Below, piece by piece: positions 1 to 55,846 of a DNA stretch of 55,846 nt (positions are counted from its first letter, which is position 1; each line of letters begins with the position of its first letter). The stretch is taken from assembly GCA_016937255.1 (NCBI GenBank), contig JAFGWG010000105.1:1-55846 (forward strand), read 5' to 3'. The notes under the pieces are model-generated. The model was given only the letters and a program-made list of their open reading frames with translations, was not told the origin of the DNA and did not search any database. Origin of the DNA: Bacteroidales bacterium. GTDB taxonomy: Bacteria; Bacteroidota; Bacteroidia; Bacteroidales; DTU049. The position numbers were made by a program, and so were the translations under genes.

Positions 1-1
1 C

Positions 2-37
2 AAAATATTATATACAATTAATTTAAAATATTATATA
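2..37. repeat. 13-bp direct repeat upstream of the first gene pair
   Basis: The 13-mer aaaatattatata occurs at 2-14 and again at 25-37, a spacing of 23 bp. The second copy runs into the -7 promoter box at 34-41. Two AT-rich copies about two helical turns apart could be an operator for the downstream HTH protein, since such regulators often repress their own unit. The sequence is low complexity, so chance is possible. Confidence 0.35.
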
Positions 38-41
38 TTTG
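34..41 (+). promoter_or_regulatory. Bacteroidota -7 box TATATTTG
   Basis: TATATTTG matches the Bacteroidota -7 consensus TAnnTTTG and lies about 70 bp before the ATG at 113. No good -33 TTTG is visible at the expected distance, so only the -7 element is supported. Confidence 0.45.
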
Positions 42-112
42 CATTGTAAAAAAATACTCCTGTTGGCGCAGAAGTATTTATAATATATCGGCTGCAACCG
101 ATTAATTTAATA

Positions 113-739
113 ATGATAATAATGACAAAATTAAAAGAAAAAAGTGAAAATGCAATGGTCAAAAGACGTTTAGCTTCAGAAGAAGGTTGTCTTATTGATC
201 TGGAAGTTGAGCTTCCACAATTTTTCAAAGCTTTTGAAGAAGCATGTGAAAATTATAATATTGAAGTAGTATTAACTCCTCCTGAAGCAAGATGTCGGGG
301 TTATGAAGCTTCATTGTTTAATTCCAAATTGATACAAAGCATACAAAAGTATTTTCCATTAAATTGGAAATATGGAAAGTATAAAAGATTCATTCTTAAT
401 ACCAGTGGTTACCTGGTACTATTTAAAAAGCTTAATAGTAAAGGAATGCCAATGAATATTAGAACGAAAGTTGTTGAGTCAATAAACAGTCAATTGATGG
501 GGTCTTTATTTGAAGATTCAGGATATGTCGAAGATCCGATTTTGTATTTTGGTTACAAAAAAGATCGCTTAGGAAATATTCATCAGCCACAATTGGTTTA
601 TGTAGATGAAAATCAGATTAAATGGACAATTGAAGAAAAAGATATTGTTCAGCAAAGAACCGTAGCATTGGAAAAAGCTTCAGATACAGTAGCCACTCCA
701 AAGCTTCGTAAAACTATGAAGAAAGCTGTAAATGAATAA
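113..739 (+). CDS. Hypothetical protein, possible toxin partner of the HTH-ImmA protein
   Basis: This is a soluble 208-residue protein with no signal peptide or membrane segment; I do not recognise a domain. Residues 38-75 and 130-180 look like mixed alpha/beta sequence, with a conserved-looking segment around residues 145-178 (YFGYKKDRLGNI, later IKWTIE), and the C-terminus is basic. A second ATG at 122 is equally possible as start. It lies 58 bp upstream of an HTH plus ImmA/IrrE-peptidase gene on the same strand, so the two are probably cotranscribed. Known systems with an XRE-COG2856 antitoxin and a small unrelated partner (for example RosmerTA-type pairs) have this layout; assigning it as a toxin is inference from position only. 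Confidence 0.8.
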   Translation: MIIMTKLKEKSENAMVKRRLASEEGCLIDLEVELPQFFKAFEEACENYNIEVVLTPPEARCRGYEASLFNSKLIQSIQKYFPLNWKYGKYKRFILNTSGYLVLFKKLNSKGMPMNIRTKVVESINSQLMGSLFEDSGYVEDPILYFGYKKDRLGNIHQPQLVYVDENQIKWTIEEKDIVQQRTVALEKASDTVATPKLRKTMKKAVNE

Positions 740-797
740 ATAATAGGGTTGCAGCTGCTATTCTTTACAGAATTAACCAAATTATAAATCAAGTGAG

Positions 798-1871
798 ATG
801 GAAATAAATTTCAAACAGTTGACCTTTGCAAGAGAATATCGGGGATATTCTCAAACGGAGCTAGCAAAAAACATTTCTGGTTTATCTCAGTCTAATCTTT
901 CAAAATTTGAAAAAGGAATAAGCACTATATCTGATGAGTTATTAGAAAGAATAATTAGTTTTTTAGATTTCCCTGTGGGATTCTTTAATAAAAACATATC
1001 AAATGCTGTAGAGAATCCTCACTATAGAAAACGTTCAACAATAAGTAAAAAGGTCGTCACAGATATTGAATCACGCATTAAAATTGTTGGTTATTTAGTT
1101 GACCAAATGACAGAATCAATAGAATGGCCAGACTTTAATTTGAACACTTTAGATATTGAAGAAGGGTATTCTGTTGAAAATATCGCAAAACATACAAGAA
1201 AAACTCTAGGTCTGAAACCAGGAGAACCTGTGAAAAATATTTTTCAACTACTCGAAAAGCATGGAATATTAATTGTTGAATTGGACAATGTTGTTGAAAA
1301 ATTTGATGGAGCTTCGATTAAATCAGATGATGGTACTCCAATCATTATTATCAACAAAAAATTTTCGAATGATCGGAAACGGTTTACGATTGCACATGAG
1401 TTAGGGCATTTGATAATGCATGTATTAGGAGGATTTCCTATCCCTGACCATAGAGACAATAAGATTCGAGAAAGAGAAGCTGACTCATTCGCTTCTGAAT
1501 TTTTAATGCCCTCGAGTGAAATAAAAAAATCTTTATATGGAGTAAAGCTTTCGTCTTTAGCTGAACTTAAAAGGTATTGGCTAACATCTATGGCTTCAAT
1601 ATTAAGAAGAGCTTATGATTTAGGCTGTATAGATAAAGATCGTTATACTTATCTAAATATTGAAATGAGTCGGCAAGGTTTAAAAAAGGACGAAGGACTA
1701 AATGTAATTATTGACAGCCCAACCTTGTTTCACTCTGGATACAAAATGCATAAAGAGGATTTAGAATATTCAGATTCTGAATTAAGTGAAGCTTTCAGTC
1801 TACCTTTAGATATTATAAATGATTTTTGCAATCCAAAACCAACCAGAGGAAGAATGAGAGTTCTGGTATAA
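798..1871 (+). CDS. XRE-family HTH regulator fused to ImmA/IrrE metallopeptidase
   Basis: Residues about 5-60 form an HTH_3 domain (motif YSQTELAK, then LSQSNLSKFEKG). Residues about 160-260 carry the ImmA/IrrE (COG2856) zinc peptidase: HELGH at residues 200-204 and a downstream Glu in REREADSFASEF give the expected zinc ligands. The family regulates mobile elements by cleaving repressors, or acts as antitoxin in XRE-COG2856 pairs. The 357-aa length is normal for the fused form. It follows the 208-aa gene closely and is convergent with the lysis genes of the viral element, separated by a shared terminator. It could be a passenger defence module beside the element rather than its lysogeny switch; the sequence does not decide between these. 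Confidence 0.92.
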   Translation: MEINFKQLTFAREYRGYSQTELAKNISGLSQSNLSKFEKGISTISDELLERIISFLDFPVGFFNKNISNAVENPHYRKRSTISKKVVTDIESRIKIVGYLVDQMTESIEWPDFNLNTLDIEEGYSVENIAKHTRKTLGLKPGEPVKNIFQLLEKHGILIVELDNVVEKFDGASIKSDDGTPIIIINKKFSNDRKRFTIAHELGHLIMHVLGGFPIPDHRDNKIREREADSFASEFLMPSSEIKKSLYGVKLSSLAELKRYWLTSMASILRRAYDLGCIDKDRYTYLNIEMSRQGLKKDEGLNVIIDSPTLFHSGYKMHKEDLEYSDSELSEAFSLPLDIINDFCNPKPTRGRMRVLV

Positions 1872-1891
1872 TATTTTCATTAAAAAAATTG

Positions 1892-1926
1892 AAGCCCAAA
1901 ACATTTTATGCTTTGGGCTTTTTTAT
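1892..1926. terminator. Bidirectional rho-independent terminator
   Basis: AAGCCCAAA (1892-1900) pairs with TTTGGGCTT (1912-1920), the stem continuing inward with CAT/ATG, followed by a T run on the plus strand and preceded by an A run. It sits between the convergent ImmA/IrrE gene and GH108 gene and can serve both. Confidence 0.85.
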
Positions 1927-1937
1927 TAAAATTGGTA

Positions 1938-1950
1938 ACAAACCGTTTGT
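1938..1950. repeat. Short perfect dyad next to the GH108 stop codon
   Basis: ACAAAC and GTTTGT flank a single C, giving a 13-bp dyad immediately after the muramidase stop codon. Together with TTAAAATTG just to its left it resembles a sequence at 23058-23078 on the other side of the element; see findings. It is too short to assign a function. Confidence 0.3.
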
Positions 1951-2508
1951 CTAAAAAATTATCCCCTCAATCCTTTTCAACCATCCCTTTAAAAACTTCT
2001 CATTCTGACCTTTCTTTGAAATGGCGATATAGAAATCTATCCGTGCTTGTTTTATGGCAGTAAAAAGCAAGTGAGGGTCGCATGAATCAATTGCAGCAAG
2101 GGTCTTGTTCCCGATAATGCCGTCAACAATAAGATGATGCCCAAAGTCGCTGTTAAGAACTCTTTGAACGCCTTTGCTTCCATACCGACCGCTGTTTACG
2201 CACCAGTCAAATATAATCTCCTGCAACGCCCCGTGGTTTATGGATTCTATGCGGTTCGTATGGTAAAATGTATGTCTGTAAAAGACTTTGACCAGTTCAT
2301 ATAATTCTGAAATGTTTAAGTTTTGGTTATGGCGTATTTTCCCATGTTCAGCTTTGTAAGCATCAATTATTTTCCAGCCTCTCCAGGTTGGATGCAGGTT
2401 TCTGGCTACCCCAATATACGTTTCGCCTCCCCTGTCTCCTTCAACATTGGCATAAAAACCTTCATGCTTTATCACTCCTTCAAATAATTCATCAAATGTC
2501 TTTTGCAT
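1951..2508 (-). CDS. Endolysin, GH108 N-acetylmuramidase
   Basis: The 185-aa product has the GH108 catalytic domain at residues about 6-100, with the signature HEGFY (catalytic Glu16) followed by GGETYIGVA. A C-terminal PG_binding_3 domain (residues about 108-180, including VQRVLN and VDGIIGNKTLAAI) binds peptidoglycan. The enzyme hydrolyses the glycan backbone of murein and is the usual endolysin of Bacteroidota phages. There is no signal peptide, so release would depend on the adjacent holin-like protein. Its start overlaps that gene by 17 bp, and it is the last gene of the long minus-strand operon, ending before a terminator. Size and order are normal for a lysis gene. Confidence 0.93.
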   Translation of the reverse strand: MQKTFDELFEGVIKHEGFYANVEGDRGGETYIGVARNLHPTWRGWKIIDAYKAEHGKIRHNQNLNISELYELVKVFYRHTFYHTNRIESINHGALQEIIFDWCVNSGRYGSKGVQRVLNSDFGHHLIVDGIIGNKTLAAIDSCDPHLLFTAIKQARIDFYIAISKKGQNEKFLKGWLKRIEGIIF

Positions 2509-2935
2509 TTTTCTTTCGTTTTAGATTTACACTGTTTACTCCTGAAATTGCACCGCCGAAAAGGAAGTCTATGATTGTGCTTAGTTTGGTGGATATACCG
2601 CCATTGATACTGCTTACAAATGCAATCTGCCAGTCTTCGAGCTGAATCTTCTGGAAAATGAAATAGTTCAGCATTATGTATGTCAGTCCGCACCACGCAA
2701 CCAGAAAGAATATGGCAAATATTTTCTGCAGCCAGCTGTCCTGCTGATACATTTCCCGAGCAGAGCCTCTGTCTGCAACAGCCATTTTGAAAAGCTCCAT
2801 TTTCCCCTGGAGCTTTTCTTCCTGTGTAGTGAATATTTCATCAATGAGCTTTGTCCCTTCTTTCAGAGTTGCGGCTGTACCTGTATTGAATAATTTCTTC
2901 AATATTTTCATGTACTCTATAGTTTGTTCAGGCAT
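2492..2935 (-). CDS. Holin-like membrane protein
   Basis: The 147-aa protein has a cytosolic N-terminal helical part (residues 1-65), a hydrophobic segment at about 68-92 (LQKIFAIFFLVAWCGLTYIM), and a second, weaker one at about 103-130 ending in DFLFGGAISG. It is basic at the extreme C-terminus. Such proteins directly upstream of GH108 enzymes in Bacteroidota phages act as holins that let the endolysin reach the periplasm. The assignment rests on topology and position; no lysis activity can be read from sequence. It overlaps the endolysin gene by 17 bp, which suggests translational coupling. Confidence 0.75.
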   Translation of the reverse strand: MPEQTIEYMKILKKLFNTGTAATLKEGTKLIDEIFTTQEEKLQGKMELFKMAVADRGSAREMYQQDSWLQKIFAIFFLVAWCGLTYIMLNYFIFQKIQLEDWQIAFVSSINGGISTKLSTIIDFLFGGAISGVNSVNLKRKKNAKDI

Positions 2936-2941
2936 TGCCTG

Positions 2942-3283
2942 TTAATTTTTCTCTACGAATTTCAGTATCGTATCAAGCTTTTCATTGAGCTGTTTTATGG
3001 TCTGGTGGAACAGTTCCTTGCTCACATAAATCTCTTTTGAGCTGTCCCGTAAATCGGAAATCCGTTTGTGCAGAACTGCGAATTTATTCTCGCACGAATC
3101 CAGCTCCTTAGTCAGATGCTGAATGTCCTTTTCAAGCAGGTCGGTTTTTGCATCAACTGTTTCCTTTGTAGCATTTTTAGAAATAGCGTTTCGGATGATA
3201 ACGAGCAGAATCCCAACTGCCAGCGATCCGGTTGAGCCTACTGCTATCCAGAATAATTTTAACATCGTCTCTTCCATGTTCAA
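2942..3283 (-). CDS. Membrane-anchored coiled-coil protein, spanin-like
   Basis: The 113-aa product has one N-terminal membrane segment (residues about 8-32) followed by a long charged heptad-rich helix (residues 40-110). This is the layout of an inner-membrane spanin subunit or a holin accessory protein. It is six bases upstream of the holin-like gene in the lysis cassette. No outer-membrane lipoprotein partner with a lipobox is visible nearby, so the spanin call is tentative. The start could be the first ATG or the third codon. Confidence 0.65.
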   Translation of the reverse strand: MNMEETMLKLFWIAVGSTGSLAVGILLVIIRNAISKNATKETVDAKTDLLEKDIQHLTKELDSCENKFAVLHKRISDLRDSSKEIYVSKELFHQTIKQLNEKLDTILKFVEKN

Positions 3284-3300
3284 TCAATACATTTAGTCCG

Positions 3301-3906
3301 TTAGAAAATTTTAACCGTTTCTGAGCTTCCTCCCGGAAAGCGGTTTTTCTCCATTGTCGCACACCTGTTCTCGATATGCATGATAGCATCGACATCATGC
3401 TCCCAGTCCGTTCCGCCTTTCGATGTCCCGTCACGGTTTGCCTTGAAGACGAGAATGAAAGATGTGTCGGGAAACTGTCTTTTGAGAACTTTAAACTCTT
3501 CTGGTTTCATGCCAACAGTCTGCGTGCTGTCCAAAAACACTGCATTATACCCCTTGAACTGTGCAGGGTCATAGTTCTCCACAAAGTCAATTGGGCTATT
3601 TATTTGCAACCGCAATAGCTTTTCCTGAAGCGAGCCTTTTATACCTTCTTCATTGGATACATACAGCACTTTCAGACCGCATTTTACCAGAAGGTCAGCA
3701 AGCAGCATTGCCACAGAACTTTTTCCGTGAAACCGCTGACCGTAGATCATCAGGTAAAAAGGGATATATGGTTTGCCGAGCAGCTTTGCGAACTTGCCAC
3801 GCAGGGTAAGCGTAGAAAATTTCATCTTCGCCAGTTCATGTGCAGATACAACCTTATTCGGGTCAACCGTTGCTGTTTTTGTCATTATTGAATTTCCAGC
3901 CCTCAT
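3301..3906 (-). CDS. RecA-fold P-loop ATPase, replication or packaging candidate
   Basis: The 201-aa product has a Walker A motif GQRFHGKSS at residues about 54-62 and a Walker B-like strand NAVFLDST at about 124-131, with an intervening VLYVSNEEG segment typical of the RecA/RadA/DnaB-like group. It has no zinc finger, Lon or helicase N-terminal domain and is about the size of single-domain packaging ATPases of tailless viruses such as PRD1 P9, although P9 belongs to the HerA/FtsK branch. Two roles remain open: helping replication or powering genome packaging. It is the only small ATPase in the element. Start could also be MTKTATV, seven residues in. Confidence 0.75.
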   Translation of the reverse strand: MRAGNSIMTKTATVDPNKVVSAHELAKMKFSTLTLRGKFAKLLGKPYIPFYLMIYGQRFHGKSSVAMLLADLLVKCGLKVLYVSNEEGIKGSLQEKLLRLQINSPIDFVENYDPAQFKGYNAVFLDSTQTVGMKPEEFKVLKRQFPDTSFILVFKANRDGTSKGGTDWEHDVDAIMHIENRCATMEKNRFPGGSSETVKIF

Positions 3907-3944
3907 ATCAGAGCCACTACTTATGGGCTTTTGAGCAGTGGCAT

Positions 3945-4868
3945 TTACTTTCCCAGCCCAGAAATGCCCTGTAATCCTTTTAACTGGACATTGGTGATAA
4001 GCAACTTATCGCTTTCCAGATAATCATTCAGGTGTTTCTGAACATTCTTGACCTGTTCATATTCCTTATCTGACCGTTTCACCTTGCCATTTTTCAATGA
4101 ATTGGTTATGCTTGTCAAAAGCCTCTGTGCTTTGGCTTTTGTAATATTTCCGTACAGATTTATGAAACGCTTAATCAATCCCACAGCTGGTGTAACCCCA
4201 TAGCTGTCAACGATTCCTTTCAGTTTCTTGTATGATGAATCAGGTACTTCAAATGTGCAAGTGCCATTCATTTCCCTGTAGGTTTTTATCAGATCATTGC
4301 TGATGGTTTTGATTTCACCTGCATATCTGCTCGTTTTTCGGATGGTCTTTTCCGTTGCAGCTTTCTGGATAACCTTATACAGAAGCGACACTTGACGCTC
4401 TGAAACTTTCTTGCCATGAAAATTGAGATAGCGTTTAATAATCTTAATTTCTAATGGCATCAGGTCAACTTCATGGGGCTTTCGTTTTGCCGTTTTCTTT
4501 GCTGGTGTTTTAGCAGATGCAGCTGGTTCCGGCTTCTTTTTCGGAGCTTGTTTTGACTTGGCAGAGGGCTTTTCTTTCTGCTTTGTGCTCTCCCGGTATT
4601 CTTTCAATGCAGCTTTGTACTGGCCCGATTCCTTATCCAGAATATTCAACGGATGCCTGTCCGGCAGGTCAGGGAAACGCTTTGAATTGAGATATGGCTC
4701 GACAATCTTGAAATGGTTATCAAGCATCTCCTTTATATCCTTGTCTTCGTTATAGAAATCGGCAAATGAATCAAATTCCTTGTGAGCTTCCTGCGCTGCA
4801 TCGGGCAGTTCCTTGAAATCAATATCCTTCGTTGCCTCCCTGTAGTTTTTTACTGTCAGTTTCATCAT
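3945..4868 (-). CDS. Lysine/alanine/proline-rich protein ending in SGLGK
   Basis: The 307-aa soluble protein has an acidic N-terminal region (1-90), a very basic K/P/A-rich linker at about 95-135 resembling histone H1 tails, and a C-terminal half of helical segments (140-290). I do not recognise a named domain. The basic linker suggests nucleic acid binding. Its C-terminus ends in LKGLQGISGLGK, a Gly-Leu-Gly motif shared with the putative structural proteins. It lies between the helicase gene (27 bp) and the small ATPase (38 bp). A role in genome condensation or as a processed core protein is inference. Confidence 0.75.
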   Translation of the reverse strand: MMKLTVKNYREATKDIDFKELPDAAQEAHKEFDSFADFYNEDKDIKEMLDNHFKIVEPYLNSKRFPDLPDRHPLNILDKESGQYKAALKEYRESTKQKEKPSAKSKQAPKKKPEPAASAKTPAKKTAKRKPHEVDLMPLEIKIIKRYLNFHGKKVSERQVSLLYKVIQKAATEKTIRKTSRYAGEIKTISNDLIKTYREMNGTCTFEVPDSSYKKLKGIVDSYGVTPAVGLIKRFINLYGNITKAKAQRLLTSITNSLKNGKVKRSDKEYEQVKNVQKHLNDYLESDKLLITNVQLKGLQGISGLGK

Positions 4869-4895
4869 ATTGTATTTTATAGTTATCAGTTGGAA

Positions 4896-7800
4896 TTACA
4901 ACCCTGCTACTGCTTTGAGCTGTTTCTGCTTAATGAGGATTGCCTTTGCACGGAGCTTCACAAGTTTCAGATGTTTTGCCTTGTCAAGATTTACCGCTTT
5001 GCCTTTGGGTATGGACTGCTTCTGCTTTGCCAGACGTTTCGGGAAATCACGTTTATCTGCCTCAAACATTTTCATAGCTTCTTGAGTAAGGCTGTCGGCA
5101 GATGAACTTCTGTCTGTCCCTTTCTCAATATATTCATTGAAATAGTTCCGTGGAATTTTCACCGATAGGCTGAATCGGTCGCCAAGGAGCTGGATGAGCT
5201 TCGGCATTTTCGTTTCAGCTACAGAAGCCCTCATATTGCCCGAAACCATTTCAAACCCGTCACGGCTGTTCATGCAGAGGGAAATCACGTCCTTATCTGT
5301 ATAGATGGGGATATGCTGTTTCTTCTTTGGCATGATGACACGGAACGTATCATCAAAATGGCGGCCGATGCTGATTCCGTTCTCAGTGGCAATGGAGGAA
5401 CCAGAACGCAGGCTCATAATATGCTTTTGCAGCTTTGCAATCGGGGCAACGACATAATTATCAGCTTTATTGTCGCTGCTGTCAGGCGACCATGCCTCGC
5501 TCATCAAGATACCTTTCTTGACACCTTTGCCTTTGGTTGTGAAGCTCACCAGCTTGCCGGGGAAATCAGCCGACCCCTGCAAGATATTCCCTGTAACGAT
5601 ATAGCGAACCTGCCTGTCAAGGGAAAAATCCTTTATCGCTTCATCCCAGCGGTCAATCAGGCTCTCTTTTTGTGATGCTGTAAGCTGAAAGCTCCGTGCC
5701 TGAATGCGTTCAATTTCCTTTGCCGTATCTCCCGAAGCTGGAAGGACAATGTATTTTCTGCTGTCAGCTATTGCAAAGCGGAGCTTCACAGCCGATGGTG
5801 CATAAGGGTTTCTCCGTTTCGAGTTTATGTCGAATCCCAAGAAGATGCAGTATGAATTGCTTGAACTGTCAGTTTCAAAGCTCAGTGCAGGATAGAAATA
5901 TCCGTGACCGACCTTGAAGAATTTGAAGAAGCCATTCAGATAGTTTTTCCTGTTTTCGCTCTGCGTCCTGGTCTTTGCTATATCCGCTGTTTTTGCTTCC
6001 TGAATTTCTTCTGTGCGTTCAGCAACATAGTCTTTCTGACCAGCCTTGTCGTAAACAGGAATTTTCTGATAGCCTTTTTCTTCGGTGATTCCGTCCAGAA
6101 GCTCCTTGTATTTTACCTCCAATGCTTTCAGATCGGCTGAGAGCTTATCCTGAACATACTTTTCGTGAGCCGAGACTATTTCTTCAGAAATAGCATCAGA
6201 CTGTTTTTTATCAAGAGACTTTTCTACAAGCTTTGACAGTTCAGCTTTGCCATACGGTTTTTTGAGTACGTTGCATTCGCATTTTTCCAGATAAGTATCG
6301 TTGCCGAATACAGAACGCCCTCCTTTGCCTGCAATTACGACACGCTTTTCTAGCGATTCTGCTTTCAAATCCAGAATCTCTACTTCAAGGTCATACTCAT
6401 CAGCCTGTTTCAGGTATTCCACATAGTCATTGTACCGCTCGATAACTTCGGAATAGAATTTCTCCTGTTCCTTGACCGAAAGCACAGCCACACGCCCAGT
6501 CACTTTTGAAGCATCGCCTTCCGATGCTGTTTCATCACTGTCTTTCCCCTCAAATTTGAGAGGGTTGTCCAGTGATTTGTTCAGCTCAGGGTTTTCAAGC
6601 ATATACTGGCGGACAACCTTGTCTCCGTACTTATTCAGAAAGTCATCCGATTCAAGCTGGCTCTTGCTGTTCTTCTGGTTGGAAGTCGTATTTGCATCCA
6701 ATGATTTCAGCTTCTTTTTGAGCATCATCATAAACCGCTTCTGTGCAGGGATGGATGAGATAATGTAGTCGTAGATCGGTTTCATTATCTGGCCAGTCCT
6801 GTTGATACGCCCACGTTTCTGAATCTCGGTATTGATGTTCAGTTCAGGCTGCAGTATAACCATTACCCTCTGCTTCACCTTTTCGGCTGGCACCTTATCA
6901 GTGACAACCGCATGTGCCGATGCACCTGTTGAACCGCTCTGGTTAATCAGCAGGCAGTCAATTTCATTGTCATTGAACTGGCGGAACAGGTCTGCGGTAT
7001 TTTCCTTTTTACGGCTCATCACCAATGCCGAGGTATTTTTGGAGCTGGTTGATTTATACTGAACACAGAGTTTCCTCCCTGTAACTTCGCCACAGGAATA
7101 ACCAGCATCCTTTATCTTCTGAATAATCAGATCAAGCGGGCTGATTGTAATGCCAGTTGAAGCCTGTTCAATCCTTCTCAGAATATCACGGTATGCAAGC
7201 TGGGCTTCCTCTGACAGATCAGCAATATTGAACTGCTTGCCCTGAGATTCCCCGTCAATATCCTTTTCCGTATAGCGTAAAACCGAATCCAGCCCCTTTT
7301 CCAATACCGTTGAGAAATCACCGTTTATCACATCTTCGGGTTTTGCCATTCCCTCTAAAAAGCTCCCCATTGTAGAGGCAAAGGCGATAATCGGTTTCTT
7401 CCCCTCTTTCAGCCTGTTTATCGCATGGTCGGCAACATCAGAAGCATTCAGGCTGAACAGCAGTTGGTTTATGACATTGAAGACCTTGGAAAAGTAAGGG
7501 ATATTGTCAACCCCTGCTTTCTCTGTTCCTTTTCGGGTTTCAACCTCCTTGCTTTCCCCAGCCGCAATCTTGTCCAGCTGTTCAACCTGTTTGTTAATGT
7601 GCTTCTCCTGAAATCCGATAATGTCACGGATTATGGCGGTTATCTTATCGGCAATATCAGCCTGCTCTTTTGCTTTTTCTTTCAGCTCGATGTAATTGAC
7701 TTCGACCCCTTCAAATGAACGCTCACGCCTTATCATCTGCCCCTCAGAAACCAGCTGGGCTGCCAAAACTTCCTGCAAAGCAACACCGCCTTTCGTAATC

Positions 7801-8813
7801 GCCTCAACCAAATCCTCCTTGCTCATATTGGCATCGCTCATTGATGTTTTCTGTGCATAAATGGGCATATTGTCGGGGCGTTTTGCAAAAGTTGCAGAAA
7901 GGAAGCAAACGCCTTTTGTCTGCCGCAGGACTCCCTGCATAAACTCGCCAGTGTTTGAGCTTCCCGAAGCGTTATGGGCTTCGTCCATGATTATTATATT
8001 GCCATTGGATGCGGAATTCAAGAACACCTGCTTTGCTGGCTTCTTCGGCTGGTTGAACTGCGAATAGGTGGCACAGACGAAATTGTAACTGCTGGGTATT
8101 TCCCTGCTTTTAATAATCCGTTCCTGTGTCGGTTTTTCGGGGGCTGTATAAACTATCTCACCGCTTTTGTCCTTTATGTTAGTCTTGCTTTCCTTGGTAT
8201 TCACAATGAACGGAACCAGTGCGGAGCTTCCAATATCAGACAAATCACGGTAGAGGTCGGTAAACAGGTTCGGTTTCTCTGACAAGAACACCGGCTGCAG
8301 TCCGCTTTTTACTCCATAGCGTATCAGTGCGGCAGCGGTTCTTCCTTTGCCGATACCCGTCTGGTCACCGACAATAATTCCCTGCCGACGCTTCTCAATA
8401 TTGTAAATTGCCAGAGAAACAGCATCAATCTGTTCGCATGAAAGTGATTTTACAAGCTCATCATTGCTGTAATCGAGTTTCTCTGCAACATAGTCAAACA
8501 GGGGCATCCCGATACTTTTCTTAACTTTCCGGATAGCTATGTGCATTTCATGCCCCATTGATTCAGGCACGGTTGTATCCAGGATAAAACCTTTCTCTGC
8601 TGTTGGAATATATGCCATGCCCAGCCCTTTATGACCGAACATCCCCTGCAAATATTCATGCTCGTTCTGAGCCAGCTTTTTGGTGCGGACAAAACTTTTG
8701 CTGTTCGCAGTTTTGAAGCCAAGTTCGATCAGCCTTGCCGATATATGTTCAGGGGGAACAGTACCGAATGTTATGGCAATACTGCTTCTGCATATTTTAA
8801 TATCTGATTTCAT
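4896..8813 (-). CDS. Strawberry-notch type SF2 helicase (DarB-like)
   Basis: The 1305-aa protein has the strawberry-notch AAA_34 helicase domain: Walker A GDQTGIGKGR near residue 150, DEAH near 275 followed by the SAT motif. The C-terminal helicase domain follows at about 450-720, with the arginine-finger region QKRGRINRTGQ near 666. The remaining 550 residues are charged and unassigned. Phage P1 DarB combines an N6-adenine methylase and this helicase in one large protein that is packaged in the head and protects incoming DNA from type I restriction; here the methylases are separate genes just upstream. Residues 1287-1298 form a basic motif shared with the C-termini of both methylases. The start overlaps the upstream gene by 17 bp. 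Confidence 0.9.
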   Translation of the reverse strand: MKSDIKICRSSIAITFGTVPPEHISARLIELGFKTANSKSFVRTKKLAQNEHEYLQGMFGHKGLGMAYIPTAEKGFILDTTVPESMGHEMHIAIRKVKKSIGMPLFDYVAEKLDYSNDELVKSLSCEQIDAVSLAIYNIEKRRQGIIVGDQTGIGKGRTAAALIRYGVKSGLQPVFLSEKPNLFTDLYRDLSDIGSSALVPFIVNTKESKTNIKDKSGEIVYTAPEKPTQERIIKSREIPSSYNFVCATYSQFNQPKKPAKQVFLNSASNGNIIIMDEAHNASGSSNTGEFMQGVLRQTKGVCFLSATFAKRPDNMPIYAQKTSMSDANMSKEDLVEAITKGGVALQEVLAAQLVSEGQMIRRERSFEGVEVNYIELKEKAKEQADIADKITAIIRDIIGFQEKHINKQVEQLDKIAAGESKEVETRKGTEKAGVDNIPYFSKVFNVINQLLFSLNASDVADHAINRLKEGKKPIIAFASTMGSFLEGMAKPEDVINGDFSTVLEKGLDSVLRYTEKDIDGESQGKQFNIADLSEEAQLAYRDILRRIEQASTGITISPLDLIIQKIKDAGYSCGEVTGRKLCVQYKSTSSKNTSALVMSRKKENTADLFRQFNDNEIDCLLINQSGSTGASAHAVVTDKVPAEKVKQRVMVILQPELNINTEIQKRGRINRTGQIMKPIYDYIISSIPAQKRFMMMLKKKLKSLDANTTSNQKNSKSQLESDDFLNKYGDKVVRQYMLENPELNKSLDNPLKFEGKDSDETASEGDASKVTGRVAVLSVKEQEKFYSEVIERYNDYVEYLKQADEYDLEVEILDLKAESLEKRVVIAGKGGRSVFGNDTYLEKCECNVLKKPYGKAELSKLVEKSLDKKQSDAISEEIVSAHEKYVQDKLSADLKALEVKYKELLDGITEEKGYQKIPVYDKAGQKDYVAERTEEIQEAKTADIAKTRTQSENRKNYLNGFFKFFKVGHGYFYPALSFETDSSSNSYCIFLGFDINSKRRNPYAPSAVKLRFAIADSRKYIVLPASGDTAKEIERIQARSFQLTASQKESLIDRWDEAIKDFSLDRQVRYIVTGNILQGSADFPGKLVSFTTKGKGVKKGILMSEAWSPDSSDNKADNYVVAPIAKLQKHIMSLRSGSSIATENGISIGRHFDDTFRVIMPKKKQHIPIYTDKDVISLCMNSRDGFEMVSGNMRASVAETKMPKLIQLLGDRFSLSVKIPRNYFNEYIEKGTDRSSSADSLTQEAMKMFEADKRDFPKRLAKQKQSIPKGKAVNLDKAKHLKLVKLRAKAILIKQKQLKAVAGL

Positions 8814-9462
8814 ACGCTTGCTGTTTTTGCTTGATGGTAATTGCTTTTGATTTTATCCGTGCAGAACCTGATTTTTTAGATTCGCTGAAAACATGAAGCC
8901 CCAGTTCTGGATGCACACAGTTCCGCAGTACCTGTCCTCCGTCATGGTTGCCTTTGTAATAAATATTTCCCTTATAGCTGTAGCCAAGCCATTTTTTCAA
9001 TTCTGCTGGAGCTGCTGAAAAAAAGCCTTTCAGTTCGGGTGCATCAAATGGTGCAATGCTGTAATTGCTCCAAAACAGATGCCTCCCGATTTTTACAGAA
9101 GGTTCGACTAACGGATCATAATATGGCGTTATATTCTCGACAGCCCAGCTGCCATCAAAGAAATATTTCAGAAGGAGTATTTCTTCATACAGCTTCAAAT
9201 CAGGATATGTATTGATGGTATGCCGTGTAGCCCTCATCATCTTGCTGTGGCTCTGGCACGGAGGACTGCTCCATATAAAGTCATATTCACGGAAATGATT
9301 AAGCAGGTATGCATGTGCATCGCCTATAACCAGCTTGTCCTTTGGAAAAAGCTTTCTGTAAACCGATGCAATCTGCTCGTTATTCTCAACGGCAGTTACA
9401 TTCACGTTTTTCCAATACCTGCGGTTTCCGCCAAGGCCACTATATAAGTTCAGTACTTTCAT
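8797..9462 (-). CDS. DNA cytosine C5-methyltransferase-like protein
   Basis: The 221-aa product begins with a C5-methylase motif I (LNLYSGLGG, residues 4-12) and has motif IV SSPPCQSHS with the candidate catalytic Cys near residue 69. It is short: the target-recognition region and motifs IX-X of full C5-methylases are not evident, so specificity is unknown and it may methylate in a partner-dependent way. Residues 203-214 are the IKSKAITIKQKQ version of the C-terminal motif shared with the helicase and the adenine methylase. ATGA overlap with the upstream methylase and a 17-bp overlap with the helicase show translational coupling of a three-gene module. Confidence 0.85.
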   Translation of the reverse strand: MKVLNLYSGLGGNRRYWKNVNVTAVENNEQIASVYRKLFPKDKLVIGDAHAYLLNHFREYDFIWSSPPCQSHSKMMRATRHTINTYPDLKLYEEILLLKYFFDGSWAVENITPYYDPLVEPSVKIGRHLFWSNYSIAPFDAPELKGFFSAAPAELKKWLGYSYKGNIYYKGNHDGGQVLRNCVHPELGLHVFSESKKSGSARIKSKAITIKQKQQAYEIRY

Positions 9463-10556
9463 ACCAGCTTTTGTTTTAAAATAATAGCCTTTGCTTTAAG
9501 CTTTTGAAGCTGTTTCGTCCGAGAATCTGAATTTTCTAAACCGACTCTGGACCATAGCTCTTCATGGGAATTGACCTCGGTGCTGTGCAGCTTATTTTTA
9601 AGGGGAGCTGCTCCATTGGGAACAGACTTTGCTCCATCAATCAGAATTAACCGTGTATTGATTGAAGTGCCTTGCCTTGAATAGAGCTTTTTACCGTTGA
9701 CGGGAATTATATCTTCGACATTGTAAAAGTGATGGAGATAGTTCAGGAAAATACGGTTAGTTCCTGCCGTAACCCGACCGTGTTCGTCCCAAGTGGTGTG
9801 ACCTCCAATGATAATTGCAGCCTTGCCGTTATCTTTCATGCACCGCAGGGCTTTTAATGCCATTGCATGTTCCAGCCTTTTGATTTTGAAGTTTCCAAAT
9901 TGTATCGGCTCAGACAGTGAACCGAATGGCGGATTCGTTGCCACACCGTCAAAACTTCGGTCATAAGCCATTGGAGGATTCAGTGCATCCCAGCTTGATA
10001 CTTTTGCAAAAGGCTGTTCTTTTAGATTCGCTAAACGGACATCATCAAGCTCATTCACATAGGTGAAATGATACGGCAATGCTATTGTTAAAAGCCCGTT
10101 TCCTGCTGATGGTTCTAAATACTTTGGGAAATCACTCTTATCATTCGTTAGATGGGCATTTCCAACAATTTTGCCTTTCGTATTTTTAACGATTCCCTTG
10201 AATACTTTATATCCCGAAAGGTTATTGCTTTTCAGGATATAGCTCGATGCAAGAAATGAAATTGGTGCAGGCGTAGAATACTGCTGCATCAGTACGCTCA
10301 TGCTGGTCCTCATGGACAAGTTTACCTGTGACTGGTATAGGGCTACAATTTCAAGATACTTCTGATGTGCTGTAAGGGAACTGTCATTGGCAATATCACG
10401 GGCATTCAGTACTATTGCCAGTTCAGTAAATTCCTTGACCAGATTTTTATTGGCAATGCCAAAGCCTTTCGCAACTCTTTCGATAGTTGTTTTTGAATGC
10501 TTATTGCCATTGCGTAAATCCTCACGTATTCTTGATATGTAGCCCTTCTTATTCAT
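9459..10556 (-). CDS. N6-adenine DNA methyltransferase
   Basis: The 365-aa protein shows a helical N-terminal part (1-80), a segment QQYSTPAPI near residue 91 typical of methylases of the Eco57I/DarB type, motif I EPSAGNG near 147, and catalytic motif IV NPPFGS near 207. It should transfer a methyl group from SAM to adenine N6. The architecture corresponds to the N-terminal half of P1 DarB, with the helicase half encoded two genes downstream. Residues 353-364 (LKAKAIILKQKL) form the C-terminal motif shared by this module. It could protect the element's own DNA from restriction. Confidence 0.9.
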   Translation of the reverse strand: MNKKGYISRIREDLRNGNKHSKTTIERVAKGFGIANKNLVKEFTELAIVLNARDIANDSSLTAHQKYLEIVALYQSQVNLSMRTSMSVLMQQYSTPAPISFLASSYILKSNNLSGYKVFKGIVKNTKGKIVGNAHLTNDKSDFPKYLEPSAGNGLLTIALPYHFTYVNELDDVRLANLKEQPFAKVSSWDALNPPMAYDRSFDGVATNPPFGSLSEPIQFGNFKIKRLEHAMALKALRCMKDNGKAAIIIGGHTTWDEHGRVTAGTNRIFLNYLHHFYNVEDIIPVNGKKLYSRQGTSINTRLILIDGAKSVPNGAAPLKNKLHSTEVNSHEELWSRVGLENSDSRTKQLQKLKAKAIILKQKLV

Positions 10557-10565
10557 CCTCGGTTG

Positions 10566-11066
10566 CTATTGCAGTATCAGGGCAAAATAGAACAGCCCGA
10601 TAAAAACTTCGATTGACATGGTAAGCTCAAGGCACCAGATACGCTTTCTGCCAAGCAGGACAGCAAGCAGTGCAGACACTGCAATAATTGCAGAGTATCG
10701 GAAACTGTTCAGGTTGAGCCAGAAACTTAATCCAAGCATTGCAAATCCGCTAATTGCAGAGGTGTAGTGCGATATTCTCAAAAAAAGATTCCGCTTGAAA
10801 TCTGAGAATGCACCGACACCGAAGATGCCGATTCCTCCGCCTATTATCCACCATTGCGGAGTATCCTTTAGGAATATCCCTGTGATAATTATTGAAAGAC
10901 CGCAAATCCACATAACCACTTCAAACATCAGCTTGAATGGCTTTTTCAGGAAATAATTGCTGTCTGAAATCGACTTGCGGATTCCGTATTCTGCAATAAT
11001 TACCTGCAGGTATAAACACAAAGCAATAAATGCTATCAGCAGGCTTGATATTACAAGTGTTTTCAT
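10566..11066 (-). CDS. Polytopic membrane protein
   Basis: The 166-aa protein has about five hydrophobic helices (residues about 3-25, 46-66, 72-88, 100-122, 125-160) separated by short basic loops. I do not recognise the family. In this operon it lies between the spike gene and the DarB-like module, 9 bp from each. It may be a virion membrane protein or an inner-membrane assembly factor; neither can be proven from sequence. Confidence 0.75.
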   Translation of the reverse strand: MKTLVISSLLIAFIALCLYLQVIIAEYGIRKSISDSNYFLKKPFKLMFEVVMWICGLSIIITGIFLKDTPQWWIIGGGIGIFGVGAFSDFKRNLFLRISHYTSAISGFAMLGLSFWLNLNSFRYSAIIAVSALLAVLLGRKRIWCLELTMSIEVFIGLFYFALILQ

Positions 11067-11075
11067 AGTTCCCCC

Positions 11076-13319
11076 TTAACTTGTTCTGCCCATTCTTAAA
11101 ACTGACCCGTCTGCTGTAATATCAAAATTGGTTACTCCTGCATTTGTCAGGGCAGTAACAAACTCCAATAATACAGTCGGGATATTCTGCAAATTCGTAT
11201 TCCAATCTGCTCCGGCTGATCCTCCGCCATCTTTCATAGCCTGTACAAAAGCTTCGTCCTCTTCGGGGTAGCTCCGCTTTGCAGTGTTGGCTTCTATTGC
11301 CAATGCCTGTTCGGGTGTTATGGTAACTGGCCTGTTTTGGATATTGGTTTCCCAGTCAGCCCCGGCAGTTGCACCTTCTTCAATCCCTGCTAGCTTGTCT
11401 GAATCAGCTTGCGGATAGCTGTTCTTCTGGCTGTTCGTCTCGATGGCGTTTGCCTGTTCTGAAGAAATAGTCACGGGCTTATTCTGGATATTTGTATTCC
11501 AGTCTGCACCAGCTGTCGCACCATTCTCAATACCTACAAGCTTATCAGCATCTGCCTGTGGGTAGCTCACCTTTTGGGTGTTCGCCTCAATTGCGAGTGA
11601 TTGTTCTGCGGTAATAGTTACAGGTCTGTTTTGGATATTGGTTTCCCAGTCGCCCCCAGCAGTTGCCCCGTCTTCTATACCAGCAAGCTTGTCTGCATCA
11701 ACTTGGGGATAGCTGTTTTTTGCAGTATTTGCCTCAATTGCCAATGCCTGTTCCGGGGTTATAGTTAGGGGCTTGTTCTGGACATTTGTCTCCCAATCTG
11801 CTCCGGCAGTTGCACCTTCCTCAATGCCTGCAAGTTTCTCAGAATCAGCCAGCGGATAGCTGACCTTCTGCGTGTTCGCCTCAATGGCTGCCGACTGCTC
11901 TGCGGTGATTGTTATCGGTCGGTTCTGCACGTTCGTTTCCCAGTCTGCACCGACAGTTGCACCTTCTTCAATATTAGCAAGCTTATCAGCATCTTCCTGT
12001 GGGTAGCTCCGTTTCTGGTTGTTCGCCTGAATATCATTTGCCTGCTGTGTCGAGATAGTGACTGGCTTGTTTGCAACGTTTGTGTTCCAATCGGCACCAG
12101 CTGTCGCACCTTCGTCGATACCTGCCAGCTTTTCGGCATCCTCTCTCGGATAGCTGTACTTCAGGTTATTGTTTTCTATTGCTGTTGCCTGTTCAGCAGT
12201 TATGGTAACTGGCTTATTTGCCACATTGGTATTCCAGTCAGCTCCGGCAGTTGCACCGACCTCAATGCCTGCAAGCTTTTCAGCATCTGCCTGCGGATAG
12301 GTGTTTTTAAGGTTGTTATTTTCTATTGCCGTAGCCTGTTCGGGTGTAATTGTCGTTGGTGTATTTTCAAGCTCTTGGTAATTTGAAGTGAAATGCAGGT
12401 CATTTTCGAGCTGTGAAATCTTTGTCGGCACGGCAATTCCCATTCCCCCATCAACATCTGCGATAAAGCCTCCGTGAACCTCTATGCCTCCGTTTGGCAG
12501 GTATATCGGACTTTTTTCGGCAATGTGGAGGTCTTCAACATTTCCTGCGATTATCAATGCACCGCTCAGCGACTTGACGATAGATTTCGGTCGGAAATCG
12601 GGTGCTGATTTTGAACGGGCAATATTGATGAAAGAACCGACAGAACCCTTATCCAAGATAGTATCTTCAATATCCCTGTTCAGCTTGAAATATGCCTCGG
12701 AAAATACAATATTGTTGTAGCCCCTGTCTGATACGCAAGCCTGCGGTACTTTCGCATCAAAGCAGCAGTCGTTTATGTACGTTGTGCTGTTCAGGAAAGC
12801 TATTGCACCCGTGCTTTCATCGCTGTATTCAAAGCGGATGTCCTCAAAATTTACGGCACTGTTGTAAATCTCAATCGCCCTGTCACTCTGAAAAACGACA
12901 GGCTTTACGTATGTTCCGACTTCACCTTCTGTCGTATTGCTCAGGGACTTGATGTTTATCTGGTAAGAAAAATCACGGAGTACCAGAAACGTTCCCAAGT
13001 CGTTGATGTACGTCCCGTCCTCAAACATAATATCAATGCTTGCTTTTGAATCGGACGTATATTTCAGAGCCTTCGGGAGCGTGTCAAACAGCATCTGTAA
13101 TTTTGAAAACGGAGTGCCTGAAGGGATAACTATTGCCTTTTTGCTCAGATCATACTTAAACCCCGAAATAAACTGGTCGTCACTCAGGTCAAACACTCCC
13201 TGAAATACTTTGTATTCCCCGTGTTCCATCCCCAGGTATGCGTAATGACCGTCACTGGCCCATTCTCCTTTCTTCAATAACGGCGGAGTATTCCCCCGAA
13301 ACATCTTTATTGTACCCAT
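11076..13319 (-). CDS. Spike/receptor-binding protein with eight 49-aa repeats
   Basis: The 747-aa protein has an N-terminal domain (1-60) that resembles the attachment ends of tail fibres, and a middle region (about 60-300) rich in short beta strands suggesting a beta-helix. It then has eight tandem repeats of about 49 residues (about 319-710) and a short C-terminal tip. Each repeat has the form xPVTITxEQAxAIE, then SYPxxDAEKLAGIExGATAGADWxTN; the KLAGIExGATA part is a widespread phage fibre motif. No signal peptide is present, as expected for a virion protein. It is the best candidate for host recognition. Repeats 1-7 are regular and the eighth diverges. Confidence 0.88.
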   Translation of the reverse strand: MGTIKMFRGNTPPLLKKGEWASDGHYAYLGMEHGEYKVFQGVFDLSDDQFISGFKYDLSKKAIVIPSGTPFSKLQMLFDTLPKALKYTSDSKASIDIMFEDGTYINDLGTFLVLRDFSYQINIKSLSNTTEGEVGTYVKPVVFQSDRAIEIYNSAVNFEDIRFEYSDESTGAIAFLNSTTYINDCCFDAKVPQACVSDRGYNNIVFSEAYFKLNRDIEDTILDKGSVGSFINIARSKSAPDFRPKSIVKSLSGALIIAGNVEDLHIAEKSPIYLPNGGIEVHGGFIADVDGGMGIAVPTKISQLENDLHFTSNYQELENTPTTITPEQATAIENNNLKNTYPQADAEKLAGIEVGATAGADWNTNVANKPVTITAEQATAIENNNLKYSYPREDAEKLAGIDEGATAGADWNTNVANKPVTISTQQANDIQANNQKRSYPQEDADKLANIEEGATVGADWETNVQNRPITITAEQSAAIEANTQKVSYPLADSEKLAGIEEGATAGADWETNVQNKPLTITPEQALAIEANTAKNSYPQVDADKLAGIEDGATAGGDWETNIQNRPVTITAEQSLAIEANTQKVSYPQADADKLVGIENGATAGADWNTNIQNKPVTISSEQANAIETNSQKNSYPQADSDKLAGIEEGATAGADWETNIQNRPVTITPEQALAIEANTAKRSYPEEDEAFVQAMKDGGGSAGADWNTNLQNIPTVLLEFVTALTNAGVTNFDITADGSVLRMGRTS
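11187..12365 (-). repeat. Eight tandem 147-bp coding repeats in the spike gene
   Basis: Eight in-frame units of about 147 bp encode the 49-residue repeat of the spike. Third-position changes are frequent between units while the protein pattern is kept, so selection rather than very recent duplication maintains the array. It could change repeat number by recombination, altering fibre length. Confidence 0.9.
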
Positions 13320-13361
13320 TGCAAAAATATTTTTAGTTCGTTGTGTTTTTTATTATCGCCC

Positions 13362-13961
13362 TCATTGAGGGTAAGCCATTGAATACGCCTGCTCAAACAG
13401 TTCATTGCTGATATAATTAGCACCATTCTCAACCTTGGAAATAGAGAAAACCAGCAGGCGGAGCGTATTCTTTGTAGGCAGGAGCTTTGCTGTCCTGCTG
13501 ACTTTCAGGTCGGCACATACCGTATTGATATAGCTGTCTGTGTTATTCTCAAACCGTGGGGCGTATTCCTCTATCAGCTGCGGCACGGTGCTTTTCCCTT
13601 TCTCAATATCATTTTTCAGGTCTTTAATCATGGCACGGACACCGTAAACAGGAGAGATAAACATTTCAAATCGCCTGTCCTTATTCTGATTCTTCGGGAG
13701 CTTGCCCTGCCACTTGATTTCTGTGTAGATCAGGTTGCCCGGATTATTGTTCCTGATACCTCTTGGAGCATCATTTAGGTAATTGCTTCCTCCATTCCAG
13801 TTCTGAAAATTGGATGGCAGTTTGTTGCTGTTTGTCGTCATATAATTTGAACCTCCTTTCTTGCTGTATCTCCTGCGGATCAGAATAAATGAACCTGCCA
13901 ATAAGCCTGCGGTCAGTACCCCTCCTGAAATAAATAATATCTTCTTTTGCTTCTTTTCCAT
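13362..13961 (-). CDS. Membrane-anchored virion peptidoglycan lyase (RNNNPGN family)
   Basis: The 199-aa product has an N-terminal membrane helix (residues about 8-28) with basic residues after it, a Gly/Asn-rich linker (35-62), and a domain with the motif RGIRNNNPGN near 67-76. That motif marks a lysozyme-like family found as phage structural lytic proteins that help genome entry through the murein. The N-terminal anchor is unusual for an endolysin and fits an enzyme held in a virion membrane. The true endolysin is a different gene at the operon end. 42 bp separate it from the spike gene. Confidence 0.85.
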   Translation of the reverse strand: MEKKQKKILFISGGVLTAGLLAGSFILIRRRYSKKGGSNYMTTNSNKLPSNFQNWNGGSNYLNDAPRGIRNNNPGNLIYTEIKWQGKLPKNQNKDRRFEMFISPVYGVRAMIKDLKNDIEKGKSTVPQLIEEYAPRFENNTDSYINTVCADLKVSRTAKLLPTKNTLRLLVFSISKVENGANYISNELFEQAYSMAYPQ

Positions 13962-13975
13962 TGCCGTGCCGTGTT

Positions 13976-14452
13976 TTATAGAGGGATTCCCCAGCTGTCA
14001 AACTTGGGTTTGATTTTATTGATGTCATCATCGCCTAATTCAGCCTTGAACCATCCGATAAGGTTGTAGTCCTGCCCTAGGAATGCGGCTCTTGTTCCCC
14101 AGAGGTACTGCTTCATTCCGAATGCTTTTATCACCAGGAGCATGTCGTCTTTGGACTGGATCTTATCAATGATGCTGAATATGGTTTTCTCATCCGTACC
14201 AAAGTCAAGCATCGCACCGTACAGCGTATTTGCATACAGAGCCGCATCAGACACACTGATTGTAAGGTTCTTCCTGTTAATGACAGTATCCTTTATTGAC
14301 GGGGCTTCTTTTGTGGAAGTGCCGTCAGGATTCCTTTTGAAAAGCAGCTTCTTGATAGCATAGATACCAATACCTAAACCCAGAACGGGAAGACCGTATT
14401 TGATTCCTTTTGCTATCAAGGCTGCTTTATTTACTGGCGGTAACTGTTGCAC
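13976..14452 (-). CDS. Single-pass membrane protein with annexin-like C-terminal part
   Basis: The 158-aa protein has one N-terminal membrane helix (residues about 12-32, GIKYGLPVLGLGIGIYAIKK), a polar linker, and a helical C-terminal domain (70-155) with the pattern LYGAMLDFGTDEKTIFSIID, reminiscent of an annexin-type repeat. It is probably a minor virion membrane protein. It is 14 bp upstream of the membrane-anchored lyase, and both share the N-terminal anchor plan, suggesting they sit in the same membrane. The family is not recognised with certainty. Confidence 0.75.
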   Translation of the reverse strand: MQQLPPVNKAALIAKGIKYGLPVLGLGIGIYAIKKLLFKRNPDGTSTKEAPSIKDTVINRKNLTISVSDAALYANTLYGAMLDFGTDEKTIFSIIDKIQSKDDMLLVIKAFGMKQYLWGTRAAFLGQDYNLIGWFKAELGDDDINKIKPKFDSWGIPL

Positions 14453-14476
14453 GGTATCAGTTATTAGATAATCAGG

Positions 14477-14653
14477 TTAAATGTATTTCAAAGCGGTTTT
14501 TACAATTTTGGGGTTCTTGGCTACCTTGGTCAGAAGCTTAATCATATCTTGCTGTTCAACCTTGTTCACCGCATTCTGCAAAAGGTTTCCTACCTGTTGC
14601 ACTGTGTCTGCGGTATCTGCTTCGATGGTAATCCCTACTTTGAATTTTTTCAT
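14477..14653 (-). CDS. Small 58-aa protein
   Basis: Starting at MKKFKVGI this encodes 58 residues: a short beta strand, then two amphipathic helices (about 14-35 and 38-57). An upstream in-frame ATG at 14674 would add seven residues but sits nearer the preceding gene. No family is recognised. Operon position and codon use like its neighbours support a real gene; a small virion or assembly protein is plausible. Confidence 0.6.
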   Translation of the reverse strand: MKKFKVGITIEADTADTVQQVGNLLQNAVNKVEQQDMIKLLTKVAKNPKIVKTALKYI

Positions 14654-14710
14654 GATAATAGATTTTAGAGCCAAGATTCAAGAACCAAGACTGCTGTTAA
14701 TATGTATTGA

Positions 14711-15823
14711 TTAATCCTCTAAATCTTCAATTTCAAGGTTGTTGCTTTCGGCTTCCACGACTCCTTGAATGGACTGATTCAGGAACATGAGTGTTTTATT
14801 AATGAGTTCAGCCTTGTCAAGGCACAGACCTACGATATTGGCAATCTTGGCTACATCTTGCAACTCCCATGTAGAAAGGGCTTCCGAAAGGTTTTTGATT
14901 ATTGCAGCTTTCTGTTTGTCCTCTGGTGACTGAGGTGTCCCCATTTCAGTAATTTCCACATTAGTCTGCGGAATAAGGGCTGTATCCTGGGGTTCATCAT
15001 CCACGATCCCCAATGCACCTTTCAGCTCATCGGGAGAAAGCCCAAGCAGTTCTGCCGTCTTCGGGCTGTTGCTCAGCAAACGCCCACCGATACCTGAAAT
15101 GACACCGACAGCGACACGCTTCATCAATTCATTTGGTGCATACCCTGCAAGGCGGTTTTCCAGTTCAGCCTTATCGCTTTTCAGTTCCCTGTTTTCACTG
15201 TAATAGCGGTCTTTTTCAGCACGGAGTTCTGCATTTTCATTGCGCAGGCGTTCGTATTTCTCTTCAAGCGTACCGTACCGTGTCTCGAATTTGAAATCGT
15301 CAAGCTGTTTCTGGTAGCTTATCCGCTCAACTTCCTTATTGTTTCCGGAAAGGGCATTGAACACTCCGAACAGTCCTTCAAGTTTTGACTTTGCCTGTTC
15401 GTTCTCGCCTGAAAATAACCCCACAAGCGTATCTAGTTCCCCTAATCCGTTTGTGCTGTTCTGTATCTGGTGCTGTTTCATTTCCTCCTGGATGATTGTC
15501 TGTATCTCGGCTCTCTCCATTGGCTCTTTGGGCGGATTCAGAAGCTTGCTCACATTAATTGTATAGCTATTCAGGCTTCTGGCATTGGGGCTTTTGCCAC
15601 CGAAAACATCAACCCTTAAAATTCCGTGTGCCTGCTTTGCCTTTTCAATGGCACTTTCAATATCACGGTTAAACTTTTCAGTTCCGGCAGTCCTAGATGT
15701 CAGGGCAGTCTCATCGACCCCTGATACAAGGTGTATTTCGTAAGCATACGGATATTTCTGTTCGTCTTCGGAACGCTTGATAAATTCGTATATGCTCTGT
15801 ACCTGTTCTCTGTAATCCAACAT
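14711..15823 (-). CDS. Coiled-coil structural or scaffold-like protein
   Basis: The 370-aa soluble protein has an N-terminal mixed domain (1-100), a segment NGLGELDTLVGLF at about 132-144, and a strong coiled coil at about 165-230 rich in E, K and R. A weakly hydrophobic Gly-rich stretch lies at about 240-260, and the acidic C-terminus ends in EIEDLED. No named domain is recognised. Coiled coil plus acidic tail fits a scaffold or an internal structural protein. The NGLGELD motif resembles EGLAELDEL in the transglutaminase-like protein. It is 7 bp from the upstream gene. Confidence 0.75.
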   Translation of the reverse strand: MLDYREQVQSIYEFIKRSEDEQKYPYAYEIHLVSGVDETALTSRTAGTEKFNRDIESAIEKAKQAHGILRVDVFGGKSPNARSLNSYTINVSKLLNPPKEPMERAEIQTIIQEEMKQHQIQNSTNGLGELDTLVGLFSGENEQAKSKLEGLFGVFNALSGNNKEVERISYQKQLDDFKFETRYGTLEEKYERLRNENAELRAEKDRYYSENRELKSDKAELENRLAGYAPNELMKRVAVGVISGIGGRLLSNSPKTAELLGLSPDELKGALGIVDDEPQDTALIPQTNVEITEMGTPQSPEDKQKAAIIKNLSEALSTWELQDVAKIANIVGLCLDKAELINKTLMFLNQSIQGVVEAESNNLEIEDLED

Positions 15824-15830
15824 AATCGTT

Positions 15831-16187
15831 TCAGTTTCTGTGGGGAATGATCTTTACAAATTCCAGCCTGTACGGCTTAAAATCTGCCGACTGGGTTTTG
15901 ATGTCGATATAGTCTGTGAACACCTGATAGCGGTATTCATCCATAAAATCGTATTCTTCTGGTGTTGCAGTAAATATGTTGTCGCTGCTTACCATTTCCA
16001 GTTCCTCAATGCTTGCAGGGATTCCTTTTGTGTTGAGAATCCACATGTCGTTCTTCAGGTCCAGCGAAATATCTGCACCTGTAATATTTACAACCACAGG
16101 CTTCAGCTGGTAGCTGTCGATAGTCCGCATACCTGCAACACGGTCTTTCGCTATGCTATGCAGTAACTCGCTCGTGTTCATATTCAA
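15831..16187 (-). CDS. Small beta-rich putative virion protein
   Basis: The 118-aa product is soluble, with predicted strands around residues 28-45 (VVVNITGADISLDL) and 85-115. Its start overlaps the upstream gene by 32 bp; an alternative ATG two codons in is possible. I do not recognise the family. Being in the block of beta-rich genes between the coiled-coil protein and the capsid candidates, it is likely structural. Confidence 0.7.
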   Translation of the reverse strand: MNMNTSELLHSIAKDRVAGMRTIDSYQLKPVVVNITGADISLDLKNDMWILNTKGIPASIEELEMVSSDNIFTATPEEYDFMDEYRYQVFTDYIDIKTQSADFKPYRLEFVKIIPHRN

Positions 16188-16944
16188 TATAGATTCTGAT
16201 GGTCAGTGTATTGTCCCCGCTGTTTTTGTTGCTCTTGAAAACCGCATGGAGGTTGCTGTTCACTTCCAGCGGTTCATGGAACGGGATGATCTCCTTGCTC
16301 ATGTTGCGAACCTTGCGGTTTGCTGTTACCATATAATCCCTCAGCAGAAAGCTGTTGCCGTTTACCAATAAGCTGATATTTCCGCATTCGTATGGCTCCG
16401 GACGCTTATAAACTTTTAAAGGGCGGATGAAAACATCTGATTTATGCAGGTATGCAAACATCATTGTCCTCTGTGCTATCAGGTCTGCGAATTCCAGATT
16501 TGAAAGGGTCTTTCCTTTCTCATAAATATCAGATTCGTTGTAGAGATAATCCGCAAACTGGGTATTGAACAGCTCTGCAATGCTGTCATTCAGCGATGCC
16601 TGTTCGGCTTCTGAAAGACAGGTGTACTTGAGGTTATTGCTCAGAATATTTACAATCTCAGGCAGAATGTCCGATTCAAAAAAATCCTTGCTCTCAGCCA
16701 CTGTTGCCCTGGTCCGCAGGTAAGAGTAAAACAGGCTGGTTATCCCTTCACTCAGCAATAAATCAGAAATCAGGTTCTGAGGAAAAATCAAATCCTGCGA
16801 ATCATCTTCAAGCTCAGATTCCTGCTTAACCGTTGCATTTACCGCAATTCCCGTTATGAGCTTGCAGGATGCAGGCAGCAAGTCCTGTTCATTAAAATGG
16901 CTGTTGTCTGCCGAATGCTTCGTTATTACAAAATATCTTTTCAT
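16156..16944 (-). CDS. Putative virion protein with beta-rich C-terminus
   Basis: The 262-aa protein starts with a short strand, has a mostly helical centre (60-165), and ends in an approximately 90-residue beta-rich domain (about 170-258: ISLLVNGNSFLL, later LTIRIYIEYE). No family is recognised and no membrane segment is seen. The C-terminal strand pattern resembles that of the 128-aa neighbour (VRVYLLAEVE), so the two may share a beta-sandwich fold. A vertex, spike-base or minor capsid protein is plausible. Confidence 0.75.
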   Translation of the reverse strand: MKRYFVITKHSADNSHFNEQDLLPASCKLITGIAVNATVKQESELEDDSQDLIFPQNLISDLLLSEGITSLFYSYLRTRATVAESKDFFESDILPEIVNILSNNLKYTCLSEAEQASLNDSIAELFNTQFADYLYNESDIYEKGKTLSNLEFADLIAQRTMMFAYLHKSDVFIRPLKVYKRPEPYECGNISLLVNGNSFLLRDYMVTANRKVRNMSKEIIPFHEPLEVNSNLHAVFKSNKNSGDNTLTIRIYIEYEHERVTA

Positions 16945-16962
16945 TTTCAGGAGATATTGGTG

Positions 16963-17349
16963 CTATTTCTTCTTTTCAACCTCTGCGAGCAGATACACTC
17001 TCACGTTGTAGCTGTCATTGACCGCAAGGTTCTCGCTGTCGTCCTTGTAGATGATCCGTACAGGGCTGTTCTTGGCTTTTTCATCCATCGGGAAAGCAAC
17101 ATCCTTTATGCTCATATCATCGTTGTGATGGAGCAGAGCCACTTCCGTATCATCGGGGATTATCTCGGTATCATCAACCCATACCCTCAGCGTTGCCCCC
17201 GGCAGTGCCTGCGGATTTGACAGCCTGAGAAATATACCCTTGATGCGGTCGTGTTCGGTTTTTGTATTGCCGTTGAACTCGAAGGTCTGGCCTTTCTTGA
17301 CCTCGAACTTCACCACCTGCAGCTTCTTTATGTTTTCTTGTTTTTCCAT
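16963..17349 (-). CDS. Small beta-sandwich protein, minor capsid candidate
   Basis: The 128-aa protein is almost entirely predicted beta: strands around residues 9-17, 20-26, 36-45, 55-65, 85-100 and 110-125. It has the size of a single jelly roll. It lies 18 bp before the 262-aa gene and 75 bp after the 281-aa gene. Viruses with vertical single jelly-roll capsids have a small and a large capsid protein of about this size difference, which makes this pair worth modelling. The assignment is inference only. Confidence 0.72.
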   Translation of the reverse strand: MEKQENIKKLQVVKFEVKKGQTFEFNGNTKTEHDRIKGIFLRLSNPQALPGATLRVWVDDTEIIPDDTEVALLHHNDDMSIKDVAFPMDEKAKNSPVRIIYKDDSENLAVNDSYNVRVYLLAEVEKKK

Positions 17350-17424
17350 GCTTTCCTAAATTGAAAAAGGGGACGGTTCACATACCGCTAGCCGCCCCCC
17401 GAACGATTATGACGTTACAAATAC

Positions 17425-18270
17425 CTATGCTTTTTCGGTGATAGTTCCCAAGAGCGTAATCTTTACTGCAGGGTTGAAAACCTTGTCGCTGTTATTGATC
17501 GCTTTCGGCATATTCAGCTTCGGTGTTATGTCCATCGAAGGTTTCAGCCATTTCGGGTTTGCCAGCTTGTAGAGGAACTTCCGTTTGGTTGTGTCTGAAT
17601 CATCAAATACCGCACATGAGATTTCCGGGATAATGACCTTCGTGCCTAACGTCATCTCGAACGTACCGTTCAGGATTTGCGGAGGCAGTGCAAACTGCCC
17701 GAATGAGAAATCTGCCGGATCAGTATCATCTGCCGAAGCTCCGTGGGCATATTCCAGAACCACATCGGTCAGAAGGAAGTACTTGCCCGAATCCAGCTGG
17801 GCACGGTTCAGGTTGGTTATCCCTGATTTCTTGTCATCCGATGCTTCCATCAGGTCAATATCCGACTTGTCCTTGACCGATTTTATGGTATAGATTGCCG
17901 TGTCAACGGTCTGCATACGTGCATCTTTCAGTGCTTTCTGAATCTCAGGAGGCAGCTGCTGCCTGCGGAGTTCAAACTGCCCTTTTGAAGTGAGGTCTTT
18001 TGTAAGCCCTGTCTTTACAGCGGTACTTTTTGCACCTGCATTGAAAGACCTGCGGACTGCACGTTTTCTATTGCTTTTTCTCTGGTTCCGGCGGTTCTTG
18101 CGTCTACCTCTGCGTCTGTTCCGCCCTAACTCCCCGATACCCTCAACGGCATCGTCCTGGTCTTCTTCTTTTTCTAATGAATCTTCCTCTTTGTCAAGGA
18201 TCGCTTCTTCCAAACCCTCTATGTCGTCCATCGAAGGGTACAAATCTTTCTGCTCATTTATTTCTGCCAT
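17425..18270 (-). CDS. Major capsid protein candidate with basic N-terminal arm
   Basis: The 281-aa protein has an acidic N-terminal arm (1-43), a GIGELG motif at about 45-50, an extremely basic arginine-rich tract at about 51-75 (RNRRRGRRKNRRNQRKSNRK), then an approximately 190-residue beta-rich domain (90-281). Basic arms of this kind bind nucleic acid or the inner shell surface in many viral capsid proteins. A domain of about 190 residues would fit one jelly roll. The gene is early in the operon among other putative structural genes. No similarity is recognised by eye; structure prediction would decide. Confidence 0.75.
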   Translation of the reverse strand: MAEINEQKDLYPSMDDIEGLEEAILDKEEDSLEKEEDQDDAVEGIGELGRNRRRGRRKNRRNQRKSNRKRAVRRSFNAGAKSTAVKTGLTKDLTSKGQFELRRQQLPPEIQKALKDARMQTVDTAIYTIKSVKDKSDIDLMEASDDKKSGITNLNRAQLDSGKYFLLTDVVLEYAHGASADDTDPADFSFGQFALPPQILNGTFEMTLGTKVIIPEISCAVFDDSDTTKRKFLYKLANPKWLKPSMDITPKLNMPKAINNSDKVFNPAVKITLLGTITEKA

Positions 18271-18333
18271 GATAATTTGTTTTTAGGCTCAATAGCCTTG
18301 TTATTAAATAGATATACTGTTGCTTGCTGAAAA

Positions 18334-18993
18334 TCAGGATTCCATCATGTCACCCGAAAAAATATCGTAGTCCATGCTGTCCGGGTCGATCTGTTTAATT
18401 GAGCCGACTTCATCATCATACCCTGAACTGCCTACAGGCTCATCGCTCATCGCATAATCATTTGCAGTGCTTCCGATAGGTTCATCACTCATGCTGTAAT
18501 CTCCGGCTGCACCTGACACAGAAGCCTGAATTTCACGCTCGATGTCAATATCAGCCGCCGGAAGAGCCTGAGTTACGGGATTAAGCGCACGCAATGCACC
18601 TACTTCTTCAAAGTCGGTGTAATCGTCATCGCCTATAATGCCCTCCAAGCCCTGAAGTATCGTTTTGCCTGTAGCCTTCTTGACAATGGCTTCAACACCT
18701 GCTCCGGCTGCACCGACCAATCCCAGCTGCACAAACTGGTTTTTAGTCAGCTGAGTGCCGATAAGACCGCCCATAGTGACGGCTGCAGGAACCAGATAGC
18801 CCGACATTTCAGAGCCTAGCAGACCGCTGACCGTTTCGCTCTTCTGTAGTTTCTTGAGTGCATACTTACCAACTGCAAACCCTGCTACGGCAGCAACGGG
18901 CTTGCCAATGTTGCTGGTAGCTTTCATAAAGTCAACCTTTGTACCTGCGGAGCTTTTCCGTGGGGTACTTGACGAATTCTTTCTAACTGCCAT
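18334..18993 (-). CDS. Membrane protein with acidic repeated C-terminus
   Basis: The 219-aa protein has a basic N-terminus (1-30), glycine/alanine-rich hydrophobic stretches at about 30-50, 65-80 and 85-105, and a motif LQGLEGIIGDDD near 116-127. The acidic C-terminal tail contains near repeats (YSMSDEPIGSTANDYAMSDEP and the like, about 167-195). The hydrophobic part suggests a virion membrane protein. The LQGLEGIIG motif closely resembles LKGIDGIIGELG in the transglutaminase-like protein upstream. The family is not recognised. Confidence 0.72.
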   Translation of the reverse strand: MAVRKNSSSTPRKSSAGTKVDFMKATSNIGKPVAAVAGFAVGKYALKKLQKSETVSGLLGSEMSGYLVPAAVTMGGLIGTQLTKNQFVQLGLVGAAGAGVEAIVKKATGKTILQGLEGIIGDDDYTDFEEVGALRALNPVTQALPAADIDIEREIQASVSGAAGDYSMSDEPIGSTANDYAMSDEPVGSSGYDDEVGSIKQIDPDSMDYDIFSGDMMES

Positions 18994-19015
18994 GTTTTTA
19001 AATTTTAATTATTGA

Positions 19016-21379
19016 TTATTGAAGCGAAATGCTTCCAAGTTCTTTCTTTCCGGGTGCAGTGTCTTTTGAAGTTCCGGGTTTGCCCTTTGGCTTGTCATCT
19101 TTCTTCCGGAACAGAAGATAAGCCCCCGTGCCGATCAGGGCTGCGACCCCGATGCCGATGCCGATTTTTGCACCTTTGCCCAGTTTCTTTTTATTCGGCA
19201 GACCGCCAGAATTCTGGCTCATGCCTGTATCTCCTTTTTGCACTACAGAAGGAAATGCAGAGCCTGAACTTGCTGATGAAGATGAACCTGAGCTTTTCTT
19301 AGGAAGCATACTGCTTGCCGAACTTTTGATGCTTGATGCTGATGAAAAGATGTTTTTTATCGGTTTTAGCCATGCACCAATAGTTGCTAGGACACCGCTT
19401 GCAGCGGTTACTGATGCAGCAGTGGCAGGTTCACCCAGTTCCCCGATAATCCCGTCAATACCTTTGAGTGAAAAATCAGAGCTGTTCTGTTTAGCCCCTT
19501 TCAGAATCGCTTTTCTTAGGTTTTCTTCTTTGCCCTGAAGCCCCTTAAATAGCTTTTTGACCTTGCCGTGTACCTTTTTGAGCTTTGCATGCTGGGCTGG
19601 ATCAAGATTATATTTACTGGCAAGATTATCGGGCAGATAAGCATACTGCAGCTTTTTAGAAATTTTGAACATATTCAAACGGAGCGCAGCAAGCAAGCCG
19701 CCCCTGATTGCAATGGACAGAGGGTTGAAACGCACAATTGCCTTTACTACCTTCTTTGCTACCTTGCCGACTTTTTTGCCGACCTTTTTAACTGCTTTGA
19801 AGAACCGTCCTTTCTTTCGCTTTCTTCTTCCCAAGCCGTCCATTTCGTCCAGCTCATCCAATTCTGCCAAACCTTCAATGGCAACCGAATCATATTTTAT
19901 CAGTCCGTTTTCTGCCAGTTTCTCTTCAATATCCGCAAGCTTGTCCAATACACTGTTGCGTTGGGGCGTATTCCAGAACTTGATTGCCTGGTCCAGCATC
20001 GAGATAAATTGTTCGGGGTTCTGGACATGAGCCATCTTGTCCTTGTTATCCTTGTTTTTCAGCAGAAAATCACGGGTGCGGATAAGATATTTTAATGTAG
20101 CATCTTCAGGATCGCCCAGACCGTTTACAGCATCGTCAAAATCAACGCCTGAAACAATTGCGATAAGTTCCTCATGGTCTGTCTGAGCCTTAACTCCGCC
20201 AGCTAAATCAATTCCGGAAAGTATCGAAATCGGCAGACCAAGGCTAGTTTCACCCGTTAAGCCGTTAATCCCACGTATGCCTGCTGCCATCTGCAGCGGA
20301 GACATGTCAAAATCTGACTTTTCAAATGAGTACGGTTTCTGGTAATCGAATTTTGAAAGCACAGGGTCTATTATGATCTCGTCCTCACTGTCACCGACAG
20401 CAGGGACAAACACGTAGATATGCTGAAAATTCTTTCTGCCGTCATATTTGGTAATGCGGAGCTTGAAGGGAATGCCGAGGCATTTCAAAAGAGACCCTAC
20501 GAATATGCTGTAGTCATCGCAGTCAATCCCTGCATCTGAGTTTCCTTTCTGTTTGTATTTGATCTGCCCGTCAAGCCATGACCGTGCTGGCGTGCGGAGC
20601 TGTTCAGTTCCGTCCCTGTCTTTCTGGTATTGCAGGTATGTGTATGAGAAATTGAAGATGTTGCGGCATGTTTCTTTGAGCGAACCGCCCTGCAATTCTT
20701 TGGCAAGCCCTTCGACTTCCCTGTAGTGTGAAGCGATTATATCAATGCAGCTCTCAACGGTTTCAATGACATTGCCGTTTTTGACAAACACTTCATTCCC
20801 GTCAGCCCGTTTGATAAGGTGGTTGAACTTCTGTCCATTTTGGGTATCTCGTGGGCCAGAGACAATACCTAATCCGCCCTTTGCTAGTCCGTTCATATCT
20901 TCGTCTTCTGTTAATGATTGCGTAATTGTGAGAGTTTCACCATTGACCGTAATGGTAAACGTGAAAGTCATGTCCTTTTTCAGCTGTGCAGTATCGGAAA
21001 GTGCCGAAAGGTTCAAGCCTTTGCCCAGAAGGTTCAGGTACGGGACATCAAACTTAATTTCAGGTTCTTTTGAACCGCCTGCCGGAATGGTAAGACCCTT
21101 AATGTCGGGTGTGGAATAAGCAACTGCCGAATCTTTGTAATTGGCAACAACCTGATTTATGACAAGGGTGATGGGTGCTTTTGATGGATTGTAACAGCGG
21201 AGCTTAACGGCAAACTGGACTTCCTGCATGTTCATCTTGTGGATGCGGAAACCCAGCAGGGCGAAGTTCATCTTTGCCCCAGCCAATAGCTTTTTGCCTT
21301 TCTTAATGAGGTAAAATCCGCCGCCAACGGCTGCGACAGCGGCTGCTGTGCCTAATATTTTCTTTGTGCTTGCTTCCAT
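19016..21379 (-). CDS. Transglutaminase-like protein with LEA-type domain and two membrane anchors
   Basis: Starting at MEASTKK (21379) gives 787 residues; a start at 21394 would add five. In order: membrane helix (about 8-28), a LEA14/WHy-like beta domain (about 35-150), and a transglutaminase-like cysteine domain (about 225-370) with Cys287 in GIDCDDYS, His320 and Asp338 as the probable triad. Then come a linker with VNGLGDPED, a MDGLG motif followed at about 530-570 by a lysine-rich amphipathic segment, and a C-terminal membrane helix (near 745-765). It is the first gene of the operon. The triad could cross-link, or cleave proteins or murein peptides. A role as maturation protease is speculative. 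Confidence 0.88.
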   Translation of the reverse strand: MEASTKKILGTAAAVAAVGGGFYLIKKGKKLLAGAKMNFALLGFRIHKMNMQEVQFAVKLRCYNPSKAPITLVINQVVANYKDSAVAYSTPDIKGLTIPAGGSKEPEIKFDVPYLNLLGKGLNLSALSDTAQLKKDMTFTFTITVNGETLTITQSLTEDEDMNGLAKGGLGIVSGPRDTQNGQKFNHLIKRADGNEVFVKNGNVIETVESCIDIIASHYREVEGLAKELQGGSLKETCRNIFNFSYTYLQYQKDRDGTEQLRTPARSWLDGQIKYKQKGNSDAGIDCDDYSIFVGSLLKCLGIPFKLRITKYDGRKNFQHIYVFVPAVGDSEDEIIIDPVLSKFDYQKPYSFEKSDFDMSPLQMAAGIRGINGLTGETSLGLPISILSGIDLAGGVKAQTDHEELIAIVSGVDFDDAVNGLGDPEDATLKYLIRTRDFLLKNKDNKDKMAHVQNPEQFISMLDQAIKFWNTPQRNSVLDKLADIEEKLAENGLIKYDSVAIEGLAELDELDEMDGLGRRKRKKGRFFKAVKKVGKKVGKVAKKVVKAIVRFNPLSIAIRGGLLAALRLNMFKISKKLQYAYLPDNLASKYNLDPAQHAKLKKVHGKVKKLFKGLQGKEENLRKAILKGAKQNSSDFSLKGIDGIIGELGEPATAASVTAASGVLATIGAWLKPIKNIFSSASSIKSSASSMLPKKSSGSSSSASSGSAFPSVVQKGDTGMSQNSGGLPNKKKLGKGAKIGIGIGVAALIGTGAYLLFRKKDDKPKGKPGTSKDTAPGKKELGSISLQ

Positions 21380-21425
21380 AATGGAAACAAACATATTATA
21401 GTCTACAGAGCAGAGTGTTGGTGTT

Positions 21426-21450
21426 TGTAATTAGATGTAACGATCTGTAA
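21426..21450. promoter_or_regulatory. Three TGTAA boxes at exact 10-bp pitch (operator candidate)
   Basis: TGTAA occurs at 21426-21430, 21436-21440 and 21446-21450, exactly one helical turn apart, about 50-70 bp upstream of the first structural gene. Read on the coding strand these are TTACA boxes. Helically phased short boxes are typical of cooperative activator or repressor binding. No clear TAnnTTTG promoter was found between them and the start, so the operon may use an element-specific activator. Confidence 0.45.
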
Positions 21451-21538
21451 TTGATTGGAAGGATTTGTTTGGCTTTGTTGGTAATTCGTGCAGATATACC
21501 ACTATACTATTTGTCGTATGTAGCATCCATGAAACGGT

Positions 21539-22279
21539 TCAAAAGTCGAAAATATCTTCCGTTAAATCTCTAGTTAATTTTAAAAATGTTCTTTTGGAAA
21601 ACTCATCTTCATCATAATAATTCCCAAATATCAGCCTATACATGTCCTTATTAGATATATTAAACTCCTTGAAAGAATTCCTTAAGGATTCAAAATAAGT
21701 TTCATTCCATGCATCCTTTTTCCTAAATATTTCAGATATAATGTCTCCATGCTTTGCATAAATATCATTAATTTTAAATACTTCATGATTCTCATCTATA
21801 TTCTCTTTTAAATCATTATCACAATCTATTTCAACATTATAATCATTTCCGAATCCGATTGCAGCTATCTTATCAGATGAGTTCTTGATTATGTTTTCAA
21901 ATTCATCAGTTTTTGCATCAAAAGTTTCAATATTTTTTGAAAAGAGATCTCTTAAATTAATTTTCAAAGGAAAATCGCTATCAATAAACTTGAAATCCGA
22001 TAATGGATATATAATAATCGTTTTGCCTACAACTATTAATTTTTCAATGCTATTGTCACTAACTAGAGCTTCAATCAAGCTACTGCCACTACCATTCTTC
22101 CCAACGATAGCTGTTATATTTAGATTATCGTTTTCAAATAGATTTGAATCATCTTCTTTTTCTTCAACATTTAGTCGACCTGTATTAATATCAAAATGGA
22201 AATTCCATTTATTGTCAAAATTAAAGTGTTGATTCTCTATGTTTTTATATTTTTTTATCCAGATATAAGATATATTCAT
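21539..22279 (-). pseudogene. Decayed AAA ATPase (AAA_15/OLD-like), defective Walker A
   Basis: The 246-aa frame begins like AAA_15-type ATPases (ISYIWIKKYKNIENQ, typical first strand and turn) and has AIVGKNGSGSSLIEAL at about 55-70. The family consensus is GKNGSGKSSLIEA: the catalytic Lys codon is missing by an in-frame three-base deletion. The Walker B, signature and Toprim or helical partner regions expected after residue 250 are absent, so it is both truncated and mutated. Full-length relatives include Bacteroidota defence-type ATPases. It is AT-rich, unlike the viral operon that starts 145 bp downstream, suggesting different origin. Confidence 0.7.
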
Positions 22280-22358
22280 TTTAAATGATTTACAGTATAT
22301 GTTATGCCTAAAGCTTCGAAAAAATGCAGATTACAAGTAAATATAAGCAATAACAAAA

Positions 22359-22592
22359 TTACATTCTCTCAAATTCCTCAACACTCAACCCAAAATGTTC
22401 AAGAATCAAATAAAGTTGCTGTTTATTGAAAACATGTCGCTTTGTGTTTCCTGCATTGGATAATTTCAGCTTTAACTCAGGGCAGACTTCAACTTCACGC
22501 CTCAGCTGTTGCAAGGCTGCATTTACTGAAATGCTATCAGGATATAACTTTTTCACCAAATCCTGCTTCAAAATAGTTCTGCGGATCGTCAT
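22359..22592 (-). CDS. DUF4248-like small protein
   Basis: The 77-aa product has the layout of DUF4248 proteins found in Bacteroidota prophages and elements: an N-terminal helix-turn segment (LVKKLYPDSISVNAALQQL) and a C-terminal half with KRHVFNKQQLYLILEHFG. The family is thought to bind DNA through a winged-helix-like fold, but its function is not established. It is transcribed away from the iteron-like region 22629-22782, which makes that region a candidate operator or origin. The family call is by eye. Confidence 0.7.
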   Translation of the reverse strand: MTIRRTILKQDLVKKLYPDSISVNAALQQLRREVEVCPELKLKLSNAGNTKRHVFNKQQLYLILEHFGLSVEEFERM

Positions 22593-22628
22593 AGTGAAAA
22601 ATTTAAAGATGATAAAGAAGAGATAAGT

Positions 22629-22782
22629 TCCTGCAATATTGAAAAAGCATGGCTTCGACAGGACTTTACGAGTGCTTTTTCAAGCTTTTGAGTGCTTTTT
22701 TGAATATTGAAACTGCTTTTGACTACTTCAAGACAACAATTGAAGTGCTTTTTTGAAAATTTGAAATTTTGGAGACTGCTTT
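22629..22782. repeat. Iteron-like A(G/C)TGCTTTTT repeats
   Basis: AGTGCTTTTT starts at 22671 and 22691 and AACTGCTTTT at 22711, an exact 20-bp spacing. Further copies are AGTGCTTTTTT at 22744 and ACTGCTTT at about 22775, and an inverted copy (TTGAAAAAGCAT) lies at about 22629. Repeats every two helical turns beside a small DNA-binding-type gene are typical of iteron origins or multi-site operators. Confidence 0.55.
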
Positions 22783-22819
22783 GGGAGAATAAAACAGTAA
22801 ATTGGCTAAAATGACTAGC

Positions 22820-22844
22820 AATAAGCCTGTAAAATAGGCTTATT
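22820..22844. repeat. Perfect 9-bp hairpin
   Basis: AATAAGCCT (22820-22828) pairs with AGGCTTATT (22836-22844) across a 7-nt loop. There is no T run directly after either arm, so it is not a typical intrinsic terminator. It may be a protein site or an RNA structure. Confidence 0.5.
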
Positions 22845-23098
22845 TGGAAGGTGTATTTCAATATTTTGGGCATAATTCAGTGATTATACCCTTGACAATT
22901 AGCAGTGTAAAGATAGCTTTTTTGAAGATGTTTTTAAAATCGGCAACTATATCCCAAGATCATTTTGCAAGTCGCTCAACATTTGTTGGTGTTTTGACGG
23001 GTTTCCTTAGTTCAATTTATTTATGTCGATTATTTTCAATTCTATGGCAGGTATTATTTTAAAATTGACAACCGTTTTTGATCTATGGAAAAGTATCA

Positions 23099-24376
23099 TT
23101 ATTGATTTTTCAATAATTGTTTTAAAGGCAAAAGTATACGTTCAATTAACCGCAAATCGTCAGTAATTATTTCTATTTTGGCTGACATTTCTTGCGAGAA
23201 AGGTAATTTTTTTTTATAGGACGTAAATAATCCATCAGGCAAGTTTATTTCAAGAGTATAAAAATTGTTAATGGGAACAAGAGATATTTCTCTTACGGTT
23301 CCTTTTACTATACCAAACTCTTTATCTGGATAGTTGTCCAAATAGATATTCACTTCTTGACCTCTTTTTACTTTACCTGAACGAGCTATTGGCAACAATG
23401 CACGACCTAACACATCTTGCTCTTCTCGAGGAATAATTGAAAAAACTATTTCTCCACTTACAACATTCTGATTTTCTACCCAATAATTTGAAAAAGTGAT
23501 TTGTCCTGTAATAGGTGCGACAAGTACATAGCTCATTTCCCAAGCATTTATCTCATTTGTTAATGAGGTAATATTACTAGTTAATTCGAACACTAACCTG
23601 TTTTTTTTCTCCAAATACTGTTGTTCATTATCTAATATCATTTCTTGCAATTCAGACATACTTATCTGTAAAGCCTCCAATTCAACATTTGAGCTTTCTA
23701 TAGTAAAACGACTTTGCAGGTATTTGGTCTTTGTGTCTTCTAGTTCTTTAGGGGAAATACATTCTTTCATTAAGAGCATTGAGTCCCTTTGAAATCTGTA
23801 GGTCGAAATCTGTAATTGTTCTTCTACGATATCTTGTTGCCGTTTCAAGACTATATAATATTCCCGAAAATCTTGAAGCCTCTTATAAAGAGACTCTAGT
23901 TTTTTCGGGTAATAATCTTGTTCTATAAAAATTTGGTAATTGCTTAACGAACGTATAAACGAAGTGAAAGTTTCCTGCACGTTACCAAGCTGAAAGTTAG
24001 AATTAATATCAAAAGAGAAGACACTATCAGGATGCCGTTTTAACAAAGTCAATTTATTTTTCAATGTAATCATATCTTCTGTAGAAGCAGGATTTTCAAT
24101 TACAGCCAAATATTCATCCATTTTTACGCTACTTTTATCTCCAACATACAACTCTTTAAGTCGCCCGTTAGTTTTAGATACAATTGAAACTGGTGGTGTT
24201 AAACTCGTCAAAGTCATGGTTCCAGAAATGATATCAGGGTATTTGAAGAGCCAACTCCCCACAAAAAGATTAAGCAATATTGTAGCAATGATAAAAAGTC
24301 CCCAACGTAATATCCAGTGAGGAACTTCTCCCAATACTTCTTGAACTTCTTCACTCCTTAGTTCTACTTCATCCAT
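23099..24376 (-). CDS. HlyD-family membrane fusion protein (peptide exporter subunit)
   Basis: The 425-aa protein has a membrane helix at about 24-48, a barrel-sandwich strand before a long coiled-coil hairpin (about 95-290), and the return strand LVAPITGQI near 300, followed by a beta-barrel domain (about 330-400). This is the periplasmic adaptor of a type I secretion or bacteriocin exporter. It ends the minus-strand peptide cluster, 22 bp after the C39-peptidase ABC transporter with which it should work; an outer-membrane TolC would come from elsewhere. Length and order are normal for Bacteroidota exporters. Confidence 0.92.
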   Translation of the reverse strand: MDEVELRSEEVQEVLGEVPHWILRWGLFIIATILLNLFVGSWLFKYPDIISGTMTLTSLTPPVSIVSKTNGRLKELYVGDKSSVKMDEYLAVIENPASTEDMITLKNKLTLLKRHPDSVFSFDINSNFQLGNVQETFTSFIRSLSNYQIFIEQDYYPKKLESLYKRLQDFREYYIVLKRQQDIVEEQLQISTYRFQRDSMLLMKECISPKELEDTKTKYLQSRFTIESSNVELEALQISMSELQEMILDNEQQYLEKKNRLVFELTSNITSLTNEINAWEMSYVLVAPITGQITFSNYWVENQNVVSGEIVFSIIPREEQDVLGRALLPIARSGKVKRGQEVNIYLDNYPDKEFGIVKGTVREISLVPINNFYTLEINLPDGLFTSYKKKLPFSQEMSAKIEIITDDLRLIERILLPLKQLLKNQ

Positions 24377-24398
24377 GATGATTTTATTTCGGGAATTT

Positions 24399-26636
24399 TC
24401 AATTCCCTAGTTCTAACTGATTCTTAATAAGTTGATAATATATTCCATTTTGAACGACTAACTCCTCATGGGTTCCTTGTTCGATAATTTTACCTTTATC
24501 CATTACAATGATTTTATCTGCATTTTGTACCGTACTCAGTCGATGAGCAACCACAACAACAGTTTTCCCTTTATAAAAAGCCTGTAGATTATCCATAATT
24601 ATTCTTTCATTTTTAGCATCTAAAGCGTTAGTTGCTTCATCAAAAAAAAGGAAATCTGGATTTTTATAAATTGTTCGAGCCATTAATATTCTTTGTCGTT
24701 GTCCTTGGCTTATACCATTGCCTTCCATTCCAATTTTTGTATTATACTTCAATGGGAGACTTTCTATAAAATCTTGAATATTTGCAATTTTAACAGCTTG
24801 TAAAAGATATTCTTCATTTATGACTTCCTCTCCAACAGCAATGTTATTCGCAATCGTATCTGAAAATATAAAACCTTCTTGCATTACAGCTCCACACCTC
24901 CGTCTCCAAAGATGTAAATTGATGTTTCGTAAGTGTGTGTTATCAATATAAATTTCTCCTTTATTGGGGCTGTAAAAACCCAACAACAGCTTTAAGAGGG
25001 TCGTTTTGCCACTTCCACTTGCACCTACAATGGCTGTTGTTTGGTTGTGTGGAATTTCTAAATTGATATTTTCCAATACATAATTCCTTTCTGCCCCATC
25101 ATAACTGAACCAAATATCTTTCATAAATATTGTTCTATTAATAGGCAAAGTAGTAAGAAATGAATCCGAAAACTTATCTTCGTCTTCTTTATCGTGAATT
25201 TCACTAATGCGTTCAAAACTGATTTTTGCATCCTGAAAGGATTGGATGAATCCAATGAATTGTTCGATGGGCCCAGAAAGTTGACCGATAATGTATGTTA
25301 ATGCCATCATCATTCCTAATGTCATTTCGCCTTTAACAACTTCATTAGCGGCTAGAAATGTAATTAGAATTCCTGTAGTGTGGCTGAAAAAGACCGAACC
25401 TAATTGTTGATATTGACCAATTGCCAATCCTTTTATACTGATATTAAATAACTTTACCTGAATTTGTTCCCATTGCCAACGTTTTTTCTTTTCACAATTA
25501 TTTAGCTTGATTTCCTGCATTCCTAAAACAAGTTGATAAAGGCTACTCTGCTCATCAGATGCAAGTGTAAATCGTCTATGATCTAACTCTCTGCGATATT
25601 TCATAAATACAATAACCCACAAAACATAAAAAAAATTGCCTGCTATGAATATTGATAAAATTGATAAGCTATAGTAGCCTAATACACAACCAAAAATAAA
25701 AAAATTGACAAACGAAAAGAGCGTATTAAGAGATGAACCAGTTAAGAAACTTTCAATTCTACTATGATCTCCAATACGTTGCATTATATCACCAACTATT
25801 TTAGTGTCAAAAAAACTTACAGGCAATCTCATCAATTTTGCTAAAAAATCAGAAATTAATGTAATATTTATACGTACGCTAATATGAAGAAGAATCCAAC
25901 TACGAATAAAATCGACTGATATTTTTGAAATAAACAACACAATTTGGGCAATTAGCACCATTTTTATAAAATTCAAATTGCCTACACGAATACCATCATC
26001 CACTATTATTTGTGTAAGAAAGGGGAAAATAAGCTGTAAAAGGCTTCCAATCAAAACACTAATAACTAATTGTAAGTATTGCTTTTTGTAGGGGATCAAA
26101 TAGCGTGAAAAAAATCGAATGTTATATTTAATCTTTCCTCCGTCATCTTCTGAATTATAAAAGGAAGGGCTCGGTTGTAAAAACAATGCAGTGCCAGTAT
26201 CTTGACCATTTATTTTAGATGAGAGCCAACAACGAGAAAAATCACTTTTATTCATTTTTAATTTTCCATGTGCAGGGTCAGCTATGGAGATTATATATTC
26301 CACATTTGCTTTTTTTTTCTTTAAAAAAGAGGATGATTTTTCTTTTATACTGTAGCATACAACAAAATGATTTTGATTCCAATGTAAGATACAAGGTAAA
26401 ACAGCATCTTTGATTAGTTGTTCAAAACTAATTTTCACACCCATTGATCTAAAACCAATACTTTCAGCTGCATCGCTAACACCTAACAATGAAACCCCTT
26501 CACGTGTAATAAATGATCTTTTACGCAGAGTCTGTAAAGTATAGCTACGTCCGTAGTATTTTGCAATCATACGAAGACATGTTGGCCCACAATCCATTGC
26601 GTCAAGTTGTAAATAGTGAGGGAATTGCTGAAACAT
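24399..26636 (-). CDS. C39-peptidase ABC transporter (leader-cleaving peptide exporter)
   Basis: The 745-aa protein has an N-terminal C39 peptidase (residues about 5-135) with the motif DAMDCGPTCLRM and catalytic Cys16, a His in NHFVVCY and an Asp in IADPAHGK. A six-helix ABC membrane domain (about 170-450) follows. The nucleotide-binding domain has Walker A GASGSGKTT, signature SQGQRQR, Walker B FLFFDEA and the AHRLSTV H-loop. It cleaves double-glycine leaders and exports the core peptide. All catalytic residues are present, so it looks functional, although no double-glycine precursor is visible in this window. Confidence 0.95.
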   Translation of the reverse strand: MFQQFPHYLQLDAMDCGPTCLRMIAKYYGRSYTLQTLRKRSFITREGVSLLGVSDAAESIGFRSMGVKISFEQLIKDAVLPCILHWNQNHFVVCYSIKEKSSSFLKKKKANVEYIISIADPAHGKLKMNKSDFSRCWLSSKINGQDTGTALFLQPSPSFYNSEDDGGKIKYNIRFFSRYLIPYKKQYLQLVISVLIGSLLQLIFPFLTQIIVDDGIRVGNLNFIKMVLIAQIVLFISKISVDFIRSWILLHISVRINITLISDFLAKLMRLPVSFFDTKIVGDIMQRIGDHSRIESFLTGSSLNTLFSFVNFFIFGCVLGYYSLSILSIFIAGNFFYVLWVIVFMKYRRELDHRRFTLASDEQSSLYQLVLGMQEIKLNNCEKKKRWQWEQIQVKLFNISIKGLAIGQYQQLGSVFFSHTTGILITFLAANEVVKGEMTLGMMMALTYIIGQLSGPIEQFIGFIQSFQDAKISFERISEIHDKEDEDKFSDSFLTTLPINRTIFMKDIWFSYDGAERNYVLENINLEIPHNQTTAIVGASGSGKTTLLKLLLGFYSPNKGEIYIDNTHLRNINLHLWRRRCGAVMQEGFIFSDTIANNIAVGEEVINEEYLLQAVKIANIQDFIESLPLKYNTKIGMEGNGISQGQRQRILMARTIYKNPDFLFFDEATNALDAKNERIIMDNLQAFYKGKTVVVVAHRLSTVQNADKIIVMDKGKIIEQGTHEELVVQNGIYYQLIKNQLELGN

Positions 26637-26694
26637 CCTTTTATTTTTAAAATAGAAAATAGCCTATTTTTCAATAGACGAAGTAACTAAATAA

Positions 26695-27675
26695 TTATAT
26701 CACTATTTTAAATCTTTGCTGAATACAGGAAAAACGGTAGCTAGTTAAACATGCCTGTTGGTGAGGGTAAGAGAGGAGATGATAGTTATCTTTCAAAAGA
26801 TTAGAAAAATACTTTTTATGCTCAAATGATTGCTCTCCAATTTCTGTAGATAATCGACTTATCATAAAAAAAAGTCCAAATATTTTTGCATAAATACTTC
26901 CAACCACATCAATCTTTCCCTTTTTCTTCATGTTTACTCCAATTTTATTCAACTCTTTAACAACTACAAATAAAGAATTTATTCGAAACAACTTATTGTC
27001 AGAATTCATTAATGAGCCATTACGTTGAAAGTAATTATAGTAGCAAAAATCAAGCAGTGACGTTTTTTTTGCACACAACATTGTATTTATACACCACAAT
27101 TCATCCTCGTGTATAATTCCTTCTTTAAAGAAAATTTGATTATTCATAATCAATTCCCTTTTTACAAAAAAAAGATAAACTAATGGAGGGAATGTATTAT
27201 CCTCCATTAATTTAACCAATCTCTTAGTTCCAGACATTAATGTTTGGTTATATACATCATTATTCCTTTTATATGGAAATACTTTTTTTCCATTTGAATT
27301 GATATACACTACATCACCTAACAAAAGATCACAATGCATTTTGACAGATTGATTATATAGAATTTCAATAGTATTAGGTAAAATAGTATCATCGCTATCT
27401 ACAAATAATAAGTATTCACCTAAAGCTTTTAGAAGTCCTCTGTTTCTTGCAACCGAAACCCCTTTATTCTGTTGATTAATTATTAATATCCGCTTGTCTT
27501 TCTCCGCAAATCTCTTCATTATTTCATGTGATCTGTCAGTAGACCCATCATTAATCAAAATGATTTCAATTTCTCGAAAAGTTTGGGATATTATTGAATT
27601 AAGACATGCTTCTAAATATTCTTCTACATTATATATTGGGACAATAACTGATACTTTTGACATATTTATTTTCAA
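26695..27675 (-). CDS. Family 2 glycosyltransferase
   Basis: The 326-aa protein starts with the GT2 fold: VSVIVPIYNVEEYLEACLNSI, then NDGSTDRS and the metal-binding DSDD near residue 93. The C-terminal half is variable and acceptor-specific. An alternative start at MSKVSVIVP is four residues in. Placed between a LanC-like gene and a peptide exporter, it may glycosylate the exported peptide as in glycocins such as sublancin (SunS is GT2), but GT2 enzymes also make surface glycans, so the substrate is open. No membrane segments are seen. Confidence 0.88.
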   Translation of the reverse strand: MKINMSKVSVIVPIYNVEEYLEACLNSIISQTFREIEIILINDGSTDRSHEIMKRFAEKDKRILIINQQNKGVSVARNRGLLKALGEYLLFVDSDDTILPNTIEILYNQSVKMHCDLLLGDVVYINSNGKKVFPYKRNNDVYNQTLMSGTKRLVKLMEDNTFPPLVYLFFVKRELIMNNQIFFKEGIIHEDELWCINTMLCAKKTSLLDFCYYNYFQRNGSLMNSDNKLFRINSLFVVVKELNKIGVNMKKKGKIDVVGSIYAKIFGLFFMISRLSTEIGEQSFEHKKYFSNLLKDNYHLLSYPHQQACLTSYRFSCIQQRFKIVI

Positions 27676-27735
27676 GTAATTAAATTTCTTTTTCTTAACC
27701 CTAAGAATGTAGGTTTTCCTCAGTTCCTCTCGAAA

Positions 27736-27822
27736 CTATATGTAAAATTTATTGTTTTTGTTTTCAATATCTACTGATTTGAAGCAGAAACTAGTAATAC
27801 AACTTCTAACTTCGAGTTTCAT
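27736..27822 (-). CDS. Possible 28-aa peptide in the RiPP cluster
   Basis: A short frame with ATG at 27822 encodes 28 residues beginning MKLEVRSCITSFCFKS. It has two Cys and several Ser/Thr, the residues needed for lanthionine or sactionine bridges. There is no Gly-Gly leader site and it is shorter than usual precursors, so it could be chance. It is recorded because it lies in the only intergenic gap of the cluster. Confidence 0.2.
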   Translation of the reverse strand: MKLEVRSCITSFCFKSVDIENKNNKFYI

Positions 27823-27840
27823 GCCTTTAACCTATACCTG

Positions 27841-27921
27841 TTAAACAAAAAATAACATAGTAATAGTCACCACAGAAAACCCATTAGTACCATAACTATA
27901 GTTTAATAAATATTTAATCAT
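27841..27921 (-). CDS. Possible 26-aa hydrophobic peptide after the LanC-like gene
   Basis: The ATG at 27921 is three bases after the stop of the LanC-like gene, so translation could be coupled. It encodes 26 residues, N-terminal MIKYLLNYSYGTNGFS then a hydrophobic end. No Cys and no leader motif; low support. Confidence 0.15.
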   Translation of the reverse strand: MIKYLLNYSYGTNGFSVVTITMLFFV

Positions 27922-27924
27922 AGT

Positions 27925-28770
27925 TTAAAACAATTTCCACCATTCAGGCAGTGATTTATCAATTAACGACAAAGATGCCAACCCTTTACATATCAAATCA
28001 GAAGATGTTTTTGCAACAATGTCAAGCAATGATTGAATTTTTTGTCGGTCTCCAATTATTCCAGCTTCCCTTAAGTCCTGTAATACGGTATACTCAGGAC
28101 AGTTACTACGCAAAATACAACCTTGAGACTCAAAACTGTTGATAGATTCATTTAACAACTTTTTTTGAGAATATAAAATTTCATTTCTATTCAATTTGAA
28201 AAGAAATATTTTTACATCACGCAACACGTCTGATGGGAATAAAAACAACGGTTCAATAGACAACTCCCTATATCCTGCAACTCTTAGACCACTACATAAA
28301 CGAGAAATGGTTATACTAAGTGCTTCTTCCTGTTTATTTCTGTTCACAAAAAAATCGCAAATCCCAATAATTCCTGTACTATAGCCAAAATCAATTCCTT
28401 CATTTTGTCTTAAACTGAGTATTAGTGGTTCTTCAAAATAGCTTTTAAATTCGTTAAAATCAACTTCCAGAAAACTTTCTTTTGCTAAAAAATCAATTGT
28501 ACGTCCAATTTCTGAAAATTCAGGAGCAAAAAAAAAGCTTGCATTTTCAGGCACCTTATTTAGCACCTCATTTATTAAGCTATTAGCTAATTCATAATAC
28601 CTACTGTTTTTTGAGTAATGGGCATAATAAAAGAAAAATAATGCCCTTCCTATTAATCCGTCTCTTAATCCTAATTTGGGGTATTTCAAGGGCATTGTTT
28701 CAATTTTCGTTGAAATTTCCTTGATATTTTCAGATATTATTGTATTGAAATTATTTCCCATTACACCCAT
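27925..28770 (-). CDS. LanC-like protein without recognisable zinc ligands
   Basis: The 281-aa protein resembles lanthionine cyclases: helix pairs of an alpha/alpha barrel with GLRDGLIGRALFFFYYAHYS (about 33-52) and GYSTGIIGICDFF (about 128-140), the latter aligning with the GxxHGxxG region of LanC. The His of that motif and the later WCYG and CHG zinc-ligand motifs are not seen, so classical cyclase activity is unlikely. It overlaps the acetyltransferase gene by 10 bp. The context of exporter, radical SAM enzymes and GT2 suggests a scaffold or altered cyclase role in peptide maturation. Confidence 0.72.
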   Translation of the reverse strand: MGVMGNNFNTIISENIKEISTKIETMPLKYPKLGLRDGLIGRALFFFYYAHYSKNSRYYELANSLINEVLNKVPENASFFFAPEFSEIGRTIDFLAKESFLEVDFNEFKSYFEEPLILSLRQNEGIDFGYSTGIIGICDFFVNRNKQEEALSITISRLCSGLRVAGYRELSIEPLFLFPSDVLRDVKIFLFKLNRNEILYSQKKLLNESINSFESQGCILRSNCPEYTVLQDLREAGIIGDRQKIQSLLDIVAKTSSDLICKGLASLSLIDKSLPEWWKLF

Positions 28771-29279
28771 CTAGCCATAAAACAAACATCAACATAAGAT
28801 TCATCATTAAATTTTATATGTTGCTTAAAAATGCCTTCCTCTTTAAATCCAAATTTCTTATATAATGAAATTGCTCTTTCATTCGTACAAAAGACCTGTA
28901 AAACTATTTTTTTTATGTCTGAACATTCTGCGACCTTTTTCAAGGCAATATCCATCATCATTTTGCCTATTCCTTTGTTTCTATACTTTTTATCTACATT
29001 TATACTCAATTCTGAGACATGAGAGGATTTAGAAGTTAGACTTTGTGTAATTGAAATATTACCGATAAGATCACCGTCCTGTTCTACCACCAATAATATA
29101 TTATTTTTATTTTTTAAAATGTTTGAAATCCATTCCTTTTCTTCTTCTTCACTATAATTGAACTCCTCAATACTGGTGAAAGAATAAATATCTTCTCGCA
29201 AAATATCTTTTGCAAAATGCAACAAATTACAAGCATCTTTGATTGTAATTTCTCTTATTACTAATTTGTTTTGGTTCAT
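28761..29279 (-). CDS. GNAT-family N-acetyltransferase
   Basis: The 172-aa protein is a GNAT of the RimJ/RimL/phosphinothricin type: beta strands 1-4 up to LSINVDKKYRNKGIGKMMMD, where the R-x-x-G-x-G/A acetyl-CoA loop is near residues 96-102, and the C-terminal NERAISLYKKFGFKEEG signature. It would transfer acetyl from acetyl-CoA to an amine. In this cluster it may acetylate the peptide or give self-protection; neither is provable. It sits 9 bp after a radical SAM gene and overlaps the LanC-like gene. Confidence 0.92.
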   Translation of the reverse strand: MNQNKLVIREITIKDACNLLHFAKDILREDIYSFTSIEEFNYSEEEEKEWISNILKNKNNILLVVEQDGDLIGNISITQSLTSKSSHVSELSINVDKKYRNKGIGKMMMDIALKKVAECSDIKKIVLQVFCTNERAISLYKKFGFKEEGIFKQHIKFNDESYVDVCFMARWV

Positions 29280-29288
29280 TTTATAAAT

Positions 29289-30158
29289 CTATTGCAAGAA
29301 TGATTTTAAATTTGTTATTATGAATGGACATATTTGAATATAATCATCATCAAAATTGTTTTGTTTTAGCACAGGGCATTCTTCAACTTTACATTGAGGT
29401 CTCTCATTTATATCACTACAACCATTCCCTTTTTCAACAATTAAAGGACAAGGATATACCCTTCCATCAAAGTCAAGAATAATTCGATTTACCGCACCCC
29501 TATTCGGGTCATTAGCTATAGCATGATTTTTTTGCACATAACCAACCTCAACCTCTACTTTTTCAATTACGTCCTTCAAATATATTGCAGATATGTTGAG
29601 CAAAGCAAACCAATGTTTAGCAGGAATAATATTTTTATTGCAATCTGATGAAGTTTCAAATAGCAACCTAATCTTTTCAACCCAAAAGAAGTTCTGAGGA
29701 ATCAATTTAACAATAGGTAGTGTATCCTCTGACAAAACATGATACAGTTCAATCTTTAAACCCATTTGATAATATTTATTGAGCTTTTTTCTTGTTTTTT
29801 CAGAGGAATCTTTAAGACTTATAACAAGTATTATATTTTTTGAGACGAAATAGTTTATCCATTCATCATTTAACAATAAACCATTTGTGCATACTAAAAT
29901 TTTATCTGAACGTTGTATTAATTTATTAATTAAGCTTTTTAATTCATTATACAATAATGGCTCTCCACCAGTTATATATACATCTCCTATGTTATTTATT
30001 TTTTCTAATCTCTCTTCTAATACATTTAATGATAAGTCAAGATTTTTGTTTTCATTTTCAGGGTTTCTGTTATACTCAAGGGTTGTGTAGTAACAAAAAC
30101 TACACTTCATATTACAACGCCTTGTTACATTTATTCCTATATGTGTTTTTTTTGTCAT
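29289..30158 (-). CDS. Radical SAM protein with SPASM-like C-terminus
   Basis: The 289-aa protein has CxxxCxxC at Cys15/19/22 (RRCNMKCSFCYY), binding a 4Fe-4S cluster for SAM cleavage, and GGEPLL near residue 65. The C-terminal region (about 235-285) has several Cys (YPCPLI, CSDI, CKVEECP, ICPF), consistent with auxiliary cluster binding as in SPASM/twitch peptide-modifying enzymes. ATGA overlap with the upstream truncated radical SAM gene indicates an operon. It probably modifies the cluster's peptide, although enzymes of this size also act on small substrates. Confidence 0.88.
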   Translation of the reverse strand: MTKKTHIGINVTRRCNMKCSFCYYTTLEYNRNPENENKNLDLSLNVLEERLEKINNIGDVYITGGEPLLYNELKSLINKLIQRSDKILVCTNGLLLNDEWINYFVSKNIILVISLKDSSEKTRKKLNKYYQMGLKIELYHVLSEDTLPIVKLIPQNFFWVEKIRLLFETSSDCNKNIIPAKHWFALLNISAIYLKDVIEKVEVEVGYVQKNHAIANDPNRGAVNRIILDFDGRVYPCPLIVEKGNGCSDINERPQCKVEECPVLKQNNFDDDYIQICPFIITNLKSFLQ

Positions 30159-31015
30159 ATTTCGTCAAGTAATAATTGATATAGGTCTTGCGAACAAATT
30201 GCTAATGGTATTAATGTATTATCAATAGTCAATAAAAAATTGTTTCTTATAGCCCATTCTCTATATTTGTTAATATATTTACTTTCAGAACCTAAAACAA
30301 CAACAGAGGCTTGTTCTTGATCAATAAGTTTAACTATGGGACTTTCGCTGTTTCTGGAGTCAATAATTAAATATTCATCATCTTTATTAAAGACAGTAAA
30401 TTGTTTTCTTTTTTCAGCATCATTCCAATTCTGAACCCATTTCCTTACAAGATTGTTTATTTTATTGATAATTGTTTTGTTTTCTTTTGAAGCACATTGA
30501 TAATCACCTGTAAATAACCATGCCAAATTGTCTATATCTGCATCTTGTGGATATATGTCATTATACACTTCAAAATATCTGAGATTAGAGATGTTGTAGT
30601 TTCCAGGATTTTTGAAATAAGGGCTAAATCGAGCTAATTCAACGGGTCTAAAATAACAAGGTGCAGGAAGATGCACTAATGCTGGTAATATCGCCAATGT
30701 TTTCTCCCAATCTTTTTTTTCATCATTGGGGAAATCATACAATAAATTCCAACCTATTGATATGTCACAAATGCTACAATACCTTAGACTATTAATATTA
30801 TCAGCAACAGACACTCCCTTATTAAGAGCTTTTAATTGATTAAATGAAAATGATTCTATTCCTATTTGGATAGAATTCACCCCTGCTTTTTTTAATGCGA
30901 CAAATTCACCAAAACTCAAATTTGCACGTTGTTCATAAAATATATTAAGATTCTCTTTTTTTAATTTTGGTAACAATGTTTTAAAATAATTTTTGGGCAT
31001 TAAAGTATCCACCAT
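30155..31015 (-). pseudogene. 5'-truncated RiPP maturation radical SAM protein 1
   Basis: The 286-aa frame matches the C-terminal half of the RiPP maturation radical SAM family: YFKTLLPKL, ANLSFGEF, GVNSIQIGIES, GWNLLYDFP, LARFSPYFKNPG. The N-terminal cobalamin-binding domain and the CxxxCxxC cluster motif are missing. The open frame continues upstream of the ATG with NAVSNFR, which extends the family match FRMVD, and then hits a stop near 31078 in unrelated sequence. It therefore lost its 5' half by a deletion or rearrangement with a breakpoint around 31030-31080. The C-terminal half alone cannot carry out radical SAM chemistry. Confidence 0.82.
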
Positions 31016-31434
31016 GCGGAAATTCGAAACAGCATTTTGTATAACTATGGTAGTTTTCGAAAGGGTTATTTTGCAAATCTAAAAATAATTACACTTCTTA
31101 TCTGTTGATAAACAGTGGCATGGCAATGCATTATTTGTTATGTATTGAATTTTTTCTGCAAAAAGCTTTTATAAATATACCAAATAATGTTTGTTTGCTT
31201 AACGAAATAAATGGCTTTTTCAAGTTTTTTTATTTCTTAAATGTTTTTAATTGTTTGTTAATCAGTAGTTAAATACCATTGTGGTGTTTTTTATTGTATG
31301 AAACAAACAGAGCAACGTTTTGATGCACCAACTGAGCAGATTCGCGACAAAGAATCGCTTAATTTGGTTTATATCGAAAATAAGGTTTTACAGTACACTT
31401 GACATGAGTGAATAAATTATAAAAATACAGCAAA
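31016..31434. other. 419-bp gap with rearrangement point and GH15 upstream region
   Basis: The left 60 bp continue the truncated radical SAM frame to a stop near 31078. The rest is AT-rich with a possible 34-aa frame (31298-31402). No TAnnTTTG box is exact; TTAATTTG near 31358 is the closest. Confidence 0.5.
31298..31402 (+). CDS. Possible 34-aa peptide upstream of GH15
   Basis: An ATG at 31298 opens a 34-codon frame (MKQTEQRFDAPTEQIRDKES at its start), charged and of normal composition, ending 32 bp before the GH15 ATG. It might be a leader peptide or a chance frame. No family is recognised. Confidence 0.25.
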   Translation: MKQTEQRFDAPTEQIRDKESLNLVYIENKVLQYT

Positions 31435-33240
31435 ATGGATAATCTGAATTATGGAATAGTAGGAAATTGCAGGTCTGCAGCGTTAATATCCTCAAAAGGG
31501 TCGGTTGATTGGATGTGCCTGCCCGATTTTGACGATCCAAGTGTATTTGCAAAATTGCTTGATGAAAAAAAAGGGGGGAGTTTTGAAATTGTCGTAGATG
31601 ATACGTATGACATTTTTCAATCGTATAAGCCCAAAACTAATATACTGATAACACGCTTTAAGAGCGGTCTTGATATATTTGAAGTGCATGATTTTATGCC
31701 ACGCTATATGAGCGAGGGCGAAACAGTTTATGCGCCTTCCGATTTGATCCGGTACATTAAATATGTGTCGGGAAATCCTGCATTTAGGGTTAAGTATGAT
31801 CCAAGGCTTGAGTATGCCAAATATGAAACAAAGCATGTGGTTTGGCCAAAGTATATAAAGAGTTATGTTGAAGACGGGGTGTATGATTCGTTGTATTTGT
31901 ATACCAGTTTTGGTGCAGATGATGTATTGAACCAGCATTTGATGGAAATTAAAGAGGATGGTTATTTTTTGATAAGTTATAATCAGAAAATTTTAAAACA
32001 AAGTGTTGAACGGGAGTATCTTAAGCTACAGCGTACGCTTGTTTATTGGCTCAATTTTAGTGAAGATACTACTTCGTATGCCCGGTACAATGATTATATA
32101 AACAGAAGTGCGCTTGTGCTTAAGCTTTTGTCTTATGACAAAACAGGCGCTGTTTTAGCCGCGGCAACAACATCACTGCCCGAAACAATAGGCGAAGTCC
32201 GCAACTGGGATTATCGTTTTTGCTGGCTTAGAGATGCTTCAATGGTTATTAAGGTTATGTCCGAATTGGGGCATCAGAAGGTAACCCGGCGGTTTATGAA
32301 TTTTATAATAAACCTGATTTCTGATAAAGATGAAAAAATTCAGATAATGTATGGTATTCATGGGCAAAAAAATTTAACCGAAGAAATACTCGATCATTTG
32401 GATGGATATAAAGGCTCGCAGCCTGTGCGGGTTGGCAATGACGCTTATCATCAAAAACAATTGGATATTTATGGCATATTGCTCGATGTCATTTACCAGC
32501 AGTTTAATATGTTTAGAATGTCTCTCGAAAATTCGGAAAACTTGTGGACTGTTACTCGAAGTGTTGTTAAAACAGTTGCCCGCAATTGGAAAGAGCCCGA
32601 TAGAGGTATTTGGGAAATAAGGAATGATAATAAGCATTTTACTTTTTCGAAAGTTTTATGCTGGACTGCCATAGACCGGGCTATTAAAATAGCCGAACTT
32701 ATTGACATGACCGAATATGTTGAAAAATGGACAATGCTGAGGTCTGAAATTTTTGACGACATTATGGAAAAGGCATGGGATGAGAAAAAACAGGCTTTTA
32801 CCCAAGCTTATGGTGTTGCTGATATGGATGCTGCGACATTGCTGATGGAACCATATGGTTTTATTTCGGCAAAAGATCCCAAATATGTGGCAACGGTTAA
32901 AAGAATTTACGATGAACTTTGCAAGGATGATTTGATGTACCGGTATATTAATAATGATGATTTTGGTTTGCCATCATCGTCATTTACCATTTGTACGTTT
33001 TGGATGATTAATGCTTTGCACAAAATTGGTGAGACAAAAAAAGCAAAGCAAATGTTTGATAAATTACTTTCGTATTCAAATCATTTGGGATTGTTTAGTG
33101 AGGATATTGATTTTAAAACCAAACGTTTATTAGGCAATTTCCCTCAAGCATATTCGCATTTGGCATTAATTGAAACGGCAATTCTTATGTCGAAGGGGGA
33201 ATTGAGCGATGAAGAACGGATATTGGGTGCAATTCATTAA
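31435..33240 (+). CDS. GH15 glucoamylase/trehalase-like glycoside hydrolase
   Basis: The 601-aa cytosolic protein has the GH15 layout: an N-terminal beta-sandwich (about 1-215), then an (alpha/alpha)6 barrel with EVRNWDYRFCWLRDAS (near 260), EPDRGIWE with the probable general-acid Glu394, and NFPQAYSHLA near 568 carrying the family signature. It releases glucose from alpha-glucans or hydrolyses trehalose; bacterial members of this length without signal peptide often act on trehalose or maltodextrins. The next gene overlaps or follows within 11 bp, suggesting cotranscription. Confidence 0.93.
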   Translation: MDNLNYGIVGNCRSAALISSKGSVDWMCLPDFDDPSVFAKLLDEKKGGSFEIVVDDTYDIFQSYKPKTNILITRFKSGLDIFEVHDFMPRYMSEGETVYAPSDLIRYIKYVSGNPAFRVKYDPRLEYAKYETKHVVWPKYIKSYVEDGVYDSLYLYTSFGADDVLNQHLMEIKEDGYFLISYNQKILKQSVEREYLKLQRTLVYWLNFSEDTTSYARYNDYINRSALVLKLLSYDKTGAVLAAATTSLPETIGEVRNWDYRFCWLRDASMVIKVMSELGHQKVTRRFMNFIINLISDKDEKIQIMYGIHGQKNLTEEILDHLDGYKGSQPVRVGNDAYHQKQLDIYGILLDVIYQQFNMFRMSLENSENLWTVTRSVVKTVARNWKEPDRGIWEIRNDNKHFTFSKVLCWTAIDRAIKIAELIDMTEYVEKWTMLRSEIFDDIMEKAWDEKKQAFTQAYGVADMDAATLLMEPYGFISAKDPKYVATVKRIYDELCKDDLMYRYINNDDFGLPSSSFTICTFWMINALHKIGETKKAKQMFDKLLSYSNHLGLFSEDIDFKTKRLLGNFPQAYSHLALIETAILMSKGELSDEERILGAIH

Positions 33241-33250
33241 TAGTATTTTT

Positions 33251-33730
33251 GTGTATTCAAAAGAAGATCAGAAACAATTGAGCGTGTCGTTTTGGAGTAC
33301 GTTTGGCGAAGTTTCAAAGCCATTTTTACGTAAGAATGATAAGAAAAAATGGATGCTGTACAATACGCGTGTTAAAGGAGTTGAGCTCAAGTTTTTTGTT
33401 GGGCGCAAGCATGCTTCGGTAATTCTTGAGATGAATCATCGCAACGAAGATGTACGGTTGTTTACTTTCGAACTTCTTCATAGTTATAGAGAAATATTAC
33501 ATTGCGGTTTGCAATCTGATTTGGAATGGGTTCTTATTGAAGAATTGCCTAGTGGGAAAGAGGTTAGTGTTGCCCAAGTTAAAATGGAAAATGTTGATTT
33601 TCATCGTCAGGATGATTGGCCTTTTATTTTTGATTTTTTTATGATGAATATGCTTGTGCTGGAAAATAACTTTCTTGAGATTTCAGAACCAATAAGGGCA
33701 GATGTTGCACTATTTATTGCACATTTGTAG
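33251..33730 (+). CDS. DUF4268 family protein
   Basis: The 159-aa product starting at GTG (33251) begins VYSKEDQKQLSVSFWSTFG, the usual N-terminus of DUF4268 proteins; an ATG start at 33209 would add 14 unrelated residues and overlap the GH15 gene. The middle has KHASVILEMNHRNE, typical of the family. Function is unknown; a nuclease-like fold has been proposed for related domains. It is a compact single-domain form, common as a stand-alone gene in Bacteroidota. Confidence 0.82.
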   Translation: MYSKEDQKQLSVSFWSTFGEVSKPFLRKNDKKKWMLYNTRVKGVELKFFVGRKHASVILEMNHRNEDVRLFTFELLHSYREILHCGLQSDLEWVLIEELPSGKEVSVAQVKMENVDFHRQDDWPFIFDFFMMNMLVLENNFLEISEPIRADVALFIAHL

Positions 33731-33840
33731 TGTGCTTATGTTGGTGTATTTGTTTTTTTAAGATAAGCAATGTTTTTTGCTGTGGCATAAAGTGCATGCC
33801 ACGGGCGATGTGCACAAATAAAAGTATTAAATCATTAACT

Positions 33841-35139
33841 ATGGATAATTCAAAACAAGGTGCATTTGAGCGGTTTATTCATCATGAAGCAACATCAAGC
33901 TTGTTGTTGCTTGGGGTAACTGTATTGGCTTTGGTTATTGCAAATTCGCCTTTGTTGGGCTGGTATGATAGTTTTTTAGGAACAAAACTTACATTGGGTA
34001 TTGGCAGTTTGATGATTTCTAAGTCTTTGATCTTGTGGATTAATGATGGGCTTATGGCAATATTTTTTTTTGTTATAGGCTTAGAAATTAAAAGAGAAAT
34101 TCTTATTGGCGAATTGTCAAGTATTAAAAAAGCTTCGTTGCCTGTATTTGCTGCCATTGGGGGTATGGCGTTTCCAATAGTGATTTTTATGTCTCTTAAT
34201 GAAAGGCCTCAAACAGCAAGCGGTTGGGCAATTCCTATGGCAACCGACATTGCATTTACTCTGGGAGTGTTGAATCTTCTTGGAAAAAGAGTGCCCAAAG
34301 GGCTCAAGGTTTTTTTAACAGCCTTTGCTATTGTCGACGATTTAGGTGCAATAATAGTAATTGCTGTCTTTTATAGTCCTGATATTTCTTGGGATTATAT
34401 TCTTTGGGCTTCGGCGATATTGACAGTGCTTTTTGTAATGTCGGGTATCAAATTGTATGTAAAGTATTTGTTTTTTGTTGCTGGGGTGGTTGTTTGGTTT
34501 TTGTTTCTAAAGTCCGGAATCCATGCAACCATAGCCGGGGTGCTTATTGCACTTACTATTCCAATGAAAAGAAAAATGCCTCCGCATAAATTTCATCTGG
34601 AAGTTTCCGAAGCATTGGGGGTTTTTACTGTCGAATCATTTAAAAATAGCGAAAAGCCTGTTTTAAATAAGCGAGGAAGGGATGCTGTTGACACAATAGA
34701 ACAGCTGACCGAAAAAATTCAATCGCCGCTGCAGTATCTCGAAAATAAATTGCATGGCTGGGTTGCGTATTTAATTATGCCTATTTTTGCTTTTGCCAAT
34801 GCAGGGGTTTACTTTGCTTATAGTAGTTTTTCGTCATTTTCTGTTTTAATTGCAACGGCTTTGGTTTTAGGCAATTTTATTGGTATTTCATTGTTTTCTT
34901 TTATTGCGGTTAAACTCCGATTTGCAGGATTGCCAAAGCTTGTGAAAATGAAGCATGTTTTTTCTATAAGCATTCTTGGCGGGCTAGGTTTTACAATGTC
35001 GTTGTTTATTACCAATCTGTCCTTTTTCGACGTACAGCTTATTAATGAGGCGAAGCTTGGTATTTTGCTCGGATCTTTGATTGCTGGAGTTGTAGGGTTT
35101 TTCTGCCTTAAATTTACGTTGGACAAAGAGTTAGGTTGA
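33841..35139 (+). CDS. nhaA: Na+/H+ antiporter NhaA
   Basis: Starting at MDNSKQGAFERFIHHEA gives 432 residues, the family's length; an upstream in-frame ATG at 33730 would add a non-homologous leader. It has about 12 membrane segments and the conserved sites: FFFVIGLEIKRE, ATDIAFTLGVL with the paired transport Asp region (AIVDDLGAIIVIA), and GFTMSLFI near the end. It exchanges sodium for protons across the inner membrane for pH and salt homeostasis. An internal loop at about 265-300 is longer and more charged than in E. coli. It is 110 bp after the DUF4268 gene. Confidence 0.96.
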   Translation: MDNSKQGAFERFIHHEATSSLLLLGVTVLALVIANSPLLGWYDSFLGTKLTLGIGSLMISKSLILWINDGLMAIFFFVIGLEIKREILIGELSSIKKASLPVFAAIGGMAFPIVIFMSLNERPQTASGWAIPMATDIAFTLGVLNLLGKRVPKGLKVFLTAFAIVDDLGAIIVIAVFYSPDISWDYILWASAILTVLFVMSGIKLYVKYLFFVAGVVVWFLFLKSGIHATIAGVLIALTIPMKRKMPPHKFHLEVSEALGVFTVESFKNSEKPVLNKRGRDAVDTIEQLTEKIQSPLQYLENKLHGWVAYLIMPIFAFANAGVYFAYSSFSSFSVLIATALVLGNFIGISLFSFIAVKLRFAGLPKLVKMKHVFSISILGGLGFTMSLFITNLSFFDVQLINEAKLGILLGSLIAGVVGFFCLKFTLDKELG

Positions 35140-35965
35140 TCGTGTTTGCTGTGTGTCGGGATTGGTTCTTGCATGCTATAGTCCTTTTCTTGTGTGTTTA
35201 GGAAACTTTTTTATGTAACCAAATCCAGATAGTTTTAGGGATATTTTGTTTATGCGCCCCATAAAGGTGAGTTACACACTCTTCTTTGTGTGGTTGTGCC
35301 ATTAATTTATATTTGGAATGTAGCAGATGTCTTGTTTTATATGCTCTTTGTGGTCTGCCCTGGGTATAATTAGATATTAAATCGCTGTCTTTTTGCAAAG
35401 CCTTTGTATTCACGCGTACATACGTGCAAGGCATAGCTTGTTCGAAACAAAGAACCAATTCATTTTTTATTTGACTGTATTTGAGTTGTTTCGTGTTGTT
35501 TTTTTATTGAAAAATGCAGTATGTTTACAATACGAGTGATTTTTTGTGTAAAAAGGCTTTTAATAGTATAATTATTAGGCATTTTTTTTTAGGGAACGTA
35601 CATTTTTCACGAACTTTGCCCTGCATTTATTTGATGTGTGCTATTGATGGTAAATGCAGTTTGTTTAGGCTGTTTTTTATGCAAAAGGTTTTTAATGCTT
35701 TTCCTGTGGGGGATAGCATATATTGTTTTCAATTATATAGGAAGGTTTTGTCTGTCTTTATTTTTTGTGTTAGGGTTTGTTGTGGCGTTTCGATTGTTAT
35801 GTTTCTTCTTATATTTTTGCATCCAGCATGTGTTTTCTTTGAAAATGAATTTTATGATGTATGATTTTCTTGCATTATATTTTTGCGAGTCAACCTTTAT
35901 ATCATTTTTTTGGTCATGATAATAATCTATTGCCTATGCAAAGGTTTTTTGCTTAATATAATTAT
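35140..35965. other. 826-bp intergenic region without a supported gene
   Basis: The region is T-rich on the plus strand. A minus frame at 35198-35458 (86 codons) has odd composition rich in His, Lys and Gln and no recognisable domain; it may be a remnant. From 35500 to 35960 there are near-repeats of GCAAAAGGTTTTTAATGCTT type (35682, 35552, 35938). No tRNA or clear terminator was found. Confidence 0.45.
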
Positions 35966-38900
35966 GTGATGAAGATGAAGAAACGTTTTTTATTGTTTGC
36001 AGTGCTGTTGCTTATGGCGCTGGCAGTGCAGTTGGGTGCTCAGGAGGATATTGAATTTGTTGACAGTTTCTTGAAACATGAATTATTAACCCATGCCCCT
36101 GCAATTGATACAGACAGTGATGGGGAAATATCATTGCTCGAAGCGCAGGCTTATGGTCAAACGATTATTCTTTCAGATAATGCTATATCTGCGTTTGATG
36201 ATATTAAATATTTTGAAAATATTACTGGCTTAAAGTGCTCTTCAGCAGGCGTGAAGCATGTTGATTTAACGCCAAATAAGCAACTTGTTTCACTTGATGT
36301 GAGTTTTTCGGGAGTAGAAACCCTTGTTGTTGGCTCCAGCTCTAAGCTCGAAAGTATAGATGTATCGATGACAAACCTCGAGAAAATTGTATGCACTGGC
36401 AGTGATTCTCTTAAGGCTGTCGATTTAAGCAATCAGCCCAATTTGAAGCATGTAAATTTGTCTAATAATCCAAACCTTTCTTTTATTGATCTGAGTAATA
36501 GCTTTGTGCGTTCTAGTTCCGAGTTGTCGTTTAACATTTCTCAAACCAGCGTTTCTTGTATTGTCATTGACGATGTACAGTGGGGAAATACTGTTTTGCA
36601 GTTGCTCGATAATTCGAAGGAATATGTGTTTTCTTCTGCATGCCCCATTGATTTTACATTTTATCTGAGTCATATTAATCCCGACACTGGTGTTAGAATG
36701 GAATTGTATTCTATTTATTTGGATGAAAAAAATGATGCAGGCTACTATAAAGATCAGATTGTTGTAAATGCAACAAATGGCATGCATCAGGTTGCTTTGT
36801 TGTCTGTGTCTGCGTACGAGCCTTTTTTTGCGAATGTTTATTTCGATCCGTACAAGCCTTATAAAACAGTAGCATTATCGTATCAAGATGCTGCGGTGAG
36901 TTACGGTGCCGAAATTATTGGCGAATGTATTCCTTACGATTACTATGGACAGCATATTACCGAATCGGGTATTTATTCACGTAATATGGCAGATGGCACT
37001 GTCGAAAAAACATTTATTTCGGTTTCGGAAAAATATGTAGATACTATCTATAAAACAATTCCGCAGGGCGATGCTTATGAATTTGATGGCAAAAAATATA
37101 CTCAAAGCATTGTTGAAACAGCTCATTTCCCCTCATTCCTTTATTGTGACAGTGTTGTTACGCTTTCTTTAACTGTTGAAGGGACTCCCGTTGTACATTA
37201 TTTTGATAAAGAAGTATGTGATGTTTTTGAATATAAAGGCAAAATGTATGACGAAACGCAAACAATATACGATACTCTAAAAACCTTAGCGGGCAATGAT
37301 AGTATTGTTGTGATTAATTTGACCGTACATAAGTCGCCGCAGCCAACCATTATTAGCGATACAATTGCCGATGGAGATGTATACTCTTTTAATGGCATTA
37401 ATTATTATGAAACCGGAGAATATACCTATAAGACAGAGGCAAGCAATGGTTGCGACAGCATTGTTGTTTTGCGTTTGTTTGTAAAAGGGCAAATGCACAG
37501 GGTTGTAACCGATACCGTATGCGATTATTATACAGACAAAAACAATCCTTTAATTATATTTGATAAAACAGACCGGTATAATTATGCTTATTTTGACGAC
37601 TGGGGTGGAGAAGTGTCTGTAGATCTTGACCTTACTGTTTTTTACAGTAGCCAAACGGTGTTGTATAAAACAATTAGCGCGCAGGAAAGCTATTCCTTTT
37701 TTGATAAAAATCTAACCGAAAACGGACGCTATACTTATGTTATGCAAACGGTGCAAGGATGCGACAGCATAATTGTGCTTAATCTTGCTACAAAAAACGA
37801 GCAAGGTGTTTATTTTAGTTATGCCGATGCTGTTTGTAATAATGTTGATACATTTAAGTTCGGAAATCAGGTTATTGAGGAGAAAATTCCAGGCAATTAT
37901 ACATACCGTAATACATACAATGTTAATGGTACAGATAGTATTGTAACCCTGAGGTTAACGGTTAATCCTTCTTATTTTCCAATAGTTCACGAATATATTA
38001 ATGTGGGCGAAAGTTATATTTTGGGAAACACCGTTTTTACCAAACCTGTTACGCGTTATTTTTATCCGCTTACATCGGCAAAAGGTTGCGATAGTATTGT
38101 CGAATTCAGGATGGATGTGTTAACCCAAAACGACACACTGATAACCCTTAGTGGGTGCGAAAATGTAATAATTGATGGCCGTAAATATATTGAAAGTGGT
38201 CATTATAATTATAAGACAAAAACATCCAATGGCTTATCCGACAGTGTTGTATATATGGATATTGCTGTGTACAAAGCCCCCAGGCGCAGTGTTAGCGCAT
38301 CTATATATGACGGTGAAACGTTTATGTACGGATCTAGGTCGTTTGAAACAGAGGGTGATTATGAAATAATTGTTGCTAATGAAAATGAGTTGTGCGATAG
38401 TATTATTTACCTGCATCTGGATGTTCTGCAGAAAACGGAAAAAGATATCCGTGTTAAAGCATGTGGCTCATATTCTTTGGGAAACAGTGTGATATTCGAA
38501 AGCAGTGAGTTTACAAAAAGTTATCCCGAGGCCGAATTAAACCCTGCAAATATTGATAGCATAGAACATTATTACATAACAATACTACCTGTTGATAAAG
38601 CAACTGAAAAGGCGGTTATCTACGAAGGTGGTGCGTATGCGTTTCAGGGCAATTTGTATAGCTTGGCAGGGACTTATGAGGTTGTGTATGAAAACAGATA
38701 TGGATGCGACAGTATATTAGAACTCGATTTGACAGTGTATCCCAATTATGTAAAGTATGAGAAGAAAAGCTTTTGCGATTCGGTTCGATTTAATGATCGT
38801 TTAATTACCAGTTCTGGATTGTATTACGATACCATAGATTATCCAGGGCAGGATACCGTTTATGTTCGAAATCTTACTATCAATTATACTCATTACGACA

Positions 38901-41101
38901 CCATAGATACTACTATTATTAAAGGGCAGGAGTTTAAGCTAGCAGGCGCAACATTATCTCAGAGCGGTTTTTATTCTGTAATTGTCGAAGAAAATGCCTA
39001 TGGAGTCTGCAATAGTGTTGCAATAGTGAATTTAACTGTTGACGAAAATTCGGCACTTGTCCGTAAAATAGATACCACTGTATGCGACCAGTTTACCTAT
39101 GGCGACACAACGCTTTACACTTCAAAGACGCATCTTGTTGATGATATTGACGGACAGGGCTTTGTTGAAGTGTCATTGGTTGTAAATACTTCGGACGAAA
39201 CTCGGTTTATGATACATAAATTGGCAGGGGCTACTCATGTGTTTAATGGAGTAGAATATAGCAGATCTACGGTAGAAAGTTTTAAGACAACCAATGTGCA
39301 TGGATGCGACAGTGTTGTTACCATGGAATTAAAAATAGGTGATCCCTATTATAAAATATTAGATACAGTTGCCTGCAATACATTTGAGTTTAATGGAAGA
39401 GAATATACTCAAAGTATTAAAGACCCTATAGTGTATCGTACTATTTATGGCGTAGATAGTACCGTAGCACTTAACCTGACTTTGGGTAAAGATTACACAA
39501 GTATTGGATTTCGGTCGCTGATTGATGGCGATTCTGTTGAAACCGTAAAAGGATCGTATGTGTATCAGGCAAGAGAAACTCCTTACGAATACAGGTTTGA
39601 AACTGTTCTTGGTTGCGACAGCATATTCAAATATTATGTCAGAAAAGCAGAAGTGTCGCGCGACACTGTTTCTCAGTGCGGAGGCTATAATTATAATGGA
39701 GAAATAATTTTGCGCGATACGGTGATAAAAACGATAATTCAAAATGTTGAGCCAGACATTCCCGACAGAATTCATTTTTTGCATGTTACTGTTTATCCTT
39801 TGTATGATCAGTTGTATATTATCGATACAATTTTCAGGGGCGACAGTGTTTTGTTTGGTGGCGAGTATTTATCCGAGACAGGACAATACGAAAAAAAGTC
39901 TGTGACAATTAATGGCTGTGACAGTATAGTTGTTCTTGATCTTCGGGTTGTGAAAAAGCAAAGTGTTAGTTTAATTGACTCCATTGTTTGCGATAAATTT
40001 GAATACCAAGGACAGTGGTATTTTGAGTCAACCATTATTGCCGATACCATTGATACCGATACCGAGTTGATTATTGAAGGTTATGATTTTACGGTTGGCA
40101 AAAGTTATAGTGATATTTATATTAAAAAAATAATTGAAGAAGGCAAATCGTTTGCTGTTGGAAATAATGTTATTTACAGTGATTTGAAAATTGAAAATAA
40201 ATTTCACACCGAGTTGGGTTGCGATAGTGTTGTATATTACGACTTAACATTTGTTCCTAATGCAGATAACATTGAAAGAGTTGCGGTAACCAAATGCGGA
40301 GTGTACACATTACATAATGGTGCTGAGGTTGCTAAAAGTGGCGAATATCTGGATGTTTATGATGAAAATGGCGAATTAAAGCAACAGATAAAAAACATTT
40401 CGATACTGCCCGAATATTCTGACGTGCAGCAACAAACTATACAGTATCTTGATTCTGCTCAGTTTTTTGGAATGTATTATTACCAGCAAGGTTTGTATAC
40501 GCATTTCGAAAAAACCATATTGGGGTGCGACAGTGTTTTTATCTTGGATTTAAAAGTAGCAAATAATGCCCCTGTTTTTGCTTCAGACCTTAGAACTAAT
40601 TTTAACGTGATTGAAAAACCTGCGGTTGACAGCTATTATATTGGTAATTTTTTAGCGGCAGATCCCGATGCCAATGCTGTTACATATTGGCTATTAGATG
40701 ATTTTAATGCGTTTGAAATTGACGAAAATGCAGATCTTACGGTATACGATCCTTCTTTTTTAGATTACGATCAAAGAGCCGTGATCCCAATAACAATAAT
40801 TGCAAGCGATGGCCTTAATGAGGCAATGCTCGAAATTAAAATTGCACTTATCAATAAAGTTGGCGTTGATCCCGGATCTGAAATTAGCGTATATCCAACA
40901 ATTGTTACTAATGTTCTAAATATTGATGGGATAAGTTCTGAAACAAAACTGACGGTTGTAAATAGCGATGGGAAAACAGTTCTCGATACAAGAATAACTA
41001 GTTCTATCATGGTCGATTTTAAAAAGTTGCCAAAAGGTGTTTATTCAGTGCTTGTTTATAATCAATCTTTGTTCCGGTCGTTTATGTTTGTTAAACTATA
41101 G
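35966..41101 (+). CDS. Giant T9SS-secreted repeat protein with LRR and GCDSI repeats
   Basis: The 1711-aa protein has a signal peptide (1-25), an EF-hand-like start (DTDSDGEIS) and a short leucine-rich region (about 70-180). About 17 degenerate repeats follow (about 330-1530), each ending in GCDSIVxLxLxV or a variant and beginning with a YxFNGxxYxxSGxY-type strand pair. A cadherin-like domain (about 1535-1635) precedes a T9SS type A sorting domain (about 1640-1711, SVYPTIVTNVLNI to the end). It should be exported by T9SS and anchored or released at the cell surface. Adhesion or a surface-layer role is inference. It is the only gene of its unit and is followed by a strong terminator. Confidence 0.92.
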   Translation: MMKMKKRFLLFAVLLLMALAVQLGAQEDIEFVDSFLKHELLTHAPAIDTDSDGEISLLEAQAYGQTIILSDNAISAFDDIKYFENITGLKCSSAGVKHVDLTPNKQLVSLDVSFSGVETLVVGSSSKLESIDVSMTNLEKIVCTGSDSLKAVDLSNQPNLKHVNLSNNPNLSFIDLSNSFVRSSSELSFNISQTSVSCIVIDDVQWGNTVLQLLDNSKEYVFSSACPIDFTFYLSHINPDTGVRMELYSIYLDEKNDAGYYKDQIVVNATNGMHQVALLSVSAYEPFFANVYFDPYKPYKTVALSYQDAAVSYGAEIIGECIPYDYYGQHITESGIYSRNMADGTVEKTFISVSEKYVDTIYKTIPQGDAYEFDGKKYTQSIVETAHFPSFLYCDSVVTLSLTVEGTPVVHYFDKEVCDVFEYKGKMYDETQTIYDTLKTLAGNDSIVVINLTVHKSPQPTIISDTIADGDVYSFNGINYYETGEYTYKTEASNGCDSIVVLRLFVKGQMHRVVTDTVCDYYTDKNNPLIIFDKTDRYNYAYFDDWGGEVSVDLDLTVFYSSQTVLYKTISAQESYSFFDKNLTENGRYTYVMQTVQGCDSIIVLNLATKNEQGVYFSYADAVCNNVDTFKFGNQVIEEKIPGNYTYRNTYNVNGTDSIVTLRLTVNPSYFPIVHEYINVGESYILGNTVFTKPVTRYFYPLTSAKGCDSIVEFRMDVLTQNDTLITLSGCENVIIDGRKYIESGHYNYKTKTSNGLSDSVVYMDIAVYKAPRRSVSASIYDGETFMYGSRSFETEGDYEIIVANENELCDSIIYLHLDVLQKTEKDIRVKACGSYSLGNSVIFESSEFTKSYPEAELNPANIDSIEHYYITILPVDKATEKAVIYEGGAYAFQGNLYSLAGTYEVVYENRYGCDSILELDLTVYPNYVKYEKKSFCDSVRFNDRLITSSGLYYDTIDYPGQDTVYVRNLTINYTHYDTIDTTIIKGQEFKLAGATLSQSGFYSVIVEENAYGVCNSVAIVNLTVDENSALVRKIDTTVCDQFTYGDTTLYTSKTHLVDDIDGQGFVEVSLVVNTSDETRFMIHKLAGATHVFNGVEYSRSTVESFKTTNVHGCDSVVTMELKIGDPYYKILDTVACNTFEFNGREYTQSIKDPIVYRTIYGVDSTVALNLTLGKDYTSIGFRSLIDGDSVETVKGSYVYQARETPYEYRFETVLGCDSIFKYYVRKAEVSRDTVSQCGGYNYNGEIILRDTVIKTIIQNVEPDIPDRIHFLHVTVYPLYDQLYIIDTIFRGDSVLFGGEYLSETGQYEKKSVTINGCDSIVVLDLRVVKKQSVSLIDSIVCDKFEYQGQWYFESTIIADTIDTDTELIIEGYDFTVGKSYSDIYIKKIIEEGKSFAVGNNVIYSDLKIENKFHTELGCDSVVYYDLTFVPNADNIERVAVTKCGVYTLHNGAEVAKSGEYLDVYDENGELKQQIKNISILPEYSDVQQQTIQYLDSAQFFGMYYYQQGLYTHFEKTILGCDSVFILDLKVANNAPVFASDLRTNFNVIEKPAVDSYYIGNFLAADPDANAVTYWLLDDFNAFEIDENADLTVYDPSFLDYDQRAVIPITIIASDGLNEAMLEIKIALINKVGVDPGSEISVYPTIVTNVLNIDGISSETKLTVVNSDGKTVLDTRITSSIMVDFKKLPKGVYSVLVYNQSLFRSFMFVKL

Positions 41102-41124
41102 TGAAGATGCTGCGCCATAAAATA

Positions 41125-41160
41125 AATCAAGGTTGCCATTTTTGGCAACCTTGATTGTTT
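41125..41160 (+). terminator. Strong intrinsic terminator after the giant repeat protein
   Basis: AATCAAGGTTGCC (41125-41137) pairs perfectly with GGCAACCTTGATT (41144-41156) around a six-base loop, followed by GTTT. 24 bp after the stop codon. Confidence 0.88.
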
Positions 41161-42040
41161 CCCTAAAAACACAAATCAACAACAACTATCCTTTAACCTT
41201 TTTAATTTTTTGTTTGCAACCTCCTGCAAATCATTCATCAAAAAACAACAACTATTCCTTATAACGCATGGGTGTAATAGAAGTTGTGTTTTTTTACTTT
41301 TTTTATGTGCCGATAGCAAAAATCATTTATATGGGTGTTTTATAAGAATTCATTGTTTGGGGTGAATTTTAGCTTTGCGTTGTTTTTGCCGAAAGGTTTC
41401 AATTCATCCATTGCCTGCAGATACTTACCTTAGAGGAATATTTATTCTTTCCGCAATTTTCCTAATGATTGCTGATTTTATGAAATTCATTAGTTTAACT
41501 CTATTGCAGAGTTTTTTTGTTGAACTTTTTACTGTATTTCCATATCATTTGTATGATAGATTGTATATAAAACGTTTCATAAATAAAATCAACAATATAA
41601 TCTTGTATACAGACACTGCAAATTTAGATTCCTAAGTTTGACTCATGCAAAAATCATTGTAGATTATTTCGATTATTTAAAACAAGTTGATTTAGAACAC
41701 TCGGCATATAACTTATTTTTTGAGATTAGATCATTTCAATATCTAAATATAAATCGTGATAGTTTATTGTCGACATTAAATTACGACACAGTTCCTGAAG
41801 AAAAATACTGGACGACAAGAAATGATGCAATATGGATTAAATCATATAGAGATAATGGGCCTTAATGAATTACGTGTGCTAACACGCTTTAACCCACATG
41901 TCAGAAGGAATTATAGTTATCGAGTAGAGCCCAACATCCAAGCAACAATACAACCTTTCTTGTGTGCTTAGATAGAATATGCCTTATGTTCATCTGAATG
42001 AACCACTTGTATGTAAAAAATGGCACTTGCTATAAAGCAA
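41161..42040. other. Intergenic region with two short remnant-like frames
   Basis: Two plus frames, 41375-41635 (86 codons) and 41638-41865 (75 codons, only a TTG start), look protein-like but lack known domains and good starts; together they may be a broken gene. The second encodes DYFDYLKQVDLEHSAYNLFF near its start. Nothing else is supported. Confidence 0.35.
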
Positions 42041-42041
42041 A

Positions 42042-42068
42042 AAAGGGAATCATTTACGGATTCCCTTT
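42042..42068 (-). terminator. Intrinsic terminator of the alpha-oxoamine synthase gene
   Basis: On the minus strand AAAGGGAATC (42068-42059) pairs with GATTCCCTTT (42051-42042) around a 7-nt loop and is followed by TTTTTTGC. It lies 29 bp after the stop. Confidence 0.88.
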
Positions 42069-42096
42069 AAAATTTTTTACTGCGAAGCGGTATTGT

Positions 42097-43344
42097 TTAA
42101 ATAAGCGAAGTAAGAATTTGTTCTGCATTATACTTGCCCGCATCAAGTTTTTCTTTTACTTCAGTAAAAGCTTTAATTGTATAGTCAACGTCTTCTAACG
42201 AATGCATCGCAGTAGGTATCAATCGGATTAAAATAGTTCCTTTAGGCACGACAGGATATATCACAATTGAACAGAAAATATTGTAATTTTCACGCATGTC
42301 AAGTGTAATGTTCGCTGCTTGCTGAGGAGTTCCGTTTAAGAAAACAGGAGTTACCGGAGATTGTGTTTTTCCAATATTAAATCCAGCGTTTCTTAATCCT
42401 GTTTGCAGAGCATTTACTATTGTCCACAGATGCTCTTTAATTTCTGGCTTCGTTTGTAGCAGCTCTAGTCTTTTCAATGCACCTTTTACCATTGGCATAG
42501 GGAGTGATTTTGCAAAAATCTGCGAACGCATGTTATACATTAAGTAATCAATTACGTCTTCTGGACCTGCAATAAAAGCTCCAATGCCGGCCATTGCCTT
42601 TGCAAATGTTCCAAAATATAGGTCAACCTGATCTTGCACTCCAAAATGAGTTCCTGTACCGCTGCCATCGTCGCCCATTGTGCCAAAGCCGTGAGCATCG
42701 TCTACCAGCAGGCGGAAATTAAATTTTTTCTTAAGGGCAACTATTTCGTCTAATTTTCCAAGGTCGCCTTCCATGCCAAATACACCTTCGGTAATAACAA
42801 GTATGCCACCTCCTTTTTCTCCAGCTGTTTTGGTTGCTCTTTCTAGCTGTTTTTCCAAGCTAACAATGTCGTTGTGAGAAAAAACATATCTTTTCCCTGG
42901 ATGCATTCTCAAGCCGTCTATAATACACGCATGAGAATCCGAATCATATACGGCAACATCATTTCGTCCTAAAAGGGAATCAATAATGGAAACCATACCT
43001 TGATATCCAAAATTGAGCAAATATGCACTTGGTTTTTTAACAAATTGTGCAAGTTTATTTTCTAATTCTTCGTGCAACTTTGTCTGTCCCGACATCATAC
43101 GTGCACCCATTGGATAACCTAAGCCATATTCCTTTGCTCCTTCGGCATCTGCCTCTCGAACTTCAGGATGGTTTGCCAATGCACAATAGTTATTTAAACT
43201 CCATGTAAGAACCTCTTTTCCTCTAAATTTCATGTGAGCACTTATCTCGCCTTCCAATTTGGGGAACATGAAATATCCGTGAGCTTGTTTTTGCCAAACT
43301 CCTAATTCACCTCTGTTTTTGCTGATTTTTTCAAAAATATCCAC
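42097..43344 (-). CDS. PLP-dependent alpha-oxoamine synthase (serine palmitoyltransferase / cysteate acyltransferase type)
   Basis: The 415-aa enzyme has the alpha-oxoamine synthase fold: SLNNYCALANHPEV, GARMMSGQTKLHEELE, the PLP-stacking His in DSDSHACIIDG, DDAHGFGTMG, and the Schiff-base lysine in FGTFAKAMAGIGAF. It condenses an amino acid with an acyl-CoA/ACP. Bacteroidota enzymes of this subgroup lie near serine palmitoyltransferase (sphingolipids) and cysteate fatty-acyltransferase (sulfonolipids); biotin or KBL roles are less likely because no bioF or tdh neighbours are present. A -7 box TACATTTG is 47 bp upstream. The gene stands alone. Confidence 0.85.
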   Translation of the reverse strand: MDIFEKISKNRGELGVWQKQAHGYFMFPKLEGEISAHMKFRGKEVLTWSLNNYCALANHPEVREADAEGAKEYGLGYPMGARMMSGQTKLHEELENKLAQFVKKPSAYLLNFGYQGMVSIIDSLLGRNDVAVYDSDSHACIIDGLRMHPGKRYVFSHNDIVSLEKQLERATKTAGEKGGGILVITEGVFGMEGDLGKLDEIVALKKKFNFRLLVDDAHGFGTMGDDGSGTGTHFGVQDQVDLYFGTFAKAMAGIGAFIAGPEDVIDYLMYNMRSQIFAKSLPMPMVKGALKRLELLQTKPEIKEHLWTIVNALQTGLRNAGFNIGKTQSPVTPVFLNGTPQQAANITLDMRENYNIFCSIVIYPVVPKGTILIRLIPTAMHSLEDVDYTIKAFTEVKEKLDAGKYNAEQILTSLI

Positions 43345-43391
43345 AGTAGCTATTTTTAAGTTTTGTTAATTTTTTCAGTTCTTTTGATTGG

Positions 43392-43399
43392 CAAATGTA
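43392..43399 (-). promoter_or_regulatory. -7 box TACATTTG for the oxoamine synthase gene
   Basis: On the minus strand TACATTTG matches TAnnTTTG, with 47 bp to the ATG. No exact -33 TTTG at 18-21 bp is present. Confidence 0.5.
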
Positions 43400-43465
43400 C
43401 AATTTTTTAGCAAATTTCATACATCAGGTGTGGATTGGAATTATTTGCATGTACAAAAAGCCTTA

Positions 43466-44911
43466 TTAGTAATTGATGTAGAGCAAATCGAGTAGCTCTT
43501 CGAAAAATAATTGCAGTGTATTGCCTTTAATTGTAAAATTATTTACTATAAACACAAATGCAACCTGACTGCCTGTGCTTGTTGTAAAATAGCCTGCAAG
43601 ACTTCTTGAATTTGAAAGTGTGCCTGTTTTTGCAAACACATGTGATTTCCATTTTTTGTTTTGTGCAAAATATTTTAATGTCCCATTTTCTCCGGGCACT
43701 GCCAGAGTTTTTTTAAAGTCTGCAAAGTACGATTCTTGAGAAACTGACGAGAGTACCGATGTTAGGGTATTTGCTGTTGTTATATTAAATGGCGATAAGC
43801 CTGAGCCGTCGTGCAAAAGAAAATCTTTGTCGGAGATTCCAAGATTTTTCAGATAATCCGAAATGCATGTTAGTCCCTTTTCGGTGCTTCCTATTCCGTA
43901 TTTGTAAAAGGCAATGTGTTTAAATAATTGCTCTGCAAATAAATTAATGCTCCGTTGGTTGGTGGCTGAAATGATATCCTGAAGAGGAACAGACTCTAAT
44001 ATGAAAAGCAACTGTCCTTCTGCCGGATTTTCGGTTATTTCAATTTCGTTGTTCCAGCCTGTTGCTTTTTTTAATGCTTCTCCATAGCTTTTGAGTAAAT
44101 TGGGTTGCGAAGCCTTTACTTTGAAATTTGTTCTGTTTTGAGGAATTTCGCCTCGAACAACAATTTTGTTGGAGTAAGGACTTGAGTATACATATGCGTT
44201 GTCGCTGCGCCCATCGTATGATTTTACATAGTTGTCAATAGCAACATTTATTTCCGAAGTGTTTGAAGAAATGGTGGCACGCTGCCCTGCTGCTGGCGAA
44301 TTAAAGAATATAGTAAACGAATTGTCATTATGATTAAGGGCATATACCGCAGCGCCATAGTAATTCCCCATATCTTGCCACATCCAATGAGCCACTTCTG
44401 CTTGATTTTCGTAGCTCGAAACATCCAGAATGATTTTGCCTTGCACATGTTGTATTCCTTTAGCCGCTAGCTGAACTGTCATGTTGTTAAATGTATTGTT
44501 GCGGTGTTTTTCAAAATATTTCGATTCAAAAGTAGCATCGCCTTCTCCTTTTATAATCAAATTGCCGTAAAGAGTTCCATTGCTAATTTCTCCTTGTACT
44601 AGTACCTTTGTTGATAGCTTATAATCTTTCCCAAGATATTTAAATGCGGCAGAAGTTGTCACTAATTTTTGCACACTGGCGGGTGTCAATAGTTGGTCGT
44701 GTCCAAAAGCAATGTAAACATCGCCGTTGTCGAGCGATTTTGCGTGCAATCCAATCATACTTTTCTCCAATGCGTATTTGCTGATAAGCGCTTTTATAGA
44801 TGTTTGAATTTCTGAAGATTGCGTTTGGTTTTCGTTTAAAGATGATTTAAATCCCCAAATAGTTGATAGAAAAACAGAAAAAATAAGAATTGTAGTTAAT
44901 GGTAATTTCAT
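43466..44911 (-). CDS. dacB: D-alanyl-D-alanine carboxypeptidase/endopeptidase (S13, PBP4 type)
   Basis: Starting at MKLPLTT gives 481 residues with a signal peptide; an upstream ATG at 44944 would add 11 basic residues. Motifs of class C penicillin-binding proteins are present: SVQK (catalytic Ser, in LTPASVQKLVTT), the SIN triad (NQRSINLFAEQ), and KTGTL near the C-terminus. It trims or cleaves D-Ala cross-links in the periplasm. Domain II/III insertions expected for S13 enzymes lie between SVQK and SIN. It is monocistronic and divergent from the secreted epimerase-fold gene at 45135. Confidence 0.93.
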   Translation of the reverse strand: MKLPLTTILIFSVFLSTIWGFKSSLNENQTQSSEIQTSIKALISKYALEKSMIGLHAKSLDNGDVYIAFGHDQLLTPASVQKLVTTSAAFKYLGKDYKLSTKVLVQGEISNGTLYGNLIIKGEGDATFESKYFEKHRNNTFNNMTVQLAAKGIQHVQGKIILDVSSYENQAEVAHWMWQDMGNYYGAAVYALNHNDNSFTIFFNSPAAGQRATISSNTSEINVAIDNYVKSYDGRSDNAYVYSSPYSNKIVVRGEIPQNRTNFKVKASQPNLLKSYGEALKKATGWNNEIEITENPAEGQLLFILESVPLQDIISATNQRSINLFAEQLFKHIAFYKYGIGSTEKGLTCISDYLKNLGISDKDFLLHDGSGLSPFNITTANTLTSVLSSVSQESYFADFKKTLAVPGENGTLKYFAQNKKWKSHVFAKTGTLSNSRSLAGYFTTSTGSQVAFVFIVNNFTIKGNTLQLFFEELLDLLYINY

Positions 44912-45134
44912 AAAATATCTTCTTTTTCGTGACATGTAAATCAATGTTTCATTTCACAATCTGTCATGCTTTGCTTGTGCTTACAACACCGCGAGTGCCA
45001 GTTGTAATTACGTAACTTGTGGTGTGTTTAACCAGTACTCTATTGCAAGCTAGCTCATACTTTCAGGCATGTTTTATTATTATAAAAGGCAACAAAACGC
45101 AATTGTGTTATAATTAAACCTAAAAACCAAAGTT

Positions 45135-48100
45135 ATGAAAAAATTGATGAAGCTTGTTGTATGCTTTCTATTAATTGGAAGCTATACATCGGTATATTCA
45201 CAATTTGAGAGTATATACATGAGCAATCCTGACCAGGCAATTGATGTTGTTATAAATGAAGTTGATTTTTGGTCTCAATATCAGGATAATACCTATGGTG
45301 GTTTTATAAACGAAGTTTCTAATGACGGCAGTTATTCACCTACTTCGCAAAAAAGTTTTTGTTCAAACTCTCGTCTTGCATATGCATTTACAAGAGCTTT
45401 TATGCTTACCGGCAATTTTGATTATTTGGAAAAAGCTAGGCATGCATTAGTTTTTATTTACCAATATGGATGGGACAAAACATACGGAGGGTGGTATTAT
45501 GCATCTAATTACAATGGTAGCAATCCTCAGCAAAATACATATAATAGTGGAAAGTGGAGCTATACGCAGCATTACTGTATGTTGGGAAATGTTGCTATGA
45601 ACGAAGCCACAGGAGGTACAGTGGCATGGAACGATGGTAATGAAACCGATTTGGCGTGGATGTATAGAGGGTTGGACGTTATTTATGATAATTTGTGGGA
45701 TAATTCTGCTGGTATTTCGGGATTTTATGAAACAGCAAACGACGATTGGTCAAACAAACATAACAAAGGTTTTACTCCCACTGCCGACGGGCTCACCACT
45801 CATGCTACTGTTATGAGCCTGAGGAATATTGATGATTTTTATGTCAATTCGTATTTTACACTTATTGATAGAATTGCATATGATATTGTTCCGCAAACGT
45901 ATTCGGCAAGTTCGCCTCTTATATATGAGTATGCCAATACCAACTGGGAGCCTTTTGGCGAAGAATTGTTTAATGGGCACGCAGTTAAGTGTGCATGGAA
46001 TTTGGCTAGAGCATATCTTATTGACCCAACAAAAAGCATTTATAAAGAAAAAGCACAGCAGATACTTGATGAGTTGTTGGATCGAGGGTATTACGACAAT
46101 ATGTATGGAGGGATTCATTACTTTCAGAAAGGAGGCCAAAAGTCTCACTGGACACAGGAGCAGGGTATTCTTGCAGGCATTCTTGTTGCACAAATAACCG
46201 ATGATCCTGAAAAAAAACAACGGTATCTCAATCTTGCAGATGGATGCTGGAAATTCATGGAAGATCATATGATTGATTTTGAAAGTGGCGGATCGTATAC
46301 CGATGTTCAGACCAGTGGGGCGGTTTCGAGTCAGTGGGGAAAAGGAGATTACTGGGAAGCAGGTTATCATACAACAGAAACGGCATATTACACCTATTTG
46401 TATGGCAATATTTACATGAAAAACAAGCCTGTTGAGCTTTATTATTATTTTGCTCCACAGGGTGTTGCTCAAACACATACGCTTACTCCGCTTTCTATCG
46501 AGACTAATAGTTTAATAATCGAGAAAATAGCTTTTAATGGTAACGATTATCTGAATTTTGATTCTAAAAAAAGAGAATTGCATATAGCAGCAAATCAGGG
46601 CGGTACTTTCAAAATTACTTTTAGGCATAACCCTGATGTTTTTATTTGCCCAACTGTTGCTCTTGGTGCCGATGTTTCTATTTGTGAGTTAGGTTCGTAT
46701 TCTATAGACCCTCAGTTATATGCCGACGGAAATATTGATTTTACTTGGTATAAAGATGGTGTTGTTGTTGCTGGTCCTGATATTACTACAAACACATTTA
46801 CGGCAGATGATGCAGGAACGTACGTACTCGAAATATCTGGTGAAAACTGCTATAGCACCGATCAAATTGAAATAAACAACTCGTTGCCTGCATTTAGTCT
46901 TGGAAATGATTTTGTCTACACCAAGCCTATTCAAGTAAGCACACAGCTAAGTACTAATTTTGAGCACACATGGTTTTTTAACGGAAATGAAATGGTTTCA
47001 GAAAAATCAAATGTAATTACTATTTCGCAAGCTGGTATTTATGGGGTAGAGGTGTCGTCGGCATTATGTGGTTCTAGTTATAATGAAATTATTGTAAGCA
47101 ATGCTCCAACCTTGGCTTATGCTCCAGCCGCTATTGTGGTAGATGGAGCGAAGGATGTTGCCTACAATTTGTCGTTGAGTAGTGATAATTATGTGTTAAA
47201 TGCTGTAACCGAATTGGATCTTTCGGCTCAATGGTCGGCATTATGGGATAATAACAACATATATGTACATGTGTCGGTTACAGATGATAATTTAAGCAGT
47301 ACTTCTGGATCGAGTTGGTGGGATGGCGATGGCATTGAGATATATATTGATGGAGATAACAGTAAAAATACACGTTATGATATTATTAATGATTTTCAAT
47401 GGGGATTTAATTGGAACAGTACTGCTGTTAAAACAGGGGCGAATAATCCTGCAAATTCAACCGTAGGCATTCGTTTTTCTATTGTAGAAACTGCAAATGG
47501 CTATAATGCAGAAATAGCTATTCCTTGGTCTACAATAGGGGTTGATCCTGTAAATGGTAATTCTATAGGAATTGAAATAGGAATAAATGATAATGACGAT
47601 GGAGGTTCGAGGGATTCAAAACTCATGTGGTATGCAACAGTTGACGATTCGTGGCAAAACCCTTCGCTATTTGCCGAATTTATTCTTTCGGGAAGCAATG
47701 CCGATTTAATTCCTTTTGTCGATGCTGGTTTGGATGTTATTCTTGTTAAGCCTGTGTCTTCTACTTCTCTTAATGCGAGTGTGAGCGGAGGCGATGGAAT
47801 TATTACGTATCTGTGGAGTAGCTCGTCGTCTGCTGTAATTAGCGATGTGCATTCTCTTGCACCTACTGTTTCGGGGCTTACCCTAGCCGGAACATATACA
47901 TTTACTTTAATGGCAACTGATCAGGACGGTGACACTGATTCTGATTCTGTAACCGTATCTGTTGTTGACGGTAACATACCTGTAACGGCTATTTCAATAA
48001 TTAATAATGATATTCAAATGACAGTAGGAGAGGCTCATGCATTTGAATATAGTATCAGTCCATTTAATGCAACAAATCAAAATGTGCTGTGGTCGTGCAG

Positions 48101-49235
48101 TAATAGCAATGTTTCGATAGATCAAAATGGTATTGTAACAGCAAATCGTGTTGGTACTTCTGTTGTTACTGTTACTTCTGTTGATGGCAATTATTCTGAC
48201 AATATTACCGTGTCTGTGGTTTCATTACAAATACCTGTAAATGGAGTAACCATAAATCATAGTGCTATAACAATGAATGAGGGCGAAATGATGATGCTTG
48301 ATTATTCAGTACTGCCTAGCAATGCATCAAATACAAATGTAAATTGGTTGAGTGACAATAGTTCTGTATTGGTAGGGCAGGATGGCAAAATTACGGCAAT
48401 AAGGCAAGGAAATGCAACAGTTACTGTTACTACAGTGGATGGGCATCATACCGATCAAATACTTGTAGGTGTTGTTAAAAACGAATCGGAATGTCTTGAA
48501 ATAAATATTCCTCAAGCGTTACATTGGGATATTTTGAATGACTGGAACGATAAATATTCAGGATCGTCTGTTGTTACCGAAAATCAGGCATTGCAATTTC
48601 AGCATCGGGCATGGGGTAACAACAACGTGTATTTAGTCCAGGTAGGTGTGCCATTGTCGGTGCAGTCAGGAACTGCTTATACCATATCTTTTGATATAAA
48701 TGATGTACATACCCGTATGTCGCAACTTAAGGCTGGTTTTTGTGCTTCGGTTGCATGGAATGCGCCAAGCTCTGTGATAAGCACCGTAGAAACGGCGTTT
48801 TCGCCTTATGGGAACGGCAATTTTACTCGAAAATCGGTTACTGTTACTGCCAGTGAAAGCTCAGATAATGCAATGCTTTTCTTTTATTTGTCGGTAAATA
48901 CGCAGATATCAGCTCAAAACTATTTATTAAAAAATATTGAAATATGCAGTAGCAATGTTAAAAATAAACATATAGAATTGCCCTATTCTTCACGGGCAGC
49001 TGACATTACTGCCGAGCTTTATCCCAACCCTGCTGTAAATTATATTACAAGTTGTATTTTACAAAACAAGGAGAATGAATGCCATAATTATTCAATACTT
49101 TCGTCATCGGGGCAAGAAATTGTTTCCGAAAAAAGGGCTGGAGCTTTGCAGACATTTAATTTGGAGCGAATTCCGTCAGGTAATTACATGCTTAAAATTA
49201 GCGAAACATACCTGAATTTTTCAGTTATTAAATAA
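45135..49235 (+). CDS. Secreted AGE/cellobiose-epimerase-fold protein with CBM9, Ig-like domains and T9SS tail
   Basis: The 1366-aa protein has a signal peptide (1-22) and an (alpha/alpha)6 domain like N-acylglucosamine/cellobiose 2-epimerases (about 30-450), with DNTYGGF, GHAVKCAWNLARAYL and KSHWTQEQGILAG. Two Ig/PKD-like domains (about 495-650), a CBM9-like domain (about 657-855) and a PKD domain (about 857-945) follow, then two Big_2-type Ig domains (about 946-1115), a CBM4-like beta-sandwich (about 1115-1270) and a T9SS sorting domain (about 1295-1366, AELYPNPAVNYI). It probably acts on an extracellular polysaccharide. Most epimerases of this fold are cytosolic single-domain enzymes of about 400 residues, so a secreted multi-domain form is unusual; hydrolase or lyase activity is possible instead. 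Confidence 0.9.
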   Translation: MKKLMKLVVCFLLIGSYTSVYSQFESIYMSNPDQAIDVVINEVDFWSQYQDNTYGGFINEVSNDGSYSPTSQKSFCSNSRLAYAFTRAFMLTGNFDYLEKARHALVFIYQYGWDKTYGGWYYASNYNGSNPQQNTYNSGKWSYTQHYCMLGNVAMNEATGGTVAWNDGNETDLAWMYRGLDVIYDNLWDNSAGISGFYETANDDWSNKHNKGFTPTADGLTTHATVMSLRNIDDFYVNSYFTLIDRIAYDIVPQTYSASSPLIYEYANTNWEPFGEELFNGHAVKCAWNLARAYLIDPTKSIYKEKAQQILDELLDRGYYDNMYGGIHYFQKGGQKSHWTQEQGILAGILVAQITDDPEKKQRYLNLADGCWKFMEDHMIDFESGGSYTDVQTSGAVSSQWGKGDYWEAGYHTTETAYYTYLYGNIYMKNKPVELYYYFAPQGVAQTHTLTPLSIETNSLIIEKIAFNGNDYLNFDSKKRELHIAANQGGTFKITFRHNPDVFICPTVALGADVSICELGSYSIDPQLYADGNIDFTWYKDGVVVAGPDITTNTFTADDAGTYVLEISGENCYSTDQIEINNSLPAFSLGNDFVYTKPIQVSTQLSTNFEHTWFFNGNEMVSEKSNVITISQAGIYGVEVSSALCGSSYNEIIVSNAPTLAYAPAAIVVDGAKDVAYNLSLSSDNYVLNAVTELDLSAQWSALWDNNNIYVHVSVTDDNLSSTSGSSWWDGDGIEIYIDGDNSKNTRYDIINDFQWGFNWNSTAVKTGANNPANSTVGIRFSIVETANGYNAEIAIPWSTIGVDPVNGNSIGIEIGINDNDDGGSRDSKLMWYATVDDSWQNPSLFAEFILSGSNADLIPFVDAGLDVILVKPVSSTSLNASVSGGDGIITYLWSSSSSAVISDVHSLAPTVSGLTLAGTYTFTLMATDQDGDTDSDSVTVSVVDGNIPVTAISIINNDIQMTVGEAHAFEYSISPFNATNQNVLWSCSNSNVSIDQNGIVTANRVGTSVVTVTSVDGNYSDNITVSVVSLQIPVNGVTINHSAITMNEGEMMMLDYSVLPSNASNTNVNWLSDNSSVLVGQDGKITAIRQGNATVTVTTVDGHHTDQILVGVVKNESECLEINIPQALHWDILNDWNDKYSGSSVVTENQALQFQHRAWGNNNVYLVQVGVPLSVQSGTAYTISFDINDVHTRMSQLKAGFCASVAWNAPSSVISTVETAFSPYGNGNFTRKSVTVTASESSDNAMLFFYLSVNTQISAQNYLLKNIEICSSNVKNKHIELPYSSRAADITAELYPNPAVNYITSCILQNKENECHNYSILSSSGQEIVSEKRAGALQTFNLERIPSGNYMLKISETYLNFSVIK

Positions 49236-49303
49236 AAAGAGTTGAAAAGTTCTTAAAACCCCTTATTTAAAGGCTTTTTTTTGTGATAAAAAGCAAGATG
49301 CAT

Positions 49304-49333
49304 TTTGAAATCAAGTAAAAAACAATATCTTTG
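49304..49333 (+). promoter_or_regulatory. Complete Bacteroidota promoter of the HU gene
   Basis: TTTG (49304-49307), an 18-bp spacer, and TATCTTTG (49326-49333) match the -33/-7 consensus. The ATG of the HU gene is at 49372, leaving a leader of about 30 bases. Confidence 0.8.
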
Positions 49334-49371
49334 AATTAGTAAGAATATAAACCAAACAAATAATATAGAAC

Positions 49372-49644
49372 ATGAATAAATCGGAATTAGTATCTGCTAT
49401 TGCTTCGGATGCAGGTATTTCAAAATCAGATGCAGAAAAAGCATTAAACGCATGCACAGAATCTATTAAAAAAGCTTTGGCTAGTGGTGATGGTGTACAA
49501 TTAATTGGTTTTGGTACATTTTCTATTTCAGAAAGATCAGCTAGAACAGGTAGAAACCCTCAAACAGGGAAAGAAATTCAAATCCCTGCAAAAAAAGTAG
49601 TGAAATTTAAACCAGGAAAAGCTTTAGACGAGTCGGTACAATAA
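49372..49644 (+). CDS. HU-family DNA-binding protein
   Basis: The 90-aa protein is a typical HU: helices at 1-40 (MNKSELVSAIASDAG), the GFGTFSISERSARTGRNPQTG arm with the DNA-intercalating Pro, and C-terminal KVVKFKPGKAL. It compacts the nucleoid and assists DNA bending in replication and recombination. Monocistronic, with a clear promoter and terminator. Length is that of canonical HU, without the C-terminal extensions seen in Bacteroidota HU-like surface proteins. Confidence 0.97.
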   Translation: MNKSELVSAIASDAGISKSDAEKALNACTESIKKALASGDGVQLIGFGTFSISERSARTGRNPQTGKEIQIPAKKVVKFKPGKALDESVQ

Positions 49645-49653
49645 AAAAATTTA

Positions 49654-49683
49654 AAAGCTGTCTAATTTAGGCAGCTTTTTTTT
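49654..49683 (+). terminator. Intrinsic terminator of the HU gene
   Basis: AAAGCTGTC (49654-49662) pairs with GGCAGCTTT (49670-49678), one G-T pair, 7-nt loop, then a T run to 49683. Confidence 0.9.
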
Positions 49684-49823
49684 GCGAAAAATTTTTGAAA
49701 TAAAGGCTGTATGTCGATAGCAATATTTGTTATGAAGAATATAACGTGTTTCATTATTTCCTGATACTTATTCAGTATCTGCATTACAGGAGATACCGAT
49801 AAGAGTGTTTGCGTATTACTTTT

Positions 49824-50699
49824 TTAAAGCTGAATGTCTTTTAGTTTTTTCCGTTCAAATGCATCAATGTACGATCTGGGCGTGGTGTTGTATATTTTGC
49901 ATTTCATGTATTTGCTGTAACTTTCTATTTCAAAATAACCTTTAAATGCAAGCATAAACTTGTGCAGAATCATATGCAAAGGGCGCTTGTCTCCAATTTT
50001 GGTTTTCATAGCACTTGATTTGGCTGTGTCTTTATCGTAAAAATGCTTTTGAGTAAGCAGAGCCTCATTTTCATCGGATACCCAAATTGTTTTGAGCCAC
50101 GAATGTTCTGCTCCTGTCAAAAATATTTCGTTATACCGCATGTTAATTGCAAGTATCAAACAAGGTATTAGAGAATTGTGAGGTCTTGGCATTCCTGCAT
50201 TAGTTTTGAAGAAAAAGTGATTCAGTCCGGTAATTCCCTCAACCGGAGTCTGGTTGAAAAAATGGACGTTAAGATTTTTGTTTTTGGAAAGAATGTCTTT
50301 TAAAAAGGGTGATTTTCGGGCAACGATAGGAACAAATAATATAATATTCCATGTTGTTTTTTCAACAATGTTTTTAAAAAGAGTTAATCGGTCAAGATGC
50401 CGTTCCTCATCAATATTTTCAGACCAAAATTCTACTGGATTTAAAACATAATAGCGAGGTTTCATCTCAATATAAAGATCTGTATTGGCAAATAAATTTA
50501 ATACAATAAGATCTAAAGAATGAAAGATTTGCTTATTTGCCATATATTCATCTTGCAGCGAAGGCCCATTGCCCAAGATAACACATCTGTCGGTGTTTTT
50601 AGCGGGTAACGATACTCTTTTGGACAAGAGGATGATTTTTAGAAAAGATTCTAATGATTGAATGAATTTTGAAAGAAAAATTTTGAAAGAAAGTAACAT
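49824..50699 (-). CDS. DUF115/MAF-like Rossmann protein, surface-glycan related
   Basis: The 291-aa protein has a hydrophobic N-terminal part (about 5-28), then a Rossmann-like start RCVILGNGPSLQD (about 41-53), and FANTDLYIEMKPRYYVLNPVEF (about 90-111). The CVILGNGPSL motif is typical of DUF115/6-hydroxymethylpterin-pyrophosphokinase-like and motility-accessory-factor proteins, many of which work in surface glycan or flagellin glycosylation. No catalytic assignment can be made. A -7 box TATATTTG lies 47 bp upstream. Confidence 0.75.
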   Translation of the reverse strand: MLLSFKIFLSKFIQSLESFLKIILLSKRVSLPAKNTDRCVILGNGPSLQDEYMANKQIFHSLDLIVLNLFANTDLYIEMKPRYYVLNPVEFWSENIDEERHLDRLTLFKNIVEKTTWNIILFVPIVARKSPFLKDILSKNKNLNVHFFNQTPVEGITGLNHFFFKTNAGMPRPHNSLIPCLILAINMRYNEIFLTGAEHSWLKTIWVSDENEALLTQKHFYDKDTAKSSAMKTKIGDKRPLHMILHKFMLAFKGYFEIESYSKYMKCKIYNTTPRSYIDAFERKKLKDIQL

Positions 50700-50746
50700 T
50701 GTGAAATTCTATTATACCTTAATAATACTCAATTCTATATACTTGG

Positions 50747-50754
50747 CAAATATA
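50747..50754 (-). promoter_or_regulatory. -7 box TATATTTG for the DUF115-like gene
   Basis: On the minus strand TATATTTG fits TAnnTTTG and lies 47 bp before the ATG; the -33 element is not clear. Confidence 0.45.
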
Positions 50755-50816
50755 ATGATTTACCCTAGATTATTATATTTGACCAAAACAACTTAACTGA
50801 TAATGGGTGATGTATG

Positions 50817-50828
50817 CATGTGCACATG
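50817..50828. promoter_or_regulatory. 12-bp perfect palindrome CATGTGCACATG
   Basis: A perfect self-complementary 12-mer in the divergent region between the DUF115-like gene and purT, in otherwise AT-rich sequence. It could be a dimeric regulator's site. Confidence 0.3.
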
Positions 50829-51020
50829 ATTGGATTCTTGCATGTATATAGTTTAAATAGTGTGATAATGCGAACGGTTTGGCATTGTATTCAATTATGA
50901 TTGTTGCATTATGGAAATTATTATGTGATCTGTTTTTGTTGTTTAGTAACATAGGGATTTAAGCTCATTGTTTATTTTTAATGGTTAATAACTCTTTATA
51001 ACTTACATGATAATAGTGTA

Positions 51021-51050
51021 TTCGCTATTTATTATAATTAATTACATTTG
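51021..51050 (+). promoter_or_regulatory. Promoter of purT
   Basis: TACATTTG (51043-51050) fits the -7 box and TTCG (51021-51024), one mismatch from TTTG, is 18 bp upstream. The purT ATG is 41 bp further on. Confidence 0.6.
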
Positions 51051-51091
51051 AGCAATCATTAAGCAAACAATCTTTTTTACATTGTATATAT

Positions 51092-52273
51092 ATGATAACA
51101 ATTGGCACTCCATTATCAGATTTGGCAACAAAAGTAATGATCCTTGGTTCGGGCGAGCTTGGTAAAGAAGTAGTGATTGAATTGCAGCGGTTTGGTTGTG
51201 AGGTTATTGCGGTTGACAGTTACGACAACGCCCCTGCTATGCAAGTTGCTCACAAATCATATACATTATCTATGCTCGACGGAAAAGCGCTTGAAGCTAT
51301 AATTGAATTGGAGAAGCCTCAATATATTGTTCCCGAAATAGAGGCAATAGCAACAGATATGTTAATAGAACTTGAGCAAAAAGGATATAATGTAATTCCT
51401 TCGGCAAAAGCTGTATCATTAACAATGAATAGGGAAGGAATACGCACTCTTGCAGCCGAAGAGCTCGGTTTAAAAACATCGCCTTACCGATTTGCATGCA
51501 CCAAAGAAGATTTTAAAAAAGCTGTGCATGAAATAGGGATTCCTTGCATTGTAAAACCTGTTATGAGCTCTTCGGGCAAAGGGCAGTCAACCATAAAATC
51601 GGAAGAAGATGTGGAAAAGGCATGGAGTTATGCAAAAGAAGGAGCACGAGGTTCGGGCGGAAAGGTTATTGTTGAAGGTTTTGTTGATTTTGACTACGAA
51701 ATAACCCTTCTCACGGTAAGCCACAAAGGAGGTATTTCGTTTTGTGCTCCAATAGGGCACCGTCAAGAAAATGGCGATTATCAGGAGTCGTGGCAGCCTC
51801 AGGTAATGAGCGAAACAGCCCTTGCCGATGCTCAGGAAATAGCGTCAAAGGTTGTAAAATCCCTTGGAGGATGGGGTATTTTTGGAGTCGAATTTTTTAT
51901 AAAAGGAGATACAGTTTACTTCAGCGAATTATCTCCCCGTCCACATGATACGGGTATGGTTACGATGATTTCGCAAAATTTATCAGAATTTGCATTGCAT
52001 GCTCGTGCAATATTGGGAATGCCAATACCAAATATAACCTTGTATGCGCCTGCAGCATCGTCGGTAATTCTTGCAAAAGGCATATCAAAAGCGGTGTCGT
52101 TTTCGGGAATAGAGCAGGCTTTGACAGAACCCGACACTCAGATACGCTTTTTTGGCAAACCCGAAGTTAAGGGCGAGCGGAGGATGGGAGTTTGCTTAGC
52201 ACTTGGCTCTGATACAGACCAAGCAAGGGCAAAAGCAAATAAAGCAAGTGAAGCTATTGTAATTAATTTATAG
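51092..52273 (+). CDS. purT: Formate-dependent phosphoribosylglycinamide formyltransferase 2
   Basis: The 393-aa enzyme is an ATP-grasp protein: N-terminal [34 protein letters not shown]-grasp [17 protein letters not shown] near 150-166, and [19 protein letters not shown] near 280. It makes formyl-GAR from GAR, formate and ATP in purine synthesis, independent of folate. Full length and all signature motifs are present. The next gene, L-2-hydroxyglutarate oxidase, starts 138 bp downstream with its own -7 box. Confidence 0.97.
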
Positions 52274-52325
52274 GAAAAGCAGAAATTTGCAGTTTGTGTG
52301 AGCAACAGTGCTCCTGCGAATTGTG

Positions 52326-52333
52326 TATCTTTG
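52326..52333 (+). promoter_or_regulatory. -7 box TATCTTTG upstream of lhgO
   Basis: TATCTTTG is an exact TAnnTTTG match 78 bp before the lhgO ATG; the best upstream TTTG is 29 bp away, longer than usual, so promoter strength is uncertain. Confidence 0.45.
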
Positions 52334-52410
52334 ACCCGCAAAATAGAAATGCAAAATGCGCAGAAAAAGCCTTAAATAGTACTTGGCAGATATTTGAAAA
52401 TTATAAAAAA

Positions 52411-53616
52411 ATGACTTACGATATAATTGTTATTGGAGGAGGAATTGTTGGACTTGCGACTGCTCTTAAACTCAAAGAAAAAAATAAAGACCTTAAAATA
52501 GCTTTATTAGAAAAAGAATCGAAATTAGCACAGCACCAAACAGGAAATAATAGTGGTGTAATTCATTCGGGATTGTACTACCGTCCGGGAAGTTTAAAAG
52601 CTCAAAATTGCATTAAAGGGTACCGCATGTTGCTTGATTTTTGCGATAAAGAAGGCGTAAAGTATGATTTGTGTGGAAAAATAGTTGTTGCAACTCGCCC
52701 TAAAGATCTTCCGCGCATGGAAATGCTTATGGAGCGAGGCATTGCAAATGGGTTGACAAACATAAAAAAAATAACATCCGAAGAAATTAAAAATTACGAA
52801 CCTGAATGCTCTGGATTGGCAGGAATTTGGGTTCCATATACAGGTATTATCGATTTTGTAGAGGTTAGCAATAAATATGCTGAAGTATTTACTCAAAAAT
52901 ATGGGGGCGAAATTTTTCTTAATCATAAAGTAACAAACATTACTGTTGAAGGGGATATAGCAACAGTAGAAACCACTAAACAGTCTTTTTCTGCAAAAAA
53001 AGTTGTTAATACCGCAGGATTGTATTGCGATAAAATAGCCGGATTTACAATGAAGAATTTAGATTATCGCATAATTCCGTTTAGAGGCGAATATTCTGAT
53101 ATAAAGAAGGAGAGCCATGGGTTGGTTAAAAATCTTATTTATCCTGTTCCCGATCCCGACCTGCCATTTTTGGGCGTACACTTTACCCGTATGATGAAAG
53201 GCGGTTTAGAAGCTGGGCCTAATTCTGTGTGGGCTTTTAAAAGGGAAGGGTATAAAAAAACGGACATATCCATTAGCGACATGATCAATTCGCTTGCATG
53301 GCCCGGTTTTAGAAAGGTTATTCGCAAATATTGGAAAAGTATTGGCTTGGGTGAGTACTGGCGCTCGTTTAATAAATATGCAATGGTAAAATCGCTTCAA
53401 TTAATGATACCAAACTTAAAGAAAGAAGACTTGGTGAGAGGTGGGGCTGGTGTGCGCGCTCAGGCATGCGACAGACTTGGCAATTTGTGCGACGATTTTA
53501 TTATTCTCGAACACAAAAACATTATAAATGTTCTGAATGCTCCTTCGCCGGCAGCAACTTCTTCGCTGGCAATAGGCGATCATATTTCGGACCGTGTATT
53601 AGGGTACAGTTCGTAA
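52411..53616 (+). CDS. lhgO: L-2-hydroxyglutarate oxidase (FAD-dependent)
   Basis: Starting at MTYDIIVIGGG gives 401 residues; an in-frame ATG at 52294 would add 39 residues not seen in the family. FAD-binding GxGxxG (IVIGGGIVGLATALKL), HQTGNNSGVIHSGLYYRPGSLKA, IIPFRGEY and GAGVRAQACD near the C-terminus identify the LhgO/L2HGDH family. It oxidises L-2-hydroxyglutarate to 2-oxoglutarate, passing electrons to quinone. It ends before a bidirectional terminator. Membrane association is expected but no membrane helix is seen. Confidence 0.95.
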   Translation: MTYDIIVIGGGIVGLATALKLKEKNKDLKIALLEKESKLAQHQTGNNSGVIHSGLYYRPGSLKAQNCIKGYRMLLDFCDKEGVKYDLCGKIVVATRPKDLPRMEMLMERGIANGLTNIKKITSEEIKNYEPECSGLAGIWVPYTGIIDFVEVSNKYAEVFTQKYGGEIFLNHKVTNITVEGDIATVETTKQSFSAKKVVNTAGLYCDKIAGFTMKNLDYRIIPFRGEYSDIKKESHGLVKNLIYPVPDPDLPFLGVHFTRMMKGGLEAGPNSVWAFKREGYKKTDISISDMINSLAWPGFRKVIRKYWKSIGLGEYWRSFNKYAMVKSLQLMIPNLKKEDLVRGGAGVRAQACDRLGNLCDDFIILEHKNIINVLNAPSPAATSSLAIGDHISDRVLGYSS

Positions 53617-53684
53617 AACATGGCATGGTTTATAAACGGTGCTATTGTTTTTGTACGTTGAAACCTTAAATTAATCTATTTTTT

Positions 53685-53728
53685 AATAGCCCGAGATTGT
53701 TTTTGCAATCTTAGGCTATTTTTTTTGT
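53685..53728. terminator. Bidirectional terminator between lhgO and the serine hydrolase gene
   Basis: AATAGCC (53685-53691) and AGATTG (53694-53699) pair with CAATCT (53706-53711) and GGCTATT (53714-53720), with a two-base internal bulge, followed by eight T's. Upstream T/A-rich sequence lets it serve the minus-strand gene too. Confidence 0.85.
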
Positions 53729-53735
53729 GTACGTA

Positions 53736-55490
53736 TTATTTCTTTTTATAAATGATACCTGCGTAATCAAATGTAGTTGTGTTGTTTTTTTGTGTAAATG
53801 GTATCGTATTTCCTGTATTTCGTCCCATTCCGCAAACTTTTAGCATCGAATTGTTTGTCGGTTGTGCTGTTAGTCGCATACTGTTGCCGTGATATTTTGC
53901 CGATTTAATATATATATAATCGTTCTTGGCTTTAACTTTCACCGATTGGAAAACAACAGATGAGTCGGCTCTTGTGTATACGCCTTCGATATGTTTCCAT
54001 TTATTTGTATCCTCAGCGGACATTTTTTGCATTTTATTGGAGAAATAGAAATTGCGATCCCACGATGTTGCAACAATTACCGTATCGTTATCTACAATAT
54101 CAAACCACATTTTGGATATGTTTTTATTTTTGAATGATATACCCAGCATCCTTAGCTTTACTGAAAAGGTTGAATCATCCGATGGCTTTAAGACAAAGGA
54201 GAACATGCTTGATTTTAGTAGTATTGATTTTTTCTTTGCTTTTAGTTTTAATGGTTTTAGCATAAACGAATATAGTCCTTCATATTGTTTATAATCAGAG
54301 CTGTTAATATATTTTTTTGTTTGCTGTTTTGATATTGTTTGAGCCGGAAAGATGCTATCTATTCCTTTTTCTTCAAGAGCTTTATCTAGCACAAATCGTT
54401 CTATTTCAGGCACTATTTTTAGTCCTTTTTTGGAGTTTGTGCTCAGTATAACCGCTAAATTCTGATATGGAAGTACCGTAAGCCCCGAGTGAAAAACAAT
54501 TGTGTTGCCTCCATGCGAAAAACTGCCGCCTGCTTTAAACCAAGTACCGTCCATTGTTATGAAAAAAGTTAGCCCTATTGCCATATCATAATCTAAATGA
54601 ACTTCGGAATTTTGAGTAGACACCATTTCTTTAAAGGTAGGCTCGCTAATAATTTGTACCGAATCTAAAGAGCCACGGTTTAAGAGCATTTTTACAAATA
54701 AAGACAAATCCTCCATGTTGGTATAAAATCCTCCGGCAGGCATAAGTTCTCCAATATGTGGTTCGCAATATTCTTTATTTTTCTTTAAATATTGTTTTGA
54801 CAGATGTGTTTTTATATGTGATTCTTGTTTAAACGAACTGTTATACATCTTTAATGGATGAGTTATATGCTGTCTTATGTATTCATTGAAATCTTGCATG
54901 CTCACTCGTTCAACAATAGCACCGAGCAAACCATATCCAATGTTTGAATAAGACATAATTATGTATGGTTTGGTGCATGTGTAGTGTGTGTTAAGGTATT
55001 CTATACAGTTTTGCGCTGAAAATGGTTTTTCGGTAAAAAACATTGCAAGGTTATCAGACGGTAGTCCCGATTGATGCATTAAAATGCTTTTTATGGTAAT
55101 TTCGTCTAAGAAATCGTCGGATCCAAGAGGCTTGAATTCGGGAATATACTGCCGTACTGGTTTGTGTATGTCTAATTTGCCTTGTTCATAAAGCTGCATT
55201 ATGGCAATACTTGTAAATAATTTAGAGATTGAACCAACGCAAAAAATTGTTTTGCTGTCAACAGGTATTTTTTCTTTAACATCTTTATATCCATATCCTT
55301 TGTGCCAAATCATTCCCGATGAATCAACAATGGCTATGCTCAACCCTTGCACTTGTGCACTTTTCATCATTCTTAGTATCCGTTTATTTAATTCGGGTTC
55401 CGATTTTTTTAATTTTTCGGAAAACGAAATATTCTGAGCATATAGCATATGAAGGCATATAATCAAAAGTATTGTGGTGTTTGTTTTCAT
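53736..55490 (-). CDS. Secreted beta-lactamase-family serine hydrolase (class C/PBP fold)
   Basis: The 584-aa protein has a signal peptide (about 1-19) and a serine beta-lactamase-like domain (about 25-390) with SISK (FCVGSISKLFTSIA, catalytic Ser and Lys), YSN (MSYSNIGYGLLG) and HGG (FSHGGNT). It then has a C-terminal beta-rich domain of about 180 residues typical of Bacteroidota serine hydrolases (DUF3471-like). Activities in the family include D-Ala peptidase, esterase and beta-lactamase; none can be chosen from sequence. It is monocistronic. Confidence 0.92.
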   Translation of the reverse strand: MKTNTTILLIICLHMLYAQNISFSEKLKKSEPELNKRILRMMKSAQVQGLSIAIVDSSGMIWHKGYGYKDVKEKIPVDSKTIFCVGSISKLFTSIAIMQLYEQGKLDIHKPVRQYIPEFKPLGSDDFLDEITIKSILMHQSGLPSDNLAMFFTEKPFSAQNCIEYLNTHYTCTKPYIIMSYSNIGYGLLGAIVERVSMQDFNEYIRQHITHPLKMYNSSFKQESHIKTHLSKQYLKKNKEYCEPHIGELMPAGGFYTNMEDLSLFVKMLLNRGSLDSVQIISEPTFKEMVSTQNSEVHLDYDMAIGLTFFITMDGTWFKAGGSFSHGGNTIVFHSGLTVLPYQNLAVILSTNSKKGLKIVPEIERFVLDKALEEKGIDSIFPAQTISKQQTKKYINSSDYKQYEGLYSFMLKPLKLKAKKKSILLKSSMFSFVLKPSDDSTFSVKLRMLGISFKNKNISKMWFDIVDNDTVIVATSWDRNFYFSNKMQKMSAEDTNKWKHIEGVYTRADSSVVFQSVKVKAKNDYIYIKSAKYHGNSMRLTAQPTNNSMLKVCGMGRNTGNTIPFTQKNNTTTFDYAGIIYKKK

Positions 55491-55546
55491 TAAGTGGGGT
55501 TTTTCTTAGGTGTACATTACTTGTATTTTTCTTGTGTGTATGAGGA

Positions 55547-55564
55547 GCATTGTTTGAACAATGC
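55547..55564. promoter_or_regulatory. Perfect 8-bp dyad in the hydrolase leader
   Basis: GCATTGTT and AACAATGC flank TG. It lies downstream of the putative -7 box, so it is in the transcribed leader, as an operator or an RNA hairpin. Confidence 0.4.
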
Positions 55565-55574
55565 ATGTTAACGG

Positions 55575-55582
55575 CAAAATTA
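55575..55582 (-). promoter_or_regulatory. -7 box TAATTTTG of the serine hydrolase gene
   Basis: On the minus strand TAATTTTG fits TAnnTTTG. No TTTG at the -33 distance was found. Confidence 0.4.
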
Positions 55583-55846
55583 GTTTTCTGCAATATATGA
55601 ATTTTAAGTTTTAAGATATTATTGATAAGCACTAATAATCACGGCAACCACATTTAAAATACTATTGCGTGTGAATGTACTATCTGAATATATATTTTAC
55701 TCAGAAAGATATCTCTGAAAGCAAAAAAGATTCGCCGGTAAACAATAAAACCAGTCATTCGTATCCACCCCAGCAAGCGCATATTTGATAATGCTACAAG
55801 CGCAGGTACCTTTGAGGGAAAAATATAGCGATGAAAAATTCTCAAG

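Follow-up and report, generated by a model that had tools for sequence, protein, structure and literature searches.

Introduction

Among described systems, the closest to the locus analyzed here is Salisaeta icosahedral phage 1 (SSIP-1), an isolated virus with a circular dsDNA genome of 43.8 kb, whose host genus belongs to Rhodothermota, a sister phylum inside the Bacteroidota/Chlorobiota group. It is described as a membrane-containing virus of 100 nm with T=49 and an entry of "single jelly roll?" for its capsid (PMC6260650, PMC6356626); its genome, given as 44 kbp (PMC6260650), has hardly any similarity to GenBank content according to a 2019 review (PMC6356626). Single-jelly-roll capsid proteins are found in Helvetiavirae (P23-77, SH1, HHIV-2, HCIV-1), which carry an FtsK-like packaging ATPase, and in Sulfolobus polyhedral virus 1 (SPV1, Portogloboviridae), an archaeal virus reported to be without a genome-packaging ATPase (PMC8812541). 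A further parallel is offered by DarB of phage P1, a virion-head component shielding DNA from restriction, and by the polyvalent proteins, which also occur in conjugative elements (PMC5512222).

Organization of the operon

The window, i.e., the whole stretch of 55,846 nucleotides analyzed, is an entire contig of a Bacteroidales bacterium and ends 1.95 kb past the operon. As the preliminary description proposed, a single minus-strand operon of about 19 kb is present, with 20 consecutive open frames (taken from the ORF list) between 1951 and 21394, all intact. It is also richer in G+C than its flanks, as had been stated: G+C per kb is 0.40-0.48 from 2 to 21 kb, whereas the initial 2 kb have 0.30-0.32, the part from 21 to 31 kb has 0.28-0.36, and the remainder has 0.31-0.40. 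The gene set and its order recur in other genomes, mostly at 60-98% identity, and dN/dS values of 0.02-0.09 (where dS is not saturated) indicate purifying selection; thus, the operon is more than a chance arrangement. We consider it very probable that it represents the late genes, for structure and lysis, of an icosahedral virus that is temperate, has no tail and is distantly related to SSIP-1. Occurrence counts in the following list refer to the 66 relatives' loci with room for the gene ("roomy loci").

22589..22873, minus strand: 94-aa small protein, homolog of G060_29, which has the same location
22359..22592, minus strand: DUF4248 protein encoded upstream of the operon, possibly a regulator (Pfam DUF4248 1.2e-8)
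19016..21394, minus strand: g01, 792 aa, candidate membrane/virion protein with LEA_2-like N-terminal part, transglutaminase-like domain and C-terminal membrane segment
18334..18993, minus strand: g02, 219 aa, small protein adjoining the candidate capsid gene, possible membrane protein (58/66)
17425..18270, minus strand: g03, 281 aa, candidate for the major capsid protein, predicted single barrel (66/66)
16963..17349, minus strand: g04, 128 aa, highly conserved, second candidate for a capsid or penton protein, profile-related to g05
16156..16944, minus strand: g05, 262 aa, g04 paralog with N-terminal extension, third capsid candidate (profile kinship)
15831..16187, minus strand: g06, 118 aa, conserved small protein (59/66)
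14711..15823, minus strand: g07, 370 aa, coiled coil, scaffold/minor protein candidate (62/66)
14477..14674, minus strand: g08, 65 aa, conserved small protein (46/66)
13976..14452, minus strand: g09, 158 aa, conserved, hydrophobic N-terminal stretch (30/66)
13362..13961, minus strand: g10, 199 aa, RNNNPGN peptidoglycan lyase with an N-terminal membrane anchor, candidate for the entry enzyme (phrog_873, endolysin, E 1.6e-35; TM 8-26)
11076..13319, minus strand: g11, 747 aa, spike/fibre carrying eight copies of a 49-aa (147-nt) repeat (phrog_31688 6.4e-7)
10566..11066, minus strand: g12, 166 aa, four-helix membrane protein by hydropathy scan, accessory (9/66)
9459..10556, minus strand: g13, 365 aa, DarB-like N6-adenine methylase (phrog_14770 7e-12), C-terminal tag KLKAKAIILKQK
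8797..9462, minus strand: g14, 221 aa, C5-methylase-like N-terminal part (Pfam DNA_methylase 5.7e-9, residues 1-75), C-terminal tag IKSKAITIKQKQ
4896..8813, minus strand: g15, 1305 aa, strawberry-notch helicase, DarB-like (AAA_34 1.4e-24, Helicase_C_4 2.4e-22), C-terminal tag KLRAKAILIKQKQ
3945..4868, minus strand: g16, 307 aa, N-terminal partner of the ATPase, to which it is fused in a distant relative
3301..3906, minus strand: g17, 201 aa, P-loop ATPase (Walker A), homolog of SSIP-1 gp40, candidate genome-packaging ATPase
2942..3283, minus strand: g18, 113 aa, spanin-like, with a single TM and a coiled coil (phrog_739 E 0.0013; TM 12-30)
2492..2935, minus strand: g19, 147 aa, holin-like (phrog_3427 E 2.5e-5; TM 72-90)
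1951..2508, minus strand: g20, 185 aa, GH108 endolysin (Pfam 1e-16, PHROG endolysin 1e-29), homolog of SSIP-1 gp31

Most gene assignments made previously were recovered, namely the GH108 endolysin, the holin-like and spanin-like genes (the latter by a weak match among other coiled-coil matches), the fibre-type spike, the membrane-anchored RNNNPGN lyase and the DarB-like methylase/helicase module (strawberry-notch AAA_34, 1e-24). The count of "at least seven membrane proteins" has to be lowered: a Kyte-Doolittle scan at a threshold of 1.6 gives five (g01, g10, g12, g18, and g19), leaving out of the count a segment of 1.82 in the ATPase g17. No segment of g02 exceeds the threshold, and the hydrophobic stretch of g09 falls below it. 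Upstream of the operon, the DUF4248 protein is kept in close relatives (65% identity to G059_07 and 45% to G060_28) and also in pPP10, and the 94-aa protein matches G060_29 (blastp 43% over 70 residues, E 3e-12), with G059_06 reaching only E 0.23.

Capsid candidates

The first capsid candidate of the preliminary description, g03, was searched by fold, and its predicted model has a single-barrel capsid-type fold. In the AlphaFold model, the barrel spans residues 93-281 behind an Arg-rich arm, with a core of 189 residues and eight strands (pLDDT 93.3). The nearest solved fold is 6oj0_A, which we take to be the SPV1 major capsid protein VP4 (Z 9.3, rmsd 3.6 over 150 residues, 10% identity); PBCV-1 (8.3), HHIV-2 (7.2), PRD1 P3 (6.8), and P23-77 VP17 (6.6) also align, and every one of the first ten rows of this comparison, which represent seven viruses, is a capsid chain from a virus without a tail. 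Foldseek likewise places SPV1 first (E 2.2e-4, prob 1.00). The score of 9.3 is moderate. Before realignment, Z 8 is reached by just 2 of 995 chains, and PHM, whose fold is non-viral, gives Z 6.9.

The likeness to the PRD1/PM2 type advanced previously does not extend to g03. Indeed, a double-jelly-roll protein as in Bamfordvirae (PRD1, PM2, autolykivirus, FLiP) was considered for this candidate and rejected, because it has one barrel and aligns to the single barrels of those proteins. We regard g03 as a candidate single-jelly-roll capsid protein resembling those of vertical single-jelly-roll viruses, with a presumed barrel orientation. The capsid proteins of Helvetiavirae, a group with two different single-jelly-roll major capsid proteins, align with it at Z 6.5-7.2; however, their genomes are smaller (16-19 kb in Simuloviridae and about 30 kbp in Sphaerolipoviridae), and a general FtsK model (PF01580), which rings in 10 of 14 cellular controls in a set without a helvetiavirus, finds no match in the six records examined here. 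Unlike SPV1, the operon possesses the additional capsid candidates g04 and g05, lysis genes and a gp40-family ATPase.

Both g01 and g03 occur together in all 66 roomy loci. The g04 product is 98% identical to that of L063, is related by profile to g05 (prob 90, E 1.7e-6) and has tandem duplicates or fusions in relatives, as in L092 (10019-10846). The weak coiled-coil matches of g07 include phrog_233, head scaffolding (E 0.0044); its 13.5-bit match to SSIP-1 gp29 is taken as coiled-coil noise.

Comparison with SSIP-1

The operon and SSIP-1 share a transglutaminase-like structural protein (gp34), an ATPase (gp40), a methylase (gp43), and an endolysin (gp31), of which gp34, gp40, and gp43 are marked as structural proteins in the SSIP-1 record (NC_017983). 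More in detail, g01 matches gp34 with a profile score of 39.6 bits and hhalign E 2.3e-11, g17 matches gp40 (tblastn E 1e-5; profile 70.5 bits), g13 matches the methylase part of gp43 (hhalign E 5.2e-9), and g20 matches gp31 by profile. Pfam assigns Transglut_core to gp34 (8.9e-7) and LEA_2 alone to g01 (E 0.017); Cys292, His325, and Asp343 of g01 are identical in all 95 aligned rows reaching those columns, 66 further rows stopping short of them and some records being present twice. Gene order is permuted between the two, and gp43 is a single protein of 2319 aa that includes a ParB domain, whereas the operon encodes separate enzymes with a common C-terminal tag.

By profile and hhalign, g03-g05 have no significant sequence match to any SSIP-1 protein, nor do SSIP-1 virion proteins other than gp34, gp40, and gp43 have a significant match. 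In the BFVD fold search with g03, the second entry is I1ZBH9 (E 9e-5), whose 211 aa equal the length of gp46 and gp35 and which we guess to be an SSIP-1 protein. Close IMG/VR searches with gp40 and gp46 returned only their own record, and direct tblastn with g01 and g03 matched no isolated phage.

The single small P-loop ATPase reported previously is there (Walker A; phrog_6891 E 6e-23), but its family has to be corrected to AAA_25 (RecA-like), as assigned through the SSIP-1 homolog. Members of this family are also encoded by Peternella_1, a tailed Mu-like phage, and by a 636-kb phage, so that g17 is not a marker of taillessness. In the distant relative G004C4_22, g16 and ATPase homology lie in one 494-aa protein.

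Searches for tail and conjugation markers

As previously stated, Pfam and PHROG recognize no terminase, portal or HK97 capsid gene among the 20 operon proteins. Membership in Caudoviricetes was rejected, with no match to an HK97-fold capsid protein, portal or large terminase in the operon, and with PF03237 (terminase) and PF05065 (HK97 capsid), one model each, at 0/6 records (the terminase set including a whole genome in place of SSIP-1). All head- or tail-labelled PHROG matches better than 1e-3 are to g10, which matches parts of PHROGs annotated as tape measure (2.4e-12) and as head protein (4e-12); these matches are taken as the same lytic domain, apparently embedded in those proteins.

A conjugative or secretion machine, with no virus involved, might account for the plasmid location of the operon in Persicobacter, and a peptidoglycan lyase and membrane proteins are found in such machines as well, as are polyvalent proteins in conjugative elements (PMC5512222). 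We consider this extremely improbable in view of the predicted capsid-type fold of g03, the endolysin/holin/spanin-like cassette, the PLSDB typing of all five Persicobacter records as non-mobilizable, and the absence of relaxase PF03432 from all six records, a model of one family of many that rings in only 1 of 14 controls.

Integrated and circular relatives

Carboxylicivirga sp. M1479 harbors a close relative of 41.8 kb that encodes an integrase (G060/G065). A 16-bp repeat delimits this element, one copy lying at the 3' end of a tRNA-Ser gene, with the integrase adjacent. Tyrosine integrases are present in two close relatives (Pfam Phage_integrase 2.7e-20 and 4.6e-17), so the lack of an integrase stated previously does not apply to them; in the window, the integrase cannot be judged because the contig ends near the operon. 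Primase relatives are present on other contigs of the window's genome, and no close integrase was found there (best 32%), so that the window copy could be defective. These sequence features of the relatives support integration of the element via a tyrosine integrase at a tRNA gene 3' end. Following the suggestion to look for circular relatives, we found three, the Persicobacter "plasmids" of 53.2, 47.6, and 48.8 kb, harboring the operon or a diverged version of it and having no terminase, HK97-capsid or relaxase match (one model each); it is likewise supported that related elements persist as circular replicons of 47-53 kb. At 42-53 kb, the relatives fit the earlier idea of a virus larger than most known tailless ones, PRD1 and PM2 having 15 and 10 kbp (PMC6260650).

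These relatives bear on two further explanations. A domesticated particle, resembling a gene transfer agent or a protein-delivery nanoparticle and packaging host DNA or tagged enzymes rather than its own genome, would agree with a late operon that has no replication genes beside it in the window, with the lack of a close integrase in the window's genome, and with the cargo-like appearance of the tagged enzymes. However, close relatives are mobile elements carrying an integrase, an HTH_17 (Xis-like) protein and a primase, or circular replicons, and several genomes have two to four matches. Moreover, a genome from another family has g03 at 85% identity, whereas most of the genomes sampled within the family of the window lack it, which indicates mobility. 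We thus judge domestication improbable. A satellite or phage-plasmid with its own shell, needing a helper for part of its cycle, appears very improbable: plasmid-like relatives do carry Rep/ParA/ParB, and no DNA polymerase was found among the scanned proteins (accessory genes being scanned in part), but capsid candidates, spike, lysis and lyase genes stand in one operon, and 42-53 kb is the size of SSIP-1, itself an isolated virus.

The DNA-enzyme module and its shared tag

The adenine methylase and SNF2-type helicase dyad in a late operon is common to the P1 DarB/polyvalent proteins and to the locus studied here, P1 being a tailed phage unlike the virus proposed. Three different enzymes of the window end in a peptide with a consensus of about K-[LM]-[RK]-[AS]-K-A-I-x-[IL]-K-Q-K-Q, and a fourth tagged protein, in G059, bears Pfam LPD1 (large polyvalent protein-associated), a further likeness to polyvalent proteins. 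In pPP10, methylase and helicase both have the altered tag RAKAI.ILQ.Q, as would be expected of two enzymes with a single binding partner. In the proposed role, the peptide would be a packing code comparable to the cargo peptides of encapsulins, but in a virus. We suggest that this common peptide on unrelated DNA enzymes is probably a virion cargo tag, a new feature that the available part of the P1 DarB/polyvalent-protein literature does not mention (PMC5512222).

Discussion

The fold of g03, the SSIP-1 homologs, the relatives of 42-53 kb, and the absence of terminase, HK97 and relaxase matches from the three circular relatives (one model each) support the idea of an integrated Bacteroidota virus that has no tail, probably contains a membrane and carries a DarB-like module. 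The virus would probably be of the single-jelly-roll type, in a lineage spread through Bacteroidota, and we infer an internal membrane from the kinship with SSIP-1 and the membrane proteins. Upon induction, 42-53 kb of dsDNA might be replicated by means of the primase or a plasmid Rep; g03, as a vertical single jelly roll, would build with g04/g05 a shell over an internal membrane carrying g01, g10, g12, and others, and the RecA-like ATPase g17 with g16 would package the DNA. The methylases and helicase (g13-g15) might be loaded into the virion via the C-terminal peptide that they share and guard the entering DNA against restriction, after the spike g11 has bound the host and the anchored lyase g10 has opened the peptidoglycan at entry; g18-g20 would lyse the cell. 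A more specific picture, in which temperate tailless viruses throughout Bacteroidota combine a RecA-type motor (rather than FtsK/HerA), an active virion transglutaminase and one shared cargo peptide loading unrelated DNA-modifying enzymes, is put forward tentatively, as a possibility somewhat short of even.

Prophage searches built on terminase and HK97 markers would probably miss such elements. The family offers SSIP-1 distant relatives, and their presence in named strains (Carboxylicivirga, Persicobacter, Marinilabilia, Breznakibacter) makes the capsid assembly, membrane acquisition and packaging of this virus type testable. With this family, the single-jelly-roll viruses would also gain a bacterial branch that is temperate; for these viruses, a possible origin from a portoglobovirus-like ancestor has been suggested (PMC8812541). 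The shared cargo peptide, if real, would be a handle on the loading of virions with anti-restriction enzymes.

Organization of the operon

The ORF list of the window contains 20 open frames in a row on the minus strand, from 21394 down to 1951, with a G+C content of 0.40-0.48 versus 0.28-0.36 in the adjoining flanks. Searches of Pfam and PHROG recognized in them a GH108 endolysin, a holin-like and a weak spanin-like protein, a lyase, and a small P-loop ATPase, which bears out the preliminary description of lysis genes and a small ATPase in one GC-richer minus-strand operon; the family searches also revealed a strawberry-notch helicase and N6 and C5 methylase parts. The genes are numbered g01 to g20 in reading order, and the window, which spans the whole of contig C222, includes the following features:

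21394-1951, minus strand: the operon
17425-18270, minus strand: g03, a capsid candidate
113-1871, plus strand, beside the operon 3' end: a 208-aa protein without a Pfam match and an HTH/ImmA/IrrE-like (Peptidase_M78) protein, a toxin-antitoxin-like or repressor-like arrangement
23099-31015, low-GC, adjoining the operon: an HlyD-type protein, a C39-peptidase ABC exporter, a glycosyltransferase, GNAT and radical SAM proteins, and a LanC-like protein scoring below its cut-off, a bacteriocin/RiPP-like export and maturation set that is possibly cargo (by Pfam, a pair of HlyD and C39-ABC genes is also present on plasmid 11 of Persicobacter sp. JZB09, at L140 38134-41455)
35966-41101, outside the element: a 1711-aa secreted-looking protein with many short repeats and, by eye, a C-terminal sorting-like end

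Terminase, portal, and HK97 capsid families, whose presence the preliminary description had considered incompatible with a tailless virus, gave no match among the operon proteins. PHROG matches carrying a head or tail label, at E-values below 1e-3, all fell on the lyase g10 (phrog_873, 1.6e-35; phrog_2276, tape measure, 2.4e-12; phrog_992, head protein, 4e-12; phrog_7182, tail injection transglycosylase, 9e-11), and these labels are taken as reflecting a common lytic domain.

The capsid candidates

It had been proposed that g03 be checked for a jelly roll. A model based on 49 sequences has a core (residues 93-281; pLDDT 93.3, pTM 0.89) with eight predicted strands and a capsid-type single-barrel fold, and its best counterpart among solved structures is Sulfolobus polyhedral virus 1 (SPV1; chain 6oj0_A, Z 9.3 over 150 residues), followed by PBCV-1 (Z 8.3), EhV-201 (8.0), iridovirus (7.7), Faustovirus (7.6), HHIV-2 (7.2), and HCIV-1 (7.0); PRD1 P3 (6.8), P23-77 VP17 (6.6), and SH1 (6.5) scored lower, and the first non-viral fold, PHM, reached Z 6.9. 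SPV1 was also the top Foldseek match (E 2.2e-4, prob 1.00, TM about 0.5), in a list including Ena3A, the FLiP penton, and furin. Because the g03 core is predicted as a single barrel, the PRD1/PM2 type was rejected. A first model, from 9 sequences (pLDDT 57.6), was dropped as a basis for the fold, and its comparisons pointed the same way.

In each of three comparisons, g03 and g04 had the lowest pN among the genes measured (0.010-0.075). Profile comparison revealed that g04 and g05, the further capsid candidates, are related to each other. One locus (L092 10019-10846, the same as G053 C136) encodes a 276-aa protein with two g04-like domains in tandem, in which two single-barrel proteins of this lineage may have been joined.

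Kinship with Salisaeta icosahedral phage 1

The comparison of the 20 operon profiles with the 57 proteins of Salisaeta icosahedral phage 1 (SSIP-1), with E-values referring to this 57-protein database, matched the transglutaminase-like g01 to gp34 (39.6 bits), the ATPase g17 to gp40 (70.5), and the lysis protein g20 to gp31 (55.8); a fourth match, g07 to gp29 at 13.5 bits, was taken as coiled-coil noise. The hhalign comparison of 11 of the 20 profiles with 25 of the 57 proteins (275 pairs) added the methylase g13 with gp43 and confirmed gp34. Hence, the operon harbors homologs of gp34, gp40, gp31, and gp43, whereas its capsid candidates have no sequence counterpart, nothing better than E 0.37 being found for g03-g05 against the SSIP-1 proteins in an unfiltered search. 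The GenBank record of SSIP-1 marks gp34, gp40, and gp43 as structural, and, judging from the profiles, two of the four related proteins strongly match virion proteins. According to Pfam, gp34 has a transglutaminase core and gp40 belongs to AAA_25; the latter has been predicted to be the packaging ATPase (PMC4124505). In the transglutaminase alignment, the Cys-His-Asp triad is identical in all 95 rows reaching it (161 rows in all). g17 is a candidate packaging ATPase, and the particles would probably include a membrane. The ATPase by itself was ruled out as a marker of tailless viruses, since its family is present in the tailed Peternella_1; it also occurs in a 636-kb phage, and g17 matched none of the PDB sequences.

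SSIP-1 is listed in PMC6260650 with a size of 100 nm, T=49, and a circular genome of 44 kbp, as "single jelly roll?" and unclassified; PMC4958249 groups it with the vertical single-barrel viruses that have two MCPs. The genus of its host is currently assigned to Rhodothermota, sister to Bacteroidota, and the search of IMG/VR for close relatives with gp46 and gp40 retrieved SSIP-1's own record alone.

Integrated and circular relatives

G015, a genome from a different family within the order, has the full set of 20 genes with their arrangement conserved. Two IMG/VR records (45.0 and 45.8 kb) possess 19 of the 20 each, the first without the membrane protein g12 and the second without the methylase g14. 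Identities to these three are mostly 60-92%, the lowest (37%) being that of the spike in G015. Both records share one arrangement: an HTH_17 (Xis-like) protein, a small protein, a CHC2-Toprim primase, accessory genes, the operon, further accessory genes, and a tyrosine integrase (the Pfam assignments being those of the primase and HTH protein of one record, G060, and of the integrases of both). The same integrase, identical to that of G060, starts at 125345 in Carboxylicivirga sp. M1479 (the record of L051; G065 contig C38), so the lack of an integrase stated in the preliminary description does not extend to the relatives. In M1479, a 16-bp direct repeat at 125067-125082 overlaps the 3' end of a tRNA-Ser (124994-125079) and recurs at 166878-166893, which implies an element of 41.8 kb. 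The weight of this repeat (E 0.019 in a wider comparison) comes from its position at the tRNA end; when the interval on the right, selected once the repeat was known, was put through 2000 simple base shuffles, none gave one that long. The repeat is absent from the window. Immediately beyond the right copy of the Carboxylicivirga element lies a second tyrosine integrase (G060 41793-43007; L029), and elements may therefore be stacked side by side at that site.

Circular relatives, whose search had also been suggested, were found in Persicobacter. P. psychrovividus carries the operon on the circular pPP10 (53,207 bp), with replication initiation proteins, ParA, ParB, a recombinase, and an amidase at the place expected for the GH108 gene; Persicobacter sp. 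JZB09 carries diverged versions on two circular plasmids (47,579 and 48,789 bp). All three plasmids were typed as non-mobilizable. The 1.07-Mb replicon of the pPP10 strain bears a second, partial copy (NZ_AP025293 417693-433737; L137) with shared segments 93-97% similar, in which tblastn found no match for g06-g14 or g20.

Relaxase, HK97-capsid, and FtsK models matched none of six records (G059, G060, the three plasmids, and SSIP-1) and rang in 1, 4, and 10 of 14 control genomes, respectively; the terminase model matched none of six (the whole M1479 genome replacing SSIP-1) and rang in 6 of the 14. The relaxase negative is the weakest of the four, given its control rate of 1/14. Judging from the sequences of the relatives, namely the M1479 repeat and integrase and the Persicobacter plasmids, this is a mobile element. 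The window copy may be functional. Two small contigs of the window's own genome, C2 (L123) and C126 (L134), encode relatives of the G060 primase, at 82% and 78% identity, the second together with an HsdM-type methylase; they may represent the missing half of the window element or of another one.

Distribution

The transglutaminase alignment search yielded 232 confirmed relatives in species-representative genomes, with 2-4 matches per genome in several cases; the 80 taken forward include Marinilabiliaceae, Persicobacter, Chitinophagaceae, Flavobacteriales, Pontibacter, and others. Downstream sequence of 4 kb or more is available for 66 of these loci; g03 was present in all 66, g07 in 62, g04 in 60, g06 in 59, and g02 in 58, as counted with profiles built partly from these same loci; the other 14 are short of downstream sequence, and g03 is absent from 10 of them. 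The same alignment retrieved 7 loci from IMG/VR, and g03 was found in 4 of the 4 distant records searched. Counting the window's own genome, g03 is present in 5 of 392 sampled genomes of the phylum and, with the protein as query, in 6 of 59 near relatives. Isolated phages gave no match to g03 or g01.

Within the portions of the literature covered, our searches met no description of this virus family. The ocean-virome elements described in PMC12324425 measure about 4.3 kb and are distinct from these, and the search for non-tailed phages, as outlined in a passage of PMC12629997, used only double-jelly-roll, microvirus, and inovirus profiles.

A C-terminal peptide shared by DNA enzymes

The otherwise different proteins g13, g14 (methylases), and g15 (helicase) end in a near-identical peptide, (K/R)xKAIxxKQK. 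The strict pattern occurs in 30 ORFs of the window, G059, G060, and 87 loci (L032-L118), counts that include repeated records (G060 is L032 and L051, and G059 is L033). The loci contribute 21 of their 2046 ORFs, all of the g13 methylase family; the remaining nine are methylases, helicases, and one LPD1-domain protein (G059). For 19 ORFs of the g13 family, the locus includes the stop codon; 14 of these have the strict pattern, three a near form (by eye), and two neither. The peptide is present at all four helicase C-termini of the window, G059, G060, and pPP10, and the helicase and the methylase of pPP10 both have a C-terminus of the form RAKAI(L/M)ILQ(A/K)Q, which, at the level of sequence, is a parallel change.

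We read the peptide as a probable cargo-loading signal. PMC5512222 describes the DarB protein of phage P1 as part of the virion head, where it protects DNA, and notes that phage polyvalent proteins are typically encoded near late genes. Alternatively, the near-identical endings might represent a docking tail acting outside any virion, or one C-terminus spread among different enzymes by recombination. If the peptide is a loading signal, the tagged DNA enzymes would be carried as cargo.

The core idea of an integrated tailless virus stands, on the basis of the operon, the mobility of its relatives, the predicted fold of g03, and the kinship with SSIP-1; as to its type, the reading that stands is that of a single-jelly-roll, SSIP-1-related, temperate, integrase-bearing virus.
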